58,329 nt of DNA from a virus. Position numbers and translations under genes: made by a program. Where the stretch lies: the IMG/VR virus record IMGVR_UViG_3300027833_000059, positions 1-58,329 of that record; one strand, 5' to 3'. Shown here piece by piece: positions 1 to 58,329 of the stretch. The notes beneath the pieces were generated by a model. It ran no database searches, had not been told where the DNA came from, and saw only the letters and a list, made by a program, of their open reading frames with translations. Positions within the stretch are counted from its first letter, which is position 1. Each line of letters starts with the position of its first letter.

Positions 1-697
1 CGATTTCATACATAACACCATCTTCTTCATCTTCCATTTCTGGTTCCATGTCCATTTCTGGTTCCATATCCATTTCTGGTTCCATATCCATTTCTGGTTC
101 CATGTCCATTTCTGGTTCCATGTCCATTTCTGGTTCCATGTCCATTTCTGGTTCCATGTCCATTTCTGGTTCAGAACTGTTAGTGTTATTTTTAATCACA
201 AATTCTCCTGGTTCGTTTACCTTAAGGGTAACATCACCACTAGCATCGTCGATTACAACTTCGATTTCATCATCACCAGTTAACTTTTTGTAAACTGCCA
301 TAACGTTCTCATCAGATTCTCCAGTCATATCCATTTCGTACTCGTCTCCTGATACTTCAGTATCCATTCCAACTTCGTAATCACCAGTTAGGTCATCACC
401 TTCTACTGAGTCTTCAACTTCAATTTCCTCTTCAGCACTAACTTCTTCGTCTTCTACTTCATTAGCTTCATCACTAACTTCAGTATCATCAGATTCCATT
501 TCGTTACTTTCAACATCTTCATCTTCGATGTCTTCTTCTAAATAATCACCTTCTTCCAAAGATTCTTTCAGTACTCCATCAATTTCTTCTATAGCTACGC
601 TACGAAGTATTTCTTGTGTATTGGCATCAAGGGCCTCTTTAATTCTTTTAATATCTAAAAGAGAGTCCTCTAAAATTGATTTTTTCTTATCAGCCAT
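1..697 (-). CDS. Acidic prohead scaffold/core-like protein (partial, runs off the left edge)
   Basis: The first 232 codons are visible, starting at ATG 697; the C-terminus lies outside the window. The protein begins MADKKKSILEDSLLDIKR, is then dominated by Glu/Asp, and near the visible end carries eight copies of the hexapeptide EPEMDM. A very acidic, low-complexity protein directly after the prohead protease occupies the place of the T4 gp22 scaffold (T4 order 20-67-68-21-22-23), so a scaffold or core role inside the prohead is inferred from position and composition, not homology. The major capsid gene would be expected just beyond the left edge. A late-type motif sits about 56 bp upstream. 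Alternative: an acidic virion structural protein. Confidence 0.7.
   Translation of the reverse strand, partial: MADKKKSILEDSLLDIKRIKEALDANTQEILRSVAIEEIDGVLKESLEEGDYLEEDIEDEDVESNEMESDDTEVSDEANEVEDEEVSAEEEIEVEDSVEGDDLTGDYEVGMDTEVSGDEYEMDMTGESDENVMAVYKKLTGDDEIEVVIDDASGDVTLKVNEPGEFVIKNNTNSSEPEMDMEPEMDMEPEMDMEPEMDMEPEMDMEPEMDMEPEMDMEPEMEDEEDGVMYEI
35..172 (-). repeat. 18-bp in-frame tandem repeat, 8 units
   Basis: CATTTCTGGTTC recurs exactly every 18 bp (starts 35, 53, 71, 89, 107, 125, 143, 161). Read on the minus strand each unit encodes EPEMDM in the scaffold-like gene. Units differ only at a silent-looking ATG/ATA position of the plus strand, so the array is young or being homogenised. Confidence 0.95.
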
Positions 698-752
698 TTT
701 TTTTTCTTTCTTGATTTTTTATTATTTATTCTTTGGTTATTACACCATTTGA

Positions 753-762
753 TAATAAATAT
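753..762 (-). promoter_or_regulatory. Candidate late promoter motif ATATTTATTA
   Basis: Minus-strand ATATTTATTA upstream of the scaffold-like gene. The same decamer or a one-base variant precedes many structural and middle genes, while TAnnTTTG is absent here. Confidence 0.45.
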
Positions 763-812
763 GTATTAATAACACAAAAAAACAATTTTTAATTAAAAAA
801 TATTAAAAATTG

Positions 813-1508
813 TTAATCTAGTAAAAATTTATTAATATTATCTACCATTAAGTTTTTAGTTATTTCTTTAGATTCAGTGTATTGTTTAGCTTGTTGAGGT
901 TGGTCAAACATCCAAGAACCTGGTGTACTAGGTGATGTTACAACATCCCAACAAATTATCTCAAAATCTTCTTGTACAATGTTATCACCATTGATTTCTC
1001 TTAAAGAACCAACACCTCTCGAAGAAACACCAATCATAATGTTGTTTCTAAGTAAATTAGCCACTTCATCACCCTTAGTTGAAACTATACCATAATTCAT
1101 ATAACCTGGACTCATAAGTATTTCCATTTTACCCATTAAGGTTTTTCCTTCCCACCAAGTTTCAATTATATTATGAGAAATTCTATCACCAGCAATTATT
1201 GAAGACTCTGGATGGTCTAATTCACCAATAGCCCTTCTTTGTTGGATTAATTCTTGATAGTTATTATTCTCTCTTTCTAATATATGTTTTGGATATATCC
1301 TACCGTTACGGTTTTTTACACTATGTTTTTGTAGAACAACATAGACAATGTAAGGGGCACCAACAACTGGTTGACCCTCACCTAACTTCTTAGCCTCAAC
1401 TATAAAAGCTTTATTCCTTTCATCATTAGGTGATATGTACCCAGCATCTTGTTCTATTAAAACACCGAACCCTGTTTTACCTGGTTTTATTATTTTTATA
1501 TCAGACAT
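813..1508 (-). CDS. Prohead core protease (T4 gp21-like)
   Basis: The 231-aa protein has the layout of T4-type prohead maturation proteases: KNRNGRIYP near residue 66, GELDHPES with the probable catalytic His at residue 99, WWEGK near 118, and GVSSRGVGS with the probable nucleophile Ser at 162 or 163. This family cleaves the scaffold and trims the capsid protein inside the prohead before DNA packaging. It lies between the portal region and the acidic scaffold-like gene, as in T4. ATG 1508 is chosen because it is the first Met and is preceded 14 bp away by a late-type motif. Length fits the family. Confidence 0.93.
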   Translation of the reverse strand: MSDIKIIKPGKTGFGVLIEQDAGYISPNDERNKAFIVEAKKLGEGQPVVGAPYIVYVVLQKHSVKNRNGRIYPKHILERENNNYQELIQQRRAIGELDHPESSIIAGDRISHNIIETWWEGKTLMGKMEILMSPGYMNYGIVSTKGDEVANLLRNNIMIGVSSRGVGSLREINGDNIVQEDFEIICWDVVTSPSTPGSWMFDQPQQAKQYTESKEITKNLMVDNINKFLLD

Positions 1509-1521
1509 ATTAAATATTTAT

Positions 1522-1531
1522 TAATAAATAC
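1522..1531 (-). promoter_or_regulatory. Candidate late promoter motif (GTATTTATTA variant)
   Basis: Minus-strand GTATTTATTA followed by an AT-rich stretch, 14 bp before the protease ATG. One base differs from the common ATATTTATTA. Confidence 0.4.
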
Positions 1532-1548
1532 ATCTAGGATATAAAAAA

Positions 1549-1568
1549 AACCTTGGATTACCAAGGTT
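1549..1568 (-). terminator. Intrinsic terminator
   Basis: Stem AACCTTGG/CCAAGGTT with an ATTA loop; on the minus strand it is followed by eight T. It closes the unit 3204-1578 before the protease gene. Confidence 0.85.
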
Positions 1569-1577
1569 TTAGTTTAT

Positions 1578-2018
1578 TTATTTTTTAACTTTATAAAATT
1601 TAAAGAATTTACTTTCATTTAATACTGATGTTATAATTTCATCGAGTATGTTATTTAAACTATCTTGTATTATCTTTTCCTGAATTTTAAATTTATGGTT
1701 TTGAAATAAAGTTATTTCACAATTCATATAACTTCGTTTACCATATGTTAATCCAGATTCTCTCATATCAAAGTCAACAATACTTCTATTAACATTGAAT
1801 AAGTGTTTATCTAATGTGTTAAATAGTCTATTCTTAATTCTTTTATTAAAATCTTTTATTACTTTTTTATAATTAACATCCTTTGAAATTAAAGGGTCTG
1901 CCCACCCAGAAATGGTTAAGTAAATTGACTTAGCGTTTTTATTATCTACTGTACCAGAAACTATGTTAAAATTATTAAAGTTATTAATCATTATTTGTTT
2001 ACCTTTTTTTGCTATCAT
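1578..2018 (-). CDS. Hypothetical protein in the head-gene block
   Basis: A 146-aa basic protein with no recognised domain; it contains a mid-region SGWADPL and a Lys-rich C-terminus (FFKFYKVKK). ATG 2018 is the first start; the internal ATG at 1991 (MINNFNN) is an alternative. It is the last gene of the unit beginning at 3204 and is followed by a strong terminator. Its place between portal and protease matches the small head genes 67/68 of T4, but no sequence similarity is claimed. Confidence 0.75.
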   Translation of the reverse strand: MIAKKGKQIMINNFNNFNIVSGTVDNKNAKSIYLTISGWADPLISKDVNYKKVIKDFNKRIKNRLFNTLDKHLFNVNRSIVDFDMRESGLTYGKRSYMNCEITLFQNHKFKIQEKIIQDSLNNILDEIITSVLNESKFFKFYKVKK

Positions 2019-2069
2019 ATAATTATATTTGTTTAAATATAATTATTTTTTTAAGATAAGTCAAATAAT

Positions 2070-2402
2070 TTATTTATTTAACGCAACAAAAATAGCAAAT
2101 GCTATTTGTACGACAGCCCATACTGTTGTTGCTACTGTTTTAAATGTGTTTAATTTTATAACATCTGATTTTAAATCTTTTAGTGTGTTTGGACTAGCAA
2201 CATCTTCCATGTATCTTTTCCATTTTAAAACTGATTCCATTTCTTTCTCAACAGCTTCAAACCTACTAAATTTCATATTTATTTCTGATAAAATTAGTAA
2301 TGTTTTTTCATCATTTTCGTTAAGTCTTTCTAATTCAGATATAACTAATTTTGAGTATTCGTTCCACCCATCTTGTTCGTCTGGTCTTTTCTCTATCGCC
2401 AT
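2070..2402 (-). CDS. Small coiled-coil protein with C-terminal membrane anchor
   Basis: 110 aa. Residues about 15-75 are heptad-like and charged (SELERLNENDEKTLLILSEI), and the last 22 residues form one hydrophobic segment (VWAVVQIAFAIFVAL) ending in NK. Coiled coil plus C-terminal membrane helix is the layout of XhlA-type phage proteins and some lysis helpers, but it lies among head genes, so a morphogenesis role is as likely. It starts 4 bp after the stop of the 2407-3204 gene, so the two are co-transcribed. Confidence 0.75.
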   Translation of the reverse strand: MAIEKRPDEQDGWNEYSKLVISELERLNENDEKTLLILSEINMKFSRFEAVEKEMESVLKWKRYMEDVASPNTLKDLKSDVIKLNTFKTVATTVWAVVQIAFAIFVALNK

Positions 2403-2406
2403 TACT

Positions 2407-3204
2407 TTATTGTTTTAAATCTTTTTTTAAGTTTAATATTTTTGTTATATCCTTTATAAATTTATCATCATTATATTCTCTACGTAATAAGTTATCCTTA
2501 GCCGCTAATAAACTTTCTTTAACTAATAAATCAGATGATACTAAAGTCTCATCAATCAGTGTGATACAATCTCTAATTGTATCTTTATAAAACTCTTCTT
2601 TTTCTTCTGATGTTGATTCAACAACAAGGTTAACTACTTTTAATTCAGACTCATTTAAATCTTTATATTTTTCGTTAAATTTTTCTACAAATACTGATGT
2701 TATCATACTATTAGGTACATTTAATCCTTCTGAAATATTATCATTGGATTTAGGTTTCTTACCCTTAATGTATTCACTAACTCTATAAGTAGCATCAACA
2801 ATGTCGTTAATGGTGTTAGCTTTTCTTTTAGTTAAAATTAATTTTGATATATCTTCATGCAATGCTTTTAACTTCTCATTACTACCATATATATCACCAA
2901 ACTCTTTACCTGAAAGATATCCTTCAAATAAAGAGTTATTAGCTTTTTCTATTTCTTTTGTAGAGTATTTATCCATTAAAGAAATATTCTCTTTAATCAA
3001 TTCAATAATCTTAGTTTCATTTTCTTCCACCATATCCTCAATATTTTTATAAATTAAAAATTGAGTACTTAGGATTTTATTTTCTTTAATTTGCTTAACA
3101 TAACCTTTAAATAAAGTTTTACCTTCATTTTTTTTAAGGGTTATACTTTCAGATAAAAGAATGTTAAAACTATTTTTTATTTTTCCAAAGTTTTTCATAA
3201 TCAA
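2407..3204 (-). CDS. Hypothetical head-region protein
   Basis: 265 aa, Lys/Glu-rich and predicted mostly helical, beginning MIMKNFGKIKNSFNILLSES; ATG 3198 (third codon) is an equally good start. No family recognised. A late-type motif lies 9 bp upstream, and it heads a three-gene unit (3204 to 1578) directly downstream of the portal. Possibly an accessory head or neck protein by position only. Confidence 0.75.
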   Translation of the reverse strand: MIMKNFGKIKNSFNILLSESITLKKNEGKTLFKGYVKQIKENKILSTQFLIYKNIEDMVEENETKIIELIKENISLMDKYSTKEIEKANNSLFEGYLSGKEFGDIYGSNEKLKALHEDISKLILTKRKANTINDIVDATYRVSEYIKGKKPKSNDNISEGLNVPNSMITSVFVEKFNEKYKDLNESELKVVNLVVESTSEEKEEFYKDTIRDCITLIDETLVSSDLLVKESLLAAKDNLLRREYNDDKFIKDITKILNLKKDLKQ

Positions 3205-3212
3205 ACATTTAT

Positions 3213-3222
3213 TAATAAATAT
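3213..3222 (-). promoter_or_regulatory. Candidate late promoter motif ATATTTATTA
   Basis: Exact minus-strand ATATTTATTA, 9 bp before the ATG of the 265-aa gene and just after the portal stop. Confidence 0.45.
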
Positions 3223-3242
3223 GTTTGTACTAATGAAAAGTC

Positions 3243-5243
3243 CTATTCATCTAAGATATTATCTATATCTTTAATCATCTCATTAATGGTATCATTAATT
3301 TTAAAATTCTTATTAGTTAACTTAACACGCTCATTCATAATTTCTTTAGGGGTTGGTTTAATTGAACCTATTAGATTATCCATCCTATTAACCTTAACAG
3401 TCTTATTTTTTTTAATTTTATTTTCAGTTATTATTTTACCCTTTTTCTTTATGTTTTCTTCAGTTGGTTCAGCATCACCTGAATCAAGGTCAACATCCTC
3501 ACTTCCAGCACCAAAATCATCACTTCCAGCACCAAAATCATCACCTTCTTCACCGAAATCACCATCTTCATCAGCACCTTCACCGAAATCTAAGTCACCT
3601 AGACCACCACCACCGAAGCTTCCACCAGCACCGCCAGAACCACCTTCTTCAGATTCATCTGTTTCAGAACTTTGACCACCTTCTTTAGCCACTTCAATAT
3701 CACCATAAACTCTATCAACTTGGTCAAACACTCCTGTATGTTTAATAACATTTGTTGTATTTTCTAATTCAGCTGATGCAGCTTTTTCCATTCTTTGTTC
3801 AAGTAAATCTTGTTTAATCTCATCATCCGACCAATTCAATATTTCCCTTTTAGCTCTAGTCATTGACATTGGTGCAAAACCATTACCAGCATCAGATACG
3901 GCATCCTTAAATAACGTAATTTTAGCTTGTAATAACTCATTCTTCATAGTTTCAGCTTGAGTAGATGGGTTATTCAATGTTAATGTAAAATTACTTAATT
4001 CATCTTCTAATCCAAGTAAAACTAAGTGTAATATAGCAATTTTATTTAACTCTTGAATCATAGCTTGTTGAATCCTATTTATGGTCCTACTAAATCTAAC
4101 ATCTTGTAAAGCTAAATTCTTTCCGTCACCCATAGCATCTTCAAAACCTAAGAAAGATTTAGGAACCCTTAACGCTGTAAATAGTTTTCTTTGTAAGTAT
4201 TCTATATCAGCAATTTGGTCTAAGTTTTGAGCTCCAGGTAGTGTATCAATTGGGTTTGGTGCATCTTCATTCCTAACTGGTATAAAGAAATCTTGGTCAT
4301 TAGCCATTTGATTATATTTTAAATCTATTTGACCTGTTTGAGGGTCTATGATTGGCATCCTTTTAAATCTATTAGCTATCTCATCAACATAAGCTGGTAC
4401 GTCATCGTCATTTATGTTACCAACATAAATCTTATAAACTCTTCTTTCAGGTGCTCTAGTAATACGGTAAATTAACATAGCATCCTCAGATAACAATAAT
4501 TGTTTCCATATTCTTCTACCTTTTTCTAATACTGATGTACCATAAGGTAATCTCCTATCATCACCAAGTAATCTAAAGTGTGCTACTTGCCAAGATTTAA
4601 ATTCAATATCTTTTCCTCTCCACCAAAATGTAACTTTATTATCTTCGTCTTCATTATTTACACCAATAACTCTATTGTATAAATCACCTTCTTTACGTTC
4701 TATTTCAAAATTAGGCATTTGTCTAGCACCTATAATACCAGCTTTATCATCTAGGTTAAGAAATACAAAATTATCACCGTACTTACAAGTGTTTCTTACC
4801 CACATTGGTAAAGTTGTGTGTATGTCTAACCTATTAAAAAATAAATCTTCTAAAATTGTTTTAACTCTCTTTGAATCTGAATAAACATTAAGAACCCTAC
4901 CCTTATCATTTGTAGTGGTAGATTCCTCCATCATTATATCCAAAGCGGCAGAAATTTCTGGATAAAACTCCATAGTTTCAAAATCAGAATATGACCCAAT
5001 ACGAGTAGTTTCATAATGTATTGATTTTTGAAACATTTCTCCATCAACCTTTCGCCACATCCCACCAATGTATTTATTTTGTTGGGCTTGTAATTTTGCT
5101 GTTTCATACTCCTGTTTATCTTTAGTTTTTATTAACGCATCGTTACCAATACTATATCTATTAGTACTATTCTTAGGTACATTAACACCATCTGGTGAAA
5201 ATATATTATTTAACCTTTGAAATACTGTTTGTTTTTTATTCAT
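3243..5243 (-). CDS. Portal protein (T4 gp20-like)
   Basis: 666 aa. The portal is the dodecameric vertex ring through which DNA enters and leaves the head and on which the terminase docks. Recognised from the gp20-type N-terminal and central blocks: RIGSYSDFETMEFYPEISAALDIMMEEST near residue 80, RRVYKIYVGNI in the clip region, and LRVPKSFLGFEDAMGDGKNLALQDVRF. It is longer than T4 gp20 (about 520 aa) because residues about 520-600 are a Gly/Asp/Glu-rich linker (GGSGGAGGSFGGGG, then DDFGAGSDDFGAGSEDV) before a basic tail. The terminase gene lies upstream and the protease downstream, as in T4-like phages. Confidence 0.93.
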   Translation of the reverse strand: MNKKQTVFQRLNNIFSPDGVNVPKNSTNRYSIGNDALIKTKDKQEYETAKLQAQQNKYIGGMWRKVDGEMFQKSIHYETTRIGSYSDFETMEFYPEISAALDIMMEESTTTNDKGRVLNVYSDSKRVKTILEDLFFNRLDIHTTLPMWVRNTCKYGDNFVFLNLDDKAGIIGARQMPNFEIERKEGDLYNRVIGVNNEDEDNKVTFWWRGKDIEFKSWQVAHFRLLGDDRRLPYGTSVLEKGRRIWKQLLLSEDAMLIYRITRAPERRVYKIYVGNINDDDVPAYVDEIANRFKRMPIIDPQTGQIDLKYNQMANDQDFFIPVRNEDAPNPIDTLPGAQNLDQIADIEYLQRKLFTALRVPKSFLGFEDAMGDGKNLALQDVRFSRTINRIQQAMIQELNKIAILHLVLLGLEDELSNFTLTLNNPSTQAETMKNELLQAKITLFKDAVSDAGNGFAPMSMTRAKREILNWSDDEIKQDLLEQRMEKAASAELENTTNVIKHTGVFDQVDRVYGDIEVAKEGGQSSETDESEEGGSGGAGGSFGGGGLGDLDFGEGADEDGDFGEEGDDFGAGSDDFGAGSEDVDLDSGDAEPTEENIKKKGKIITENKIKKNKTVKVNRMDNLIGSIKPTPKEIMNERVKLTNKNFKINDTINEMIKDIDNILDE

Positions 5244-5289
5244 AATACTTTTTTTTAAGTATAATCATTTATCTTTAAATAATCAATGA

Positions 5290-5541
5290 TTATTTTACAT
5301 AATCACACTGAACGTATGCTAATTTTTTTATTTGTCCAGCCTCAACCACAACAACATAACTATAAGTTGATATAAAATCATTACCTTGTTCACCTAAAGG
5401 TGTTACACAAAAATATTGGCTAATAGTTTTATTACTTTTTCTCTTTTTTTTATCCGCTTCACCTGGAGACCATTTATAAGTACCACCACCCTTTTGTGAA
5501 CCATTTTTTCTAACAAATACATTCTTTCCTTTTAACCCCAT
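5290..5541 (-). CDS. Hypothetical small protein between terminase and portal
   Basis: 83 aa, basic N-terminal half (KGKNVFVRKNGSQKGGG, then KKKRKSNKT) and a beta-like C-terminal half with two Cys. No family recognised. It starts 22 bp after the terminase stop and ends 47 bp before the portal, so it is probably expressed with both. Confidence 0.7.
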   Translation of the reverse strand: MGLKGKNVFVRKNGSQKGGGTYKWSPGEADKKKRKSNKTISQYFCVTPLGEQGNDFISTYSYVVVVEAGQIKKLAYVQCDYVK

Positions 5542-5562
5542 ATCACTATTTTTATTTTATAA

Positions 5563-7353
5563 TTATTTACTACCACTGAATAACCACAAGAAATCACCGT
5601 TAGGGTCTTGCATATTTTTAGATATTCTACTATTAAATTTTGGTTTAGGTTGTAATTTTTTATCCTTACTAACAAAACCTGTTTCATAATTATCACTTGT
5701 ATCACGACTAGTCGTACCTACTTTCCAACTAGATAAAATAGCCTTAGTTTGATTATTAACTTTTTGTAATTTTTTAAATGAATGTTCTAACACCCAAAGA
5801 GGCATAGCTAATGCCATTAATAAATCATCATGGAACCCCTCAGCATGGTCTGGTCTACCATTCTTATAAACAAATGTTTTCATCTCACCAGTCATCCTAC
5901 TAGACCTTATTTTAATACCATTAGTTCTAATCATAAACTCTAAGTGGGATATCATTGTGATTCTAACACCGTTAGCGTGAAATCCAGGAGTTTTGTTATT
6001 TTTATTGTGAAACTCTAATTGGGCTTTTTTACTATTAAGTATTTTACCTTTTGGTTCATCGTAATATAAATTTGGGTAACCTAATTCAATTAATTTTAAA
6101 ACGGTAGCGACACCCATACCACCAGTAACATCAACAACCATAAGTGCATTGTATAAAACACCGTATTTATTGGCAATCTCACCTAACTTATCAGGTGGAC
6201 ACTTACCTTTGAACTCCATAACTTGTTCCATTGTGGTGAAATCTATAACGACAATAGTTGAACTATCTTTTCCATCACCTCTAGCGACATCAACACCCAT
6301 TATATACTCATGACCTTGTTCGGGTTGTTTCCAAATCCAGAATTCCTTTTCTCGACCATCAATCCACATAGGTTCTTTAACATTATTTTTTTCATGGAAA
6401 ACAATATCCTCATCAGCAATAACATTACCACCAGAACCTAAGAAAGATACATCTAACTCTTGTGCAATCTTCCTAGCGTTATTATTTAAGTTCATACACA
6501 TTCCCTCATACCAAGAAGATGTTGCTTTAAATCCAGCCTCAATCATTTTTTGATAATTGTCAACTATAAATTCAACCTCTTCGACTTGCTCACAAATCTC
6601 ACCTGTACTATCCTTTTTAATCCACCTTAAATCTTTATTATATCTAGGGTCTTCATACCACTTCATTTCAATTATATTGTAAGTGTTCTCACCGTCTTTA
6701 GATTGTTTATAAGTTTGATGGTATAGTGGGTCCATACCATTAGGTGTAGAAATAAGCATAACTCTACCACCCGTAGCACATGATGACATTGCAGCCGCAT
6801 AAACAGCATCCCCATTATCAATAAAGGCTGCCTCATCAAATATTAAGTATGTTGGTGTATAACCCCTAAGTGCATCTTCAGATGTAGCTACCGCAATTAT
6901 TTGAGTTCCATTGGGTAATTCAAGTTCAATCTTAGAATCACTTACAAATATGTTTTTAGCTAAATTTTCTTTACTACCATAATATTCTGGCCCCCAAAAC
7001 CATCTAGGTAATTGTAAAACGTAATCCTTAATACCCTTTAGGAATTTCTTTGCCAATGTTAATTTATTCGCAATTACTAATATTGTTTCAGGACTATCTT
7101 TGTCAGCCAATGCTGCCTTAATAGCCATATAAGCTTGTGTTGTGGTTGAAATACCAGCTTGCCTAGGTTTTGTAACTAAATTATAAGGATATTTTTCATA
7201 AGCCCTTACAATCTCCTTTTGTCTAGGGAATAAGTTAAAAGGTACAAAACCACCTTGTGTTAAATCCTTAGTTTGTAAGTAAGTACCTATTGCATAAATT
7301 GGGTCTTCTAAACACTTACCATATTCTGTTAATATTTCTAAATTTGTTAACAT
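5563..7353 (-). CDS. Terminase large subunit (T4 gp17-like)
   Basis: The 596-aa packaging motor couples ATP hydrolysis to DNA translocation and cuts the concatemer. ATPase domain: Walker A-like KPRQAGIST at 62-70, Walker B YLIFDEA at 169-175, motif III STPNG near 202. Nuclease domain, RNase H-like: GVDVARGDGKD at 353-363 and VVDVTGGMG at about 406-414 carry two acidic positions, and FHDDLLMALAM near the C-terminus carries the third. Length is close to T4 gp17 (610). No small terminase subunit was recognised. An ATATTTATAT variant of the late motif precedes the ATG by 9 bp. Confidence 0.96.
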   Translation of the reverse strand: MLTNLEILTEYGKCLEDPIYAIGTYLQTKDLTQGGFVPFNLFPRQKEIVRAYEKYPYNLVTKPRQAGISTTTQAYMAIKAALADKDSPETILVIANKLTLAKKFLKGIKDYVLQLPRWFWGPEYYGSKENLAKNIFVSDSKIELELPNGTQIIAVATSEDALRGYTPTYLIFDEAAFIDNGDAVYAAAMSSCATGGRVMLISTPNGMDPLYHQTYKQSKDGENTYNIIEMKWYEDPRYNKDLRWIKKDSTGEICEQVEEVEFIVDNYQKMIEAGFKATSSWYEGMCMNLNNNARKIAQELDVSFLGSGGNVIADEDIVFHEKNNVKEPMWIDGREKEFWIWKQPEQGHEYIMGVDVARGDGKDSSTIVVIDFTTMEQVMEFKGKCPPDKLGEIANKYGVLYNALMVVDVTGGMGVATVLKLIELGYPNLYYDEPKGKILNSKKAQLEFHNKNNKTPGFHANGVRITMISHLEFMIRTNGIKIRSSRMTGEMKTFVYKNGRPDHAEGFHDDLLMALAMPLWVLEHSFKKLQKVNNQTKAILSSWKVGTTSRDTSDNYETGFVSKDKKLQPKPKFNSRISKNMQDPNGDFLWLFSGSK

Positions 7354-7361
7354 TCTTTTTA

Positions 7362-7371
7362 ATATAAATAT
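7362..7371 (-). promoter_or_regulatory. Candidate late promoter motif (ATATTTATAT variant)
   Basis: Minus-strand ATATTTATAT 9 bp upstream of the terminase ATG, immediately after the terminator of the previous operon. Confidence 0.4.
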
Positions 7372-7392
7372 ATAGTCACTTCATAAAACAAC

Positions 7393-7417
7393 AAAAGCCG
7401 CTAATATAGCGGCTTTT
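7393..7417 (-). terminator. Intrinsic terminator after the six-gene structural operon
   Basis: Stem AAAAGCCGCTA/TAGCGGCTTTT with an ATA loop, located between the 385-aa gene stop and the terminase start; the T-tract is short on the minus strand (TTTTGTTG). Confidence 0.8.
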
Positions 7418-7431
7418 AAAGTTATTTATGG

Positions 7432-8589
7432 TTAAGATAATAAATCCATAGCGTCAAAACAACTATCACCCATAGTTTCATTAAATTCATCTTCCTTTAT
7501 CTCTTCTTTAATCTCATATAACATTTCAGAAATCATTTCTTTACCTTTTTTAGTTTTAGCTAAAATTTCCCTCATAGTTTCATTAAATTCATTTGACGGT
7601 AGTGAAGCTAATTCAGTATAAACATGATGTTTCATATTCTTATCATCTTCTGGTATCATACTACAGAATCTTTCCCAAATTGCTGGACCTAACCTCATAT
7701 CCCAAGGTTCAGCCTTAGTAAAATCAGCGTTATTACTAACATATTCAGCTATTCTATCATCTTCTGGTCTACCATGCATTGAAAGTAATTCCATAACACC
7801 CTTACATAACTCATGTACTAATACAGGAAAAGTCATACCTTGTGCTTTAACGCTTGGTTTACCGTTACCTTCTTCATCACCAAAAACCTCAGCTTCACAC
7901 ATACCAACTTGTACGTTATCGTCAGTGTCTGGTTTTATAAAATACATATAATCACCAGCTGACATCATTTTGTTATAAGCTTGTGGTAATCTTGGATTCA
8001 TGTTAGACAAATCTTTACGAACATTATGAAACATATGTTCAAGATTACTAGCAGCACCCTTACCCATAGCATTAAGTACCCTTCTCTTTTTAACCCCAGA
8101 GTTTGCCATTTTAATCTCATCATGGTCATTAAATTCTTCATCAACCAATTCTGGACTTTCTTTTCTACTATTCTTAAGGTTTATCTTAGGTCTTAATTCA
8201 GCAGTAAAATCAATAGAACCCTCTGGTATATCAAATTCTTCAGTCACCATTTTTATGGCTAATTCCTGAAGAGCTTTTTTATTAGGACCCTCCATTTTCA
8301 TAGTACTGTTAAGTAAAGGCATTTGTTCACTCATAATATGTTCATCATCTATGATATCCATATCAAATGCTTCTCTACACTTATAAACAACATCTTTAAA
8401 TCTTTCACGCATTAACCTAACTTCATTTGTGATTATATCTTCTTCTGGAAATATACCACACTCACCTAATGAATGTCTACCATCCCTAAGTTGTTCTTCT
8501 AACTCTGGGTGTATTCTTTCTTCAATACCCTCTTGATATAAAAGGTTTTCATTAAGTAACTTTCTAGCAATATTTTTATATTTACCCAT
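7432..8589 (-). CDS. Conserved-looking phage structural-region protein
   Basis: 385 aa; function unknown. The C-terminal half contains FPVLVHELCKGVMELLSMHG (near residue 260), which resembles a helix with an HELxK motif, and an Asp/Glu-rich tail. I recall this layout from uncharacterised proteins of marine T4-like phages, which supports a virion-associated role but not an enzymatic one; the HE pair alone is not enough to call a metalloprotease. The start codon overlaps the upstream stop (TAATG), so translation is coupled. Confidence 0.8.
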   Translation of the reverse strand: MGKYKNIARKLLNENLLYQEGIEERIHPELEEQLRDGRHSLGECGIFPEEDIITNEVRLMRERFKDVVYKCREAFDMDIIDDEHIMSEQMPLLNSTMKMEGPNKKALQELAIKMVTEEFDIPEGSIDFTAELRPKINLKNSRKESPELVDEEFNDHDEIKMANSGVKKRRVLNAMGKGAASNLEHMFHNVRKDLSNMNPRLPQAYNKMMSAGDYMYFIKPDTDDNVQVGMCEAEVFGDEEGNGKPSVKAQGMTFPVLVHELCKGVMELLSMHGRPEDDRIAEYVSNNADFTKAEPWDMRLGPAIWERFCSMIPEDDKNMKHHVYTELASLPSNEFNETMREILAKTKKGKEMISEMLYEIKEEIKEDEFNETMGDSCFDAMDLLS

Positions 8590-8993
8590 TACTTTCTTAA
8601 ATTTTTAACTTTAATTACCTTAACAACTTTTCTAGATTTAGATTCTTTAACAACACTCTCAAAAGGTAAGTCAGATTTATCTGGACCCTTAGTTTTTTTC
8701 TCACCATATTTTATGGTAGCGTTATTCTTTAAAACCCCTTCTTCATCATAATTATCAACTGTACTTATTCCACTATCAATAGCCCTATTAACATTACTTT
8801 CTGAATCTTCCTTAACTGTTTCATCACCAGAAGACATAGAAGCTACAATATCTTTTGCTTTATCAGTGTCAACACCTACACTTTTTTCAACAGTATCAAC
8901 AAGATTATTAATATTCTTTTCAACTTCATTAGGGTCTAACATAGTTAAAGACTCTTTAATACTATTTTTAAAATCTTTCTTTTTAATTCTCAT
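8589..8993 (-). CDS. Hypothetical structural-operon protein
   Basis: 134 aa with a basic N-terminus (MRIKKKDFKNS), an acidic centre and a Lys/Arg-rich end (KVVKVIKVKNLRK). It lies 6 bp from the upstream gene and overlaps the next start by one base. No family recognised. Confidence 0.75.
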   Translation of the reverse strand: MRIKKKDFKNSIKESLTMLDPNEVEKNINNLVDTVEKSVGVDTDKAKDIVASMSSGDETVKEDSESNVNRAIDSGISTVDNYDEEGVLKNNATIKYGEKKTKGPDKSDLPFESVVKESKSRKVVKVIKVKNLRK

Positions 8994-8999
8994 AACTTA

Positions 9000-9404
9000 T
9001 TAATTTTTAATATTTTCTTTATATTCTAATACAATATCATGCTCGTATAATGAATCATCAACATTTGATATAACCTCACCAAACTTAAAATAAAGCCTTT
9101 TCTCAGGGTATTCTTCATATTCTGATATATCCTCCCACCCAAGTGCTATAATACCGTCCACAGCGTCCCAAACTGAGAATGTGTCACTATCTTGGATAAC
9201 ATTTAATTTAAGTTCGGTAGTAACCCTACCTACTTTAACAATCATGTCTGATTTAGGTGGTGTAGGTTTACCCGATGCTGGGTAAGAATCCCAATCTTCT
9301 CCATCAATATTCTCAATTGTATTTGAGAATAAAAACTCATAAGCGTAATCACCAACCCAATTAGTACCCACTTTATTTATGTAAACTAAATATAACTTTT
9401 CCAT
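9000..9404 (-). CDS. Hypothetical structural-operon protein
   Basis: 134 aa, acidic and beta-rich in appearance, with GTNWVGDYAYEFLFS at the N-terminus and a conserved-looking WDSYPASGKPTPP stretch. Starts one base after the upstream stop. No domain recognised; the fixed position in the structural operon is the only hint. Confidence 0.75.
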   Translation of the reverse strand: MEKLYLVYINKVGTNWVGDYAYEFLFSNTIENIDGEDWDSYPASGKPTPPKSDMIVKVGRVTTELKLNVIQDSDTFSVWDAVDGIIALGWEDISEYEEYPEKRLYFKFGEVISNVDDSLYEHDIVLEYKENIKN

Positions 9405-9405
9405 T

Positions 9406-10770
9406 TTATAGATTATCTATTATTAAATCGTGTATTAAATCAACATTATCTTCTTGAAATGCGTTTAACTCTTCATCAGACATAGGATTACCATCTACAT
9501 ATTCACCACTATCAACATATGCGTCAGCAAAGTCTGGATAATCTGTAATATCATACTTAATATCTAATGATGCTAAATTAACTTGATTTCCATTAAAGTC
9601 AATAGTTCCAGTATCTTCATTTTCAACTACATTGTTTTTCTTAGTAGGTTTAAATTCGAACATTCTATTTTTTCTTGAAGATTTAACTTCTTCGTTCTTT
9701 TTAACACAGTTTGGTACTTTTTTACCACCCTTATCTTTCATACCTATCATTTCATGACTATCCCAACATGGGTCATCATCCTCAACGGTTAAGAAGTTAG
9801 TTACCTCATCAGTATCATCAGTTGAAGTTGACACATGGTCTTTAGCCCAATCAGCATTTTTAAGTTTACCCTTTATAACGTCTTTATCCATTGATAGAAT
9901 TTTATCAATATCCATCTTCATATTATTTAAATTTTGCGAAAACATATTTTCTTCTTCACTTAATATATCAGATACTGACTTAGTTGACCACATTTTACAT
10001 GACCAATACCTAGCTTTAGTTTTAGGTCCTGGACTATCACACTTATGTCTAGCTCTAAACGATTTTCTTCTTTCTGGGTCATCTCTTTTAATCTCCATGT
10101 TTTTATCACCGAAATTAACCTTAACAACATTACCCTTTTCATTTTTAACGTAAACTTTATATTTCTTAACATCACCTCTCATTGGTTTATTAAGTTTAAC
10201 GGTTTTACCTTGGTACTCAGCTTCGTTTAAAGCTTCTAAATCATCAATAGGTTCTTCTTCACTAGGTTCTTCAGAATCAACTGACATTTCTCTATCAGCA
10301 TCATCACCTAAATCCATAGAATCATTATTTCCAGACTTATTAATTTTATCGATTATATCTTTCTTATCTTCCTCATCCATGTCACTAGAATTAGTTGCAG
10401 AAATCACAGAATTAATTGCAAATTTTTCTAATTCAAAATCTGGTTGGCCTAAATCTTCTGTATATTTTCTAAGTGACGTACCTAATTTACCAGATAATTG
10501 TTGGATGTACTTTTCAGGGTCTTCATCTTCACTAGCTTCAACACCAGCGTCGAATGGTTCATCATTAAAAGGTTTATCATCACCTTCACTACCAAAATCA
10601 CCTTCATCACCTAAATCTTCAAAATCATCAAGGTTATCATCGCCTAATTCATCACCACTAGAACCACCAAAAGCTGGCTCACTCTTAGGTGCGTCCAGCT
10701 TTAGTTTATATTTAGTTTCCTCTTCTAAGTTGTAACCATCTTCTTCATCTTCAAAAAGACCAGTTGTCAT
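9406..10770 (-). CDS. Large acidic virion-associated protein with two Cys-containing motifs
   Basis: 454 aa. Residues 1-180 are Asp/Glu/Gly-rich. Residues about 235-265 contain KSFRARHKCDSPGPKTKARY followed by WSCKMW, and about 335-360 contain CWDSHEMIG...KVPNCVKK; both short Cys blocks recur in structural-region proteins of T4-like phages as far as I recall. They could bind metal or form cross-links. The C-terminus is acidic. Part of the operon 11865 to 7432. Confidence 0.78.
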   Translation of the reverse strand: MTTGLFEDEEDGYNLEEETKYKLKLDAPKSEPAFGGSSGDELGDDNLDDFEDLGDEGDFGSEGDDKPFNDEPFDAGVEASEDEDPEKYIQQLSGKLGTSLRKYTEDLGQPDFELEKFAINSVISATNSSDMDEEDKKDIIDKINKSGNNDSMDLGDDADREMSVDSEEPSEEEPIDDLEALNEAEYQGKTVKLNKPMRGDVKKYKVYVKNEKGNVVKVNFGDKNMEIKRDDPERRKSFRARHKCDSPGPKTKARYWSCKMWSTKSVSDILSEEENMFSQNLNNMKMDIDKILSMDKDVIKGKLKNADWAKDHVSTSTDDTDEVTNFLTVEDDDPCWDSHEMIGMKDKGGKKVPNCVKKNEEVKSSRKNRMFEFKPTKKNNVVENEDTGTIDFNGNQVNLASLDIKYDITDYPDFADAYVDSGEYVDGNPMSDEELNAFQEDNVDLIHDLIIDNL

Positions 10771-10790
10771 ACCATCAGAATGAGTTTCGT

Positions 10791-11585
10791 TTATGCTTTT
10801 TTTTTTAAGATACTTAGTATAGCATTTTTATCAGACTCATTTAAAGTATTTAAATCTATTGTATCAGTATTTTCTATAGATTCAACTATATCCACCATTT
10901 CAGCAACAGCCTTAGCTATACTAAAACCTTTTCTTGTTTCGTTAACTTCTACTTCTTCCTCAATAGTACAATCAGTTTCATCAGATAACATTTCATCAAT
11001 AGCCATCTCATTCTCACTTAACTTAACATCTTCATAATCACCAGATTTACCATCGGCAACATTATCACCAAAACCATCTTTTTCTTTACCTTCTTTTGAT
11101 TTATAATCTAACTTTTCACCAGACTTATCAACAACATATTCATCAGCGTCACCCATACCTTTAGTAGCACTTAAAGTGGCGTTTGGATTTATATCGTGGT
11201 GCTCATTTAATAAGTTATCATTAACAAAAACATTAACTTTACTACTAGAACCTTTAGCATCATTAAGGCTCATAAATTTAAGATTTAACATCTTAATAGC
11301 CTTAGCGTATGAAGGGTATGCTTTATCTTTTTTATTTTGAAGTCCACCCATGTAGTTAAAATCTTCAGTCATTAAGTTTGATTTCTTATCAGTGACTTTT
11401 ATGTAATACTCATGGTTTTCTCTAACAATACCATAAATCTTACCATCTGGACCTTCTTTCGTTATCTCAACAACTGAACGGCTAACACTTTCTTTAATAG
11501 GTGTGATGTCCATTAATTTTCTCATTCTATCAATTGCTTGATTCCCTTTTAAACCTGTTGGTTTTACTATATTATTCTTTCTCAT
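10791..11585 (-). CDS. Hypothetical structural-operon protein
   Basis: 264 aa. The N-terminal part has EGPDGKIYGIVRENHEYYIK (about residues 49-68), which reads like a beta-rich module found in phage structural proteins; the C-terminal half is acidic. Second gene of the 11865-7432 operon, 22 bp after the previous stop. Confidence 0.78.
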   Translation of the reverse strand: MRKNNIVKPTGLKGNQAIDRMRKLMDITPIKESVSRSVVEITKEGPDGKIYGIVRENHEYYIKVTDKKSNLMTEDFNYMGGLQNKKDKAYPSYAKAIKMLNLKFMSLNDAKGSSSKVNVFVNDNLLNEHHDINPNATLSATKGMGDADEYVVDKSGEKLDYKSKEGKEKDGFGDNVADGKSGDYEDVKLSENEMAIDEMLSDETDCTIEEEVEVNETRKGFSIAKAVAEMVDIVESIENTDTIDLNTLNESDKNAILSILKKKA

Positions 11586-11607
11586 ATCTTTAATTTAATG
11601 ATTTTAA

Positions 11608-11865
11608 TTATGGGTTAGGTGAATTACTTAAGGATGGTGCACCAAATGCAACATCTCTTTTATCACCTAAAACAAAAACATCAGCCGTTGGACTAATGGT
11701 TCTAACTGTAATATCTAATGTAGTACTAGCACCCATTTTAACAACAACACCATTTATTGTTGGGGTTGAATCTGCACCAGCATATACTTGTATGTATACA
11801 TTATTATCGAAATCAGCATTAACGGCTTCATGTATTATTGAATTAACTCCAGTATTTAATGGCAT
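11608..11865 (-). CDS. Small beta-rich structural protein
   Basis: 85 aa, Thr/Ser/Val-rich with alternating pattern (TINGVVVKMGASTTLDITVR), compatible with a small beta sandwich such as a head-decoration or spike-type subunit; the assignment is inferred from composition. First gene of the six-gene operon, with a late-type motif about 30 bp upstream. Confidence 0.75.
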   Translation of the reverse strand: MPLNTGVNSIIHEAVNADFDNNVYIQVYAGADSTPTINGVVVKMGASTTLDITVRTISPTADVFVLGDKRDVAFGAPSLSNSPNP

Positions 11866-11894
11866 AATTTAAATGTTTTATAATTATTATTTAA

Positions 11895-11904
11895 TAATAA
11901 ATAT
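11895..11904 (-). promoter_or_regulatory. Candidate late promoter motif ATATTTATTA
   Basis: Exact minus-strand match 30 bp upstream of the first gene of the 11865-7432 operon and directly after the thyA terminator, where a promoter is needed. Confidence 0.5.
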
Positions 11905-11918
11905 AATGAGAAATAAAA

Positions 11919-11940
11919 AAAGCCTCAATAAAGAGGCTTT
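11919..11940 (-). terminator. Intrinsic terminator of the thyA operon
   Basis: Stem AAAGCCTC/GAGGCTTT, loop AATAAA, followed on the minus strand by a run of T. Confidence 0.88.
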
Positions 11941-11947
11941 TGTTAAA

Positions 11948-12778
11948 TTATATTGCAATTTCTAATTTAGATTCTAATTTAGGTATCTTAGATGTGTTGA
12001 TTATAGCAAAGTCATCTATTGTGTAATCGTAAAAGTTTTTATTACCACTAATAATTAACATAGGGGTTTCTGCTAACGTAGGTTTTTTTATTAATTCTAA
12101 CATAGCTTCAGTATGTCTATCATATATGTGTAAGTTTTGAACCATATGTGAAAAATTACCCACACGATAATTTAAATGACCAGCAACCATCATTTGTAAT
12201 GCCACGTATTGAATTTTATTAATATAACCAGCCATTATATAATCATTACTTCTTTGATTTAATGTTAAATCCAAAAAATATTCATCATTAACTTTTCTCA
12301 CTGACCATAATGTTTCGAAAGCACATGGAAACAAACCCTTAGTTTCTTCCATATCTGGCTCTTGTAATAAATTCATAATGTGTCTTCTACCAAAAGGATT
12401 TTCCTTTAATCCCTTAAGTAACTTATTCATTAAATCATACTTTTTAACGGTAGCACCATATCTTTGACCAATGGTTCCGTCACCAATGTCCCATTCATCC
12501 CACCAATTAACACCAAGCTCTCTAGCGTCACTTAATTTATTACTTTGTTTCTGGTATATCCAAAATATTTCTTTAATACCAGTTTTAATTGCAGTTTTTC
12601 TTATTGTTGGTATGGGAAATTCACCATGTTGTATATTATACTTTTCAAAAACTTGGGTCATAAATAAACTATTAGCTTCTTCACCATCTTTATATCTTGG
12701 TCTAGGGTTTTCATCCCAAGTCCCAAAATCTAATATAAGTTTTAAATTTTCTTTATAATAACTATCCGCTTTATTCAT
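11948..12778 (-). CDS. thyA: Thymidylate synthase (ThyA type)
   Basis: 276 aa. Converts dUMP to dTMP with methylene-tetrahydrofolate, supplying thymidine nucleotides for phage replication. The active-site Cys is C152 in LFPCAFETLWSV; RRH (131-133) and QRSND (175-179) bind dUMP phosphate and base, and HIYDRH lies near residue 219. The usual His after the Cys (PCH) is Ala here, with the PC-x-[FY]-ET form that I recall from phage phi3T-type synthases rather than the E. coli form. Last gene of a three-gene operon; its ATG overlaps the previous stop by one base. Confidence 0.95.
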   Translation of the reverse strand: MNKADSYYKENLKLILDFGTWDENPRPRYKDGEEANSLFMTQVFEKYNIQHGEFPIPTIRKTAIKTGIKEIFWIYQKQSNKLSDARELGVNWWDEWDIGDGTIGQRYGATVKKYDLMNKLLKGLKENPFGRRHIMNLLQEPDMEETKGLFPCAFETLWSVRKVNDEYFLDLTLNQRSNDYIMAGYINKIQYVALQMMVAGHLNYRVGNFSHMVQNLHIYDRHTEAMLELIKKPTLAETPMLIISGNKNFYDYTIDDFAIINTSKIPKLESKLEIAI

Positions 12779-13206
12779 TATTTTCTCATTGTTTTATAGG
12801 ATGTTATCATATGTTCAAGTTGGTTAATCATTTTTAAATCGAAAGAACCATTAGTTAAGAAATCATCATTACACTTAACCATAAATTCACCCATACCAGT
12901 CTCAAATTTAACCAACTCTTCAATTTTAAGTTTCTTTATTCTATTAACAATTGCGTCAGCATCAACCTTATCACCCTTAGTAAAATTATAACTCTTTATG
13001 TTACTATTTAAGACTTTACCCTGACTTTCTGCCGTTTCAAATCTCATAAAATCACTATCAGTAACACCTTCATATATATAAGTGTTACCACCCTTAAATA
13101 TAACCTTTAATTCTTTACTACTTTTGTCATAACTTGATGCTATAACGTTTGAAGAATCGTAAACTCCCTTTACTAATCCATCCTTTTCTACTCTTTCTAA
13201 TATCAT
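12778..13206 (-). CDS. KTSC-domain protein
   Basis: 142 aa. Residues about 18-75 match the KTSC domain pattern: SSNVIASSYDKSSKELKVIF, a GGNTYIYEGV strand, then F-x3-A-x-SQGKVLNSNIK. KTSC domains occur in many phage and bacterial proteins and have no established biochemical function. The remaining C-terminus is helical. Overlaps thyA by one base and the upstream small gene by four. Confidence 0.85.
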   Translation of the reverse strand: MILERVEKDGLVKGVYDSSNVIASSYDKSSKELKVIFKGGNTYIYEGVTDSDFMRFETAESQGKVLNSNIKSYNFTKGDKVDADAIVNRIKKLKIEELVKFETGMGEFMVKCNDDFLTNGSFDLKMINQLEHMITSYKTMRK

Positions 13207-13385
13207 ATTACTTTAAATTTTTTAATTTCTTCTAATTTAAATACGTGATGTGTACCATCTTTACCTTCTTTAACAATTAAATAATTACCACTATAAATTA
13301 TACTTGAATCTATAAATGTAATTAAATTTGTTGTAGGGGTTAATGGATATTTTTCAACCAACTCAATTTTTTTATAATATATCAT
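13203..13385 (-). CDS. Small hypothetical protein, first gene of the thyA operon
   Basis: 60 aa, beta-like, beginning MIYYKKIELVEKY; no family. The stop overlaps the next start by 4 bp. It has an early-type promoter with -33 TTG at 13435-13437 and TATATTTG at 13407-13414 (minus strand), which it shares with the divergent clpC promoter. Confidence 0.75.
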   Translation of the reverse strand: MIYYKKIELVEKYPLTPTTNLITFIDSSIIYSGNYLIVKEGKDGTHHVFKLEEIKKFKVI

Positions 13386-13406
13386 AACCTATTTAATTTT
13401 ATAGTA

Positions 13407-13471
13407 CAAATATAGGATTATTAATTTATAAAATCAACCCTTGATTTTATGGATAATTAAAAGTATATTTG
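13407..13471. promoter_or_regulatory. Divergent promoter pair around a palindrome
   Basis: Two early promoters lie back to back: minus strand -33 at 13435-13437 and TATATTTG at 13407-13414; plus strand -33 at 13441-13443 and TATATTTG at 13464-13471, both with 20-bp spacers. The -33 boxes are the two arms of a palindrome (TAAAATCAA, CCC, TTGATTTTA; 13429-13449), so a dimeric protein bound there would control thyA and clpC together. Confidence 0.75.
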
Positions 13472-13493
13472 TTTTAAATAAAGACACTAGTAA

Positions 13494-16016
13494 ATGAAAA
13501 TAGAAGTATTACCTATAGTTAAAACTATCATGGCTAAGGCCAATGATGAAGCAATTAATTTTGATGATAAATCACTTAGACCAGAACATATTGTTATCGC
13601 AATATTAAACAATGAAGATAATGATGTTATAAAGGTACTTGAAGAATTATCTGTTCCTATCGATATAATAATAGTTCAAATACAAAAACGCTTAGTAGAC
13701 TACACAACAACAGTACAGGTCGGTAGTAAGTTAGCAAATAGAAGGCCATTTAGTAGTCTAACTAAAGAATGTTTTAACTTATTAGATAAAGAAACATTAG
13801 ATATGGGTGATAAGAGTATTAACGTCACACATATATTATTAACAATATTAAAATTTAATAATTGGACATTAGTTAAATTATTAAATAACAATAAATTAAA
13901 TTATAATAATTTTAAAGAAAAAATAAAAGAAATGGACGGTAAAGAATTTAAAAAAGAAATTGATGAGATTAAAAATTCTACATTCGGTGATGATAAATCA
14001 TTTGAATTTGGTGATGGAGTAGGCTCATTCAATAAGGATGACAAATCTGACAGTAAAAAAACAATGAAAACGCCAGTTCTAGATAAATTCTGTAAGAATA
14101 TTTCTGAACAAGCTGAAGAAGGTAATTTAGACCCAGTAGTTGGTAGAAAAGTTGAATTAAAGAGGGTTACACAAATTTTAGGTAGGAGAAAGAAAAATAA
14201 TCCAATATTAATCGGTGAAGCTGGGGTTGGTAAAACCGCAATCGTAGAAGGATTAGCTCAACTAATTAATGATGGTAAGGCACCTAGGGTATTGTTAGAT
14301 AAAAAAATATATTCATTAAACATATCACATATTGTTGCTGGAACAAAATATAGGGGTCAATTTGAAGAAAGAATGAAAGCGATTCTTGAAGAATTAGAAG
14401 AAAATGATAATGTAATTGTCTTTATTGATGAAATTCATACAATTGTTGGGGCTGGTAATGCACCAGGTGGTATGGATGTAGCAAACATTCTTAAACCAGC
14501 TTTAAGTCGTGAAGGTATTCAAATCATTGGTACAACAACACCTGATGAATATAGAGAAAACATTGAAAAGGATAAAGCTTTAGTTAGAAGATTCCAAGAC
14601 GTTACGGTTAATGAACCAACACATGAGGAAACCATTGAAATTCTTAATAATATTAAGGGTAAATACGAAAAGTATCATAAAGTAAAATACACTGATGAAG
14701 CAATCCAAGAGTGTATTAAAATGTCAGCAAGATATATTACAGATAGATTCATGCCAGATAAGGCTATTGATATTTTAGATGAAGCTGGTTCACAAACTAA
14801 TGTTAGTGAAGATAAACCACAAAATATTAAAAACCTTGAAACTAAGAAAAATAAAATTCATGGTCAAAAGTTAAATGTGGTTAAAGAACAAAAATTCGAA
14901 GAAGCTGCAAAACTTAGGGATGAAGAAAGAAAGGTTAACAGTAAATTAGATAAAGCAAGAGCTGATTGGACAGAAGCTTTAGATAAAGAAATTAATACCG
15001 TTGATGTTGATTTAATTGCTGATGTAGTATCAGTAATGACTGGTATCCCAGTTAATAAAATTTCATCACAAGAAACTAAGAGTCTAATGTCAATGGATAA
15101 AACCTTAATGGGTAAAGTTATTGGTCAAGATGAAGGTGTTAAAAAAGTTATTAAGTGTATTAAGAGAAATAGGTTAGGTATTAAAGACCAAAACAAACCA
15201 ATTGGTTCATTTATTTTCTTAGGTCCTACAGGTGTTGGGAAAACTTATTTAACTAAGTTATTAGCCGAAGAGGTATTTTCTGATTCTGATTCTTTAATTA
15301 GAGTTGATATGAGTGAATATATGGATAAGCATAATGTATCTAGACTTATTGGACCACCACCAGGATTTGTAGGTTATGAAGCTGGAGGTCAATTAACTGA
15401 AAAGGTTAAAAGAAAACCTTATTCTTTAATTTTATTTGATGAGATTGAAAAGGCTCACCCAGATGTTTTTAATGTTTTATTACAAGTATTAGATGAAGGT
15501 CACCTTACTGATGGTTTAGGTAGGAAAGTTGATTTCAAAAACTGTTTAATTATTATGACTTCAAATGTTGGTGTTAGTGATTTAAATACATTTGGTAAAA
15601 GTATGGGGTTTGATACTGATGCGACAATTGCAAATGAAGAACAAAAAAATCGTTCTATTATTGAAAAGGCACTTAAAAAGAAGTTTAAACCTGAATTCTT
15701 AAATCGTATTGATGAAACTATCATCTTTAATAGTCTAACTGAGGGTGATATACATAAAATTATATACAATGAATTAGATAGTTTAAAAGCTAGAGTTTTA
15801 GAAACTGGATTTACACTTAAAATTAATAAAAGTGTTATAGAGTATGTAGCAAAACAAGGTTACGATAAAGCCTACGGTGCTAGACCTTTAAATAGAGCAA
15901 TCCAAAGATATATTGAAAGTCCAGTTGCTGATGAAATTATAAGTGGTAAGTTTGTTGAAGGTGATACAATTAAAATTAGTTATAATAAAAAAAATGATAA
16001 GATAGTCTTATCATAA
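13494..16016 (+). CDS. ClpC-like AAA+ unfoldase
   Basis: 840 aa with the full Clp/Hsp100 layout: N-terminal Clp-N repeat domain (about 1-150), D1 AAA+ with Walker A GEAGVGKT at 241-248, Walker B VFIDEIH near 309 and pore loop KYRGQFE at 285-291; a short UVR-like middle domain (KFEEAAKLRDEER, about 467-479); D2 AAA+ with Walker A GPTGVGKT at 577-584 and pore loop GYEAGGQL at 627-634. The UVR middle domain and a MGF tripeptide at 704-706, where ClpC has its VGF ClpP-docking loop, point to a ClpC-type protease partner rather than a ClpB disaggregase. No clpP is present, so host ClpP would be the partner. ATG 13494 lies 22 bp after its -7 box. Confidence 0.95.
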   Translation: MKIEVLPIVKTIMAKANDEAINFDDKSLRPEHIVIAILNNEDNDVIKVLEELSVPIDIIIVQIQKRLVDYTTTVQVGSKLANRRPFSSLTKECFNLLDKETLDMGDKSINVTHILLTILKFNNWTLVKLLNNNKLNYNNFKEKIKEMDGKEFKKEIDEIKNSTFGDDKSFEFGDGVGSFNKDDKSDSKKTMKTPVLDKFCKNISEQAEEGNLDPVVGRKVELKRVTQILGRRKKNNPILIGEAGVGKTAIVEGLAQLINDGKAPRVLLDKKIYSLNISHIVAGTKYRGQFEERMKAILEELEENDNVIVFIDEIHTIVGAGNAPGGMDVANILKPALSREGIQIIGTTTPDEYRENIEKDKALVRRFQDVTVNEPTHEETIEILNNIKGKYEKYHKVKYTDEAIQECIKMSARYITDRFMPDKAIDILDEAGSQTNVSEDKPQNIKNLETKKNKIHGQKLNVVKEQKFEEAAKLRDEERKVNSKLDKARADWTEALDKEINTVDVDLIADVVSVMTGIPVNKISSQETKSLMSMDKTLMGKVIGQDEGVKKVIKCIKRNRLGIKDQNKPIGSFIFLGPTGVGKTYLTKLLAEEVFSDSDSLIRVDMSEYMDKHNVSRLIGPPPGFVGYEAGGQLTEKVKRKPYSLILFDEIEKAHPDVFNVLLQVLDEGHLTDGLGRKVDFKNCLIIMTSNVGVSDLNTFGKSMGFDTDATIANEEQKNRSIIEKALKKKFKPEFLNRIDETIIFNSLTEGDIHKIIYNELDSLKARVLETGFTLKINKSVIEYVAKQGYDKAYGARPLNRAIQRYIESPVADEIISGKFVEGDTIKISYNKKNDKIVLS

Positions 16017-16020
16017 CATA

Positions 16021-16051
16021 AAAAAAAGACCCACAATGTGGGTCTTTTTTT
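16021..16051. terminator. Bidirectional intrinsic terminator
   Basis: GACCCAC/GTGGGTC stem flanked by seven A and seven T, so it works in both directions between the converging clpC and transglycosylase genes. Confidence 0.92.
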
Positions 16052-16718
16052 ATTTTATATCATTTAACCTTCTCCTTATTCCAACAATGTAATGATGTTC
16101 GGATAATTCATTACCATCTCTCAAGTATTTTCTTAAACCACCCATCCCTATGTTATAACCAACTAAGGCTTTTAGTATTTTACGTTTACTTAAGTTATAT
16201 TTCATAATAAAACCCCACATAATAATATTATTATCTTTATTTGATAACCATTTTTTTGTTAATTTTATTTTACAACTCTTTGTTAAAGTTTCATCATAAG
16301 CAAACTTAAAATCAGTGGTACCTAATTTGTAAAATTCATTTACATCATCAATCTTTAGTAACCTAACCATACAATCTAGTCCAGTAGAACCTAATATCTG
16401 TGAAAATCCAATTGCACCAGTATTACTAATAACTAATTTACCGAATTTACCCTTATATCTATTGGTATAAGTGTGCTTAGCACCTGATTCTAATAATATT
16501 TGACCTAATAAATATTCTAAGTCAACTCTATTTTTATTTAAATTGTAATGATTGACAACCTTAGTGAAATTTTTTACTGTGAGACTATCTATTTCTGGAT
16601 TGTACTTCTTAAATGATTTATAGATGTAATCAAAATCTTTAGCTAAATCTTTTTCATTAATACTATTACAGTAAATTAAGTTAGGTATTAAAAATAATAC
16701 CATAATTAAATTTTTCAT
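16050..16718 (-). CDS. Secreted lytic transglycosylase-like protein
   Basis: 222 aa with an N-terminal signal peptide (MKNLIMVLFLIPNLIYCNS). The SLT-like core shows the probable catalytic Glu at 77 (LLESGA), GAIGFSQIL at 101-109 and GYNIGMGG near 187, the E / Gly-x-x-Gln / YN-x-G series of family 1 transglycosylases, which cleave the glycan strands of peptidoglycan. Likely used in lysis or cell-wall penetration. An early-type box TAAGTTTG lies at 16745-16752 with a -33 TTTG upstream at 19-bp spacing. Confidence 0.82.
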   Translation of the reverse strand: MKNLIMVLFLIPNLIYCNSINEKDLAKDFDYIYKSFKKYNPEIDSLTVKNFTKVVNHYNLNKNRVDLEYLLGQILLESGAKHTYTNRYKGKFGKLVISNTGAIGFSQILGSTGLDCMVRLLKIDDVNEFYKLGTTDFKFAYDETLTKSCKIKLTKKWLSNKDNNIIMWGFIMKYNLSKRKILKALVGYNIGMGGLRKYLRDGNELSEHHYIVGIRRRLNDIK

Positions 16719-16789
16719 AATTACATATTTTAAATGTTAAAGTACAAACTTACAAAAAAAATGTGTAATATCAAAATAATAAACAAAAA

Positions 16790-16815
16790 AAGTTAGAAGG
16801 TATACCTTCTAACTT
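16790..16815 (-). terminator. Intrinsic terminator
   Basis: A perfect 26-bp palindrome centred on TA (arms AAGTTAGAAGGTA), followed on the minus strand by T-rich sequence; closes the 64-aa gene. Confidence 0.85.
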
Positions 16816-16841
16816 TCATTTACTTGTTAAATAATAAGTAA

Positions 16842-17036
16842 TTACTTCTTAGTAATCGCCTTAATTGTTTTTTCTAATTTAGCTACTTTAGATTCCAAAA
16901 GTGTTGCTTTTTTAGCTTCTTGTTCAGCTATCCATTCAACTTTTTTCTTACCAACCGCTTCTACAACGATTTTATCTATTAAGTCTACTAATTCGTTCTC
17001 AGTAATTTTTACGGTTTTAATACTTTCTTTTGACAT
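16842..17036 (-). CDS. Small coiled-coil protein
   Basis: 64 aa, strongly charged and helical (KATLLESKVAKLEKTIKAIT, C-terminal KK). No family. Monocistronic: late-type motif 36 bp upstream, terminator directly downstream. Confidence 0.72.
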   Translation of the reverse strand: MSKESIKTVKITENELVDLIDKIVVEAVGKKKVEWIAEQEAKKATLLESKVAKLEKTIKAITKK

Positions 17037-17071
17037 ATTTTTGTTGATTTTATAAAATTTTATTCGTCTTT

Positions 17072-17081
17072 TAATAAATAT
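17072..17081 (-). promoter_or_regulatory. Candidate late promoter motif ATATTTATTA
   Basis: Exact minus-strand match 36 bp upstream of the 64-aa gene. Confidence 0.45.
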
Positions 17082-17091
17082 GTAAAAATTA

Positions 17092-17244
17092 TTAAAAAGT
17101 TACTTTTTTGACTTCATATATCATTAATAAATTAAATTTTGATAATAATTTAATTTGTGAAAAGTAATCAATAGCTTCTTCAATTGTATTTCTACCCGTA
17201 ATTTTACTAATAACTTCACCTTTTTTTGTTGTTAATTCATACAT
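17092..17244 (-). CDS. Small hypothetical protein (50 aa)
   Basis: ATG 17244 opens a 50-aa reading frame beginning MYELTTKKGEVISKITGRNT and continuing IEEAIDYFSQIKLLSK. The GRNT-x-EEAI-x-YFS pattern is one I recall from short phage proteins. It lies between the RNase H-like gene and the 64-aa gene and fills an otherwise empty gap. Confidence 0.65.
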   Translation of the reverse strand: MYELTTKKGEVISKITGRNTIEEAIDYFSQIKLLSKFNLLMIYEVKKVTF

Positions 17245-17274
17245 AATATATTAATTTAAATTAGTTACTTATTT

Positions 17275-17805
17275 TTAACTTCTACTAGCCTTATCTGCTG
17301 ATTTTGATGCAGCCCACGCATCTGGTTTAATTTTAAATTCATAACCCATACCTAAAATATAACCCACAGATTCAGATATAGCTTTATTTGATTCCCATTT
17401 AATGTCAGGGTTTATATCCGCATGAACTTCTAATGGTATTTCATATAAATCTAACAAGGGTGATATCTCATACGCAATCTCTATTGATTTACTAACTTCA
17501 TATAACATTCTTTCTTTAACACCAGCCTTAGTTTTTTTATACTTATCAGTAAAATGACTTATATACATAACCATTGTTCCTCTACCAACTACAACACCAC
17601 CACCTAAATCTTCAGACTTTGTGACATCAATAACTGTAGCAAAGTTATAACCCTTACCTTTTCTTTGTGAATCAGTACCGACAGCAACCTTTAGAGTCAT
17701 TCCCTTTTCAATTTCTTCATCAAACATTTTACTTAAGTAATCAAGTATTGGTTCTTTAATAGGTCCATGCCCCATTCTTTTCCAAATTAAATCATTTTTT
17801 TTCAT
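17275..17805 (-). CDS. YkuK-like RNase H-fold protein (DUF458 family)
   Basis: 176 aa. VAVGTDSQRKG (D45) and LEVHADINPD (near 127-136) are the acidic motifs of the YkuK/DUF458 family, predicted to have an RNase H-like fold; the cellular function is not established, and nuclease activity is a prediction. The early-type promoter TATTTTTG is at 17830-17837, with its -33 TTG at 17858-17860 and a 20-bp spacer. Confidence 0.85.
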   Translation of the reverse strand: MKKNDLIWKRMGHGPIKEPILDYLSKMFDEEIEKGMTLKVAVGTDSQRKGKGYNFATVIDVTKSEDLGGGVVVGRGTMVMYISHFTDKYKKTKAGVKERMLYEVSKSIEIAYEISPLLDLYEIPLEVHADINPDIKWESNKAISESVGYILGMGYEFKIKPDAWAASKSADKASRS

Positions 17806-17876
17806 TTTAAAATTATTTTTTAATTATAACAAAAATACACCTTTTTTATTTAATAATCAACCCCCAATTAAACAAA

Positions 17877-17901
17877 AAAAGTGTGGTAAAACCACACTTT
17901 T
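17877..17901 (-). terminator. Intrinsic terminator
   Basis: Stem AAAAGTGTGGT/ACCACACTTTT with three-base loop and seven T on the minus strand; ends the 112-aa gene. Confidence 0.88.
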
Positions 17902-17903
17902 AA

Positions 17904-18242
17904 TTAATCATAAAATCTTTTTAAGAAATCCTCGTCCAGATAACTCTCTACTCTATTCTTTAAAAACCATATTATTGATGACGAATATTCTTTTCTCTCA
18001 ATAATATCCAACATTACCTCATTTGGATTTTCACCATCAGTTAACCTATATTTAACTTCTTCGAACACATTATATAAACCTGAGTTTAATAATTCAGACA
18101 TAATTAAATTATAGATTTCCCACCTGTGAGTTTCTTCTTCATCAAGTTTGTTTAATGTTTCATTGATGAAATCTTTATACTCTTTATCTAGTCTTGTGTA
18201 AGAACCAGAATCAACCTTAATTGTGAAATTTAACTCTCCCAT
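17904..18242 (-). CDS. Hypothetical protein, paralogue of the neighbouring 107-aa gene
   Basis: 112 aa. The core RWEIYNLIMSELLNSG followed by VKYRLTDGENPNEVMLDI aligns with RWATYNQLMIELKHNL and LQYKLTDDSNPTEVCIEL of the 18322-18645 gene, so the two are diverged tandem paralogues. No function known. Late-type motif variant 30 bp upstream, terminator downstream. Confidence 0.75.
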   Translation of the reverse strand: MGELNFTIKVDSGSYTRLDKEYKDFINETLNKLDEEETHRWEIYNLIMSELLNSGLYNVFEEVKYRLTDGENPNEVMLDIIERKEYSSSIIWFLKNRVESYLDEDFLKRFYD

Positions 18243-18271
18243 AATTAATAAATTTTACTTATGTTATTTAA

Positions 18272-18281
18272 AGATAAATAT
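18272..18281 (-). promoter_or_regulatory. Candidate late promoter motif (ATATTTATCT)
   Basis: Two bases differ from the consensus at the 3' end; 30 bp upstream of the 112-aa paralogue. Confidence 0.35.
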
Positions 18282-18321
18282 CTAAAATTTATCAAACCAA
18301 CCAAGGATAAGGTAACTTTTT

Positions 18322-18645
18322 TTAAAAATTTTTCATCTTATAATACAAACGCTCTAATTCATCATTTTTAACTGATAATTCACTTATTAATTCTATACAA
18401 ACTTCAGTAGGGTTAGAATCATCAGTTAATTTATATTGTAATTCTTTAACCTTTTCGTTGTTTTTTAAATTGTGTTTTAACTCTATCATCAATTGATTAT
18501 AAGTGGCCCATCTATCTTTATCAGTTAATGAACCATTTATTAATTTATTAGTCACCGTATCTTCATACTCAATCTCTAAGTTAGATTCAAATTCACCATA
18601 ATACTCCCTCAAGGTTTTTTTAATTTTACTCTTTAGGTCCATCAT
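18322..18645 (-). CDS. Hypothetical protein, paralogue of the 112-aa neighbour
   Basis: 107 aa, helical, with the shared RW-x2-YN-x2-M-x-EL ... LTD-x2-NP-x-EV core. Starts 4 bp after the stop of the 111-aa gene, so it belongs to the thioredoxin unit. Confidence 0.75.
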   Translation of the reverse strand: MMDLKSKIKKTLREYYGEFESNLEIEYEDTVTNKLINGSLTDKDRWATYNQLMIELKHNLKNNEKVKELQYKLTDDSNPTEVCIELISELSVKNDELERLYYKMKNF

Positions 18646-18649
18646 TTAT

Positions 18650-18985
18650 TTAAGTGTTTAAAGAAATATTTTTTGATATATTATTATCGACAATTGAATC
18701 ATTACACCAATCGTCTAATAATTGTTTACTAAACTTTTGACCTAAAGTGTATTTATTTATAATATAATCCAATAAATCTCTAGGTGTGATTAATTCACCA
18801 TCAACAACAACCTCAAACATTTTTCTTTCCTTATAATCATTACCATCCCTATAAGTTTCTACTGTTTTCTTATAGTTCCTATTCAAATCATCTAAAACAC
18901 GACCAATAATAACTTCCTTACTGTTTTCGTTAATTAACTTAGTCAACATCTTATACTGTCTTTCTGATATTATTAATTTTTTCAT
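18650..18985 (-). CDS. Hypothetical protein downstream of thioredoxin
   Basis: 111 aa beginning MKKLIISERQYKMLTKLINE, an N-terminal SERQY pattern that I recall from other phage small proteins. The rest is helical with no recognised domain. Begins 17 bp after the thioredoxin stop. Confidence 0.75.
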   Translation of the reverse strand: MKKLIISERQYKMLTKLINENSKEVIIGRVLDDLNRNYKKTVETYRDGNDYKERKMFEVVVDGELITPRDLLDYIINKYTLGQKFSKQLLDDWCNDSIVDNNISKNISLNT

Positions 18986-19002
18986 AATTTGATGGGTTTT
19001 AA

Positions 19003-19314
19003 TTATCTTAGGTTAGAAACAAACTCTTCTAACTTATCTTTTTGTACAACACCTGGAACTTTAGTTACCATTCTACCATCCTTAAACAAAACAGTTGTTG
19101 GAATACTCCTAATACCGTATTTAGAAGCCGTTTCTGAATTTAAATCTACATTAGCCTTAACTACTGTGATATCTTCATTATCAGCTTGGAAAGCGTCTAA
19201 TATTGGACTGTAAGTTTTACAAGGACCACACCATGGGGCGTAAAAATCTAATACAGTTACTCCACCTTTTTCAAGGATTTCATTCAATTTATCATCTTTT
19301 AATTCTAAAATCAT
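19003..19314 (-). CDS. Thioredoxin
   Basis: 103 aa, the usual thioredoxin length. Active site WCGPCK (C29, C32) in VLDFYAPWCGPCKTYSP, with the cis-Pro segment IPTTVLF near residue 73. Probable electron donor for ribonucleotide reduction or other redox partners; none of these is in the window. Late-type motif 29 bp upstream; first gene of a three-gene unit. Confidence 0.95.
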   Translation of the reverse strand: MILELKDDKLNEILEKGGVTVLDFYAPWCGPCKTYSPILDAFQADNEDITVVKANVDLNSETASKYGIRSIPTTVLFKDGRMVTKVPGVVQKDKLEEFVSNLR

Positions 19315-19342
19315 ATTTATAATTTTTTAGTTACTTTTATAC

Positions 19343-19352
19343 TAATAAATAT
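19343..19352 (-). promoter_or_regulatory. Candidate late promoter motif ATATTTATTA
   Basis: Exact minus-strand match 29 bp upstream of the thioredoxin ATG. Confidence 0.45.
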
Positions 19353-19465
19353 AAAGAATTTACTAATAAAATCAAGGTATTATTAATTTTTTATTAAATA
19401 ATTTGCATTGTAATTTAAATTTACATATCTTTGTAAAAAGAATTTTTAATTTAAATAATTATATT

Positions 19466-19861
19466 ATGAATGAAAAACCAATTAAGGGTATAGGTGTTGA
19501 TGCTGGAACTAGAGGAAATCCAGGACCATGTTTTTATAGAGGTGTGTGTTTAGAGTCTGGTAATGTATTATTCTACAAAGAATTAGGTGTCGGGACCAAT
19601 AATATAGGTGAATTTTTAGCTGTTTGTCATGCTATACACTACCTAAAGAAAAGAAACATTAATACACCAATATATTCTGATAGTGTTACAGCAATTGCCT
19701 GGGTTAGACGAGCACAACATAATACTAAATTTAGGGGTGAAATAAATGAAAAATTAGATAGTGCAGTTGATTTTTTAAAGTCAAACACCTTCACTTATGA
19801 CGTTAAAAAATGGATAACTAAAGAATGGGGTGAAATTCCAGCAGACTTTGGTAGAAAATAA
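19466..19861 (+). CDS. rnhA: Ribonuclease HI
   Basis: 131 aa. Removes RNA from RNA-DNA hybrids such as primers. Acidic residues in the RNase HI order: D12 (GVDAGTRGNPG), E49 (IGEFLA), D72 (YSDS) and D127 (WGEIPADFGRK). ATG 19466 is used rather than the upstream in-frame codons because the early promoter (-33 TTTG 19402-19405, TATCTTTG 19426-19433, 20-bp spacer) occupies them. Confidence 0.93.
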   Translation: MNEKPIKGIGVDAGTRGNPGPCFYRGVCLESGNVLFYKELGVGTNNIGEFLAVCHAIHYLKKRNINTPIYSDSVTAIAWVRRAQHNTKFRGEINEKLDSAVDFLKSNTFTYDVKKWITKEWGEIPADFGRK

Positions 19862-19865
19862 TAAA

Positions 19866-20249
19866 TTACTTATTATTTGTGTATATTTCAGGATTTTGTT
19901 TACCAAATAACCTCATAATTACACCAGCAACAGCATTTGCTTCGTTTTCAATAGGTGAACCATCAGAACCATCTTCAGCATTACCAGATAATTTACCATC
20001 TTCATTCTGTTTGTGGTGAACCATCTCATGTGCTAGTGAACGCATAACATCCATTATGGCTCTATCTTTAATATAAACACATATTTTATAGTTAAATAGG
20101 TCATAATACGCTGTGGTAGTGATATCTTCCCTATCATTTGTCAAACGTATGTTAACTGGGGTAGTTATTTCTAAATATTCGCTTACGAAATCTATAAATT
20201 TACCCATAAGTACTTTATTTGTCATCCTATTTTGCATATTATTTAACAT
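19866..20249 (-). CDS. HExxH metallopeptidase-like protein
   Basis: 127 aa from ATG 20249. SLAHEMVHHKQ (H74, E75, H78) is a zincin motif, and ENEANAVAGVI about 25 residues later supplies a Glu in the place of the third gluzincin ligand. This compact SprT/ImmA-like arrangement suggests a small zinc protein, but the substrate is unknown. The frame is open back to a TTG at 20270, which overlaps the promoter motif and is not used. Confidence 0.75.
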   Translation of the reverse strand: MLNNMQNRMTNKVLMGKFIDFVSEYLEITTPVNIRLTNDREDITTTAYYDLFNYKICVYIKDRAIMDVMRSLAHEMVHHKQNEDGKLSGNAEDGSDGSPIENEANAVAGVIMRLFGKQNPEIYTNNK

Positions 20250-20254
20250 TTTTA

Positions 20255-20264
20255 TAATAAATAT
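20255..20264 (-). promoter_or_regulatory. Candidate late promoter motif ATATTTATTA
   Basis: Exact minus-strand match 6 bp from the ATG of the HExxH gene, overlapping the divergent -33 box of the plus-strand operon. Confidence 0.42.
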
Positions 20265-20295
20265 TTGCAATAACCAATAAAATTAAATATATTTG
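20264..20295 (+). promoter_or_regulatory. Early promoter of the 20.3-27.2 kb operon
   Basis: TTTG at 20264-20267, 20-bp spacer, TATATTTG at 20288-20295, 25 bp before the first ATG. Confidence 0.8.
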
Positions 20296-20319
20296 TATAA
20301 TAACTAAAAATAATCGTTA

Positions 20320-20682
20320 ATGGCCACTAAATTAGAAAAAAACTTAGTACGTGAGTCCACAATTAAGGTGGATGATAAAGAAATCATAGTTACGCTAACC
20401 CCAGACCAAGGAATTAGTATGAAATTAAAGGGTATGAGGTCTGGTTCGGTATCAATACCAATCGAAAAATTATATTACCAACTAACTGGTAAAGAAAACC
20501 CCGAAATTAACAAACCAACAAAGTCAACTTCAATTCTAAGGAATAAAAAAGAGGATAAAAACAGTCTAATGATATCTCTTAACGACTTAAGAAGTCATAA
20601 TTTGATAACTCCAATGGATTTTGATACCAAAATGAAATTTGAACAAATAATATTAAGTGTAATTAATGCAAGTAAATTATAA
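20320..20682 (+). CDS. Hypothetical protein, first gene of the plus-strand operon
   Basis: 120 aa; N-terminal beta-rich part (ESTIKVDDKEIIVTLTPDQG, SGSVSIPIEKLYYQL) then a helical end. No known function. Confidence 0.8.
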   Translation: MATKLEKNLVRESTIKVDDKEIIVTLTPDQGISMKLKGMRSGSVSIPIEKLYYQLTGKENPEINKPTKSTSILRNKKEDKNSLMISLNDLRSHNLITPMDFDTKMKFEQIILSVINASKL

Positions 20683-20683
20683 T

Positions 20684-20971
20684 ATGATTAAAAACTCATT
20701 ATTAAGTAAGTTATTGACAATTTTGAATAAAAAAACATATAATTACAAGAATATTGGTTTATATGTAAGTAAATTAGAGATAAATGGAGTAACACATAAA
20801 GTTACATCTGAAGTAGAATTGGTTAGAGAGTACTTAACTGGTCCAATTAATGAAGTTCAAATAAGACACAATAAAATTATTAAAATAAATAAAGGTTTAG
20901 AGAAAGATGCTATTAAAATTCTTCAAGAAGAACATCTTTTAGTTGAACCAACAGACGTTAAATGGAATTGA
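20684..20971 (+). CDS. Hypothetical protein
   Basis: 95 aa from ATG 20684, just after the previous TAA; an in-frame ATG at 20666 would overlap the previous gene. Basic, ends VEPTDVKWN. No family. Confidence 0.7.
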   Translation: MIKNSLLSKLLTILNKKTYNYKNIGLYVSKLEINGVTHKVTSEVELVREYLTGPINEVQIRHNKIIKINKGLEKDAIKILQEEHLLVEPTDVKWN

Positions 20972-21004
20972 TAAGAAAAATAAATTAATTAAATACTATA
21001 TTAT

Positions 21005-21244
21005 ATGCCACATGATATAACAATAAATGAATTAATAAATCGTGAAATAATTAGAGATGACCAATCTGAAGAATGGTTAAATAAAATGACTGATGAGGAA
21101 ATTGATGAATGGTTTGAAGAAGCTACTGAATTATGTGTAAATGAAGGTGTTAAAATAAAGTTTCCAGACATTAATTCATGTGTGCTAAGTAAAATTATTG
21201 ATATGACTATTCTTTACAAATTATCTAAAATGGAAAAATCATGA
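21005..21244 (+). CDS. Small acidic protein
   Basis: 79 aa, Glu/Asp-rich helix (EEWLNKMTDEEIDEWFEEA). No family. Its stop overlaps the next start as ATGA. Confidence 0.7.
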   Translation: MPHDITINELINREIIRDDQSEEWLNKMTDEEIDEWFEEATELCVNEGVKIKFPDINSCVLSKIIDMTILYKLSKMEKS

Positions 21245-21339
21245 AATGGTGGCAAAAGAAAGTTAAAGGATGGACAGTACCCTTTTGGTATACTGATACA
21301 CCATTATTTAGTAAAAGATTTTCTGACTTAAACAAATAA
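21241..21339 (+). CDS. 32-aa Trp-rich micro-protein
   Basis: ATGA overlap with the previous gene gives a translationally coupled frame of 32 codons: MKWWQKKVKGWTVPFWYTDT and PLFSKRFSDLNK. Basic with four Trp and two Phe-rich turns; the coupling is the main evidence that it is translated. Confidence 0.55.
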   Translation: MKWWQKKVKGWTVPFWYTDTPLFSKRFSDLNK

Positions 21340-21382
21340 GAAGTAAATAAGTTAACTAACAAAATAAGAAAAAGTAGAAGGA

Positions 21383-22201
21383 ATGGAAATAAATAGGTTA
21401 AAAGTAGAAGAATTATTAAAATCAGATATCAAATCATTAACAAAGTATTTTAATGACGGATTAGATGGTTTTAATTATACCTCAATCGAACCTAGCGATG
21501 TTAGAGGACAAATGCTGAGTGTAATAAGAGCTTCTTTACCAACAGATATAGCGTATAATTCGGTTAGAGCAACAAAAACAACTGGTAATGACGTGGAGAT
21601 TGAAATTGGTGAATTAATATTAAATGTTAAATTATCAGTTAAGAATACTGGTGACATTAAAAAGGTTACTAAATTAAGGTCAAAACACGTTAAAACTTGT
21701 GGTAAATTTAAAATTGATAAGGTTATAGTTGATACCTATATGCCTTCTTTTGAATTAATTAAAAAGGGTGGTTTATTACTCACCTCAACTAATTGGGGTA
21801 GTAGAAACCCAGAAATTAACTTCGACAAGTCAGATTTAACTTTTGAAGAAATGCGTTATACTAAAAATTTAATTAAAGGTTTAAATGAAGCATTTAAGGT
21901 TGAACAAGAACGGAAATCTTCAAATCCTAAAGATATATGGGAAGCGTTAAAAGTCTCTATGATGCAACCAATAATAAAACCAATGCTACTTGGTAAATCA
22001 ATGAGAGGTACATTAGGAGGACCAAAATTCCCTAAAGAAAAAATAAGTGATTACATACCAGAACCTTATTTTAGTCAATTAGATGAGGAAGTGATAAGGG
22101 ATGACTTATTTGATATAGTTAAGGACTTTGTTTTTGAAGCTAATAAAGAAAATATAGATAAATATATTAACCAAATATTCAATCATTTATTATGGAAGTA
22201 A
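21383..22201 (+). CDS. Hypothetical protein (272 aa)
   Basis: Mixed alpha/beta protein with DVRGQMLSVIRASLPTDIAY near residue 39 and a basic centre (KLRSKHVKTCGKFKIDK). No family recognised. The last codons overlap the next gene by 10 bp. Confidence 0.78.
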   Translation: MEINRLKVEELLKSDIKSLTKYFNDGLDGFNYTSIEPSDVRGQMLSVIRASLPTDIAYNSVRATKTTGNDVEIEIGELILNVKLSVKNTGDIKKVTKLRSKHVKTCGKFKIDKVIVDTYMPSFELIKKGGLLLTSTNWGSRNPEINFDKSDLTFEEMRYTKNLIKGLNEAFKVEQERKSSNPKDIWEALKVSMMQPIIKPMLLGKSMRGTLGGPKFPKEKISDYIPEPYFSQLDEEVIRDDLFDIVKDFVFEANKENIDKYINQIFNHLLWK

Positions 22202-22767
22202 GCAAATTAAGAAAGAAATATTCAACATGGGATTTCTCAGAACACACCCATAAAACTGAACTATTTAAAAATGAAAATGGTGAGGAAATAAGAGTTGATA
22301 CACTTAGAAAGGGTAATAGTAGATATGGTTATGTTAGATTCGTAAATGATAGTGAAGGTTTATCAGTATTTGGTGACTTTGGTAATTGGATATTTTGTAG
22401 ACCATTTATCCCTTCAAAAGAAGGTTATGTGTCAGCTATGTATTGGACAGAGAAATTAGGGTATAGTTCAACCCAAGAATATAGTAAGTATGATGCTAAG
22501 GCTACTGAAGAAGAATTAAAAGAACAAATTAACCATAAGTTAGAAGAATATGGTCATACTGGTGAAGATTTAAAGCAAATGAAAGAATGGTACACTGATT
22601 TACTAGGTTATGTTGATGATGAAACTGAATACATCTATAAGGCCTTTAGAGATAGCCCATCAGAAATAGAAATAGATTATGAGGATATACCATACGTTAA
22701 AGAACTAAAATACCACTTGTATATAGTATTCGACGCTTTTAATGAAATGTGTAATAGAATAAAATAA
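22192..22767 (+). CDS. Conserved phage/prophage protein of unknown function
   Basis: 191 aa. The stretch SVFGDFGNWIFCRPFIPS followed by YWTEKLGYSSTQ is a pattern I recall from many uncharacterised phage and prophage proteins. The rest is acidic and helical. Function unknown. Confidence 0.8.
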   Translation: MEVSKLRKKYSTWDFSEHTHKTELFKNENGEEIRVDTLRKGNSRYGYVRFVNDSEGLSVFGDFGNWIFCRPFIPSKEGYVSAMYWTEKLGYSSTQEYSKYDAKATEEELKEQINHKLEEYGHTGEDLKQMKEWYTDLLGYVDDETEYIYKAFRDSPSEIEIDYEDIPYVKELKYHLYIVFDAFNEMCNRIK

Positions 22768-22770
22768 ATT

Positions 22771-23121
22771 ATGAATATAGAACAAGAAATTAATAGAAGG
22801 GTTAACTTTAAAATGAAAGAATTTAAAACTTCTTTTATAAATCACTTAGAATGGGCTAAACATAAAGATAAAGTTTCTTTAGGACACTTACATTATAGAG
22901 GAAAATTTGAAGCTTATACCGAAATAGAAAAGTCACTAGAAAAAGAAATTAACCTTCCTACAATTTATGATGGGGACTACGAAAAAATGTTACGTACTAG
23001 AAAAAATAAAATGATTGATGAACTATCGGGTAGATTATTAAAAATAGGTACTAGAGAATATGATAGTAATATAAGAGCTATCACAAATATTGTTGAAAAA
23101 TATTTAGAATATAACACATAA
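22771..23121 (+). CDS. Hypothetical protein
   Basis: 116 aa, basic and helical; SLGHLHYRGKFEAYTEIEKS in the centre. Starts 3 bp after the previous stop. No family. Confidence 0.75.
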   Translation: MNIEQEINRRVNFKMKEFKTSFINHLEWAKHKDKVSLGHLHYRGKFEAYTEIEKSLEKEINLPTIYDGDYEKMLRTRKNKMIDELSGRLLKIGTREYDSNIRAITNIVEKYLEYNT

Positions 23122-23124
23122 ATT

Positions 23125-23358
23125 ATGAAAAACGAAGAAAGAGAAGTATTAGTCTTAATAAAGCAAAAATTGAGTTATGATAACGATGAACAAGCAATAA
23201 GAGTCTTAGAACAATATAAATACGAATTAACAAAGGATAATAATATGCTCAGAGAAGAATCCCTAAAAGAACTATTATTAGACTCATTTAAAGAAGGGTT
23301 TAAGGCCGCATCTGATGTGTTAAGTGAAGCATATGAAGCTAGAATTAAACATAAATAA
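23125..23358 (+). CDS. Small helical protein
   Basis: 77 aa with heptad-like spacing (VLEQYKYELTKDNNMLREES) and a C-terminal FKEGFKAASDVLSEAYEA helix. Three bases from each neighbour. No family. Confidence 0.72.
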   Translation: MKNEEREVLVLIKQKLSYDNDEQAIRVLEQYKYELTKDNNMLREESLKELLLDSFKEGFKAASDVLSEAYEARIKHK

Positions 23359-23361
23359 GTT

Positions 23362-23772
23362 ATGAAAAAACCTATACGAAAACCTGGTCTTATTAAATCA
23401 GAATCAAGTAAACTAAAATACGAAATTAAAGCATTAAAATCTAAGGTAAGTGAACTTGAAGAAAAATTATCCAATAGAGGTAAGACAATGTACTATTGGT
23501 TAAAACCAGATGAATCAATTTCAAACTTATGGGACGAAGAAGACCATAAGAAATACTTAAATGAAAATGATATAACCGATGCTGAAAATAATGGTTGGTC
23601 ACTTAAGACAATTAAAGTTCTTAATAAAGAAGAAGTTAATTCATATTCAGAAGAAGAATTATTTAAAATAATTCAATCATATGAAAAACATTGTATGGGT
23701 ATGAATTATGTTACAAGTAAGGAGATAATAGATAAAGATATATACGAATTTATATCAGCATATAAAAAATAA
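23362..23772 (+). CDS. Protein with N-terminal coiled coil
   Basis: 136 aa. Residues 12-40 form a coiled coil (LKYEIKALKSKVSELEEKLS); the C-terminal part carries aromatic and acidic residues (YYWLKPDESISNLWDEED). No family. Confidence 0.75.
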   Translation: MKKPIRKPGLIKSESSKLKYEIKALKSKVSELEEKLSNRGKTMYYWLKPDESISNLWDEEDHKKYLNENDITDAENNGWSLKTIKVLNKEEVNSYSEEELFKIIQSYEKHCMGMNYVTSKEIIDKDIYEFISAYKK

Positions 23773-23774
23773 AT

Positions 23775-24242
23775 ATGGCAAATTATTCATTTAATGAAGA
23801 TATTACGGACGGTGAAAGAGGTGAATCTATAGTTAGACGAGACCTGGAATCTAGAGGTGCAATATTTATATCCGATAATAAGGATTTTAGATATGACCTA
23901 TCAATGATTCTACCAAATAAAAAAGAAGTTAAATTCGAAATAAAAACCGATGTCTTTATCACACCAGAAAAAGATACACGTAATATGTTTATAGAATATG
24001 AATGTAGAGGTAAAGCGTCAGGTATCGCAGTAACTAAAGCAGAATTCTTTGTAACTTACTTCGCTAACTTAAATGAAATCTGGTACATATCAACAAATAA
24101 ACTAATTAATATTCTAAAGAATAACGATATTAGAACAACAAAATTCTCTGGAGATGCTGGTAGCAATACAAAAGGATACCTATTACCAAGATATAAATTT
24201 AAAGATTGTTTTAAAGTTAGAATAACTAAAGAAAAATGGTAA
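23775..24242 (+). CDS. PD-(D/E)XK-type nuclease
   Basis: 155 aa. GERGESIVRRDLESRGA (helix with Glu 17), then D41 in FRYDLSM and E55-x-K57 in VKFEIKTDV match the order E ... D ... ExK of small PD-(D/E)XK endonucleases. A branch-resolving, repair or restriction-like role is possible; substrate not inferable. Two bases after the previous gene. Confidence 0.72.
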   Translation: MANYSFNEDITDGERGESIVRRDLESRGAIFISDNKDFRYDLSMILPNKKEVKFEIKTDVFITPEKDTRNMFIEYECRGKASGIAVTKAEFFVTYFANLNEIWYISTNKLINILKNNDIRTTKFSGDAGSNTKGYLLPRYKFKDCFKVRITKEKW

Positions 24243-24284
24243 TATTTTTTACTTGAGGACGACTTTACATAAAGTAAAAAATAT
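24242..24284. repeat. 13-bp perfect inverted repeat before the HNH gene
   Basis: ATATTTTTTACTT (24242-24254) and its exact complement (24272-24284) enclose a 17-nt loop. The stem is AT-only apart from one C:G pair, and a late-type motif overlaps its right arm. Confidence 0.75.
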
Positions 24285-24290
24285 TTATTA
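24281..24290 (+). promoter_or_regulatory. Candidate late promoter motif ATATTTATTA (plus strand)
   Basis: The only plus-strand copy placed just before a gene: 12 bp upstream of the HNH gene, inside an operon otherwise read from an early promoter. Confidence 0.4.
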
Positions 24291-24302
24291 TAAAAGGTAA
24301 AT

Positions 24303-24920
24303 ATGGAAAAAAAATGTAGGAAATGTGATATGGTTAAACCGCTTTCGGAGTTTAATAAAAAAAACACTAAACATGGTTACGAATTAGATTGTAAAATATG
24401 TTTTAGAGCTAATGAAAGAAAACGTAGGTTAGTTAGAATTATGAAAATTGACCCAGAACATGGGAATCGACTAGCTAAAATACAAGAAGAACGTGATAGT
24501 CGAGGTGAAAAACCTATTGAACATGCTTGGTGTTATAATTGTAAAATATATAAACATGAATCTGACTTTTCTAAATCTAATTTAAATAATAGTGGTCAAT
24601 GTCGGGAGTGTTCTAATGATAAAGACATTCAACGAAATAGATTATTAAAATTGAAGGCCATCGAATATAAAGGTGGGGTATGTGTTAGATGTGGTTTTGA
24701 TGGACATTATTCTAGTTTTGATTTTCACCACTTAAACCCATCAGAAAAAGAATTTATGTGGACTAAAGCTAGGAAGAGTACCTTTGAAAAAATAAAAGAT
24801 GAATTAGATAAATGTGATTTATTATGTTCTAATTGTCATAGTGTGGTTCATAGTAAATTAAACAATGATGGGTCATTAAATAAAGAATATGTAATAAGTA
24901 GTAAAAATGAAGAAAATTAA
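24303..24920 (+). CDS. HNH endonuclease with two extra zinc fingers
   Basis: 205 aa. Two treble-clef-like Cys4 units (C5/C8/C30/C33 and C77/C80/C100/C103) precede an HNH domain: CVRC at 127-130, FDFHHLNP with His 142-143, and CSNCHSVVH at 175-183. This is the layout of free-standing phage HNH (homing) endonucleases, which make site-specific DNA cuts and spread themselves. It is set off from the operon by a 60-bp gap with an inverted repeat and its own late-type motif, consistent with recent insertion. Confidence 0.88.
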   Translation: MEKKCRKCDMVKPLSEFNKKNTKHGYELDCKICFRANERKRRLVRIMKIDPEHGNRLAKIQEERDSRGEKPIEHAWCYNCKIYKHESDFSKSNLNNSGQCRECSNDKDIQRNRLLKLKAIEYKGGVCVRCGFDGHYSSFDFHHLNPSEKEFMWTKARKSTFEKIKDELDKCDLLCSNCHSVVHSKLNNDGSLNKEYVISSKNEEN

Positions 24921-25441
24921 ATTAGAAATAGAATTGATTCCTAAGAGCTGTTCATTCTCGAATGTTCGTTCTATGTTACCAAAAAAACACTGGGATATAC
25001 TAAGAACAAAATCATACGAAAAGGCAAATCACGTATGTGAAGTATGTGGGGATAGTGGTAAGAACCAAGGTTATAGACATAATGTTGAGTGTCATGAAAT
25101 ATGGGAGTATAATGATAAAGATAATATTCAAAAACTATTGGGGTTAGTATCGCTCTGCCCCTAAGTGCCACCAAGTTAAACACTTCGGTAGAAGTAGTGC
25201 AATAGGTAAACAAGCTGAGGTATTTAAACATATGGAAATAGTTAACAACTGGACCCATAAAGAATGCGTTACGCATGTAGCTCAAGCAATGATGGAATAC
25301 AGAGAAAGGTCCAAGAAAAAATGGTCCATAAATCTATCAGTACTTCACGAAATATACGAAGTACCAAAAAAATTAATAACCGAAGCTCAAAAAAAACAAA
25401 GAGTTATCAAAAAACCACACTGGAAAAGTAAAAAGAAATAA
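24907..25441 (+). CDS. HNH-like zinc protein, read through a +1 frameshift
   Basis: The first frame (85 codons) stops at TAA 25162-25164; the second frame continues to 25441. Joining them by a +1 shift at CCC-T (25159-25162) gives 177 aa with an intact metal motif: C44/C47 (CEVCG), ECHEIWEY at 61-68, then C84-P-K-C87-H88 and H92. The junction falls exactly inside the CPKCH motif. The P-site tRNA could slip from CCC to CCT in front of the stop, as in known +1 sites, so this may be programmed; a real mutation or a sequencing error is the alternative. The start overlaps the upstream HNH gene by 14 bp. Confidence 0.7.
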
Positions 25442-25442
25442 T

Positions 25443-25613
25443 ATGGAAACAATTAAACACGCATTAGGACTATGCGGTGAAGGTCACCCATCAATACTAT
25501 GGCTACTAGGTGGTGGTAGCATTTTCTTATACCATATTAAACACAAAATACAATGGTGCTGGATAAAAGGATGTGATATGTGTAAGTCAAAATTAAAAAA
25601 TATTAAGAATTAA
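25443..25613 (+). CDS. Small membrane protein (56 aa)
   Basis: ATG 25443 gives a 56-aa protein beginning METIKHALGLCGEGHPSILW with one hydrophobic segment (LWLLGGGSIFLYHI) and a basic C-terminus containing CDMC. Starts one base after the previous stop. No family. Confidence 0.65.
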   Translation: METIKHALGLCGEGHPSILWLLGGGSIFLYHIKHKIQWCWIKGCDMCKSKLKNIKN

Positions 25614-25644
25614 TTGCTTTTTAATAAATTAATTCGTATATTTG
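25613..25644 (+). promoter_or_regulatory. Internal early promoter
   Basis: ATTG at 25613-25616, 20-bp spacer, TATATTTG at 25637-25644; restarts transcription within the plus-strand block. Confidence 0.75.
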
Positions 25645-25671
25645 ACTTATTATCAATATAAATTAATAATT

Positions 25672-25875
25672 ATGAATCAAATAGAATATTTCGAAAAAAT
25701 GTATGAAACATGGGATGGTACCCCAGAACATGCCATGGTTATATTAAGACACCTAAACTTAGCCAATAAGACCGTGTTTAAATTAGACCCAACATTTAAC
25801 TGTGAAATCGTAGATTCACTTATGAAACCAATAAGAGACCATGAAACCGATAAGGGTGAAACCCTATCAGAGTAA
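25672..25875 (+). CDS. Small hypothetical protein
   Basis: 67 aa from ATG 25672 (MNQIEYFEKMYETWDGTPEH). The frame is open to TTG 25642, but that codon is part of the -7 box, so the ATG is used. No family. Confidence 0.75.
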   Translation: MNQIEYFEKMYETWDGTPEHAMVILRHLNLANKTVFKLDPTFNCEIVDSLMKPIRDHETDKGETLSE

Positions 25876-25949
25876 CTTACTCACATTATGTCTCAACATA
25901 ATGCTACCGCAAACGAAAATTTTTTTAACAAATTATTAATAAATTTAAC

Positions 25950-26348
25950 ATGGAAAATAAAACAATAACAATACCTTACAATGAATATAAGGGTATAGAA
26001 AAAAAGTTATTAGACCATTCAACCACAATACAAAATTTAGAAGAGGTGATTAGTGGTGATAGTGTATTAAGGGTCGAAATTAACCCACACAGATATTACG
26101 AAGCTCATAAATGCATTTATTATGGTAATGAAGATTTTTTATCACAACTTAGTGAAATCAAAGAATTAAATGACCGCATACATGATAGTAATAAACGAGA
26201 AAATTCAAAGTTATATAATGAAAATTTAAAGTTAAATGAAGAAAATAGAGTTTTAAAAATAGAACAAGAAAGTTTAAAGATTAAGAATATAAAGTTAAAT
26301 GATAAACTTAAAAATATAACTATATTCCAACTAATATTTGGGAATTAG
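25950..26348 (+). CDS. Coiled-coil protein
   Basis: 132 aa; residues about 62-125 are a long Asn/Lys/Glu coiled coil (NENLKLNEENRVLKIEQESL). N-terminal part TITIPYNEYKGIEKKLLD. No family. Confidence 0.75.
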   Translation: MENKTITIPYNEYKGIEKKLLDHSTTIQNLEEVISGDSVLRVEINPHRYYEAHKCIYYGNEDFLSQLSEIKELNDRIHDSNKRENSKLYNENLKLNEENRVLKIEQESLKIKNIKLNDKLKNITIFQLIFGN

Positions 26349-26351
26349 TAA

Positions 26352-26873
26352 ATGATGGGTTTTAATGAAGTAAGAAAACACTGGGATATACTAGGAATAA
26401 AACAATATATAGAAGTAACTATGAATTTAGAAGAAGTAAAGGAACATTTTAAAAATGCAAAAGAGGTAAAGTGTTTGGTAGACAAGAAAATATACAATAT
26501 TGATGTAAGAGGGGGGTTTGAAAATTCCCCCAATCAAGTTGATTTTGGATTTATTGACCATCAACACGGTACCACTTGTGTAGTATTATATGTAACAGAT
26601 GAATTAGCAGAAATCATCTCTTACAAAGAATTTGAAGAAAGAGCTATGCTAGTTTCAGATGATGAAGAAATCTGGTACCGAAGAGTTGTCTTTATGGAAA
26701 AGAATAATCGATTTATTGCTTGGAACTATGCTAAAACAATAGAAGAAGCTGGTGGGATATGTAAGACTACGAATTGGACATACGCAAAAGAATTACCAAA
26801 AGAAATCGAGGTAACAAAAGAAGAGATAGCCAAGTGGAAAGGTTGTGATGTCGAACAATTAATAATAAAGTAA
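26352..26873 (+). CDS. Hypothetical protein (173 aa)
   Basis: Acidic alpha/beta protein (KCLVDKKIYNIDVRGGFENS, then VDFGFIDHQHGTTCVVLYVT). No family. Three bases after the coiled-coil gene. Confidence 0.75.
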   Translation: MMGFNEVRKHWDILGIKQYIEVTMNLEEVKEHFKNAKEVKCLVDKKIYNIDVRGGFENSPNQVDFGFIDHQHGTTCVVLYVTDELAEIISYKEFEERAMLVSDDEEIWYRRVVFMEKNNRFIAWNYAKTIEEAGGICKTTNWTYAKELPKEIEVTKEEIAKWKGCDVEQLIIK

Positions 26874-26874
26874 G

Positions 26875-27081
26875 ATGACGGAATGGATAAAAAAATTGTT
26901 TAGTGAACAATGGAAAGAGGTTGTTGGCGTAAATATAGATTTTAGTAAGTATGAACCTATAAGTACAAGTAATTCACTTCATATATTTGAAGAAAGATAT
27001 GAAATTGAAAACAACACATATAGGTTGCTTTACACTATTGGTAATGACAGTAAACCTAATGTTGAAGTTTTGATTAAATAA
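26875..27081 (+). CDS. Small hypothetical protein
   Basis: 68 aa beginning MTEWIKKLFSEQWKEVVGVN; beta-like C-terminal half. Starts one base after the previous stop. No family. Confidence 0.7.
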   Translation: MTEWIKKLFSEQWKEVVGVNIDFSKYEPISTSNSLHIFEERYEIENNTYRLLYTIGNDSKPNVEVLIK

Positions 27082-27088
27082 AGTAACT

Positions 27089-27173
27089 ATGATTGAAAAA
27101 AAAAGAGTGCCTGGGGAAACCGATACTAGAATGGGATGAAGAAAAAGGAATTTATATAGAGGTGGATAATTAA
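27089..27173 (+). pseudogene. Micro-gene with a frameshift in an A9 run
   Basis: ATG 27089 is followed by nine A. With nine A the frame stops after 16 codons; with eight A it reads MIEKKECLGKPILEWDEEKG and ends IYIEVDN at TAA 27171-27173. The good C-terminal frame suggests an intact 27-aa gene with a homopolymer slip, either real, transcriptional or a base-calling error. Confidence 0.4.
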
Positions 27174-27444
27174 GCCATTAATTTATTACAAAAAATTCTA
27201 AAAAAAATTAATGGCAATAAGGTACTAATATAAATTAAAGCAAAAAATTCTAAAAAAAATTTTAAGCAGTAAATTACCCCTAAGAAAAAACCAAAAAAAA
27301 TATAAAAAAATTTTTGTTCACGAATCCGATGGCCATATATAAAGGGTGTACGGGGGGTACTATAAGAGGGGTCACGGAGGGGGGTCTACGGGGGGGTATA
27401 AGGTACCCCTCCCCCCATTAGCATACATACATATAGAAATAAAA
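27174..27444. other. Gene-free convergence zone with repeats and G-rich tract
   Basis: No gene. It holds an inverted repeat GCCATTAATTT/AAATTAATGGC, two copies of CAAAAAATTCTAAAAAAAAT, an A/T-rich stretch, and from 27344 a series of G-runs. The plus-strand operon ends on its left and a minus-strand gene ends on its right. Confidence 0.8.
27344..27416 (+). other. G-run cluster (possible G-quadruplex) and GC hairpin
   Basis: Runs of 3, 6, 4, 6 and 7 G at 27344, 27352, 27368, 27379 and 27390, then a hairpin GGGGTA/TACCCC with TCCCCCC (27390-27416). By far the most G-rich tract in the window. Confidence 0.8.
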
Positions 27445-27466
27445 AAAGCGTTCATTAGAACGCTTT
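27445..27466 (-). terminator. Intrinsic terminator
   Basis: Stem AAAGCGTTC/GAACGCTTT, loop ATTA, followed by T-rich sequence on the minus strand; ends the 200-aa gene. Confidence 0.88.
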
Positions 27467-27480
27467 ATTTAAGTTTATCT

Positions 27481-28083
27481 TTATGCAGTTACAACTTCAT
27501 TTTTTTGTGGTTCAATTTTGATACCTTGAACACTTAAATTTTCATCGTTAGTAAGTTTAAATGTTTTATATTTCATTTGTTTAGATAACCTTTCAATTTT
27601 GTTTTTAAGTATCATATAAGGTGTTCTTTTGTCCTCTCCATACTCTCCAACTGAAACAACTTTTTTACTCATTAAAAGCCCCTTAAAATAAAGGTTAGTA
27701 TCTTTTGCGTTAAGTCCTTTAGCTATTGATACATAAGCATCGATTTGAGCTTGTGATTTAACCATTGTTTCGTCGCCTTGTTCTAATAACTTTGCTTTTA
27801 CTTCCTCGCTTGACGTTCTTTTAATAAGGCTTTTAACCAACTTGTTATATACTTTTTTAACTTCCTTTTTAGTTTCAGTTTTATATAGTTCTACTAATTT
27901 TCTTTTTACTGCTATTGATTTAAGAGAATTTAAGTCTTTTAATAGTCTTTTTTCATAGTTAAAACCTACTAATATAGATTGATTAGAAACTTCTCCTTGT
28001 GTATTAGTATAGTTCTTTATACCAATGATTGAAGCTCCTTTAATGTTTCTTGCTGCTACGATAGTTTTTACTGTGTTATTCAT
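27481..28083 (-). CDS. Basic hypothetical protein (200 aa)
   Basis: Lys-rich, mostly helical in the centre (KVYNKLVKSLIKRTSSEEVK) with a beta-like N-terminus (TIVAARNIKGASIIGIKNYT). A nucleic-acid-binding role would fit the charge but is not shown. The early promoter -7 box is at 28115-28122; 5' leader without Shine-Dalgarno. Confidence 0.8.
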   Translation of the reverse strand: MNNTVKTIVAARNIKGASIIGIKNYTNTQGEVSNQSILVGFNYEKRLLKDLNSLKSIAVKRKLVELYKTETKKEVKKVYNKLVKSLIKRTSSEEVKAKLLEQGDETMVKSQAQIDAYVSIAKGLNAKDTNLYFKGLLMSKKVVSVGEYGEDKRTPYMILKNKIERLSKQMKYKTFKLTNDENLSVQGIKIEPQKNEVVTA

Positions 28084-28211
28084 AATATAAGGTTTTTGTT
28101 GTTATTGTTCTCTACAAAGATACGACCTTTTATTGGATAAACAATAACTTATTCGATGAAATGCACAAATATTCGTTAAAGTGTATTATTAAAAATTAAT
28201 TGATAAAAAGT

Positions 28212-28320
28212 TTTGTAGAGTCGTTTATTTGTTGTAAATTTGTGTTGGTGCCTTAGAGTTAAATAAAATTTTGAGTTAATCCGTCATCGCAAGTTACGAC
28301 AATTTTTTTTAATATACAAA
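28212..28320 (+). ncRNA. Candidate short transcript of the GGTGCCTTAG family (copy a)
   Basis: Plus-strand promoter TTTG 28212-28215 and TAAATTTG 28235-28242, transcript start near GTGTTGGTGCCTTAG, no reading frame of note, and eight T at about 28305-28312 before the next promoter. The end is only guessed. Confidence 0.45.
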
Positions 28321-28461
28321 TATAATTAGTTAAAATAATTATATTAAAAACTTTAACATAAAAAATTAGGATATTAAAATAAAAAGAAAGTGAAAGTTTT
28401 CCATTGTAGAACCGAAAAGATGTTGTATCTTTGTAGAGAACAATAACTAAAACCTTATAAT

Positions 28462-28806
28462 ATGTACGGAACATTCAACGGAGAAACAGCAGTAAAATTT
28501 AACGGAGTAACAACATTACCAGGATTAGCTAAGGCTACACTTAGGGTAGCAATGACTGAAGAAGGTTATGAGTTAACTAAGGATAGTACTAAGGCTTACC
28601 TTGAAGGTTGGGTTGAGACTATGATAGAGTGTGGAGATGGAGATGACACTGAATACACGATAGATGATGCCATAGACCAAGCGGCTAGTAATATTTGTTA
28701 TTCAAGAGATTTCTTTATTGACTTTAGGGATAACACTCAGATATCAAGTGCTGATAGAGAAGTAGTGTTTAATGAGATGATTAAGCTTCTAGAGATAGGA
28801 GCTTAA
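28462..28806 (+). CDS. Acidic hypothetical protein, only plus-strand gene of the early region
   Basis: 114 aa beginning MYGTFNGETAVKFNGVTTLP, with an acidic ECGDGDDTEYTIDDAIDQA stretch. No family. It uses the same early promoter (-7 TATCTTTG 28426-28433) and the same GAACAATAACTAAAACC leader as the minus-strand genes, and it has its own terminator, so it is a complete cassette in inverted orientation. Confidence 0.82.
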   Translation: MYGTFNGETAVKFNGVTTLPGLAKATLRVAMTEEGYELTKDSTKAYLEGWVETMIECGDGDDTEYTIDDAIDQAASNICYSRDFFIDFRDNTQISSADREVVFNEMIKLLEIGA

Positions 28807-28829
28807 TATTTCAAAGTTATTAATAGGAT

Positions 28830-28856
28830 ACACCTCAGCAATGGGGTGTTATTTTT
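28830..28856 (+). terminator. Intrinsic terminator
   Basis: ACACCTC/GGGGTGT stem followed by TATTTTTG; ends the plus-strand gene. Confidence 0.75.
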
Positions 28857-28864
28857 GTTTGGTG

Positions 28865-28878
28865 TACACAAAAGTGTA
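28865..28878. promoter_or_regulatory. Palindrome TACACAAAAGTGTA
   Basis: Arms TACAC/GTGTA; a near copy of the TACACAAATGTGTA sites at 31835, 57352, 57562 and 58039. Confidence 0.5.
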
Positions 28879-28922
28879 TAGAAATAAGTGTTAAATAATT
28901 TGTGTATGTTAATTTTTTATAT

Positions 28923-28986
28923 TATCTTTGTGATGGTGCCTTGGGGTTAGATTAATATTTCACACTAGGGCACCATCACAAATTTA
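28923..28986. promoter_or_regulatory. Convergent early promoters inside a 14-bp inverted repeat
   Basis: Plus strand TATCTTTG 28923-28930 and minus strand TAAATTTG (28979-28986) face each other. Their start regions are the arms of TTTGTGATGGTGCC (28927-28940)/GGCACCATCACAAA (28969-28982). Both have -33 TTTG boxes at 19-20 bp. Either transcript could fold into a 14-bp hairpin. Confidence 0.75.
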
Positions 28987-29027
28987 CGACAATTAATTGG
29001 ATATACAAAATTTATATCCATTTATTT

Positions 29028-29171
29028 TCAATTGTTTTTATTTAGTTCTATTCTAGTATTTTGAAATATTCTTAACACGAAATAATATCTTTCAGTTTGT
29101 ATGTTTGAAGAGTTAACTAATTTTTCAGTTAATCTTTTTGCTTGTTCAAATTTTTCTCTAGTACTTTTCAT
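29028..29171 (-). CDS. Small basic protein (47 aa)
   Basis: MKSTREKFEQAKRLTEKLVN and on to IELNKNN; helical, basic. Early promoter -7 box 29196-29203 and the conserved CATAAACCACAAGACAAATG leader-start segment. No family. Confidence 0.65.
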   Translation of the reverse strand: MKSTREKFEQAKRLTEKLVNSSNIQTERYYFVLRIFQNTRIELNKNN

Positions 29172-29254
29172 TTGTCTTGTGGTTTATGTTCTATACAAAG
29201 ATACGAATAATAACTGGATATCCAATGCGAATATCCAGTTAATTTTAATTATTT

Positions 29255-29428
29255 TTAGATTAACATCATATCCAGTAGTACTGATGGGTGACCATGTTCG
29301 CATACACCATCTGGTTCTACTTGACAACCTTCTGAGCAACATGCTGGTACTACTGATTCAAATACTACTTCATCTAAAGTAAGTCCTTCATTTTCTAATG
29401 CTTCATCTGCTGAAATTCTTTCACTCAT
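29255..29428 (-). CDS. Cys/His-rich small protein (57 aa)
   Basis: MSERISADEALENEGLTLDE, then a C-terminal cluster CCSEGCQVEPDGVCEHGH (C30, C31, C35, C43, H45, H47) that could bind a metal. No family. Promoter -7 box 29457-29464; hairpin ATATCCAGTT-type terminator/promoter downstream. Confidence 0.68.
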   Translation of the reverse strand: MSERISADEALENEGLTLDEVVFESVVPACCSEGCQVEPDGVCEHGHPSVLLDMMLI

Positions 29429-29480
29429 AATATATGGTTTTAGTTATTGTTCTCTACAAAGATACGACTAATAAATGGTT

Positions 29481-29663
29481 CTACAAAGTAGAATGCCATT
29501 TATTTTTAACTTTAACACAAATAATAAATGCGTTATAACCTACTCTTTTACTAACTTTATCATAGTTGTTTCTAGTTGCATATTGTTTAGCACCTAATAA
29601 TGAATTAGAAACGTCTATATGTACTCCATCTTGATTTGTTACTCCGTAAACTGTTATTGGCAT
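29481..29663 (-). CDS. Small hypothetical protein (60 aa)
   Basis: MPITVYGVTNQDGVHIDVSN, basic C-terminal half. Promoter -7 box 29692-29699. No family. Confidence 0.7.
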   Translation of the reverse strand: MPITVYGVTNQDGVHIDVSNSLLGAKQYATRNNYDKVSKRVGYNAFIICVKVKNKWHSTL

Positions 29664-29744
29664 GATAAGTGATTTTAGTTATTGTTCTCTACAAAGATAC
29701 GAATAATAAATGGATATCCAATACGAATATCCATTTATTATTAA

Positions 29745-29909
29745 TTATTTAGCATATTTTTTTCTTTTATTATTGAATATCAATATTAAAATCATTAACG
29801 ATGCTATTACTAAGCATAATAATGATTGAGCATCATTATTTATTGTGGTTATGTTAAATATTACAATTGATAATACAAAAATAGATGCTAGGTTTAAGAA
29901 TTTTTTCAT
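29745..29909 (-). CDS. Small two-helix membrane protein (54 aa)
   Basis: Two hydrophobic segments (LASIFVLSIVIFNI and LLCLVIASLMILILIF) separated by a short polar loop, ending in NNKRKKYAK. Promoter -7 box 29938-29945, held in a terminator-promoter cassette. Confidence 0.68.
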   Translation of the reverse strand: MKKFLNLASIFVLSIVIFNITTINNDAQSLLCLVIASLMILILIFNNKRKKYAK

Positions 29910-29937
29910 TATATAAGGTTTTAGTTATTGTTCCCTA

Positions 29938-29986
29938 CAAAGATACATAAAAAAAACCTTACTACCAAATTATAGCAAGGTTTTTT
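29938..29986 (-). promoter_or_regulatory. Terminator-promoter cassette
   Basis: Stem AAAAACCTT/AAGGTTTTT (29952-29985) terminates the 103-aa gene; the loop holds minus-strand TTTG (29966-29969), the -33 box for TATCTTTG at 29938-29945 (20-bp spacer). Confidence 0.8.
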
Positions 29987-29998
29987 TATCATTATTAA

Positions 29999-30310
29999 TT
30001 AAAATTTAACTTTTCTTTTTTTATTCTTATATTTGATTATTATGGTTACATTATTGATATACCCTTTGTTATATTTCATTATTTTAAATTCTGATAACAT
30101 ATCATAAGCTCGTTTTGTTGTGGCTTTAAACATCAGTGTATTGCTCTTAGATATCTTGGAGATAAACTTAATGTTATCAGCATAGTTACCGAATACAACA
30201 TCTTCAGCAGTTACTTTAGTTGTTTCTTTTACATTTTTAATTGGTTCACTTGAATAACCTTTAAGAGTTGCTACTAAGATAAAAATAAATACTAATACTA
30301 AATTTTTCAT
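29999..30310 (-). CDS. Secreted or periplasmic small protein
   Basis: 103 aa with a signal peptide (MKNLVLVFIFILVATLKGYSS) and a basic C-terminus (IIIKYKNKKRKVKF). No family. Promoter -7 box 30340-30347. Confidence 0.75.
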   Translation of the reverse strand: MKNLVLVFIFILVATLKGYSSEPIKNVKETTKVTAEDVVFGNYADNIKFISKISKSNTLMFKATTKRAYDMLSEFKIMKYNKGYINNVTIIIKYKNKKRKVKF

Positions 30311-30392
30311 AATTTATGGTTTTAATTGTTCGACACTTCAAAGATACAACTAATAAATGGATATCCAATACGAATATCCATTTATTTTTAAA

Positions 30393-31265
30393 TTATTTTA
30401 TTCTTTCAATTACATACATAACCATTTTAGCACCCTCGTTACCGTTTGGTTTAACATCTGAGTAATGAAATACTTCTTTTATTCTATGATTCTTACCGAT
30501 AGCATTAAAAAAGAAACCCTTAATAACCATATCGCTCATAACATTTCTATCTGAGTTATCTACTAACGATGCAAAATCGTTAAGTCTTTCATTGTGGGCA
30601 ATTTTTCTAAGTGTTCTAGTCATGGTAATAAACATCATACCACCAACTTGTAATAATTCACGTTCAATAGCATATTCTAATTCATCTACTATTGTATTAA
30701 GAGTTCCACAATAGTCTAAAATCATGTGTGAATATGATTCACGTTTAGCACCATATATTTTTTGGTTTACATCTCCATTAAATACTTCAAATGGTAACTG
30801 AGTTCCTCTAATAGCTTTACGCATATCTTTAAATGTATTCTTATCTCTTTCAACACCTAAAAAGTTATATGAGTTAGACTTATTTAATATCTTTTTTTCG
30901 ATAGTCCACGTTGAAAATGGTAACGAAAGTATTTTACCACTTAACTTACTATTAAGCACATAATCTACCATTTTGTTCCTAGCAATTTCTTTATTTACAC
31001 CACCCGAATTAACATAAGTGTTAGTTAATTTAGTAATACTTTTTTTATTCTTTTTAACTTCTTTTTTAACTTTGCTAATATCAGCTTCAATTTTCTTTAA
31101 GATATCAAAACTAGTAGCTTGTTTATTAACTTGTTTATTAAGTGCAATTTTGTTAGCAGATACTTTTTGTATTGTACACCCTAACATTTGAGATAGTTCT
31201 TTATTAGTAAGGTTAGGATTATTTTGAATAGTTTGTCTAACTGAGTTTTGAGTTAAGGTTTTCAT
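30393..31265 (-). CDS. HTH protein fused to a methyltransferase-like domain
   Basis: 290 aa. Residues 1-50 read as a winged-helix/HTH (NPNLTNKELSQMLGCTIQKVS), followed by a Lys-rich coiled coil (52-85). The rest resembles a class I SAM methyltransferase: FLGVERDK (acidic end of strand 2), VFNGDV, MILDYCGTLN (motif IV position) and LLQVGGMMFITMTRT; the Gly-rich motif I is not obvious. A DNA-binding regulator or modification enzyme is inferred. Two promoters: -7 box at 31294-31301 and a conserved upstream one at 31387-31394. Confidence 0.68.
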   Translation of the reverse strand: MKTLTQNSVRQTIQNNPNLTNKELSQMLGCTIQKVSANKIALNKQVNKQATSFDILKKIEADISKVKKEVKKNKKSITKLTNTYVNSGGVNKEIARNKMVDYVLNSKLSGKILSLPFSTWTIEKKILNKSNSYNFLGVERDKNTFKDMRKAIRGTQLPFEVFNGDVNQKIYGAKRESYSHMILDYCGTLNTIVDELEYAIERELLQVGGMMFITMTRTLRKIAHNERLNDFASLVDNSDRNVMSDMVIKGFFFNAIGKNHRIKEVFHYSDVKPNGNEGAKMVMYVIERIK

Positions 31266-31334
31266 ATATATAAGGTTTTGTTATTGTTCTCTACAAAGAT
31301 ACAACCTTTTTCTGGTTCTGCAATGAAAAATTTT

Positions 31335-31394
31335 AATTATTTTCTTATTCATAATGATTCTAAGTGTTGACACTAAGGCACCATGACAAAGATA
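31335..31394 (-). promoter_or_regulatory. Conserved upstream promoter/leader, copy d
   Basis: Minus-strand TATCTTTG (31387-31394) then TCATGGTGCCTTAGTGTCAA and ACACTTAGAATCATTATGAA, nearly identical to copies e and f. It lies about 90 bp upstream of the gene-proximal promoter. Confidence 0.7.
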
Positions 31395-31456
31395 CGAAAA
31401 TAAAACTTAATATAAAAATTGTTTTATAACTTTTTTTATATTAAGTTTGTAATAGA

Positions 31457-31816
31457 TTAATATACTTGAAACCTTATATTATATTCTTGTATTATTTCAT
31501 CTAATATGTTACCAATGTTAATGTGAGAGATACCATCACTAGTAAGTGTGTAGTATTCATTTCTTAGTGTGTTACCAGCTAATATATCAGTCTTAGCTTT
31601 TATCATTGCATTTCTTAATGTATTACCATCTTCTGGTGTTATATCACCTACATAGTCTGGATTTAATGAACCGAAGTAAACCTTACATGTTCCAGAGTCA
31701 GTAAACCAATAGTTTTTATTTACACCTCTTTTTTTAGTAGTTACAAACTTTACTTTAAATTCTGTGTCAAGTGGCTCGATGCTCAACCTTGTTTGTTTAA
31801 ATGCGGATACTTTCAT
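31457..31816 (-). CDS. Hypothetical protein (119 aa)
   Basis: ATG 31816 (MKVSAFKQTRLSIEPLDTEF) is chosen; the frame continues upstream only through the promoter and leader. Basic, alpha/beta, no family. Promoter -7 box 31866-31873; the leader carries a TACACAAATGTGTA palindrome. Confidence 0.75.
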   Translation of the reverse strand: MKVSAFKQTRLSIEPLDTEFKVKFVTTKKRGVNKNYWFTDSGTCKVYFGSLNPDYVGDITPEDGNTLRNAMIKAKTDILAGNTLRNEYYTLTSDGISHINIGNILDEIIQEYNIRFQVY

Positions 31817-31834
31817 ATGATTTTGTTTTACATG

Positions 31835-31848
31835 TACACAAATGTGTA
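31835..31848. promoter_or_regulatory. Palindrome TACACAAATGTGTA in a 5' leader
   Basis: Between the -7 box and ATG of the 119-aa gene. Identical sites at 57352, 57562 and 58039; an operator or mRNA hairpin is possible. Confidence 0.55.
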
Positions 31849-31913
31849 TATACTGTTGTTCTATACAAAGATACAACTAATAAATGGATATCCAATACGA
31901 ATATCCATTTATT

Positions 31914-32150
31914 TTACTCTATATTATACTCTTTTTTTATTGTATCTCTAATTTCCTCTTTACTATTAGCCATTAAGACAATTGAATTATCCTCACTTAT
32001 AGTGTGTTCAAATCTATTTTCTTTCTTTAAATAAGTAGCCTTAAACATCCCATTTAAATACTCTAAGATACCCACGTTAATATTAGAACGTTCTCCCCTA
32101 ACTATTATTCTATTTCTCCTATTTATTACCACTCTTTTTTTCCCGTACAT
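31914..32150 (-). CDS. Small basic protein
   Basis: 78 aa, N-terminus KKRVVINRRNRIIVRGERSN, then mixed. Promoter -7 box 32173-32180. No family. Confidence 0.72.
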   Translation of the reverse strand: MYGKKRVVINRRNRIIVRGERSNINVGILEYLNGMFKATYLKKENRFEHTISEDNSIVLMANSKEEIRDTIKKEYNIE

Positions 32151-32206
32151 AATATAAAGTTTTTGTTCTCTTCAAAGATACGAATAATTATTGGTTCTAC
32201 CAAATA

Positions 32207-32232
32207 AAAAGGGTAAGACTTTCGCCTTACCC
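32207..32232 (-). terminator. Intrinsic terminator
   Basis: GGGTAAG/CTTACCC stem followed on the minus strand by TTTTTA; the next promoter's TTTGG starts in the tail. Confidence 0.82.
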
Positions 32233-32270
32233 ATGAACAATATGGGAACCACCCCAATTATGAAAACAAA

Positions 32271-32474
32271 CTAATATTGTACTTCTATTTTATATTTTTC
32301 AACAACCCTTTTGTATTTACTTAACAAGTCGTCATACATTGGTTCATTAAGTGTCTTGAGGATATTCAATGATTTCCCGATATCAGCTTGTTCGGGACTC
32401 TTTCTACCTCCACGGATAGCTCTAATTCCACCCTCAATTCTACCAATATGTATTTCTTCTCTAGATTTTGCCAT
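32271..32474 (-). CDS. Small protein on a probable leaderless mRNA
   Basis: 67 aa (MAKSREEIHIGRIEGGIRAI), basic, no family. The -7 box TATATTTG (32479-32486; -33 at 32507-32510, spacer 20) ends only 4 bp before the ATG, so transcription should start at or within the start codon. Confidence 0.75.
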   Translation of the reverse strand: MAKSREEIHIGRIEGGIRAIRGGRKSPEQADIGKSLNILKTLNEPMYDDLLSKYKRVVEKYKIEVQY

Positions 32475-32516
32475 GTTACAAATATATGATTTTTTTAGTT
32501 AATTTACAAATTTATA

Positions 32517-32586
32517 GACAACTTTAAAATAATACTGAAGTGTAAGGTAAGATTTTTAGAATTCACACTTCAGCATTTTTGTTGTC
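32517..32586. other. Nested inverted repeats
   Basis: Outer arms GACAAC/GTTGTC (32517-32522, 32581-32586) and inner arms CTGAAGTGT/ACACTTCAG (32535-32543, 32565-32573). Could be the terminator of the 187-aa gene (minus) or a small structured RNA. Confidence 0.6.
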
Positions 32587-32624
32587 AAACAATAAAACAT
32601 TTTTCAACTTACCTTTATTTTTTT

Positions 32625-33188
32625 TTAATTACCCTTTAAGGCCTCAACAAACATTTCATCTACATGGTCTTGGATATCATCCATATCATAAAACCCACCG
32701 CAAGAATCAATTATTTCACCATCTTTATCTTCTATTCTGAAACTATAAACTTCACCATTAATATACTTATTTAGAGTCTCAACTTCTCCTTCAACCATTT
32801 TATCAGCTAATTCTATATACTTCTTGGTTACTCTTTTTATGTTCCAATTTTCTCTAATTAGCTCTTTAGTTACTACAGCGAATCCTAACACACCTGAATC
32901 CCATCTACATTGGTATGGTGTTGTGGATATTAATAAACCACCGTGTGAGTATCCATATACTTTAGTTATTGTAGCAACATTTAATTTTATTTTGATTAAC
33001 TTCTCCAACTCATCCCAATTATCAGCGTCTTCAGTTTTAAATTCATGCTCATCACCTAAGTGTGAGTATTTACCTAAGAATATCATCTTACTAACGTTAC
33101 TCCATTCTCTAGGTGACTCAGTATCTGAATCTTGATATACCTTTAATGTATGTTCACCTAATGTAATTTCTTTAATTGAATCTGACAT
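32625..33188 (-). CDS. Conserved hypothetical protein (187 aa)
   Basis: Contains GGLLISTTPYQCRWDSGVLG (about residues 85-104), LNKYINGEVYSFRIED and DSCGGFYDMDD, a set of motifs I recall from a widespread uncharacterised phage/bacterial family. Function unknown. Promoter box TATCTTTA 33217-33224 with -33 at 33245-33248. Confidence 0.82.
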   Translation of the reverse strand: MSDSIKEITLGEHTLKVYQDSDTESPREWSNVSKMIFLGKYSHLGDEHEFKTEDADNWDELEKLIKIKLNVATITKVYGYSHGGLLISTTPYQCRWDSGVLGFAVVTKELIRENWNIKRVTKKYIELADKMVEGEVETLNKYINGEVYSFRIEDKDGEIIDSCGGFYDMDDIQDHVDEMFVEALKGN

Positions 33189-33268
33189 GTTAATTTGATT
33201 TAGTTGTTTGACTTTGTAAAGATAAGATATTTTTAGTTATAAACCAAATTAATTTAATAAAATCTTTA

Positions 33269-33326
33269 ATGAGTTGCCGTTTTATGTTGTTCTCGTTTAC
33301 TCTTCCCACTCCGAAGTACAACTCAT
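33269..33326 (-). ncRNA. Candidate GC-rich structured RNA
   Basis: Arms ATGAGTTG (33269-33276) and CAACTCAT (33319-33326) enclose an unusually GC-rich loop for this genome with ACTTCGGAGT. A late-type motif (33357-33366) and TATATTTG (33348-33355) lie upstream on the minus strand. No reading frame explains it. Confidence 0.42.
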
Positions 33327-33356
33327 CAATAGATTTATTTATATTTGCAAATATAC

Positions 33357-33366
33357 TAATAAATAT
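33357..33366 (-). promoter_or_regulatory. Late-type motif ATATTTATTA in the early region
   Basis: The only copy placed upstream of a non-coding element in the early region; about 30 bp before the candidate RNA. Confidence 0.35.
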
Positions 33367-33388
33367 ATCAAAATTCTACTTTAAACCA

Positions 33389-33718
33389 TTAATTATTTCT
33401 TTCAAAATATTCATCTAAATCTCTTGTACATTTATCAATGTAAGATGAAATACCTGTTTCTTTAGCTTCTTGTAATTTAACCTTTAAATATGGTAAACAA
33501 TCTGAAATGTTATTACCCGCTAATTGTTTTGCTCTTTGCCCAAATTCAGCATCAGAGCAACGCATTAATAAATCCTTAGTTTCAGTATCAAACCAATAAG
33601 AAACACCCTCATCTTTTGTGTGTTCAACTAATATGGTATTGGTCATGTTGTACATACCCTTAGCCATTAAATTACCCTCATTTAATTTGAATTGCCCTAC
33701 TTGTCTTAATACTTTCAT
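33389..33718 (-). CDS. Hypothetical protein (109 aa)
   Basis: Begins MKVLRQVGQFKLNEGNLMAK; no family. Promoter -7 box 33743-33750 and the CCACAAGACAAATG start context. Confidence 0.75.
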   Translation of the reverse strand: MKVLRQVGQFKLNEGNLMAKGMYNMTNTILVEHTKDEGVSYWFDTETKDLLMRCSDAEFGQRAKQLAGNNISDCLPYLKVKLQEAKETGISSYIDKCTRDLDEYFERNN

Positions 33719-33766
33719 TTGTCTTGTGGTTTATGTTCCTTACAAAGATACAACTAATAAATGGTT

Positions 33767-33970
33767 CTACAAAATACTTTTTAAGTTATTTTCAACCCTC
33801 ATATAAAATTTAATTTGATTTAAATTATCATTAGGGAATTGCCTCAAATCAGTCAAGACAATTTGAACTTCTTTTAATAATTGATTATCATTAATTTTAA
33901 GTCTACTCTTTTCAAATTCAATAAATTGATTAACTTGCTTTTTAGTAACGTAAATTAATTTCTTTACCAT
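33767..33970 (-). CDS. Small basic protein
   Basis: 67 aa from ATG 33970 (MVKKLIYVTKKQVNQFIEFE), which follows the upstream stop directly; ATG 33982 is in frame but would overlap that gene. Third gene of the 34626 unit. No family. Confidence 0.7.
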   Translation of the reverse strand: MVKKLIYVTKKQVNQFIEFEKSRLKINDNQLLKEVQIVLTDLRQFPNDNLNQIKFYMRVENNLKSIL

Positions 33971-33971
33971 A

Positions 33972-34199
33972 TTATATATCATTTATATTTATAGCTAATT
34001 TATCTAACAATGCTTGTTTATCGGTATAAAACAATTCCATAGCCACTAACATAGACATAACAACTCCCTCGGCATCTTCTAACCATTCATCCTCGTGCCA
34101 ATAACATACGTGATATGGTTCAACATCTTCTCCTAAGTCAAAATAAATATTAAGACTTTCATCATCTCTCGCTAATTTTAAATCTTCTAATTTTGCCAT
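33972..34199 (-). CDS. Small acidic protein
   Basis: 75 aa (MAKLEDLKLARDDESLNIYF), with YHVCYWHEDEW; second gene of the unit. No family. Confidence 0.72.
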   Translation of the reverse strand: MAKLEDLKLARDDESLNIYFDLGEDVEPYHVCYWHEDEWLEDAEGVVMSMLVAMELFYTDKQALLDKLAININDI

Positions 34200-34200
34200 A

Positions 34201-34626
34201 TTATATTAAGTCTAATATTAATCTTTCTTTATTTCTAACATCATTATCCTTATACATTCTAATGATTTCTAAAACTTTTTCATCATCAGTAGTTGGAACA
34301 CAAATATGTGGTTGTCTACTTTCAACATAAGGCATTTTAACCCTCAAGTCAAAAGTAGACAACCATTTATTTGCCCTTGCTTGTTTTAATAATAAAGTTT
34401 CTATTAGTTCTCTATGTTCATCTGCATATTCACAATTACCTAAAGATGGTACATACCTATCTAATAATAGTAATTCCCTCATTTCAGCTAAATTTTCGGG
34501 TGTATTCCTAATTGAAGTTATTTCATTACAAATGATATAATATAGTCTACTACCACCGAGTATGTCATGTACTTGTTCAAAGTTCTCAACGTATCCGTCA
34601 CTATAATGTTTACATCTTTTTTCCAT
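34201..34626 (-). CDS. Hypothetical protein (141 aa)
   Basis: First gene of a three-gene unit, -7 box 34651-34658. Two short blocks stand out: CKHYSDGY at the N-terminus and PYVESRQPHICVPTTDDE. No family. Confidence 0.75.
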   Translation of the reverse strand: MEKRCKHYSDGYVENFEQVHDILGGSRLYYIICNEITSIRNTPENLAEMRELLLLDRYVPSLGNCEYADEHRELIETLLLKQARANKWLSTFDLRVKMPYVESRQPHICVPTTDDEKVLEIIRMYKDNDVRNKERLILDLI

Positions 34627-34650
34627 TTCTCTTGTGGTTTATGTTCCTTA

Positions 34651-34700
34651 CAAAGATAATAAAAATTCCCTTACCAACCTAATGATAAGGGAAATATTTT
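34651..34700 (-). promoter_or_regulatory. Terminator-promoter cassette
   Basis: CCCTTA/TAAGGG stem with the -33 box in its loop and TATCTTTG at 34651-34658. Nearly identical over about 50 bp to the cassette at 39961. Confidence 0.78.
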
Positions 34701-34706
34701 ATAATT

Positions 34707-34910
34707 TTATCTTGTCATCATTAACATTTCGTCAACTTGGTCCGAGGTTACTACCTTAAACGTATTAACATCAACCTCTAAGTTACTACCTTGCTTCTTC
34801 CACTCATTTCTAGCGTTTCTAATAGCACCTTTCTTAGTCTTACCCCATACGGTATTCCATCCACCAGTTGTGAAGTTATACATGTATTGCTTTCTTTTTA
34901 ATTCTGCCAT
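34707..34910 (-). CDS. Small basic protein
   Basis: 67 aa with TTGGWNTVWGKTKKGAIRNA (Trp/Lys-rich). No family. Promoter -7 box 34939-34946. Confidence 0.75.
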   Translation of the reverse strand: MAELKRKQYMYNFTTGGWNTVWGKTKKGAIRNARNEWKKQGSNLEVDVNTFKVVTSDQVDEMLMMTR

Positions 34911-35011
34911 AATATCTTGTTTTAGTTATTGTTCTCTACAAAGATACAACTAATTTCTGGATTAACAATGGAATAATGTAAAAACTTTTTATAAAAATAA
35001 TTCATATTTTA

Positions 35012-35043
35012 TTTGGTAGATATGAAGAAATGTTGTATCTTTA
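35012..35043 (+). promoter_or_regulatory. Early promoter of structured RNA copy A
   Basis: TTTG 35012-35015, 20-bp spacer, TATCTTTA 35036-35043; start site predicted at the first stem. Confidence 0.78.
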
Positions 35044-35046
35044 CAC

Positions 35047-35109
35047 TGTAGGTGCGAAAGTGATACGGGTCTGGATAGAGATATTCGAAAGAGTAGACTC
35101 CAACCTACA
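35047..35109 (+). ncRNA. Structured RNA family, copy A
   Basis: P1 TGTAGGT/ACCTACA closes a junction holding P2 (GC-GAAA-GT), the fixed core GATACGGGTCTGG, P4 (GGATA-GAGA-TATTC with a GNRA loop) and CGAAAGAGTAGACTCC, whose AGAC(T)CC pairs with GGGTCT as P3. It is transcribed against all neighbouring genes. No reading frame. Function unknown. Confidence 0.75.
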
Positions 35110-35166
35110 ACAAAGTCAAATAATTTACACTAAAAAATAAGGTACTAAATTAGTACCTTATCAATC

Positions 35167-35337
35167 TTAAACTCTATAGCTAATATGTTCTTCTAATGGT
35201 TCATACTCTACCTCAGTGTACGAATAACAATTAATTTTTTCATCCTTTAATAGAATCTCACTAACTTCACTAATTGTCTTATCAGACTCAACTAATATTA
35301 ATTGTTTACATTCAGTTAAAATTTCAAATACTTTCAT
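35167..35337 (-). CDS. Small hypothetical protein (56 aa)
   Basis: MKVFEILTECKQLILVESDK then acidic (TEVEYEPLEEHISYRV). Promoter TATATTTG at 35366-35373; a palindrome AAGGTACT/AGTACCTT near 35138-35158 follows its stop and can end both this gene and RNA copy A. Confidence 0.7.
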   Translation of the reverse strand: MKVFEILTECKQLILVESDKTISEVSEILLKDEKINCYSYTEVEYEPLEEHISYRV

Positions 35338-35423
35338 ATGTTTTTGTTTTAATTATTCTACCTTACAAATATACTAAAAATAAATTAACCTACCTAATTT
35401 TAGATAGGTTAATTTTAAATTAT

Positions 35424-36224
35424 TTATATGTTAATTATGAAGTCGTTAGTTTCAACATTTTCTTTATTAACACCCTTGGTTCCTTTACCCGTCATAAGCT
35501 TATATTTAAGTCCTACAATAACGTTTTGTTCATCTAAGAAACGTAAGTCTGTTTCATCTCCATTGATAACCTTAAAACCTTTGTATTCACTTGGTAATTC
35601 ACTTCGTTTACTCATTGCAAATACCATTGAAACGTTATAACCTTTATTTAACATTTCAAACGACGTTTTATCATTGTCTTCTGCTCTACTAAACGTCAAA
35701 TGATAATTACTAGGTAACTTTTTTCTTAATCTACTATCAATTTTAGTATAATCATAAAATTGTATACCTGGAAATAGTTCGAATATATTCTTATTATCTT
35801 TATCTTTGTATCTAATGTTCTCAAATGGAACATCACTAGTACCATTTAAACGAATAGCAAACTTTTTATATCTTAATACCTTACCATTTAAAGATAGTTG
35901 CTCTAAACCTTTAATTTTAGTATGAGTATTAACTATTTTAGTAATTTCATTATATAACTGTTCCATAAAACCTACCATATTATCTAAAAAATATTCAGTT
36001 TTATTTATTTTACCTTGTTGTACGTTATCAAAACGAGCCGCACCGCTATTGAATAGACAAGCCTTAGCACAACCTTTACTTGCCTTAGCACAAAGGTTAA
36101 CACCCTTAGAGTTTTGCTTATGTGGTGCTAAATACATAATGTAAGTAGTGTAACCTACTTTTTCACCCTTAATAGTTTTTGCATTGTTAGTACTTAATAA
36201 ATTCTTAGGAATTGTGTAGTTCAT
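35424..36224 (-). CDS. GP88-family protein
   Basis: 266 aa. Recognised from the GP88 pattern known in mycobacteriophages and others: GVNLCAKASKGCAKACL (C45, C52, C56), KTEYFLDN near 75, RLNGTSDVPFENI at 125-137 and FPGIQFYDYTK at 151-161. The Cys cluster could hold a metal or Fe-S centre, but no activity is established for the family. Promoters: -7 box 36253-36260 and the conserved upstream element e at 36293-36353. Confidence 0.88.
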   Translation of the reverse strand: MNYTIPKNLLSTNNAKTIKGEKVGYTTYIMYLAPHKQNSKGVNLCAKASKGCAKACLFNSGAARFDNVQQGKINKTEYFLDNMVGFMEQLYNEITKIVNTHTKIKGLEQLSLNGKVLRYKKFAIRLNGTSDVPFENIRYKDKDNKNIFELFPGIQFYDYTKIDSRLRKKLPSNYHLTFSRAEDNDKTSFEMLNKGYNVSMVFAMSKRSELPSEYKGFKVINGDETDLRFLDEQNVIVGLKYKLMTGKGTKGVNKENVETNDFIINI

Positions 36225-36292
36225 AATATAAGGTTTTAATTGTTCGACAAGTCAAAGATACAACCATTTATTGGATATACAAAACTTTTTAT

Positions 36293-36353
36293 TAATTATT
36301 TTCTTATTTATAATGATTCTAAGTGTTGACAATAAGGCACCATGACAAATTTA
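36293..36353 (-). promoter_or_regulatory. Conserved upstream promoter/leader, copy e
   Basis: TAAATTTG (36346-36353, minus) followed by TCATGGTGCCTTATTGTCAA and ACACTTAGAATCATTATAAA; same element as copies d and f. Confidence 0.7.
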
Positions 36354-36388
36354 CGAAAAATAAATGAGAATACAAAATAAAAACAAAA

Positions 36389-36414
36389 AAAGATGAGACC
36401 TTAAACTCATCTTT
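36389..36414 (-). terminator. Intrinsic terminator
   Basis: Stem AAGATGAG/CTCATCTT, loop ACCTTAAA, T-tract on the minus strand; ends the 267-aa gene. Confidence 0.85.
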
Positions 36415-36428
36415 TTTCTGAACAAAAC

Positions 36429-37232
36429 TTAAACGAACAACTTAACTTTTTCTTTAATCTCTTCTACTGTATATTTATCAGTATTATATTTTTTATTTAA
36501 TCCTTTAACTCTTCTTTCAGCATTCTTTTTATTAGCATATTGTAAATAAGGTCTACTACTATACCTATAACCATTTCGTGTTCTCTTAACAAAATAATCA
36601 TAATCAACCTTTATTGTGTAATACTTATCTACTTCAATTAAATTCTTTACTTTTGGTACTCTTGGAAAGTATCTTTTTCTAATCCATTTTGGACTATCTT
36701 TTAACATACCTCTAAATTCTATTGTAGGATATACATTAGTATCTTTAAATATCTCGTTACATTCAGCTACATACCTTAATAACTCTTCTTTATTTGTAAC
36801 TCTTTCACTTACATAATTACTAACAATAGTTCTATTATATGTATTAGTTACTACAATACTTACTCCAACTTCATTTAACTGCTCAATAGTTAAGGCTTTT
36901 TTAATACCAGTTTTAAATATACCCTTAAACATACCAAAAGTTGTATTATGTGTTCCCTTACCTCCAATAGCTATTGCACTAAAAAAACCAAAAGACTTAT
37001 CATTATACTCAGTATAACGTTTTTTATAACTATCTCTTATATTATCAGCGTAAGATAATAATTCATTTTCACTATATAATATTTGAGTAGTATCTCCAAC
37101 ACTTAATTTTGACCAATCTCTTACTCTTGCACCACTGTACTCGAATAAGTTACTTGACCCTATTATTACCATTGGTATAAACTTGTCTTCTACTTTAATA
37201 AATTGTTTATCGTAAATTAAATCGTAACTCAT
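36429..37232 (-). CDS. Hypothetical protein (267 aa)
   Basis: Begins MSYDLIYDKQFIKVEDKFIP; a middle GFFSAIAIGGKGTHNTTFGM and a strongly basic C-terminal third (KWIRKRYFPRVPKVK, KNAERRVKGLNKKY). I recall similar N-termini from plasmid and phage proteins of unknown function. Promoters: -7 box 37261-37268 and element f at 37301-37361. Confidence 0.78.
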   Translation of the reverse strand: MSYDLIYDKQFIKVEDKFIPMVIIGSSNLFEYSGARVRDWSKLSVGDTTQILYSENELLSYADNIRDSYKKRYTEYNDKSFGFFSAIAIGGKGTHNTTFGMFKGIFKTGIKKALTIEQLNEVGVSIVVTNTYNRTIVSNYVSERVTNKEELLRYVAECNEIFKDTNVYPTIEFRGMLKDSPKWIRKRYFPRVPKVKNLIEVDKYYTIKVDYDYFVKRTRNGYRYSSRPYLQYANKKNAERRVKGLNKKYNTDKYTVEEIKEKVKLFV

Positions 37233-37300
37233 AATAAAAGGTTTTAGTTATTGTTCTCTACAAAGATACAACCAATTTCTGGATTAACAATGGGAATTCT

Positions 37301-37361
37301 TAATTATTTTCTTATTTATAATGATTCTAAACGTTAACACTAAGGCACCATGACAAATTTA
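37301..37361 (-). promoter_or_regulatory. Conserved upstream promoter/leader, copy f
   Basis: TAAATTTG (37354-37361, minus) followed by TCATGGTGCCTTAGTGTTAA and CGTTTAGAATCATTATAAAT. Relative to copy d the AGTGT/ACACT hairpin keeps pairing through wobble changes. Confidence 0.7.
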
Positions 37362-37446
37362 CAACAAATAAATGAGAATACAAAATAAAATGGACCCTTT
37401 TTTTATATTAGGACCCATTTTCAACTTAACCACAAGTTATATTTTA

Positions 37447-37725
37447 TTAATGGTAGCTAAAACCAACTTCTGTTATATAAAATTTACCACCATTATCCCT
37501 CAAGTAATAAAGGTCTAAATCGAATTTTACTAATTCATTCTCAACTGATGTTATCAATTGGTCATCTAAGTTAGGTAACTCATCTTTAACACACTCTTCT
37601 CTCTCATAGTCAGAAACTTTAACCTTACAACCGAATAGTTGTGATAGTTTTGTATTTAGGTCATGAGTAGTAAATCTACTACCTACTAATGATTCTGTTT
37701 TATTTGTGATGTCTTGATTTGTCAT
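37447..37725 (-). CDS. Small hypothetical protein
   Basis: 92 aa, acidic (MTNQDITNKTESLVGSRFTT); no family. Promoter -7 box 37742-37749. Confidence 0.72.
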   Translation of the reverse strand: MTNQDITNKTESLVGSRFTTHDLNTKLSQLFGCKVKVSDYEREECVKDELPNLDDQLITSVENELVKFDLDLYYLRDNGGKFYITEVGFSYH

Positions 37726-37779
37726 AGTGTTTTGTTTTAATCAAAGATACAACTAATTATTGGTTCTACAATACAATTT

Positions 37780-38103
37780 TTAATTTATTTTTTCACTAAT
37801 AACATCATCATAACCCATATCTACATATTTTCTAGCTAAAACATCTGCTTTATCTTTAGGTAAGTGAAAGTCATTAACCTCAACACCACCAACCCATACA
37901 GTATAAAGGTCAATTAGTTCCAAAGTATTTCGATTAATACTACATAATCTACCACTTTGCTCTTGTATTATAGGTTCTCCAGCTATACTTCTATTTAATA
38001 GAATACCAGTAACTTTTATATCATTGGTCATACCACAAGTTCCCATTGCAGTACATACTTTACCTACCATTTTTTCTAACTCTTGTTGTGATATGAATTT
38101 CAT
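37780..38103 (-). CDS. Hypothetical protein (107 aa)
   Basis: Two Cys near the N-terminus (KVCTAMGTCGM) and a C-terminal VWVGGVEVNDFHLPKDKADV segment. No family. Promoter -7 box 38128-38135 lies inside the end of the upstream gene. Confidence 0.75.
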   Translation of the reverse strand: MKFISQQELEKMVGKVCTAMGTCGMTNDIKVTGILLNRSIAGEPIIQEQSGRLCSINRNTLELIDLYTVWVGGVEVNDFHLPKDKADVLARKYVDMGYDDVISEKIN

Positions 38104-38122
38104 TTGTCTTGTGGTTTATGTT

Positions 38123-38701
38123 CTATACAAAGATACAAAAAAAATTTGGATTAATAAAACTTTTTTGACTATTTAATAGTTTAAATATTTCATTATATAT
38201 CTCTTCTCCCAATTGAGTCTTAGTAAAGTCAGCCATACTACCATGTAAATTTTCTTTATAACCTAACTCCTTATGCATATGCTCATCTATTTTTGGCATA
38301 TCGATTATTAATTCACCATTACATAAGCATACCCAATCAAAAAATAGTAATGGGTTTTTAGTCTTAAAACCATCTTGGAGTACCTTTTGTGATTCTCTAG
38401 TTAAATTAGACTTAATAGCCGCAGTGTGTATATTTTCTTTCCAATAGATAGCATTATTTGTAATTAGATATTCCATACAAATCTCTCTACCATACTTTAA
38501 ACTTGTCTCCCTTATATCTTGGAATACATCTTTAGTTGTAGGTATTTCTATTTCTACAATATCATAAGCTAGGGTTTTTTTATAACCCTCACCCTTAATG
38601 AAATATCTTAACGTATCATTAATTCCAAATACCTCTTGTGGGAATTTTAATGGTAAGAATAATTTTCTACTTCTGACGTAATAAGCTTGAATCTTTTGCA
38701 T
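38123..38701 (-). CDS. Hypothetical protein (192 aa) whose end overlaps the next promoter
   Basis: Begins MQKIQAYYVRSRKLFLPLKF; alpha/beta, no family. The last dozen codons (KSFINPNFFCIFV) are the promoter sequence of the 107-aa gene translated, so there is no terminator between the genes. Promoter -7 box 38725-38732. Confidence 0.75.
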   Translation of the reverse strand: MQKIQAYYVRSRKLFLPLKFPQEVFGINDTLRYFIKGEGYKKTLAYDIVEIEIPTTKDVFQDIRETSLKYGREICMEYLITNNAIYWKENIHTAAIKSNLTRESQKVLQDGFKTKNPLLFFDWVCLCNGELIIDMPKIDEHMHKELGYKENLHGSMADFTKTQLGEEIYNEIFKLLNSQKSFINPNFFCIFV

Positions 38702-38773
38702 TGTCTTGTGGTTTATGTTCCTTACAAAGATACAACATTATTTTGATTCTACCAAATATATTTAAATAAAAAA

Positions 38774-38795
38774 AGGTGGGACCTTAAACCCACCT
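38774..38795 (-). terminator. Intrinsic terminator
   Basis: AGGTGGG/CCCACCT stem with ACCTTAAA loop and a minus-strand T-tract; the same hairpin occurs at 40217. Confidence 0.85.
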
Positions 38796-38822
38796 CTTTT
38801 CTGAACAAAAACAAACCTATTA

Positions 38823-39011
38823 TTATTCTTTAATCTCAAAACCTAATTCTTTTAACTTTTCAGTTAATACTTCTTCTATAACATTTTCAGTCGTAACCTC
38901 ATCTTCATCATCAGTATCGGTACAATCTTTAATTACCCCTTCAAGTACTAACTTATTAGTTATTTCGTATTTTATCTCATTGATAAAATCTTTACTTATT
39001 GTATTTTCCAT
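38823..39011 (-). CDS. Small acidic protein
   Basis: 62 aa (MENTISKDFINEIKYEITNK, then DTDDEDEVTTENVIEE). It keeps the usual AAGGAACATAAACCACAAG leader, but the -7 box and most of the spacer are missing, so it depends on the 116-aa gene upstream. Confidence 0.72.
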   Translation of the reverse strand: MENTISKDFINEIKYEITNKLVLEGVIKDCTDTDDEDEVTTENVIEEVLTEKLKELGFEIKE

Positions 39012-39036
39012 TTGTCTTGTGGTTTATGTTCCTTAT

Positions 39037-39387
39037 CTATTTTACCAAATTGTGTTCTCCATCGAACACTACACCATTCTTACCTCGATATACAACTAAA
39101 TCTCCACCCGCATACATCCAAGGATTTTCATTTTCACTACCATTTTTTTTGATATAATCAATATCAGCAGTAGTGGTGTACTCTAAACTATTTCCATCCT
39201 CTTGTTCAATACCAATTAAAACCTTAACGATACTATCACTTATTTCTAATTCAGCACCAACCCATAAAGGTTTTTTCTTTTCTTTTTCAACTTCTTTATA
39301 ATCCCAAGACTTACTATCTAAATAAGCCTTTAATTCTGCTAATTCTTCTCTTGAACAATTATGTGTATTTATTTCAATATTTTTCAT
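39037..39387 (-). CDS. Hypothetical protein (116 aa)
   Basis: Begins MKNIEINTHNCSREELAELK; beta-like second half with PLWVGAELEISDS. Its last codons (LVK, stop) are built from the remains of a promoter -33 box (TTTGGTA). Promoter -7 box 39412-39419. Confidence 0.75.
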   Translation of the reverse strand: MKNIEINTHNCSREELAELKAYLDSKSWDYKEVEKEKKKPLWVGAELEISDSIVKVLIGIEQEDGNSLEYTTTADIDYIKKNGSENENPWMYAGGDLVVYRGKNGVVFDGEHNLVK

Positions 39388-39430
39388 TTGTCTTGTGGTT
39401 TATGTTCCTTACAAAGATACAACTAATTAT

Positions 39431-39634
39431 TTAATCTACCAAATCTTTTTCCAATGAATTGAAAATTTCATAACATTTTTCATTAATTTCATCATCGGTC
39501 ATTGTTCTATTATTATTCCAAATATAAAAACACTTACTTTCTAACCTTGAACAAAACTTAATATACTTACCATTATTAGTGGTAATTAAGGATATTTGAT
39601 GTTCCAAGAAAAATTTAAAATTAGTTGAATACAT
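39431..39634 (-). CDS. Small hypothetical protein
   Basis: 67 aa (MYSTNFKFFLEHQISLITTN); third gene of a three-gene unit, following a stop by one base. No family. Confidence 0.7.
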   Translation of the reverse strand: MYSTNFKFFLEHQISLITTNNGKYIKFCSRLESKCFYIWNNNRTMTDDEINEKCYEIFNSLEKDLVD

Positions 39635-39635
39635 A

Positions 39636-39815
39636 TTATTTAGCTCTTGTGATTACTTTATTATTTATACGTGTACTTTCCCCTAGTTCTAAACTCATAA
39701 GTTGCTTTAATGAAGTTTCAGAAGAGTATCTTAACCCATGTGATGTCCATAAAGATGTACTACCACTCCTAGTGAAAAACTTATCCTTTAATTGATTATG
39801 ATAAAAGTCTGACAT
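39636..39815 (-). CDS. Small hypothetical protein (59 aa)
   Basis: MSDFYHNQLKDKFFTRSGST then SLWTSHGLRYSSETSLKQLM; Ser-rich. Middle gene of the unit. No family. Confidence 0.65.
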   Translation of the reverse strand: MSDFYHNQLKDKFFTRSGSTSLWTSHGLRYSSETSLKQLMSLELGESTRINNKVITRAK

Positions 39816-39816
39816 A

Positions 39817-39936
39817 TTATTTTCTTTTACGTTTTAGTTTCCTTTTTAATCTTCTTTTTTCACGACCACACATAATTGGTTCTTGCTCTTTAATTCTTAC
39901 ATCTTTATATGGGTCTGTTATTTTGTAACTTTTCAT
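39817..39936 (-). CDS. Highly basic micro-protein (39 aa)
   Basis: MKSYKITDPYKDVRIKEQEP then CGREKRRLKRKLKRKRK: twelve Lys/Arg in the last 15 residues, like nucleic-acid or ribosome-binding tails. First gene of the unit; promoter -7 box 39961-39968 and the CCACAAGACAAATG start context support it. Confidence 0.65.
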   Translation of the reverse strand: MKSYKITDPYKDVRIKEQEPIMCGREKRRLKRKLKRKRK

Positions 39937-39960
39937 TTGTCTTGTGGTTTATGTTCCTTA

Positions 39961-40010
39961 CAAAGATAATAAAAATTCCCTTACCAACCTAATGATAAGG
40001 GAAATATTTT
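39961..40010 (-). promoter_or_regulatory. Terminator-promoter cassette
   Basis: CCCTTA/TAAGGG hairpin with the -33 box in the loop, TATCTTTG at 39961-39968; near-identical twin of 34651-34700. Confidence 0.8.
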
Positions 40011-40139
40011 TTAATGTCCACCAGTAAATGTTATTTCAATTCCACCATTCTTTTCTTCGGCTACAAAAGTAACACCACTCTTGATAAATCCTAATAACAT
40101 GTCGTTGAAAGTTTCTGTTGATACGAATAAAGTTTGCAT
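40011..40139 (-). CDS. Small hypothetical protein (42 aa)
   Basis: MQTLFVSTETFNDMLLGFIK then EEKNGGIEITFTGGH. Complete cassette: -7 box 40168-40175 upstream, terminator hairpin downstream. Confidence 0.62.
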   Translation of the reverse strand: MQTLFVSTETFNDMLLGFIKSGVTFVAEEKNGGIEITFTGGH

Positions 40140-40216
40140 AATAAGTTGTTTTAGTTATTGTTCTCTACAAAGATACAACTAATTATTGGTTCTACCTAAT
40201 AAAATGCAATAAAAAA

Positions 40217-40238
40217 AGGTGGGACCTTAAACCCACCT
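40217..40238 (-). terminator. Intrinsic terminator
   Basis: AGGTGGG/CCCACCT hairpin, T-tract on the minus strand; duplicate of 38774-38795 including the following bases. Confidence 0.85.
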
Positions 40239-40264
40239 CTTCTCTGAACAAAAACAAACCTAAT

Positions 40265-40471
40265 CTAAATCTTAATTTCTTTATTTTCCAATTCGTCTAA
40301 CTTGACGATTGAATATACGTATAATGCAGTACCAATACCAACAAATAACCACATTAAATAAGATAGTACATCTACCTTTAATATCATTTCACTTTCAAAG
40401 ATGATGAAATAAAAACCTACAAAGGTTAAAATCATTCCTACTATCATAGTTGTAAAATACTTATCTTTCAT
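40265..40471 (-). CDS. Two-helix membrane protein (68 aa)
   Basis: Hydrophobic segments MIVGMILTFVGFYFIIF and LSYLMWLFVGIGTALYVYSI with a short acidic loop; charged C-terminus. No family. Promoter -7 box 40500-40507. Confidence 0.75.
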   Translation of the reverse strand: MKDKYFTTMIVGMILTFVGFYFIIFESEMILKVDVLSYLMWLFVGIGTALYVYSIVKLDELENKEIKI

Positions 40472-40535
40472 AATATTAAGTTTTAATTGTTTGACACTTC
40501 AAAGATACAACCTTTTTTTAGTTCTACCAAATAAT

Positions 40536-40757
40536 TTATAATAAACTTTCTATTGGTTTAATCTCAATATGCATTCTATCTTCATCACCTCTAATCATAA
40601 TTGTATTAGACGTTACCAATGATACATCACAATTCCATTCCTCATTTAAACGAAATCTACTTAAATTATTATTAACCCAAATTGCAATCTTACTATTTTC
40701 AATCTCTTCATTAAAAAAGAAATGAGCCTTACTTCCGTTAATTATTAATTGTTTCAT
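40536..40757 (-). CDS. Small hypothetical protein
   Basis: 73 aa (MKQLIINGSKAHFFFNEEIE), beta-like. Promoter -7 box 40782-40789. Confidence 0.72.
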   Translation of the reverse strand: MKQLIINGSKAHFFFNEEIENSKIAIWVNNNLSRFRLNEEWNCDVSLVTSNTIMIRGDEDRMHIEIKPIESLL

Positions 40758-40781
40758 TTGTCTTGTGGTTTATGTTCCTTA

Positions 40782-40832
40782 CAAAGATACAAAATAAAAA
40801 CCTTACCACCAAACAATAGTAAGGTTTTTTTT
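40782..40832 (-). promoter_or_regulatory. Terminator-promoter cassette
   Basis: AAACCTTAC/GTAAGGTTT stem and minus-strand T-tract; loop TTTG at 40810-40813 is 20 bp from TATCTTTG 40782-40789. Confidence 0.82.
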
Positions 40833-40834
40833 AA

Positions 40835-41116
40835 TTAATCTACTAATTTTATTTCGTAAGGTATATTTAAATCAGAAACTTCATAATCGTGTAATTCAGT
40901 CTGCATATCAAATTCAACTGTATAATACATTTTAATTGCATTTAAGTTACACCCATCGAAAATTTCATTTACTGTAATGCTACCAACACCTGTTTTAAAT
41001 AGTTGTTCTATTATAGACTTAGCCACACTATTTGCATTTTCCTCAATCTCTTGGTCTTGTCCGTGGTTAAAATACCACTCTAAAAATCTTTCTTTTGTAA
41101 TTGTTAACTTTAACAT
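40835..41116 (-). CDS. Hypothetical protein (93 aa)
   Basis: MLKLTITKERFLEWYFNHGQ, acidic, helical first half. No family. Promoter -7 box 41144-41151. Confidence 0.74.
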   Translation of the reverse strand: MLKLTITKERFLEWYFNHGQDQEIEENANSVAKSIIEQLFKTGVGSITVNEIFDGCNLNAIKMYYTVEFDMQTELHDYEVSDLNIPYEIKLVD

Positions 41117-41143
41117 AATCTTGTTGTTTTATTTGTTCTCTAC

Positions 41144-41188
41144 AAAGATAATAAAAAATCCCTTACCAACCAAATGATAAGGGAATTA
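41144..41188 (-). promoter_or_regulatory. Terminator-promoter cassette
   Basis: CCCTTA (41161-41166)/TAAGGG (41179-41184) hairpin; loop TTTG 41172-41175, spacer 20, TATCTTTG 41144-41151. Confidence 0.82.
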
Positions 41189-41191
41189 TTT

Positions 41192-41434
41192 TTAATAAAC
41201 TGATTCAATCTGAATGCCATCCTCAGTATATAAGTCTTGTGACTCCCAATTAACTGAATAAGATAACTCTCCAGGCTCATATGAGTCGATTAGAGCGACC
41301 ATCTCATCGTCGTCATCACTTACTTCAAATACTTGTGTTCCATCGCATAAGAACTCACCATTTCGATACGGGTGGTTTATTGCAATCTTAAGGTCTTCTA
41401 AAGAATTGATAGTTGTATTCATATTTGCGTACAT
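41192..41434 (-). CDS. Small acidic protein
   Basis: 80 aa (MYANMNTTINSLEDLKIAIN), acidic DDDDEMV stretch. ATG at the fifth codon is an alternative. Promoter -7 box 41463-41470. Confidence 0.72.
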   Translation of the reverse strand: MYANMNTTINSLEDLKIAINHPYRNGEFLCDGTQVFEVSDDDDEMVALIDSYEPGELSYSVNWESQDLYTEDGIQIESVY

Positions 41435-41480
41435 AATAAAAGAGTTTTAAAGTTCGACACTTCAAAGATACAACCTTTTT

Positions 41481-41672
41481 TTAGTTATCACAAGTTTTAT
41501 TTAAAATATCTTTAATATTTAATGGTAATACATCCTTTAATTCTGGCTTAACAAACTCAACTAATGCATCTTTAGGATGATAACTTAATATATCATTAAC
41601 TTGGTTATCTATTGTGGGTGAACTATCATTTAATAGATATCTCTTACCCTCTACCTTAAGAATAGTTAACAT
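41481..41672 (-). CDS. Small hypothetical protein
   Basis: 63 aa (MLTILKVEGKRYLLNDSSPT). Its start overlaps the end of the 66-aa gene by 17 bp, so the two share a transcript. Confidence 0.66.
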   Translation of the reverse strand: MLTILKVEGKRYLLNDSSPTIDNQVNDILSYHPKDALVEFVKPELKDVLPLNIKDILNKTCDN

Positions 41673-41856
41673 CTACTTCATGTCTATGGATTAATAAAAC
41701 TTCTTTTGAAGAATCACAAATAACTGCTTGAAAATTCTCACACTTTATGTGTTCACATATAATATATGTACCAGTCACATTTCCACTAGAAACCAATTCA
41801 TCTTCTTCATTACAATGAGTAAAAATTTCTGCATTTTCTAATTCAATAGTTTTCAT
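41656..41856 (-). CDS. Small hypothetical protein
   Basis: 66 aa from ATG 41856 (MKTIELENAEIFTHCNEEDE); the frame extends upstream only through promoter sequence. Five Cys/His residues in the middle, no clear zinc pattern. Promoter box TATCTTTA 41872-41879. Confidence 0.7.
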   Translation of the reverse strand: MKTIELENAEIFTHCNEEDELVSSGNVTGTYIICEHIKCENFQAVICDSSKEVLLIHRHEVDVNYS

Positions 41857-41884
41857 AATAACTTTTTTATGTAAAGATACAATA

Positions 41885-42355
41885 TTAAATTGACTCTGCC
41901 AAATCATTCTCTAAAAATGTTATAATAATATCATGGTCTCTATCTTCTCCTAATATTAAATCAATATCAATTTTCTCTACATCTCCATAAGTTTCCCACT
42001 TCTCCATTCTTTCATAACTCTCTTCCTCTTCATCAGTAGAAATATTTGCCATAAAACCTAAATCACATAACCATCTTTGAGATAATTCAAATACCATTAT
42101 TTGATATAATGTATTTTTTACATCATCATTATCTGAATCGTAAAAATGCTCATAGCAATCTTCTGCACTATCAACTTCAATAGCCTCAACAAACAGCCTA
42201 CCATCGTTTGTAAGAGCGTAAGACACATGGTCTTGGTGTTTGGTTACCGCATGATATAAAGCATTGTTAGGGTCGCTATAAATACCTAAGTTGGTTCTTG
42301 ATGAATGTTCTCCCCATGGGTTAGTTGAATATAATTGATATACAAAGTTTTCCAT
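41885..42355 (-). CDS. Acidic hypothetical protein (156 aa)
   Basis: MENFVYQLYSTNPWGEHSSR, then long acidic stretches (DSAEDCYEHFYDSDNDD). High negative charge is typical of early phage inhibitors and DNA mimics, but nothing specific is seen. Promoter -7 box 42383-42390. Confidence 0.76.
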   Translation of the reverse strand: MENFVYQLYSTNPWGEHSSRTNLGIYSDPNNALYHAVTKHQDHVSYALTNDGRLFVEAIEVDSAEDCYEHFYDSDNDDVKNTLYQIMVFELSQRWLCDLGFMANISTDEEEESYERMEKWETYGDVEKIDIDLILGEDRDHDIIITFLENDLAESI

Positions 42356-42382
42356 TGTCTTGTGGTTTTAATTATTATACTT

Positions 42383-42428
42383 CAAAGATACAAAAAATTC
42401 CCTTACCAACCAAATGATAAGGGATTTT
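42383..42428 (-). promoter_or_regulatory. Terminator-promoter cassette
   Basis: CCCTTA (42400-42405)/TAAGGG (42418-42423); loop TTTG 42411-42414, TATCTTTG 42383-42390, spacer 20. Confidence 0.82.
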
Positions 42429-42431
42429 TTT

Positions 42432-42659
42432 TTACAACCATATCATATCGTATTCCCTATCACCAAAACCATTGTTATCTAACCAATTTTGAATTTGAAC
42501 ATTAGTATAATCATCATTTCTAGCTTCAATATCAAACCATATCTTTGGTATATCGTTTACTATCTCATAAACTTGTATGGTTTTCCATCCAGTACATTCT
42601 TCAATTGTATCAATGGTTTGTGTTTGTTTTTCTACTGTGTAATAAAGTTTAGTACTCAT
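42432..42659 (-). CDS. Small hypothetical protein
   Basis: 75 aa (MSTKLYYTVEKQTQTIDTIE), with three Trp. It has the AAAACCACAAG leader but no promoter of its own; read with the 61-aa gene upstream. Confidence 0.72.
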   Translation of the reverse strand: MSTKLYYTVEKQTQTIDTIEECTGWKTIQVYEIVNDIPKIWFDIEARNDDYTNVQIQNWLDNNGFGDREYDMIWL

Positions 42660-42671
42660 TGTCTTGTGGTT

Positions 42672-42857
42672 TTAAAATAATGTTAATTGATTAATTGGTT
42701 TCTTTTTTGGTTCATCCTTTGGTAATAATTTAACTAATGACCTTTTAATGTTCATTGTTTTTTTAGTGCTTGGTATATAAACATTCATAGTATGTGTATA
42801 AGTTTCCATTACTATACCTAACTTACCATTTATAATACTCTTCCTATGATTTCCCAT
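42672..42857 (-). CDS. Small basic protein on a near-leaderless mRNA
   Basis: 61 aa (MGNHRKSIINGKLGIVMETY), ending PKDEPKKKPINQLTLF. The -7 box 42862-42869 ends 4 bp before the ATG. An internal ATG (codon 17) would give a normal leader, so the start is not certain. Confidence 0.68.
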   Translation of the reverse strand: MGNHRKSIINGKLGIVMETYTHTMNVYIPSTKKTMNIKRSLVKLLPKDEPKKKPINQLTLF

Positions 42858-42894
42858 ACTTCAAAGATACAACTAATTATTGAATCTACCAAAT

Positions 42895-43254
42895 TTATTC
42901 TTCATCATCGTCTCTATTTTCGGTACAATTATCACATAATTTAACATCAGTTTCATATCTCCAAGGTATTATCTGCTCTTTAGGGAAGAATTCTAAACAA
43001 TCGTGACATTCTATGTTACCTATTGGTGGAACATTCATATCTGCCACCTCACAAGCTAAATTATATTCATTAGGGTTAGCTAATTGAACTGCACCTATAA
43101 ATTCAGAATCCCATTTATAACTATGCTTAATTAACTTAAATGCCTCTTTAATATCACTAAGTTTACTATCTGTCACAAATGCATATGGTGGAACTGTATT
43201 CACATATGTCATTAAGGTAAGGTCTATCAATTTTAATGCTTCATCTTTAGTCAT
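42895..43254 (-). CDS. Protein with a C-terminal zinc-ribbon motif
   Basis: 119 aa; the last 35 residues contain ECHDCLEFFP and KLCDNCTENR, two CxxC pairs expected to bind zinc. N-terminal part helical. Promoter -7 box 43283-43290. Confidence 0.76.
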   Translation of the reverse strand: MTKDEALKLIDLTLMTYVNTVPPYAFVTDSKLSDIKEAFKLIKHSYKWDSEFIGAVQLANPNEYNLACEVADMNVPPIGNIECHDCLEFFPKEQIIPWRYETDVKLCDNCTENRDDDEE

Positions 43255-43329
43255 AATATTTTGTTTTAATTTTTGTTCTCTTCAAAGATACAACTAATTA
43301 TTGGTTCTACCAAATAAAAACAAAAAAAA

Positions 43330-43353
43330 GAGTTAGGTCTGCAAACCTAACTC
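43330..43353 (-). terminator. Intrinsic terminator
   Basis: GAGTTAGGT/ACCTAACTC stem with minus-strand T8; ends the 74-aa gene. Confidence 0.85.
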
Positions 43354-43380
43354 AATCACACATTTAGACAAAACAAAAAC

Positions 43381-43605
43381 TTATCTCTTAAATATTGCTC
43401 TCGGCTCTAATGAACCAAATGCCATCTCATCTAATTTATCCATTGATATTTGCTCAACGTCATCAGACTTATTTTCTATCTCTTTAGTTACCCTTTCACA
43501 AGTATTCATTATCTGAACATCTTGCTCATCTTGTGTTAAATCATCATCTACATTGACATAAACATAAAATGATGCTTGAACTACTACTCTCTTTACTTTT
43601 GACAT
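43381..43605 (-). CDS. Small hypothetical protein
   Basis: 74 aa (MSKVKRVVVQASFYVYVNVD), a beta strand start and acidic middle. Promoter -7 box 43635-43642. Confidence 0.72.
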   Translation of the reverse strand: MSKVKRVVVQASFYVYVNVDDDLTQDEQDVQIMNTCERVTKEIENKSDDVEQISMDKLDEMAFGSLEPRAIFKR

Positions 43606-43669
43606 AATCTTGTGGTTTTAATTATTGTTCTCTACAAAGATACAACTAATTTTCGGTTCTCACAAGTTT

Positions 43670-43984
43670 TTAGTTAAGTAATTGAAATTTTAATTTAATC
43701 GTCTTTGGGAATAATAGATTAAGAAATGTACTATAACCACTCATCATAGGATATAAGTTACCCTTATAATATGCGTCAACATGATATAATTTATTATAAA
43801 TTACAACATCCCCACACCTGTTACGCCATGTAACACATGAATAGTCAATACCATGACTCTCTAAGACACTCTTTAGAAATGTTGTACCAATACAAAATTC
43901 ATTATCTAATAATCTTTCAGAACTAATATTAATAATCTTATTAGTCAATTTACCTTTCAAGTCTTGTATTTCCATAAGCCTCAT
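43670..43984 (-). CDS. Hypothetical protein (104 aa)
   Basis: MRLMEIQDLKGKLTNKIINI; ATG at codon 4 is an alternative. No family. Promoter -7 box 43992-43999, very close to the start. Confidence 0.72.
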   Translation of the reverse strand: MRLMEIQDLKGKLTNKIINISSERLLDNEFCIGTTFLKSVLESHGIDYSCVTWRNRCGDVVIYNKLYHVDAYYKGNLYPMMSGYSTFLNLLFPKTIKLKFQLLN

Positions 43985-44010
43985 TGTTTATTCAAAGATA
44001 CAACTTTTTT

Positions 44011-44415
44011 TTAAAACCCACAAATTAATTGCTTACTTTTTTTAAGAACTCTATTAATTTGTCTTCTATTATCAAACATACCCATAAATCTACCCTCTAC
44101 TTTTGTTTCAATAAATAACACCTTAGTAAAGTAACTATCAACAAAGAATCTACTATTACATTGTTCAAGTACATTTCTACACGTTTCTTTTGAGGTTAAC
44201 AAACCACATAACCAATGACCATCACTATTTTGTTCAAGTAATACGTAAGGGTGTTTAAATACACTCGACATAAAGACATCACCAACCTTAAATTTAGTAG
44301 GCTTATTAGTGTTATTACTCTTTAAGGCATTCACCCAACCCATTAACTTTTTCTTACTTACTTTCTCATCTTCTTTTAATTTGTTAACTACATTAAATAA
44401 ATCTACCTTTTGCAT
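44011..44415 (-). CDS. Hypothetical protein with a MazF-like barrel segment
   Basis: 134 aa from ATG 44415 (MQKVDLFNVVNKLKEDEKVS). The stretch FKVGDVFMSSVFKHPYVLLE and GLLTSKE resembles the first strands of the MazF/PemK SH3-like barrel; catalytic residues are not identifiable, so this is only a structural hint. Promoter -7 box 44439-44446; upstream in-frame codons are promoter sequence. Confidence 0.68.
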   Translation of the reverse strand: MQKVDLFNVVNKLKEDEKVSKKKLMGWVNALKSNNTNKPTKFKVGDVFMSSVFKHPYVLLEQNSDGHWLCGLLTSKETCRNVLEQCNSRFFVDSYFTKVLFIETKVEGRFMGMFDNRRQINRVLKKSKQLICGF

Positions 44416-44438
44416 GATATTGTTCTTTATGTTCCTTA

Positions 44439-44484
44439 CAAAGATACAAAAAAAAATCCTTACTACCAAATGTAATAAGGATTA
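44439..44484 (-). promoter_or_regulatory. Terminator-promoter cassette
   Basis: AATCCTTA (44455-44462)/TAAGGATT (44476-44483); loop TTTG 44467-44470, TATCTTTG 44439-44446, spacer 20. Confidence 0.83.
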
Positions 44485-44492
44485 TTTTATTA

Positions 44493-44981
44493 TTAATCTA
44501 CTCTATTTTCACCCTCACACCATCTTCTAAATGCTATATGAACATCTGTATCAGACCAACCATTTTGGTCAGCTGAATGTTCAACATCTTCAATACAATA
44601 CTTTACAATATCATCAATATTACTAGGTAAATCTAAACCTAACTTTGTAAAAATTTCACATACTTCTTGTCTAACTTCCTTTTTAAATTTTTCACTTTCC
44701 TTACAATTGTGTAAAAAAGTCAAAATACAATCGTATTCACTACCTTCCCAATGAACACTACTTTCCTTAAATTTAGAATATAATAGTCCAGCTTCAGAAT
44801 ACATCTCATCATAAAACATATTATTATCTATAATACCACAATCAATTGCTAATTTACACATTAAAAAAATTTGATAAGCATTAGTGTCACCAATTGATTG
44901 TGGTAAGCTAATAACTTGTTCACCGATTAAAGAGTCTAAATTTTTAAATTCTTGTTCTGTTCCTGAATATGCTTTTATCAT
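44493..44981 (-). CDS. Hypothetical protein, C-terminal domain shared with the 51813 gene
   Basis: 162 aa. The last 50 residues (NIDDIVKYCIEDVEHSADQN, WSDTDVHIAFRRWCEGENR) align with NIADIVQYCFEDILECADKD, WSDGDVIIAFRRWIEGENR of the 51813-52337 protein; the N-terminal parts differ. A shared interaction domain is inferred. Promoter -7 box 45007-45014. Confidence 0.78.
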   Translation of the reverse strand: MIKAYSGTEQEFKNLDSLIGEQVISLPQSIGDTNAYQIFLMCKLAIDCGIIDNNMFYDEMYSEAGLLYSKFKESSVHWEGSEYDCILTFLHNCKESEKFKKEVRQEVCEIFTKLGLDLPSNIDDIVKYCIEDVEHSADQNGWSDTDVHIAFRRWCEGENRVD

Positions 44982-45006
44982 TTTATTTTGTTTTTATTGT
45001 TCTATA

Positions 45007-45052
45007 CAAAGATACAACTAAAAAATGGATATCCAATAAGAATATCCATTTA
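45007..45052 (-). promoter_or_regulatory. Terminator-promoter cassette, ATGGATAT type
   Basis: AAATGGATAT/ATATCCATTT hairpin; the loop gives the ATTG -33 box (45034-45037), 19 bp from TATCTTTG 45007-45014. Same hairpin near 29705, 30350, 31880 and 45635. Confidence 0.75.
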
Positions 45053-45056
45053 TTTT

Positions 45057-45596
45057 TTAATAATTTTGTATCTGTTCGATAATGTATTTAGGGTTATAAC
45101 GACCACCACTACACTTACCACATGACCCTAACCTTTTTCTCTTCTTATGTGATGGTGTAGTCCAACCACAACTATTACACTTGAGTGTGTATTTACTCTT
45201 AATATCAGCCTTATAATCTACCTTACTACATCTATTACCATTACAACCTATTGATAAGGCTATATTTCTCCATGTTGTATCATGCTTACTTGTATTTCTT
45301 CTTTCAAAATCAATAGCATGAGCAATTTCATGTAACATTGTGTTAATCCAAGTATCAAAAGAATTATCAGTATTTTCAATCAACCACTTTGATAACTCTA
45401 TGGTCTTAACAATTCCATTAGCACTCCTTTTTCTCTTACACTTACCTAATGCTCTCTTTACACTATTGAATTTAAATTCCCACCCTAATTCAACTAAGTT
45501 AAAATCTCTACCATCATAAGTGAATGTAGTATTCATATACTTAGTAGCCATTTCTTTAATCTCAGTTAATGTAAATGTTTTAGTTGTTGTACACAT
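45057..45596 (-). CDS. SprT-like zinc metalloprotein
   Basis: 179 aa. MLHEIAHAIDF (H89, E90, H93) is the SprT HExxH helix, and a C-terminal zinc ribbon has C140/C143 (CNSCGW) and C159/C162 (CGKCSGGRY). SprT-family members include proteases of DNA-protein crosslinks; activity of this one is not shown. It may act on host DNA-bound proteins or at replication. Promoter -7 box 45625-45632. Confidence 0.87.
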   Translation of the reverse strand: MCTTTKTFTLTEIKEMATKYMNTTFTYDGRDFNLVELGWEFKFNSVKRALGKCKRKRSANGIVKTIELSKWLIENTDNSFDTWINTMLHEIAHAIDFERRNTSKHDTTWRNIALSIGCNGNRCSKVDYKADIKSKYTLKCNSCGWTTPSHKKRKRLGSCGKCSGGRYNPKYIIEQIQNY

Positions 45597-45678
45597 AATA
45601 AATGGTTTTAGTTATTGTTCCCTACAAAGATACAACTAATAAATGGATATCCAATAAGAATATCCATTTATTTTTAAT

Positions 45679-46203
45679 TTATTTTCTCCTTTGATTAAAT
45701 ATACTGACCTCAACTCCTACAAAACCACTGAATTTCCATCTATCAGTATCATAAACTAAATATAAATCGGGTCTTTCTGTTACTTGTAAATTTAAGACAA
45801 CCTTTAAGGTATCATTAAACTTATACTTTGTAAAGGCATTTGCACCCCAACAAAAATCAGTTAAATCTCTATCTATAAAACCATACGATGCTGACGCACC
45901 CATTTCTAATTTAGGTATAAATAATTCATTAAATACATAACCAACATTAGCAGTCCATCTTCTATATGGTTCTTCTCTTAAATCGGCATATTCAAATTCG
46001 GGATAAACAATCATATAACCCCATTTTTGTTGATTACCTTGCATTAAGATTGATACTGTAAAATCTAACATAGGGGAGCTAGTATCATCATACCCACCAA
46101 ATAACCCTAATTTAGCATCTTGCGTTAATTGAATTGAAACCTTTTCTTGTGAATATCCTAAACTTGTTAGGATTAATGTCATAATAAATAATACTTTTTT
46201 CAT
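45679..46203 (-). CDS. Secreted protein, outer-membrane beta-barrel-like
   Basis: 174 aa with a clear signal peptide (MKKVLFIMTLILTSLGYSQ) and alternating amphipathic strands rich in aromatic residues (RWTANVGYVFNELF, MGASASYGFIDRDL, WKFSGFVGVEVSIF), the look of a small outer-membrane barrel. Superinfection exclusion at the cell surface is a reasonable guess for an early-expressed one. Promoter -7 box 46232-46239. Confidence 0.75.
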   Translation of the reverse strand: MKKVLFIMTLILTSLGYSQEKVSIQLTQDAKLGLFGGYDDTSSPMLDFTVSILMQGNQQKWGYMIVYPEFEYADLREEPYRRWTANVGYVFNELFIPKLEMGASASYGFIDRDLTDFCWGANAFTKYKFNDTLKVVLNLQVTERPDLYLVYDTDRWKFSGFVGVEVSIFNQRRK

Positions 46204-46285
46204 TTTATTTTGTTTTAATTGTTCTACACTTCAAAGATACGAAAAATAATCCTTACTACCTAATGTAATAAGGATTATTTTATTA

Positions 46286-46657
46286 TTAATTAAGTACTTC
46301 TGAAATATCAACTTCAAAATAACATGAACTATCCCACTTACCAATAGCCTTATATGTAACTCTTATCCAAGTTTTATCATTTAAAGTCATTGCACTTATG
46401 GTAATTAAATCTTCATGTGAAAAGTAATGAATTTCATCTATTTCTTTACACTCATCATCATCTAATGTGCTATCGAATTGTTTTGTGTAAATTTCAACAC
46501 CATACTTAAGTGTAACCGAATCAATAACACCCTTATTCTCTAATAAAAGTTCCTTAGCTTTTTTAATTCTAGTACAAAGTTCCTCACTTAATGTGAATTC
46601 GCAACCCTCACTAAAAATCCCCTCTGTTGAATACTTATAATCTTTTCTTAATAACAT
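46286..46657 (-). CDS. Hypothetical protein (123 aa)
   Basis: MLLRKDYKYSTEGIFSEGCE, acidic DDDEC stretch, beta-like end. No family. Promoter -7 box 46687-46694. Confidence 0.75.
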   Translation of the reverse strand: MLLRKDYKYSTEGIFSEGCEFTLSEELCTRIKKAKELLLENKGVIDSVTLKYGVEIYTKQFDSTLDDDECKEIDEIHYFSHEDLITISAMTLNDKTWIRVTYKAIGKWDSSCYFEVDISEVLN

Positions 46658-46733
46658 AATCTTGTGGTTTTAATTATTGTTCTCTACAAAGATACAACTA
46701 ATTATTGGTTCTACCAAATAATAAACAAAAAAA

Positions 46734-46764
46734 AAGGTGCAACTTTGAGATGTGCACCCTTTTT
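46734..46764 (-). terminator. Intrinsic terminator
   Basis: AAGGTGCA/TGCACCCTT stem, T-tract on the minus strand; ends the 121-aa gene. Confidence 0.83.
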
Positions 46765-46780
46765 TAAACTTAACCACAAG

Positions 46781-47146
46781 CTATAACCCTAATTTCTGTA
46801 ACCTTTCTTGTAACAATGGTTTTTCTTCATCACCTATACTATCCCAATAGCACATCAATTCATCATAACCATTTTTATATTTTTCAAGTTCGGCCTTTAA
46901 TCTCTCAATTTCAGTCCAATTTTCTTCATAACCAACCTCAATGTCTTCATCACTTTTAAGACCCTCAATATATCTTACATAAATCCCTTTACCTCCAACA
47001 TAGTCAATCAATTCTTGTATTTGTTTTACATCACTTTCAGCTTCCCAATCAATACCAAATAATTCAGTTGCTTCAGTTCCTAATTTATTACTATCTACAA
47101 AATCGTAAGTAGACATATATCTACCAAATGAAATACTTTTACTCAT
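46781..47146 (-). CDS. Acidic helical protein (121 aa)
   Basis: MSKSISFGRYMSTYDFVDSN; C-terminal third is coiled-coil-like (EIERLKAELEKYKNGYDEL). No family. Promoter -7 box 47177-47184. Confidence 0.75.
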   Translation of the reverse strand: MSKSISFGRYMSTYDFVDSNKLGTEATELFGIDWEAESDVKQIQELIDYVGGKGIYVRYIEGLKSDEDIEVGYEENWTEIERLKAELEKYKNGYDELMCYWDSIGDEEKPLLQERLQKLGL

Positions 47147-47176
47147 AATACTAATAGTTTTAATTATTGTTCTCTA

Positions 47177-47225
47177 CAAAGATAATAAAAATAAACCTTA
47201 CCACCAAATATAATAAGGTTTATTT
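47177..47225 (-). promoter_or_regulatory. Terminator-promoter cassette
   Basis: AAACCTTA/TAAGGTTT hairpin with TTTGG in the loop and TATCTTTG 47177-47184. Confidence 0.8.
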
Positions 47226-47236
47226 TAAATTAATTA

Positions 47237-47614
47237 TTAATTGAACTCTATAACCTTAGTAGAACCATTATCACGTACAAATAAAGACCTAACTTCTGGT
47301 TCTATAGTATATTCACACCCTATGTAGAAATCTACACTTAAATCGTCTGAAAATAAGTCTGTAACTAATAAGTCTTGTTTATAATCAGAACAAATCTCTT
47401 CATCAACTTTAAATGTAACCTCAACTGACATATTAAAGCTATCATAATCACTATTGAAACTATCTGTTACGAATTTTCTACCTCTACACTCTAACTCTAA
47501 TAAACCCATATCAAAGTTCATATCAATAACATTAGTGAAATTAGGTAACTTTAATTCAACTGAAAGTATATTAGCATCAGTAACATTCATTACTTGACTT
47601 ATTAAATCTTGCAT
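47237..47614 (-). CDS. Acidic hypothetical protein (125 aa)
   Basis: MQDLISQVMNVTDANILSVE, beta-rich look, strongly acidic. No family. Promoter -7 box 47643-47650. Confidence 0.75.
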   Translation of the reverse strand: MQDLISQVMNVTDANILSVELKLPNFTNVIDMNFDMGLLELECRGRKFVTDSFNSDYDSFNMSVEVTFKVDEEICSDYKQDLLVTDLFSDDLSVDFYIGCEYTIEPEVRSLFVRDNGSTKVIEFN

Positions 47615-47690
47615 AATTTTGTGGTTTTAATTATTACTTATACAAAGATACATAATTAAAACCACACCACCAAATAATAAACAAACTTTC

Positions 47691-47978
47691 TTATAATGGA
47701 TATAACATTATAGTACCACCATCATACCATTCGAAAAACCAACCACGTTTTTTTACAAAGTTATTTAATTGATTGATAACACCATTACTATATGCTTTCC
47801 TGTCAACATAATATTTGAATATTAAATTACCTCTAGTATCAGTAGTCCCATCCTCAGCAGACATCCAAAGGCCATTCTCACACTCTTGTGAAAACTCTTC
47901 ACTGGCCCTAATATGTTGTTTTGGATATTTACCCTTAATTGCTTCAAGCATCTGCTCTCTAGTATAAATCTTTGACAT
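47691..47978 (-). CDS. Hypothetical protein (95 aa)
   Basis: MSKIYTREQMLEAIKGKYPK; ends GWFFEWYDGGTIMLYPL. No family. Promoter -7 box 48003-48010. Confidence 0.75.
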   Translation of the reverse strand: MSKIYTREQMLEAIKGKYPKQHIRASEEFSQECENGLWMSAEDGTTDTRGNLIFKYYVDRKAYSNGVINQLNNFVKKRGWFFEWYDGGTIMLYPL

Positions 47979-48051
47979 CTTAATTGTGGTTTATGTTCCT
48001 TACAAAGATACAACAAATAAACCTTACTACCAAATGGTAATGGATATATTT

Positions 48052-48228
48052 TTAATATAATAATTTGATTTTTTTTAAATCAATAATTATCGTTTCAACG
48101 GTTTTACGTCTTTCTTCAGCTAAAGCAGCCCCAATAAAATCACCTTGCTTTTGACATTCATTACTAGTAACCCCAGTCACTAAATCTGATTTTTCTAATA
48201 AATCAATATAAACTTCTAAATTATTCAT
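48052..48228 (-). CDS. Small hypothetical protein (58 aa)
   Basis: MNNLEVYIDLLEKSDLVTGV, then AALAEERRKTVETIIIDLKK; helical. Leader AAAACCACAAGG is present but the sequence before it is the end of the 75-aa gene, so it is the second gene of that unit. Confidence 0.65.
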   Translation of the reverse strand: MNNLEVYIDLLEKSDLVTGVTSNECQKQGDFIGAALAEERRKTVETIIIDLKKIKLLY

Positions 48229-48240
48229 AACCTTGTGGTT

Positions 48241-48468
48241 TTAATTATTAATATACAGCGTATTCGATAAAAACCTTTCTACAATAATAATCATTAATAT
48301 TTTTTCGATTCTATTAATCCTATCACCAATCGTGTAAGTATCTTTACCACCACTAACATATTCTTTTATTATAGTGTTTTTAATATCTTGGTAATGTTCT
48401 ACCTCAAAAAATTGTTTTATTTCATCAGAACTTAAATTGATTAAATCTTCTTTTTTTATTTTAGTCAT
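48241..48468 (-). CDS. Small hypothetical protein
   Basis: 75 aa (MTKIKKEDLINLSSDEIKQF), helical. Promoter -7 box 48493-48500. Confidence 0.72.
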   Translation of the reverse strand: MTKIKKEDLINLSSDEIKQFFEVEHYQDIKNTIIKEYVSGGKDTYTIGDRINRIEKILMIIIVERFLSNTLYINN

Positions 48469-48492
48469 ATCAATTGTGTTTTATGTTCTATA

Positions 48493-48538
48493 CAAAGATA
48501 CAAAAAATTCCCTTACCAACCTAATGATAAGGGAATTA
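48493..48538 (-). promoter_or_regulatory. Terminator-promoter cassette
   Basis: CCCTTA/TAAGGG hairpin; loop reads TTAGG instead of TTTGG at the -33 position; TATCTTTG 48493-48500. Confidence 0.76.
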
Positions 48539-48541
48539 TTT

Positions 48542-49240
48542 TTAATTAATTTTATCCTCAATAGTATCTAAATACGTTATTGTATTATTCACTATTATAT
48601 ATGGTCGCCTATCCATTTCATCATCATACCATATAGTAGCAGTACCTATTTCACGACTATAAAAGTTAACATTTAATTTATGGTTAACCATATCAACTTC
48701 ATTATACCATAAACCTTTCTCTAATTTGCAAGATATATTATATAAACCATTCACAGAAATCATAGAATCGTTATAAACATAACAAGTTTCTCCATCAATA
48801 AACTTTACATAATTTCCACTTTCATCATTACATACTGAATATTCAGTTGATAACATTTCACCAGTATTTTCATCACCATAAGCTTCATCATCAGCTAATA
48901 ATAACTTACCACTAACACTACATTTACATATAGATTCATAATCATGTAAATCATCATTACTTAAATCATCTACCTCTAAAGCTACGCAAATCTCCTTATA
49001 TCTCTCAATGAATAACTTTAAATCATCAAAAGCCATTACACTAATACTAACACTTAAGTCTTTTTTTCTTATATCCCAGGAAAATGTACCAAACTCTCTC
49101 TCGAATTGGTTTTTCATATATTGGATACTTATTTTATTAATGTTTGGAAACGCATTAATAACATCTTCTACGAATACACATAGTATGTTATCTACATCGT
49201 AAAAGGTTCTCATCATTGGGTACTTAAAATTCTGTTCCAT
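48542..49240 (-). CDS. Hypothetical protein (232 aa)
   Basis: MEQNFKYPMMRTFYDVDNIL; acidic, with a Cys pair (ICKCS) in the centre and a beta-like second half. No family. Promoter TATATTTG 49265-49272. Confidence 0.77.
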   Translation of the reverse strand: MEQNFKYPMMRTFYDVDNILCVFVEDVINAFPNINKISIQYMKNQFEREFGTFSWDIRKKDLSVSISVMAFDDLKLFIERYKEICVALEVDDLSNDDLHDYESICKCSVSGKLLLADDEAYGDENTGEMLSTEYSVCNDESGNYVKFIDGETCYVYNDSMISVNGLYNISCKLEKGLWYNEVDMVNHKLNVNFYSREIGTATIWYDDEMDRRPYIIVNNTITYLDTIEDKIN

Positions 49241-49336
49241 ATCTATATTAATTATTGTTCAATACAAATATACAAAATAAAAACTAACCCACCAAATAAA
49301 TGATGAGTTAATTTTATATTAGAACAAATTTACCAC

Positions 49337-49651
49337 TTACATATTAGTTAACTCTTTATATGTAATACTAGTAATTAATTTATAAAACTCTGGTAACTTA
49401 AAGAATACAAGTACACCATTAACAATAATACTACAATGAGCATCAGACCCATATTGACCTACCCTATTTAACTTATTAAGCCTAGATACACCTTCATTAG
49501 CTAATTGAATAAAAAAGTTATTAGACTTAACCCTAGCCTTCATCCCGTCAGCTTGTACCTCAATAGTATAATCCCCACCAAAAGCATCGCCTTCATTCAT
49601 CCTTCTATGCTTATATGCTTTAATGTTTTCAAATGTTATTGTATTTCCCAT
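49337..49651 (-). CDS. Hypothetical protein (104 aa)
   Basis: MGNTITFENIKAYKHRRMNE; alpha/beta, basic. No family. Promoter -7 box 49677-49684. Confidence 0.75.
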   Translation of the reverse strand: MGNTITFENIKAYKHRRMNEGDAFGGDYTIEVQADGMKARVKSNNFFIQLANEGVSRLNKLNRVGQYGSDAHCSIIVNGVLVFFKLPEFYKLITSITYKELTNM

Positions 49652-49676
49652 GTCTCATTGTTTTTATTGTTCCTTA

Positions 49677-49725
49677 CAAAGATACAAAAAATAATCCTTA
49701 CTACCAAATTATAGCAAGGTTTTTT
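49677..49725 (-). promoter_or_regulatory. Terminator-promoter cassette
   Basis: Plus-strand AATCCTT/AAGGTTTT arms with TTTGG in the loop and TATCTTTG 49677-49684. The two arms come from different cassette types (AATCC and AAACC), so the stem is imperfect, as if recombined. Confidence 0.7.
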
Positions 49726-50026
49726 TATCATTATTAGTGAGTTTTACACCTCTGTATCTTTCTATGATTCTCATGGCTTGTTCAAAGTCCCCATTTAAAA
49801 CCTCTTGACACATATGGTCAATGGCTATCGCATCACAATATACAGTTTCATATGATAATGTTTCATCATTATATGCTTTATATGTTGGTGTTTCTGCATC
49901 GGAATGAGAACCATTATACACATCTTCTACATCAAACCAATCAACTTCCTTATCAAATGGTATATTCTTAACTCCCCTAGCAACTAACTCTAACCAATCT
50001 TGTATCTCTTGTCTTACACTTTTCAT
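49709..50026 (-). CDS. Hypothetical protein (105 aa)
   Basis: MKSVRQEIQDWLELVARGVK; acidic middle. Its last codons lie inside the downstream terminator hairpin. Promoter -7 box 50056-50063. Confidence 0.75.
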   Translation of the reverse strand: MKSVRQEIQDWLELVARGVKNIPFDKEVDWFDVEDVYNGSHSDAETPTYKAYNDETLSYETVYCDAIAIDHMCQEVLNGDFEQAMRIIERYRGVKLTNNDKKTLL

Positions 50027-50055
50027 AATCTTGTGGTTTTAATTATTGTTCCTTA

Positions 50056-50104
50056 CAAAGATACAATAAATAATCCTTACTACCTAATATAATAAGGATT
50101 ATTT
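50056..50104 (-). promoter_or_regulatory. Terminator-promoter cassette
   Basis: AATCCTTA/TAAGGATT hairpin, loop TTAGG, TATCTTTG 50056-50063. Confidence 0.8.
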
Positions 50105-50114
50105 TATAATTTAT

Positions 50115-50375
50115 TTAAAACATTTCATATCTCTCTAAGATAACTCTCCCTTTGTATTTCCCCTCTTCTCCGACGTAATCTACAAACTTAAGTAGTGTAT
50201 CATCATTTCTAACGTAAGCATCTTGAGATACCACATCTTTGGCTCTGTTAATCTCTAAGATTTGATTAAGTTCAAACTCAGCTGACTTCTTACTTGAAAA
50301 GTGTCTTGGTGTAAACGCATACTGATTTGTGAAACCATTTAAACTACCACTCTTAACTACATAAACATATCTCAT
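50115..50375 (-). CDS. Small hypothetical protein
   Basis: 86 aa (MRYVYVVKSGSLNGFTNQYA), beta-like start, basic. No family. Promoter box 50405-50412. Confidence 0.73.
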   Translation of the reverse strand: MRYVYVVKSGSLNGFTNQYAFTPRHFSSKKSAEFELNQILEINRAKDVVSQDAYVRNDDTLLKFVDYVGEEGKYKGRVILERYEMF

Positions 50376-50404
50376 AACTATAAGGTTTTAAAATTAGACT
50401 TACA

Positions 50405-50455
50405 CAAAGATAAACAAAATAAACCTTACTACCAAATATAATAAGGTTTATTTAT
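50405..50455 (-). promoter_or_regulatory. Terminator-promoter cassette
   Basis: AAACCTTA/TAAGGTTT hairpin with TTTGG loop; TATCTTTG 50405-50412. Confidence 0.8.
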
Positions 50456-50464
50456 AAATTTATT

Positions 50465-51010
50465 TTATGCGTCTTTATAAAGTCTCCAAGTTAATGATTC
50501 AATATCTAAGGTATCACAAGCAATTTCAATATTACTCATATGAGTCTTAATTTTACGTTCCCATGTATCTTGGTGCTTATTTGCCATTAACAATAAGACC
50601 TCATTAACTTCATCCATTATTAATTTAAATCTTCTATTAAAAGAATCCCCATTAAAATCAACATAAGATACAAAAGGCATACCAACTTTGTTACATAATT
50701 GTTTTAACATTTGTTCTGACATACCAACTTCATCTAATATATGTTCCATATATTCTCCATCAACCTCAATATCTTTTAATATATTAATGACTTTTCTAAC
50801 CTTTGTCCCATAGTCTGAACTAATTATTTCATGTAAGCCAACTGAATGTACATTTAAATCCTTATCTACTACCTTAACATACTTAGTTGGTGTATCATTG
50901 TTAGGTGTAGTTTCCTCAAAAAACTCTACAATAATAACCTCATCATTAGAAGTTAAATTTAAATCTGCCAATGCATCTCCCTTTAATTTTACTCTATCGT
51001 ATTTTTTCAT
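50465..51010 (-). CDS. Hypothetical protein (181 aa)
   Basis: N-terminal beta part (KYDRVKLKGDALADLNLTSN, EVIIVEFFEET) followed by a helical C-terminal half (RRFKLIMDEVNEVLLLMANK). No family. Promoter -7 box 51035-51042. Confidence 0.76.
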   Translation of the reverse strand: MKKYDRVKLKGDALADLNLTSNDEVIIVEFFEETTPNNDTPTKYVKVVDKDLNVHSVGLHEIISSDYGTKVRKVINILKDIEVDGEYMEHILDEVGMSEQMLKQLCNKVGMPFVSYVDFNGDSFNRRFKLIMDEVNEVLLLMANKHQDTWERKIKTHMSNIEIACDTLDIESLTWRLYKDA

Positions 51011-51034
51011 CTTACCTGTGGTTTATGTTCCCTA

Positions 51035-51084
51035 CAAAGATACAACAAATAATCCTTACTACCAAATATAATAAGGATTATTTT
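51035..51084 (-). promoter_or_regulatory. Terminator-promoter cassette
   Basis: AATCCTTA/TAAGGATT hairpin, TTTGG loop, TATCTTTG 51035-51042. Confidence 0.82.
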
Positions 51085-51091
51085 TAATTTA

Positions 51092-51697
51092 TTATACTTG
51101 TGCTAACATTCTATTATAAAACTTTTCTTTAGACGTGTATAAAAAACAATTTCTAATCTTTTCTCCACGATACGTTGAATGAATTGTACTATGTTCATCA
51201 ACTTTTATTACCTCAAGTCTTTTTTGTTGAACCATATAATTTCTAAAGATATAACGTTCTCCATATTTAATTTCTTTTTTAGGTTGAGTTCTACTAATGA
51301 AATCTTCACGATTTTTGTAAATTGTATATCCCAACATTGAACCACTATTACCAATCACATAAGAATAAGATGTCCAACCAACACCTATTGTAAATTTTAT
51401 TTTATCAATTTTACCTCGTTTTAATATAAAATTCTTATATGGGTTATCATTATGATATAAAACATCTTTTCCAATGTTATACTTATTATCTAAAATCTTG
51501 GTAATATCGTTACTAACAAACTTTTTCTTAATATCTTCTAAGTTATTACTACGCGAATAATCGTTTATCCCAAACCTAAGTCTTTCAATTGTTCCATCAG
51601 CTAACAGAGTACCCTCAATAGAAGTTATCGAACCTTGAGTTCTGTTATACTTTAACATTATTCTATCTCCTATATTGAATGGTAATGTAATTTTCAT
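51092..51697 (-). CDS. Hypothetical basic protein (201 aa)
   Basis: Beta-rich, basic (MKITLPFNIGDRIMLKYNRT; GRIDKIKF-like strands; KEIKYGERYIFRNYMVQQKR). Two similar halves, each starting with a GDR/GERY strand, hint at repeated SH3-like barrels. No family. Promoter -7 box 51727-51734. Confidence 0.75.
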   Translation of the reverse strand: MKITLPFNIGDRIMLKYNRTQGSITSIEGTLLADGTIERLRFGINDYSRSNNLEDIKKKFVSNDITKILDNKYNIGKDVLYHNDNPYKNFILKRGKIDKIKFTIGVGWTSYSYVIGNSGSMLGYTIYKNREDFISRTQPKKEIKYGERYIFRNYMVQQKRLEVIKVDEHSTIHSTYRGEKIRNCFLYTSKEKFYNRMLAQV

Positions 51698-51770
51698 AAT
51701 CTTGTGGTTTTAATTATTGTTCCTTACAAAGATACAACTAATTATTGGTTCTACCAAATATTTTAATAGA

Positions 51771-51803
51771 AAAAGGGTACCACTTTGAGATGGGTACCCT
51801 TTT
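51771..51803 (-). terminator. Intrinsic terminator
   Basis: AAAAGGGTACC/GGTACCCTTTT stem; ends the 174-aa gene. Confidence 0.85.
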
Positions 51804-51812
51804 CAGCTCAAG

Positions 51813-52337
51813 CTATATTAATCTATTCTCTCCCTCAATCCAACGTCTGAATGCTATAATAACATCTCCATCAGACCAATTATCTTTATCAGCACATTCT
51901 AAAATGTCCTCAAAACAATATTGTACAATATCTGCTATATTGTTTGGTATATCCATACCAAGATAAGTTATTTTTTGTATGAGTATTTTTTTAACCTCAT
52001 CTTTTTTATTAAAATTTTCAAATTCCTCCCACTCTTCATCTTGAACATCAATATAGAACACCTTATAAGTGTCAAAACCATGTAACGAAACACTTTCTAA
52101 TCCGTTAACAAAAGAATTAAATTCTTCTTTAGTTTGGAACGTGTGGGATTCTAATGAATCATATATGTTATCTCGATTATCTGAAGAACCATCTTGTAAG
52201 TCATCTAATAATTCAGAAACTTTATTTAACTTATAAACGTTATTTTTAACAATATACTTTGTCCAAGAGATTTTACTCTTAAAAGATTCAATCGCTCCGT
52301 AATCATTTCCTTTAGTGTCAATAATAATATATATCAT
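51813..52337 (-). CDS. Hypothetical protein, C-terminal domain shared with the 44493 gene
   Basis: 174 aa from ATG 52337 (MIYIIIDTKGNDYGAIESFK); upstream in-frame codons are promoter. The C-terminal 50 residues match the 162-aa protein 7 kb away; the N-terminal part is different, so the shared domain has been combined with two partners. Promoter box 52367-52374. Confidence 0.76.
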   Translation of the reverse strand: MIYIIIDTKGNDYGAIESFKSKISWTKYIVKNNVYKLNKVSELLDDLQDGSSDNRDNIYDSLESHTFQTKEEFNSFVNGLESVSLHGFDTYKVFYIDVQDEEWEEFENFNKKDEVKKILIQKITYLGMDIPNNIADIVQYCFEDILECADKDNWSDGDVIIAFRRWIEGENRLI

Positions 52338-52366
52338 AATATCTTGTGGTTTAATAATTAATATTT

Positions 52367-52416
52367 CAAAGATAATAAAAATAATCCTTACTACCAAATA
52401 TAATAAGGATTATTTT
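52367..52416 (-). promoter_or_regulatory. Terminator-promoter cassette
   Basis: AATCCTTA/TAAGGATT hairpin, TTTGG loop, TATCTTTG 52367-52374. Confidence 0.82.
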
Positions 52417-52421
52417 ATATA

Positions 52422-52664
52422 TTACCATTCTACAATAATATATTCTGTACCATGACTATTGAAACCAAAAGTTATTTTATAACCCTTTTCTCGCAATAAA
52501 CGTATTGCCAAATCTTTTTCTTGAGGGCTACAAGTAACACCACTACAGTAGTGGGTAATTCTACCACTCTTACTTTTAATAATTTTATCACATACCCTAT
52601 GATAAAATTCTCTTGATACTTCTATCTTACTCTTTGCGTGTTCTTTAGCTGATGGCATCTCCAT
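52422..52664 (-). CDS. Small basic protein
   Basis: 80 aa (MEMPSAKEHAKSKIEVSREF); three Cys, ends HGTEYIIVEW. No family. Promoter -7 box 52694-52701. Confidence 0.73.
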   Translation of the reverse strand: MEMPSAKEHAKSKIEVSREFYHRVCDKIIKSKSGRITHYCSGVTCSPQEKDLAIRLLREKGYKITFGFNSHGTEYIIVEW

Positions 52665-52693
52665 AATATTATTGTTTTAATTGTTCTACACTT

Positions 52694-52744
52694 CAAAGAT
52701 ACAAAAAATAAACCTTACTACCTAACATAATAAGGTTTATTTTA
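52694..52744 (-). promoter_or_regulatory. Terminator-promoter cassette
   Basis: AAACCTTA/TAAGGTTT hairpin, loop TTAGG, TATCTTTG 52694-52701. Confidence 0.8.
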
Positions 52745-52754
52745 TAATACTGTT

Positions 52755-52961
52755 TTATTTAATCTCAATTAATTCATCAAATTTACTATAATACTCACTA
52801 ACTAAATCTTCATTACATAAATTACTAAAACCACTTATACCACCATCACGAATAATAGTATCTATGTAACTATAATCCCCACCTAATATCATTTGCTCAA
52901 TTGTATCAATCTCATCAGAAACTAATCTATCTATAACTTCTTGTCTTGTTAAATCTTCCAT
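52755..52961 (-). CDS. Small acidic protein
   Basis: 68 aa from ATG 52961 (MEDLTRQEVIDRLVSDEIDT). A GTG at 52991 is in frame, but the ATG follows a GATAATTAAAAAAGTGTTA leader that also precedes the 53481 ATG, so it is preferred. Second gene of the 53160 unit. Confidence 0.68.
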   Translation of the reverse strand: MEDLTRQEVIDRLVSDEIDTIEQMILGGDYSYIDTIIRDGGISGFSNLCNEDLVSEYYSKFDELIEIK

Positions 52962-52983
52962 ATCTAACACTTTTTTAATTATC

Positions 52984-53160
52984 CTACTCACTTACTATTA
53001 ATCTTACTTCTCCATCCAATTCGTAACCACTCTGACCTTTACTTGATACTTCAATATTATTAACCCAAAGGTTTACTTCATCATCCCCAATTGGAACTCT
53101 AACATTTACACTCTTATCTTCAATTTTTTGAAGAGCATCTATTAAATCTTGTACACTCAT
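52984..53160 (-). CDS. Small hypothetical protein (58 aa)
   Basis: MSVQDLIDALQKIEDKSVNV from ATG 53160; acidic beta-like remainder. The frame upstream is promoter sequence. Promoter -7 box 53189-53196. Confidence 0.7.
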   Translation of the reverse strand: MSVQDLIDALQKIEDKSVNVRVPIGDDEVNLWVNNIEVSSKGQSGYELDGEVRLIVSE

Positions 53161-53188
53161 AATATATTGTTTTAATTGTTCTACATTA

Positions 53189-53239
53189 CAAAGATACAAA
53201 AAATAATCCTTACTACCTAACATAATAAGGATTATTTTA
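53189..53239 (-). promoter_or_regulatory. Terminator-promoter cassette
   Basis: AATCCTTA/TAAGGATT hairpin, loop TTAGG, TATCTTTG 53189-53196. Confidence 0.8.
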
Positions 53240-53247
53240 TATATTTC

Positions 53248-53481
53248 CTACTCACCAGAACAACCTAAACATAAATCAGTATCATCATCATAACTAATAA
53301 TCTCACCAGAACTAAAACCACCACCACAATTATTACACATATAACCATCATCCAAACTTTCACACTCTTCAATCAAATCACACCTATCAACTAATAAGGC
53401 TTGGTCTATATCTTCATATACTGAATTATCTACCAAATAATCTGCTAACTCAAACTTATTCCAACTACTAAAATCTTTCAT
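53248..53481 (-). CDS. Small acidic zinc-ribbon-like protein
   Basis: 77 aa; YMCNNCGGGFSSG and DLCLGCSGE give two CxxC pairs at the C-terminus, a probable zinc site, after an acidic helical half. Second gene of the 53803 unit. Confidence 0.75.
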   Translation of the reverse strand: MKDFSSWNKFELADYLVDNSVYEDIDQALLVDRCDLIEECESLDDGYMCNNCGGGFSSGEIISYDDDTDLCLGCSGE

Positions 53482-53494
53482 ATATAATACTTTT

Positions 53495-53803
53495 TTAATT
53501 ATCTAACCAACCTAATAAATTAACTGCCTCACCATACTCCAATTCCGAAAGTGAACCACTTATAATTTCACCATTACAACCCTCAGTTATACCAATAGCA
53601 ATATAATCACCACCCTTAATACTCATAACAGCATACTCGTCATAATGAAAATGCTTACACACCTTACTTACTCTTGGTACTTCATTCCTAACCTCAGAAT
53701 CAAAATCGTCAAATTCATCTTGTGTTAAAATAACCTCATCATAACTATTTAAAGCTTGATAAACTGAATCCATTAAATTGTGTACTTCTTTTGTTAAACT
53801 CAT
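53495..53803 (-). CDS. Acidic hypothetical protein (102 aa)
   Basis: MSLTKEVHNLMDSVYQALNS; acidic, ends in LGWLDN. First of two genes. Promoter -7 box 53830-53837. Confidence 0.74.
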   Translation of the reverse strand: MSLTKEVHNLMDSVYQALNSYDEVILTQDEFDDFDSEVRNEVPRVSKVCKHFHYDEYAVMSIKGGDYIAIGITEGCNGEIISGSLSELEYGEAVNLLGWLDN

Positions 53804-53934
53804 AATATATCGTTTTAATTATTATACTTCAAAGATACAACATAAGAAAAGTTCCCACAACTACTTATAGTATGCAAAACAACTTTTTTAATTATCCAAA
53901 TTATTTATGTTAAAATTTTTAACCACGCATTTTA

Positions 53935-54132
53935 TTATAATCCATAATTATATACAAGAAAATCAAATATTTTCTCATCATCCCCAAATAGATTAGATTC
54001 AGGTAAATAATATTGCTTACCTCCATACTCGATACATTTATGGTCATCCATCATTAATTCAACATAATCACAGGATTCATTTTTTCTTACTTTTGTTCCT
54101 CTCTCTGTTAAAAATTCTTTAATTGTCTTCAT
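53935..54132 (-). CDS. Small hypothetical protein (65 aa)
   Basis: MKTIKEFLTERGTKVRKNES; a CxxxxYGGKQYYLPESN segment. No family. Promoter box 54160-54167. Confidence 0.7.
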   Translation of the reverse strand: MKTIKEFLTERGTKVRKNESCDYVELMMDDHKCIEYGGKQYYLPESNLFGDDEKIFDFLVYNYGL

Positions 54133-54242
54133 AATAAATTATTTAATTGTTCTACATTACAAAGATAATTAAACTTATTTAATAATCGTGCAGACTATAA
54201 GTAACACCAGTAAAAATATATTTTAAAATAATTTATATTTTA

Positions 54243-54274
54243 TTTGGTAGAACCAATATAATGTCGTACCTTTA
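54243..54274 (+). promoter_or_regulatory. Early promoter of structured RNA copy B
   Basis: TTTG 54243-54246, 20-bp spacer, TACCTTTA 54267-54274. Confidence 0.78.
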
Positions 54275-54277
54275 CAC

Positions 54278-54340
54278 TGTAGGTACGAAAGTGATACGGG
54301 TCTGGAAATAACACTCCGAAAGAGTAGACTCCAACCTACA
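54278..54340 (+). ncRNA. Structured RNA family, copy B
   Basis: Same fold as copy A: P1 TGTAGGT/ACCTACA, P2 AC-GAAA-GT (A:U replaces G:U of copy A), core GATACGGGTCTGG, P4 GGA/TCC, then GAAAGAGTAGACTCC. Eight T follow at 54343-54352, so this copy may end by P1 acting as a terminator stem. Confidence 0.75.
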
Positions 54341-54371
54341 CCTATTTTTTTTACATACAAAACAAAAAAAA

Positions 54372-54393
54372 GAGCTAGGTAAAAACCTAACTC
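54372..54393 (-). terminator. Intrinsic terminator
   Basis: GAGCTAGGT/ACCTAACTC stem (one mismatch) and T-tract on the minus strand; a relative of 43330-43353. Confidence 0.72.
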
Positions 54394-54426
54394 AATTTTG
54401 AACACAAACAAAACAACTATTATATT

Positions 54427-54531
54427 TTAAAACTCAATATTAATTTTTCTACTCTCAATGTTTTCAACTAAAACACTTTGCAAATAATCAACATCTGTTG
54501 GATTACCAACAAAATCAACATATCCTACCAA
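54427..54531 (-). CDS. Possible 34-aa protein or +1-frame extension
   Basis: An open frame VGYVDFVGNPTDVDYLQSVL and ENIESRKINIEF ends at 54427, starting from TTG 54531 and overlapping the end of the 160-aa gene in the +1 frame. The reading is protein-like, but there is no ATG; either a TTG start, or a frameshifted extension of the upstream protein at AAG-TTT-G. Confidence 0.4.
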   Translation of the reverse strand: MVGYVDFVGNPTDVDYLQSVLVENIESRKINIEF

Positions 54532-54997
54532 ACTTTTTCTTAATCTCTTCTAAGATAACATTCCTATCTCCCTCTTTTAAATCTCCCAATAAATCTAATA
54601 TCATATCATTAGCATTTGAAACATTTAAATCCCTTAAACCACTATCATCACTATCAGCATATGACCAACCTTTAAGCCTATCCTCTAATTCCTTAGAACA
54701 TTCAGCCATAAAATACAAATCAAAACAAGTAGTATCAGTCGCTTCATCCCAACCTATCTCTTCAAAACCATTAGTCTTAACCAATGTCCTAAGATATAAT
54801 GAATTGTCAGAAAACATAATATTATCAACAATTTCAGTTATTAAACCATAAGCACCCACAGAACCATTTTGGTCTAACCAACCACCATACTTAAATCTAA
54901 TTATACTATAACTTTCACTTGTTACGGCTGAAATGATAAAGTCCTTATCCTCTCTTGCTTTTACCCTTAACGTTGTTTTTAATTGTTCTAATCTCAT
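54515..54997 (-). CDS. Hypothetical protein (160 aa)
   Basis: ATG 54997 (MRLEQLKTTLRVKAREDKDF) after the ACCACAAGTAAG leader. Alpha/beta, with FGGWLDQNGSVGAYG-like centre and helical end. No family. Promoter box 55028-55035. Confidence 0.75.
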   Translation of the reverse strand: MRLEQLKTTLRVKAREDKDFIISAVTSESYSIIRFKYGGWLDQNGSVGAYGLITEIVDNIMFSDNSLYLRTLVKTNGFEEIGWDEATDTTCFDLYFMAECSKELEDRLKGWSYADSDDSGLRDLNVSNANDMILDLLGDLKEGDRNVILEEIKKKFGRIC

Positions 54998-55060
54998 CTT
55001 ACTTGTGGTTTTAATTATTGTTCTTAGCAAAGATAATACAAATTATTGAATCTACCAAAT

Positions 55061-55279
55061 TTATTTAAGTAATTCTGAAATATTATATATATCATCTACT
55101 TCCCATGATATATTATCATGCTCACATGTTATCGTCTTTAATTGATAATTTCTACCACCCCTAATAGCATCAGCAGTTAATAAAATAAACGCTTGTATAC
55201 CACCATTACAATTAACAGTTAGTGTATGTTCATATCCACGAACATCCCTAAATAAACCTATGTATGTATTTGTTCTCAT
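55061..55279 (-). CDS. Small hypothetical protein
   Basis: 72 aa (MRTNTYIGLFRDVRGYEHTL), beta-like with two Cys. Promoter -7 box 55310-55317. Confidence 0.72.
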   Translation of the reverse strand: MRTNTYIGLFRDVRGYEHTLTVNCNGGIQAFILLTADAIRGGRNYQLKTITCEHDNISWEVDDIYNISELLK

Positions 55280-55332
55280 CTTACTTGTGGTTTTAATTAT
55301 TGTTCCTTACAAAGATACAACATAATATTGGA

Positions 55333-55662
55333 TTAAACTAATTTTTTCTCTAAAAATTCATTAATTTCATCAAAAAATTCTCCATCCCATTGTCTACCCT
55401 CATTCATTAATTGAAACTCATTCGTAAGTTCCTCAGCTAATTCATATAAACCACCAGTACCTTGACTCTCATACCTATCCAATACCAAAGGCGACTCACA
55501 CTTATCTTGTCTCCAATAATATGTTATCTGAGACACAACCTCAAAATAAGTCTCAACCCAACCATTAAAACATATTTCAGTCGGTAAAGAATTATCACTG
55601 TTCTTTAATGCAAATTCTAAATTCTTAATTTGCTCATTACTACCTTGGAATAATATTTTCAT
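55333..55662 (-). CDS. Acidic hypothetical protein (109 aa)
   Basis: MKILFQGSNEQIKNLEFALK; acidic, aromatic-rich centre (WVETYFEVVSQITYYWRQDK). No family. Promoter -7 box 55694-55701. Confidence 0.75.
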   Translation of the reverse strand: MKILFQGSNEQIKNLEFALKNSDNSLPTEICFNGWVETYFEVVSQITYYWRQDKCESPLVLDRYESQGTGGLYELAEELTNEFQLMNEGRQWDGEFFDEINEFLEKKLV

Positions 55663-55693
55663 CTTACTTGTGGTTTTAATTATTATTATACTT

Positions 55694-55745
55694 CAAAGAT
55701 ACAAAAAATAATCCTTACTACCTAATATAATAAGGATTATTTTAT
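55694..55745 (-). promoter_or_regulatory. Terminator-promoter cassette
   Basis: AATCCTTA/TAAGGATT hairpin, loop TTAGG, TATCTTTG 55694-55701. Confidence 0.8.
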
Positions 55746-55758
55746 AAAATTGTCTACA

Positions 55759-55995
55759 TTAAAAGTAAACTTCGTAACCCTCTACTTTCATTTGAATAAT
55801 ACATCGCTTGACATAGTTTATAGCCTCTTCTGTAACTATATAACCTCTAACACCTTCCTCAAGTTGGTAAGTAATTACGAAATCCTCATCAACTCCCTTA
55901 CCTACTTTATTACCCTCAACTTTAGAATAAAATTCTAATCTACCTTTAATATTTTCTATTGCTCTTGGTGCGAAATAATCTATTGGATAAGACAT
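55759..55995 (-). CDS. Small hypothetical protein
   Basis: 78 aa (MSYPIDYFAPRAIENIKGRL). No family. Promoter -7 box 56021-56028. Confidence 0.73.
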   Translation of the reverse strand: MSYPIDYFAPRAIENIKGRLEFYSKVEGNKVGKGVDEDFVITYQLEEGVRGYIVTEEAINYVKRCIIQMKVEGYEVYF

Positions 55996-56096
55996 AATTT
56001 GTGGTTTTTATTGTTCCTTACAAAGATACAACAAATAATCCTTACTACCAAATAATATACAATAAAAAAATAAATTAAAAATAATCCATTTATTCC

Positions 56097-56127
56097 ATTG
56101 TAGAACCAATAATTATTCGTATCTTTA
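56097..56127 (+). promoter_or_regulatory. Early promoter of structured RNA copy C
   Basis: ATTG 56097-56100, 19-bp spacer, TATCTTTA 56120-56127. Confidence 0.76.
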
Positions 56128-56130
56128 CAC

Positions 56131-56195
56131 TGTAGGTGCTTAATAGCGATACGGGTCTGGAACTAACACTCCGAAAGAGTAGACTCCAACCTACA
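56131..56195 (+). ncRNA. Structured RNA family, copy C
   Basis: P1 TGTAGGT/ACCTACA, P2 GC-TTAATA-GC (full G:C pairs, longer loop), core GATACGGGTCTGG, P4 GGA/TCC, CGAAAGAGTAGACTCC. An opposing promoter at 56234-56241 would read antisense across it. Confidence 0.75.
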
Positions 56196-56233
56196 ACAAA
56201 TCCAGATTAAAATCTCAAACCAAAGCACCAACA

Positions 56234-56241
56234 CAAAGATA
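56234..56241 (-). promoter_or_regulatory. Antisense promoter, GGTGC family copy g
   Basis: Minus-strand TATCTTTG followed by TGTTGGTGCTTTGG, the start block of the GGTGCC family; reads toward structured RNA copy C on the other strand. Confidence 0.5.
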
Positions 56242-56262
56242 CAAAAAAGTTTTTAATAAAAA

Positions 56263-56307
56263 AAATAAATAAGACCCTAATTTTAATTAAAGCCTTATTT
56301 ATTTTAT
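56263..56307 (-). terminator. AT-rich hairpin terminator
   Basis: AAATAAATAAG/CTTATTTATTT arms with T-rich minus-strand tail; follows the 154-aa gene. Confidence 0.65.
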
Positions 56308-56314
56308 CTAATCC

Positions 56315-56779
56315 CTACCCTAATACAAATTGCTTTGCCTTAGCATAAACACCTAACTCTTCCCTAACTTTTGAATCTTTCCTAAAATACTCGTCATAAT
56401 ATCTAACCTTATTAAAATAATTAATATCATACACACCTAATTCACTCATCTTCTCACATACTTCATAACTTAAGAAAAATTGTATGGACTCAACCCTCTG
56501 TAATGGACTTGAACTTAACATACTACCATAAATGTCATCACTGAATAATGTACAACCATTATCATCAACTAATAACCTACCTACACTATAATCTAAACCA
56601 TAATTCATCTTAGGGTCTCTATCTACCTTAAAATACCTTACATCAACATAACCTAAACCATTCTTAATAATCCTACTACTACCATCCATAGTACCAAAAT
56701 GCTCGTATACACCCGATAATAACTCCTTAGCTAATTCAACACTAATCTCATTCGCTACTAATTCCTTTACTAATTTCAT
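56315..56779 (-). CDS. Hypothetical protein (154 aa)
   Basis: MKLVKELVANEISVELAKEL; mixed, with GLGYVDVRYFKVDRD in the centre. No family. Last gene before the non-coding right-hand region; promoter -7 box 56804-56811. Confidence 0.76.
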   Translation of the reverse strand: MKLVKELVANEISVELAKELLSGVYEHFGTMDGSSRIIKNGLGYVDVRYFKVDRDPKMNYGLDYSVGRLLVDDNGCTLFSDDIYGSMLSSSPLQRVESIQFFLSYEVCEKMSELGVYDINYFNKVRYYDEYFRKDSKVREELGVYAKAKQFVLG

Positions 56780-56879
56780 AATATATGTGGTTTTTGTTCT
56801 CTACAAAGATACAACTAATTATTGGATAAACAATAACTTTTATACAAAAAAAAAATAATTTAATTTTTCTCACATATTA

Positions 56880-56911
56880 TTTGGTATATCCAATATAATG
56901 TTGTACCTTTA
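56880..56911 (+). promoter_or_regulatory. Early promoter of structured RNA copy D
   Basis: TTTG 56880-56883, 20-bp spacer, TACCTTTA 56904-56911. Confidence 0.78.
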
Positions 56912-56914
56912 CAT

Positions 56915-56982
56915 TGTAGATGCTTAACAGCGATACGGGTCTGGTACTGAAATAACACCGAAAGAGTAGACTCCAACCTACA
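56915..56982 (+). ncRNA. Structured RNA family, copy D
   Basis: P1 TGTAGAT/ACCTACA (one A-C mismatch), P2 GC-TTAACA-GC, core GATACGGGTCTGG, P4 GGT/ACC replacing GGA/TCC, then CGAAAGAGTAGACTCC. The P4 change is compensatory. Confidence 0.75.
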
Positions 56983-57036
56983 ACAAATTCAAATAACATC
57001 CCCAGCTATTTAGACTAAATTAAAATAAGAAATTTA

Positions 57037-57097
57037 TTTGGTCAATTCATTTATTTGTTGTATCTTTGTTATGAAGACAGATACAAATCGTATCTAG
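57037..57097 (+). ncRNA. Candidate short RNA E
   Basis: Promoter TTTG 57037-57040 and TATCTTTG 57061-57068 (spacer 20). The transcript starts near ATGAAGACAG and folds AGATAC/GTATCT at 57080-57096; it also contains an 8-codon ATG-TAG frame. Confidence 0.5.
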
Positions 57098-57160
57098 TCC
57101 AAGTACTAATACAATAAATTCAAATCTATGAAATAAAAAAAGAAAATTTAACACTATAAG

Positions 57161-57225
57161 TTTGGTATATCAATTTATTTGTTGTACCTTAGCAAAACAT
57201 TATCTCGTCCAATAGAAACGAGACA
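57161..57225 (+). ncRNA. Candidate short RNA F
   Basis: Promoter TTTG 57161-57164 and TACCTTAG 57185-57192 (spacer 20; last -7 bases imperfect). Hairpin TCTCGT (57203-57208)/ACGAGA (57218-57223). Shares CGTCCAA-like loop bases with RNA E. Confidence 0.45.
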
Positions 57226-57351
57226 ATAACTTGCACTCTATACTCAACGTATCTAGAGCAATAACTTATACCCAACAACGAAATCCCCCAGGAGAAATCT
57301 CAAGGATAATCGAATACATAACTATACAATAAATTTATATGATAACTCATA

Positions 57352-57365
57352 TACACAAATGTGTA
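57352..57365. promoter_or_regulatory. Palindrome TACACAAATGTGTA
   Basis: Six-base arms TACACA/TGTGTA around AA; flanked by TATA on both sides, as in the other copies. Confidence 0.55.
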
Positions 57366-57561
57366 TATATAACACTATAAATTTAACCTATAATTTAAAA
57401 CAAAATTATAACAAGTATTACTACTGTATTCCAAATTAATATCAATACAGTATACAACACCAATAAACACAAGGAAATATGACAAAATAAAAAACAGGAA
57501 AATATAACAAGTTACTATTATACATAATATGAAATCATATATACAAGATTTTATATACATG

Positions 57562-57575
57562 TACACAAATGTGTA
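57562..57575. promoter_or_regulatory. Palindrome TACACAAATGTGTA
   Basis: Second copy in the right-hand region, preceded by CATG like the copies at 31835 and 58039. Confidence 0.55.
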
Positions 57576-57720
57576 TATATATCAAACATTATAATAGTGC
57601 AAGAAGGTACAATAAAATTTATATGAATTTATATAGCAAAATTACCCTATACTAAATTTAAAGGACATTTGCAAATAATTTCTCAGAATTTTATACAATT
57701 TTTGTTCACAAGTCAGATTA

Positions 57721-57799
57721 AACTTGCATATGTGGTAGATAAACTTGCATATAGGTTGCATAGGTTACTCATACACTACTCATACATTACTCATACACT
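57721..57799. repeat. Iteron-like direct repeats
   Basis: AACTTGCATAT at 57721-57731 and 57742-57752, then three tandem 11-mers ACTCATACA(C/T)T at 57767-57799. Confidence 0.75.
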
Positions 57800-57861
57800 A
57801 GTTCTATGGGGATATATAATATGATTTCCTAGGGGGATTTTCTAGTATTTTATTAAATTAT

Positions 57862-57880
57862 AACTCATCCAGGATGAGTT
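57862..57880. repeat. 19-bp palindrome sharing the ACTCAT motif
   Basis: AACTCATCC, A, GGATGAGTT; the arms contain the same ACTCAT as the adjacent iterons. Confidence 0.75.
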
Positions 57881-58038
57881 CACGTCATAATCGTACATTT
57901 TACCACATTTACCCACATTTTACCCTATTTCTTTAAAAAGCTATAACGTGCTATCTAAGGGCTTATTTAGGTACCAAATGATATCTATTAGGTACAAGTT
58001 AATAAAGTTTCTTATATGGCTTTATTTTGATATACATG

Positions 58039-58052
58039 TACACAAATGTGTA
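58039..58052. promoter_or_regulatory. Palindrome TACACAAATGTGTA
   Basis: Third right-hand copy, about 30 bp beyond the stop of the 72-aa gene. Confidence 0.55.
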
Positions 58053-58081
58053 TATAGATTACTTATATTATTTTATCTTTA

Positions 58082-58300
58082 TTAGTATCCATATTTTATC
58101 TTTATGCTTAATGTTTGTTGTATTGATTCTTCGGTATTAATTTGTTCCATTACATTTATTGCTATATCTGTATCTAGTTCACATATGATATTACTTATAT
58201 TGCTTAGTGTATCCTTATGGTTTGTTGTTAGGGATAATAGTTCTATTGTATCTTGTTTAATTGCGTTAGCTTTTTGTTGTCTTTCCTTATCTAGTTTCAT
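58082..58300 (-). CDS. Small hypothetical protein at the right edge
   Basis: 72 aa (MKLDKERQQKANAIKQDTIE), helical and acidic in the middle. No early promoter is visible in the 29 bp left in the window, only an ATT/AAT repeat. No family. Confidence 0.6.
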   Translation of the reverse strand: MKLDKERQQKANAIKQDTIELLSLTTNHKDTLSNISNIICELDTDIAINVMEQINTEESIQQTLSIKIKYGY

Positions 58301-58329
58301 GTTATTATTATTATTATTGGTGGGTTTTT

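Follow-up and report, generated by a model that had tools for sequence, protein, structure and literature searches.

Four small structured RNAs in a virus genome come from an extensive, apparently undescribed phage RNA family

The four RNA copies recognised in a 58,329-base IMG/VR virus record (the window, i.e., the whole stretch of DNA that was analysed) are real. They are part of a large family of structured phage RNAs, about 60–75 nt long, that seems not to have been described before; of the existence of the family and of its fold we are nearly certain. The window has a GC content of 28.6% and encodes a phage portal protein and a large terminase subunit. All four copies, together with their shared cores, were found where a sequence-only reading of the window had placed them, on the plus strand at positions 35047–35109 (copy A), 54278–54340 (copy B), 56131–56195 (copy C) and 56915–56982 (copy D). 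A model built from 44 relatives and none of the window copies (R2), run with filters off, gave exactly four matches in the window, at 35056–35124 (E = 1.5e-15), 54287–54355 (E = 3.5e-14), 56142–56210 (E = 4.6e-13) and 56926–56997 (E = 2e-18), the best match after these having an E-value of only 0.67. Since R2 recovers all four copies without having been built from them, they form one family with the relatives. ARAGORN predicted neither tRNA nor tmRNA in the window.

Within each copy, the hairpin was delimited by family covariation and the invariant loop by family conservation. In copy A, the hairpin spans 35070–35088, with Y (U35070) pairing with R (A35088), and is followed by the loop AAGAGTAGACTCC, a core shared by the copies, at 35089–35101. 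The corresponding hairpins and loops lie at 54301–54319 and 54320–54332 in copy B, at 56156–56174 and 56175–56187 in copy C, and at 56940–56961 and 56962–56974 in copy D, and the Y:R pair is U:A in the window copies. Copy B is followed by a T-run at 54345–54352, a possible terminator tail. The hairpin, named P4 in the earlier reading, varies in the window as had been described (GGATA/TATTC, GGA/TCC, GGA/TCC and GGT/ACC in copies A to D). The closing stem TGTAGGT/ACCTACA is likewise present locally, but copy D reads TGTAGAT/ACCTACA, with one A-C mismatch. An alternative ACTC/GAGT pairing, ascribed to copies A to C, can form in B and C, whereas A offers only ATTC/GAGT. The statement that the copies lie outside any reading frame needs amending for copy B, which is overlapped on the opposite strand by a 62-aa ORF (54223–54411, minus).

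Relatives were detected in well over 100 IMG/VR contigs, and the DNA collected contains 144 distinct core-bearing copies. A pattern with the full window core GATACGGGTCTGG was too strict and gave no matches elsewhere, the looser pattern GGGTCT-N8-38-GAAAGAGTAGAC revealed about twenty clear relatives in 24 viral matches, and the pattern GRAAGAGTAGACTCCRNC matched at least 120 stretches, a few pattern matches being chance occurrences inside genes. The largest sets per phage record comprise 9, 7, 6, 6, 6, 5, 5 and 5 copies, the window having 4; these numbers are minima, as contigs may be fragments, and some of the multi-copy records are near-duplicates. Carrier phage genomes reach about 340 kb. 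The nearest named relatives of the placeable lineages are mostly flavobacterial or Cellulophaga phages, and at least some of the carriers infect Flavobacteria-type bacteria. The genomes of T4, crAss001, DAC15, phi14:2, phi17:2, MaF61, S-TIM5, Mx1 and P12024S gave no matches below E = 0.3, and a weak match in Chryseobacterium phage MA9V-1 did not hold up when the covariance model was applied.

The family is phage-restricted. Among 297 genomes of one host-type phylum, a single one (G021) matched, with three copies that all lie on one contig, and the other 296 were free of family matches. Forty genome-contig matches were mostly attributable to apparent chance, those recognised as real being L045, a MAG contig, and L049, which is the same phage contig as L013. 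Rfam 15 gave no matches above the gathering threshold on the window, and permissive Rfam searches returned chance-level matches only (E above 1 over the element). None of the papers in the literature library searched contains the core. The model searches and the Rfam result support an RNA that is absent from Rfam, encoded by phages and present in further copies.

The family consensus reads GGG-Y-hairpin-R-AAGAGUAGACUCC-RN-CCUAC in RNA and GGG-Y-hairpin-R-AAGAGTAGACTCC-RN-CCTAC in DNA letters. The hairpin is variable in sequence and conserved in pairing, with its closing Y:R pair directly after an invariant G; 3' of it follows the nearly invariant, apparently unpaired AAGAGUAGACUCC-RN-CCUAC segment, which includes the 13-nt loop. 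Of the closing pairs, 42 are C:G and 19 are U:A, and no sequence breaks the pairing. In a MAFFT alignment not fitted to structure, 86.8% of hairpin pairs were standard, with a covariation score of 0.507, compared with 0.187 for shuffled alignments (0 of 500 reaching 0.507) and at most 0.186 for slid structures. Ranking of column pairs by corrected mutual information places the hairpin pairs, and no others, in the top five, in an alignment that was fitted to the model and is therefore biased towards it. On a tree from which the hairpin columns had been left out, all 14 branches that alter the Y:R pair alter both of its members, and pair 20–35 changes in a compensatory manner on 14 branches versus at most 6 for non-stem pairs; both the tree and the shuffle tests handle kinship among the phages imperfectly. 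Selection clearly maintains the fold, and the proposal that compensatory change in P4 reflects a selected RNA structure is upheld by strong covariation across the family. The family search decisively yielded both further copies and covariation, the lack of which the sequence-only reading had named as evidence against itself.

Stem G:U pairs outnumber A:C mispairs by 47 to 16 (related sequences inflate the p-value), which indicates that this strand is probably the functional RNA. Hairpin lengths range from 11 to 25 nt without keeping to multiples of three, and this free variation argues against coding; a coding sequence was rejected on this ground. Other elements of the proposed fold were found to be local to the window. 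In place of TGTAGGT/ACCTACA, the family at large shows variable, register-shifted pairing between the 5' segment and CCTAC (P1), which is flexible and weakly above chance overall (z about 2.1–2.5). P2 does not extend beyond the window as a family feature, and a GGGTCT/AGACTCC stem, seemingly implied by the P2/P4 numbering, was discarded, having zero covariation and its U:A pair broken in 42 of 61 sequences. The two-state ACTC/GAGT fold is similarly local, the ACTC half not being conserved.

Candidate promoters precede the window copies at 35012–35043 (A; TTTG 35012–35015, TATCTTTA 35036–35043), 54243–54274 (B; TTTG 54243–54246, TACCTTTA 54267–54274), 56097–56127 (C; ATTG 56097–56100, TATCTTTA 56120–56127) and 56880–56911 (D; TTTG 56880–56883, TACCTTTA 56904–56911), all on the plus strand, and follow the Bacteroidetes promoter consensus TTTG/TANNTTTG (PMC6847099). 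A TTTG promoter had been claimed for each copy; this holds for A, B and D, whereas the −33 box of copy C is imperfect. Strict TTTG-N17-21-TA(H)(H)TTTR sites in the window between 28 and 58 kb number 35 on the minus strand, which carries most of the genes, whereas the plus strand has 8. Three of these 8 precede copies A, B and D (mono-nucleotide shuffle expectation about 2), which is well above chance. Across the family, a TAnnTTTR box lies upstream of 71 of the 144 distinct core-bearing copies, and 39 members of the 113-copy set combine it with a correctly spaced TTTG-like −33 box. The idea of dedicated promoters is thereby sustained, with about half of the family copies behind host-type TTTG/TAnnTTTG sequences whichever way the neighbours run, and these Bacteroidota-type promoters support stand-alone transcription, as judged from their sequence. 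Other lineages have GATAATAT or TGCTATAC immediately upstream instead, which on visual reading are apparently sigma70-like −10 boxes, and some place a very short ORF in an extended leader, with no adjacent TTTG/TAnnTTTG promoter. Of the 71 promoter-led copies, 18 are followed by a T-run of at least 6, compared with a background of 4.5%. An obvious T-run terminator is seen in about a quarter of the promoter-led copies only.

The 13-nt loop is almost invariant and is the most conserved part of the family, an invariance that is partly overstated since the collecting patterns fixed much of the loop for many copies. The model found the loop variants AAGGG, GAGGG, TAGGG, GTATAC, GTGGTC and GACGGGCC, which means that the loop can change. 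In a second subfamily, GGGTTCGC..GCGCAGAGGGTAGACTCCRNCCTAC, the Y:R pair is retained together with the 3' half of the loop. The copy of Flavobacterium phage immuto has GTAGAC and then GGGCCGGTACG in place of TCCRNCCTAC, which shows that the core can also vary at its 3' end.

We tentatively favour, at somewhat short of an even chance, the reading in which the phage makes the RNA early as an sRNA and uses its invariant loop to capture a conserved, probably host-encoded, protein. Host RNA polymerase would transcribe the RNAs early, from a small-gene (host-takeover) region; early transcription is suggested by the host-type promoters and by the position of the copies among small, mostly unknown genes. 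The hairpin would then expose the invariant loop for binding by a protein that the hosts have in common. Host factors for RNA binding, RNA processing or defence are the likeliest candidates; the RNA may sequester or redirect this protein, and multiple copies would raise the RNA dose. That the loop is invariant in sequence while the stem keeps just its pairing points to a protein-type reading, and the presence of up to 9 copies per genome was counted in its favour. The broader proposition, that the family is a phage-only sRNA class by which very different Bacteroidota phages achieve a general RNA-based takeover or counter-defence through host-protein capture, is advanced a little more cautiously still.

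Regulation by base pairing, in which the exposed AAGAGUAGACUCC loop, or 6–8 nt of it, would pair with host or phage mRNAs and alter their translation or stability, is a possible but clearly less probable explanation. It would accord with the loop being the most conserved part and with the multicopy, promoter-led arrangement and conserved single-stranded segment, which resemble the FopS R1 seed layout (PMC11697453). However, the window holds no loop complement at 0 or 1 mismatch, the best match outside the copies having 2 mismatches and the total of 14 equalling chance. Both strands of 148 host-type genomes lacked recurrent exact 13-nt loop matches (the exact loop 13-mer occurs singly in six other genomes of the 148, in unrelated contexts), and at 671 phage start sites complementary 6–7-mers were not enriched, a few being depleted. 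This lack of loop complements in the window, the host-type genomes and the start sites is why protein capture was preferred over base pairing; short seeds or other hosts keep the latter alive.

It is unlikely that the RNA is instead part of a phage-encoded RNP, or a new ribozyme or aptamer, with the asymmetric conserved internal loop beside the hairpin as the active or binding site. Small ribozymes and aptamers usually do combine a conserved loop with a covarying stem, and here a compact core would be made by the invariant G, the loop and the Y:R pair that closes the hairpin. Against this, none of the Rfam ribozymes or riboswitches matched, and the orientation of the downstream gene is inconsistent over 133 model matches.

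Orientation also bears on the idea of a cis-acting leader or antiterminator, in which the element would head a longer transcript at its 5' end and act on the polymerase or ribosome of that transcript in the manner of HK022 put or an attenuator; we regard this as improbable. Mechanically called ORFs flank 60 of the 133 model matches on the same strand at both sides, and in some lineages a mini-ORF precedes the element. On the other side stand the opposite-strand ORFs flanking all four window copies and 35 of the 133 matches overall, the T-runs after many copies, and, in several lineages, a separate promoter-like site before the next gene; a consistent same-strand downstream gene, the criterion for a riboswitch or cis leader, was not found among the 133 matches. 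By the same counts, the antisense position relative to genes, correctly described for the window, fails as a family trait. Antisense placement was rejected as a defining rule, flanks being more often same-strand and copies occurring on either strand. A DNA-level repeat or small mobile element (a MITE or protein-binding site) rather than an RNA would fit the multiple copies, one near-identical local duplication (L219) and a dyad, TTTAGAATNATTCTAAA, at fixed spacing after a subset of copies, and is very improbable given the compensatory stem changes, the G:U bias to one strand, the promoter placement, the differing flanks and the absence, by eye on the copies read, of terminal repeats.

Among known systems, FopS and GibS are multicopy paralogous Bacteroides sRNAs (with RbpB) that have sigmaABfr promoters and a conserved single-stranded segment and act by base pairing as regulatory sRNAs, the sequence also having been seen in a phage (PMC11697453). 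The window family shares the multiple copies, the Bacteroidota-type promoter and the conserved single-stranded segment. FopS is, however, host-encoded, with a 5' single-stranded seed plus a terminator hairpin, and deposited in Rfam (PMC11697453), whereas the window RNA has another architecture and gave no matches in the Rfam copy used, which may or may not include the FopS model. Racr anti-CRISPR RNAs, which mimic CRISPR repeats (Camara-Wilpert 2023, PMC10651486), are alike in being small phage-encoded RNAs in solitary units and in host-protein capture, which for the window family is a proposal. In contrast to them, the window RNA resembles CRISPR-DR families no better than chance (the top match, at E 8.1, falls outside the element), and its core forms no arrays in the 148 host-type genomes; the repeats of the true host may differ. 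ToxI-type III antitoxins are tandem repeats beside a toxin gene, and phages carry pseudo-ToxI decoys. By analogy, a small folded multicopy RNA could neutralise a host protein; unlike ToxI, the family copies seen lie singly and scattered, in many cases behind promoters of their own, and have no Rfam matches. The put RNAs of HK022 are short structured phage RNAs at the transcript start, present in more than one copy and cis-acting on the same transcript, whereas copies of the present family often face opposite-strand genes.

What is new is the RNA class, as defined by sequence and fold; should the partner prove to be an established target, the mechanism could turn out to be a variation on one already known. 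An invariant loop across divergent phages implies a conserved partner, and identifying it could bring to light a host factor of central importance or a defence system that is widespread. The family also occurs in two cultured phages, namely Tenacibaculum phage Larrie (3 copies), whose published description is silent on phage noncoding RNA, and immuto (1 copy), and it offers a directly testable handle on how phages take over hosts of an abundant, poorly understood phylum. The immuto copy overlaps an annotated 99-nt CDS on the opposite strand, which is possibly spurious.

Downstream of a subset of copies of the phage small structured RNA, a 17-nt dyad, TTTAGAATNATTCTAAA, was located at nearly fixed spacing, about 19 nt past the core, the nearly invariant 3' segment of the family. 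The dyad was present within 74 nt of 26 of the 144 distinct RNA copies, as opposed to 2% of random stretches, and the sequences that carry it include L005, L010, L015, L028, L119 and L172, among others. It may represent a regulator site, a late promoter or a terminator.

In some lineages (L223, L226, L132, L095, L106, L225, L105 and L219), the region upstream of the RNA holds a promoter together with a very short ORF, ATG GAT AGA TAG being one example, an arrangement that recalls the bar minigenes of lambda. Pairs of divergent copies set tail to tail were found in L171 (7797-7953) and L075 (8740-8908), with gaps of 13 and 26 nt, the closing pair being C:G in one copy and U:A in the other. In Flavobacterium phage immuto, the annotated 99-nt CDS immuto26A_125 (MW353175.1 67454-67552; L176 2451-2549) overlaps the RNA in antisense, and this annotation may be spurious.

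A separate promoter-led repeat, TTTGTNNT-GGTGCCTTNGNGTTA, was recognised by pattern matching at five places in the window, at 28247 and 28935 on the plus strand and at 31382, 36341 and 37349 on the minus strand; the pattern gave 6 matches against 0.63 expected, and TTAGAATCATTATRAATAAGAAAATAATTAA extends the repeat in three copies. A single scan of viral sequences for the longer form of the two plus-strand copies revealed no match. Possibly, this repeat constitutes another small-RNA or leader family.

The region 57000-58080 of the window, where ORFs are few, contains a mini-ORF, repeated occurrences of tacacaaatgtgtatata and two more promoter-like sites on the plus strand, at 57037 and about 57162.
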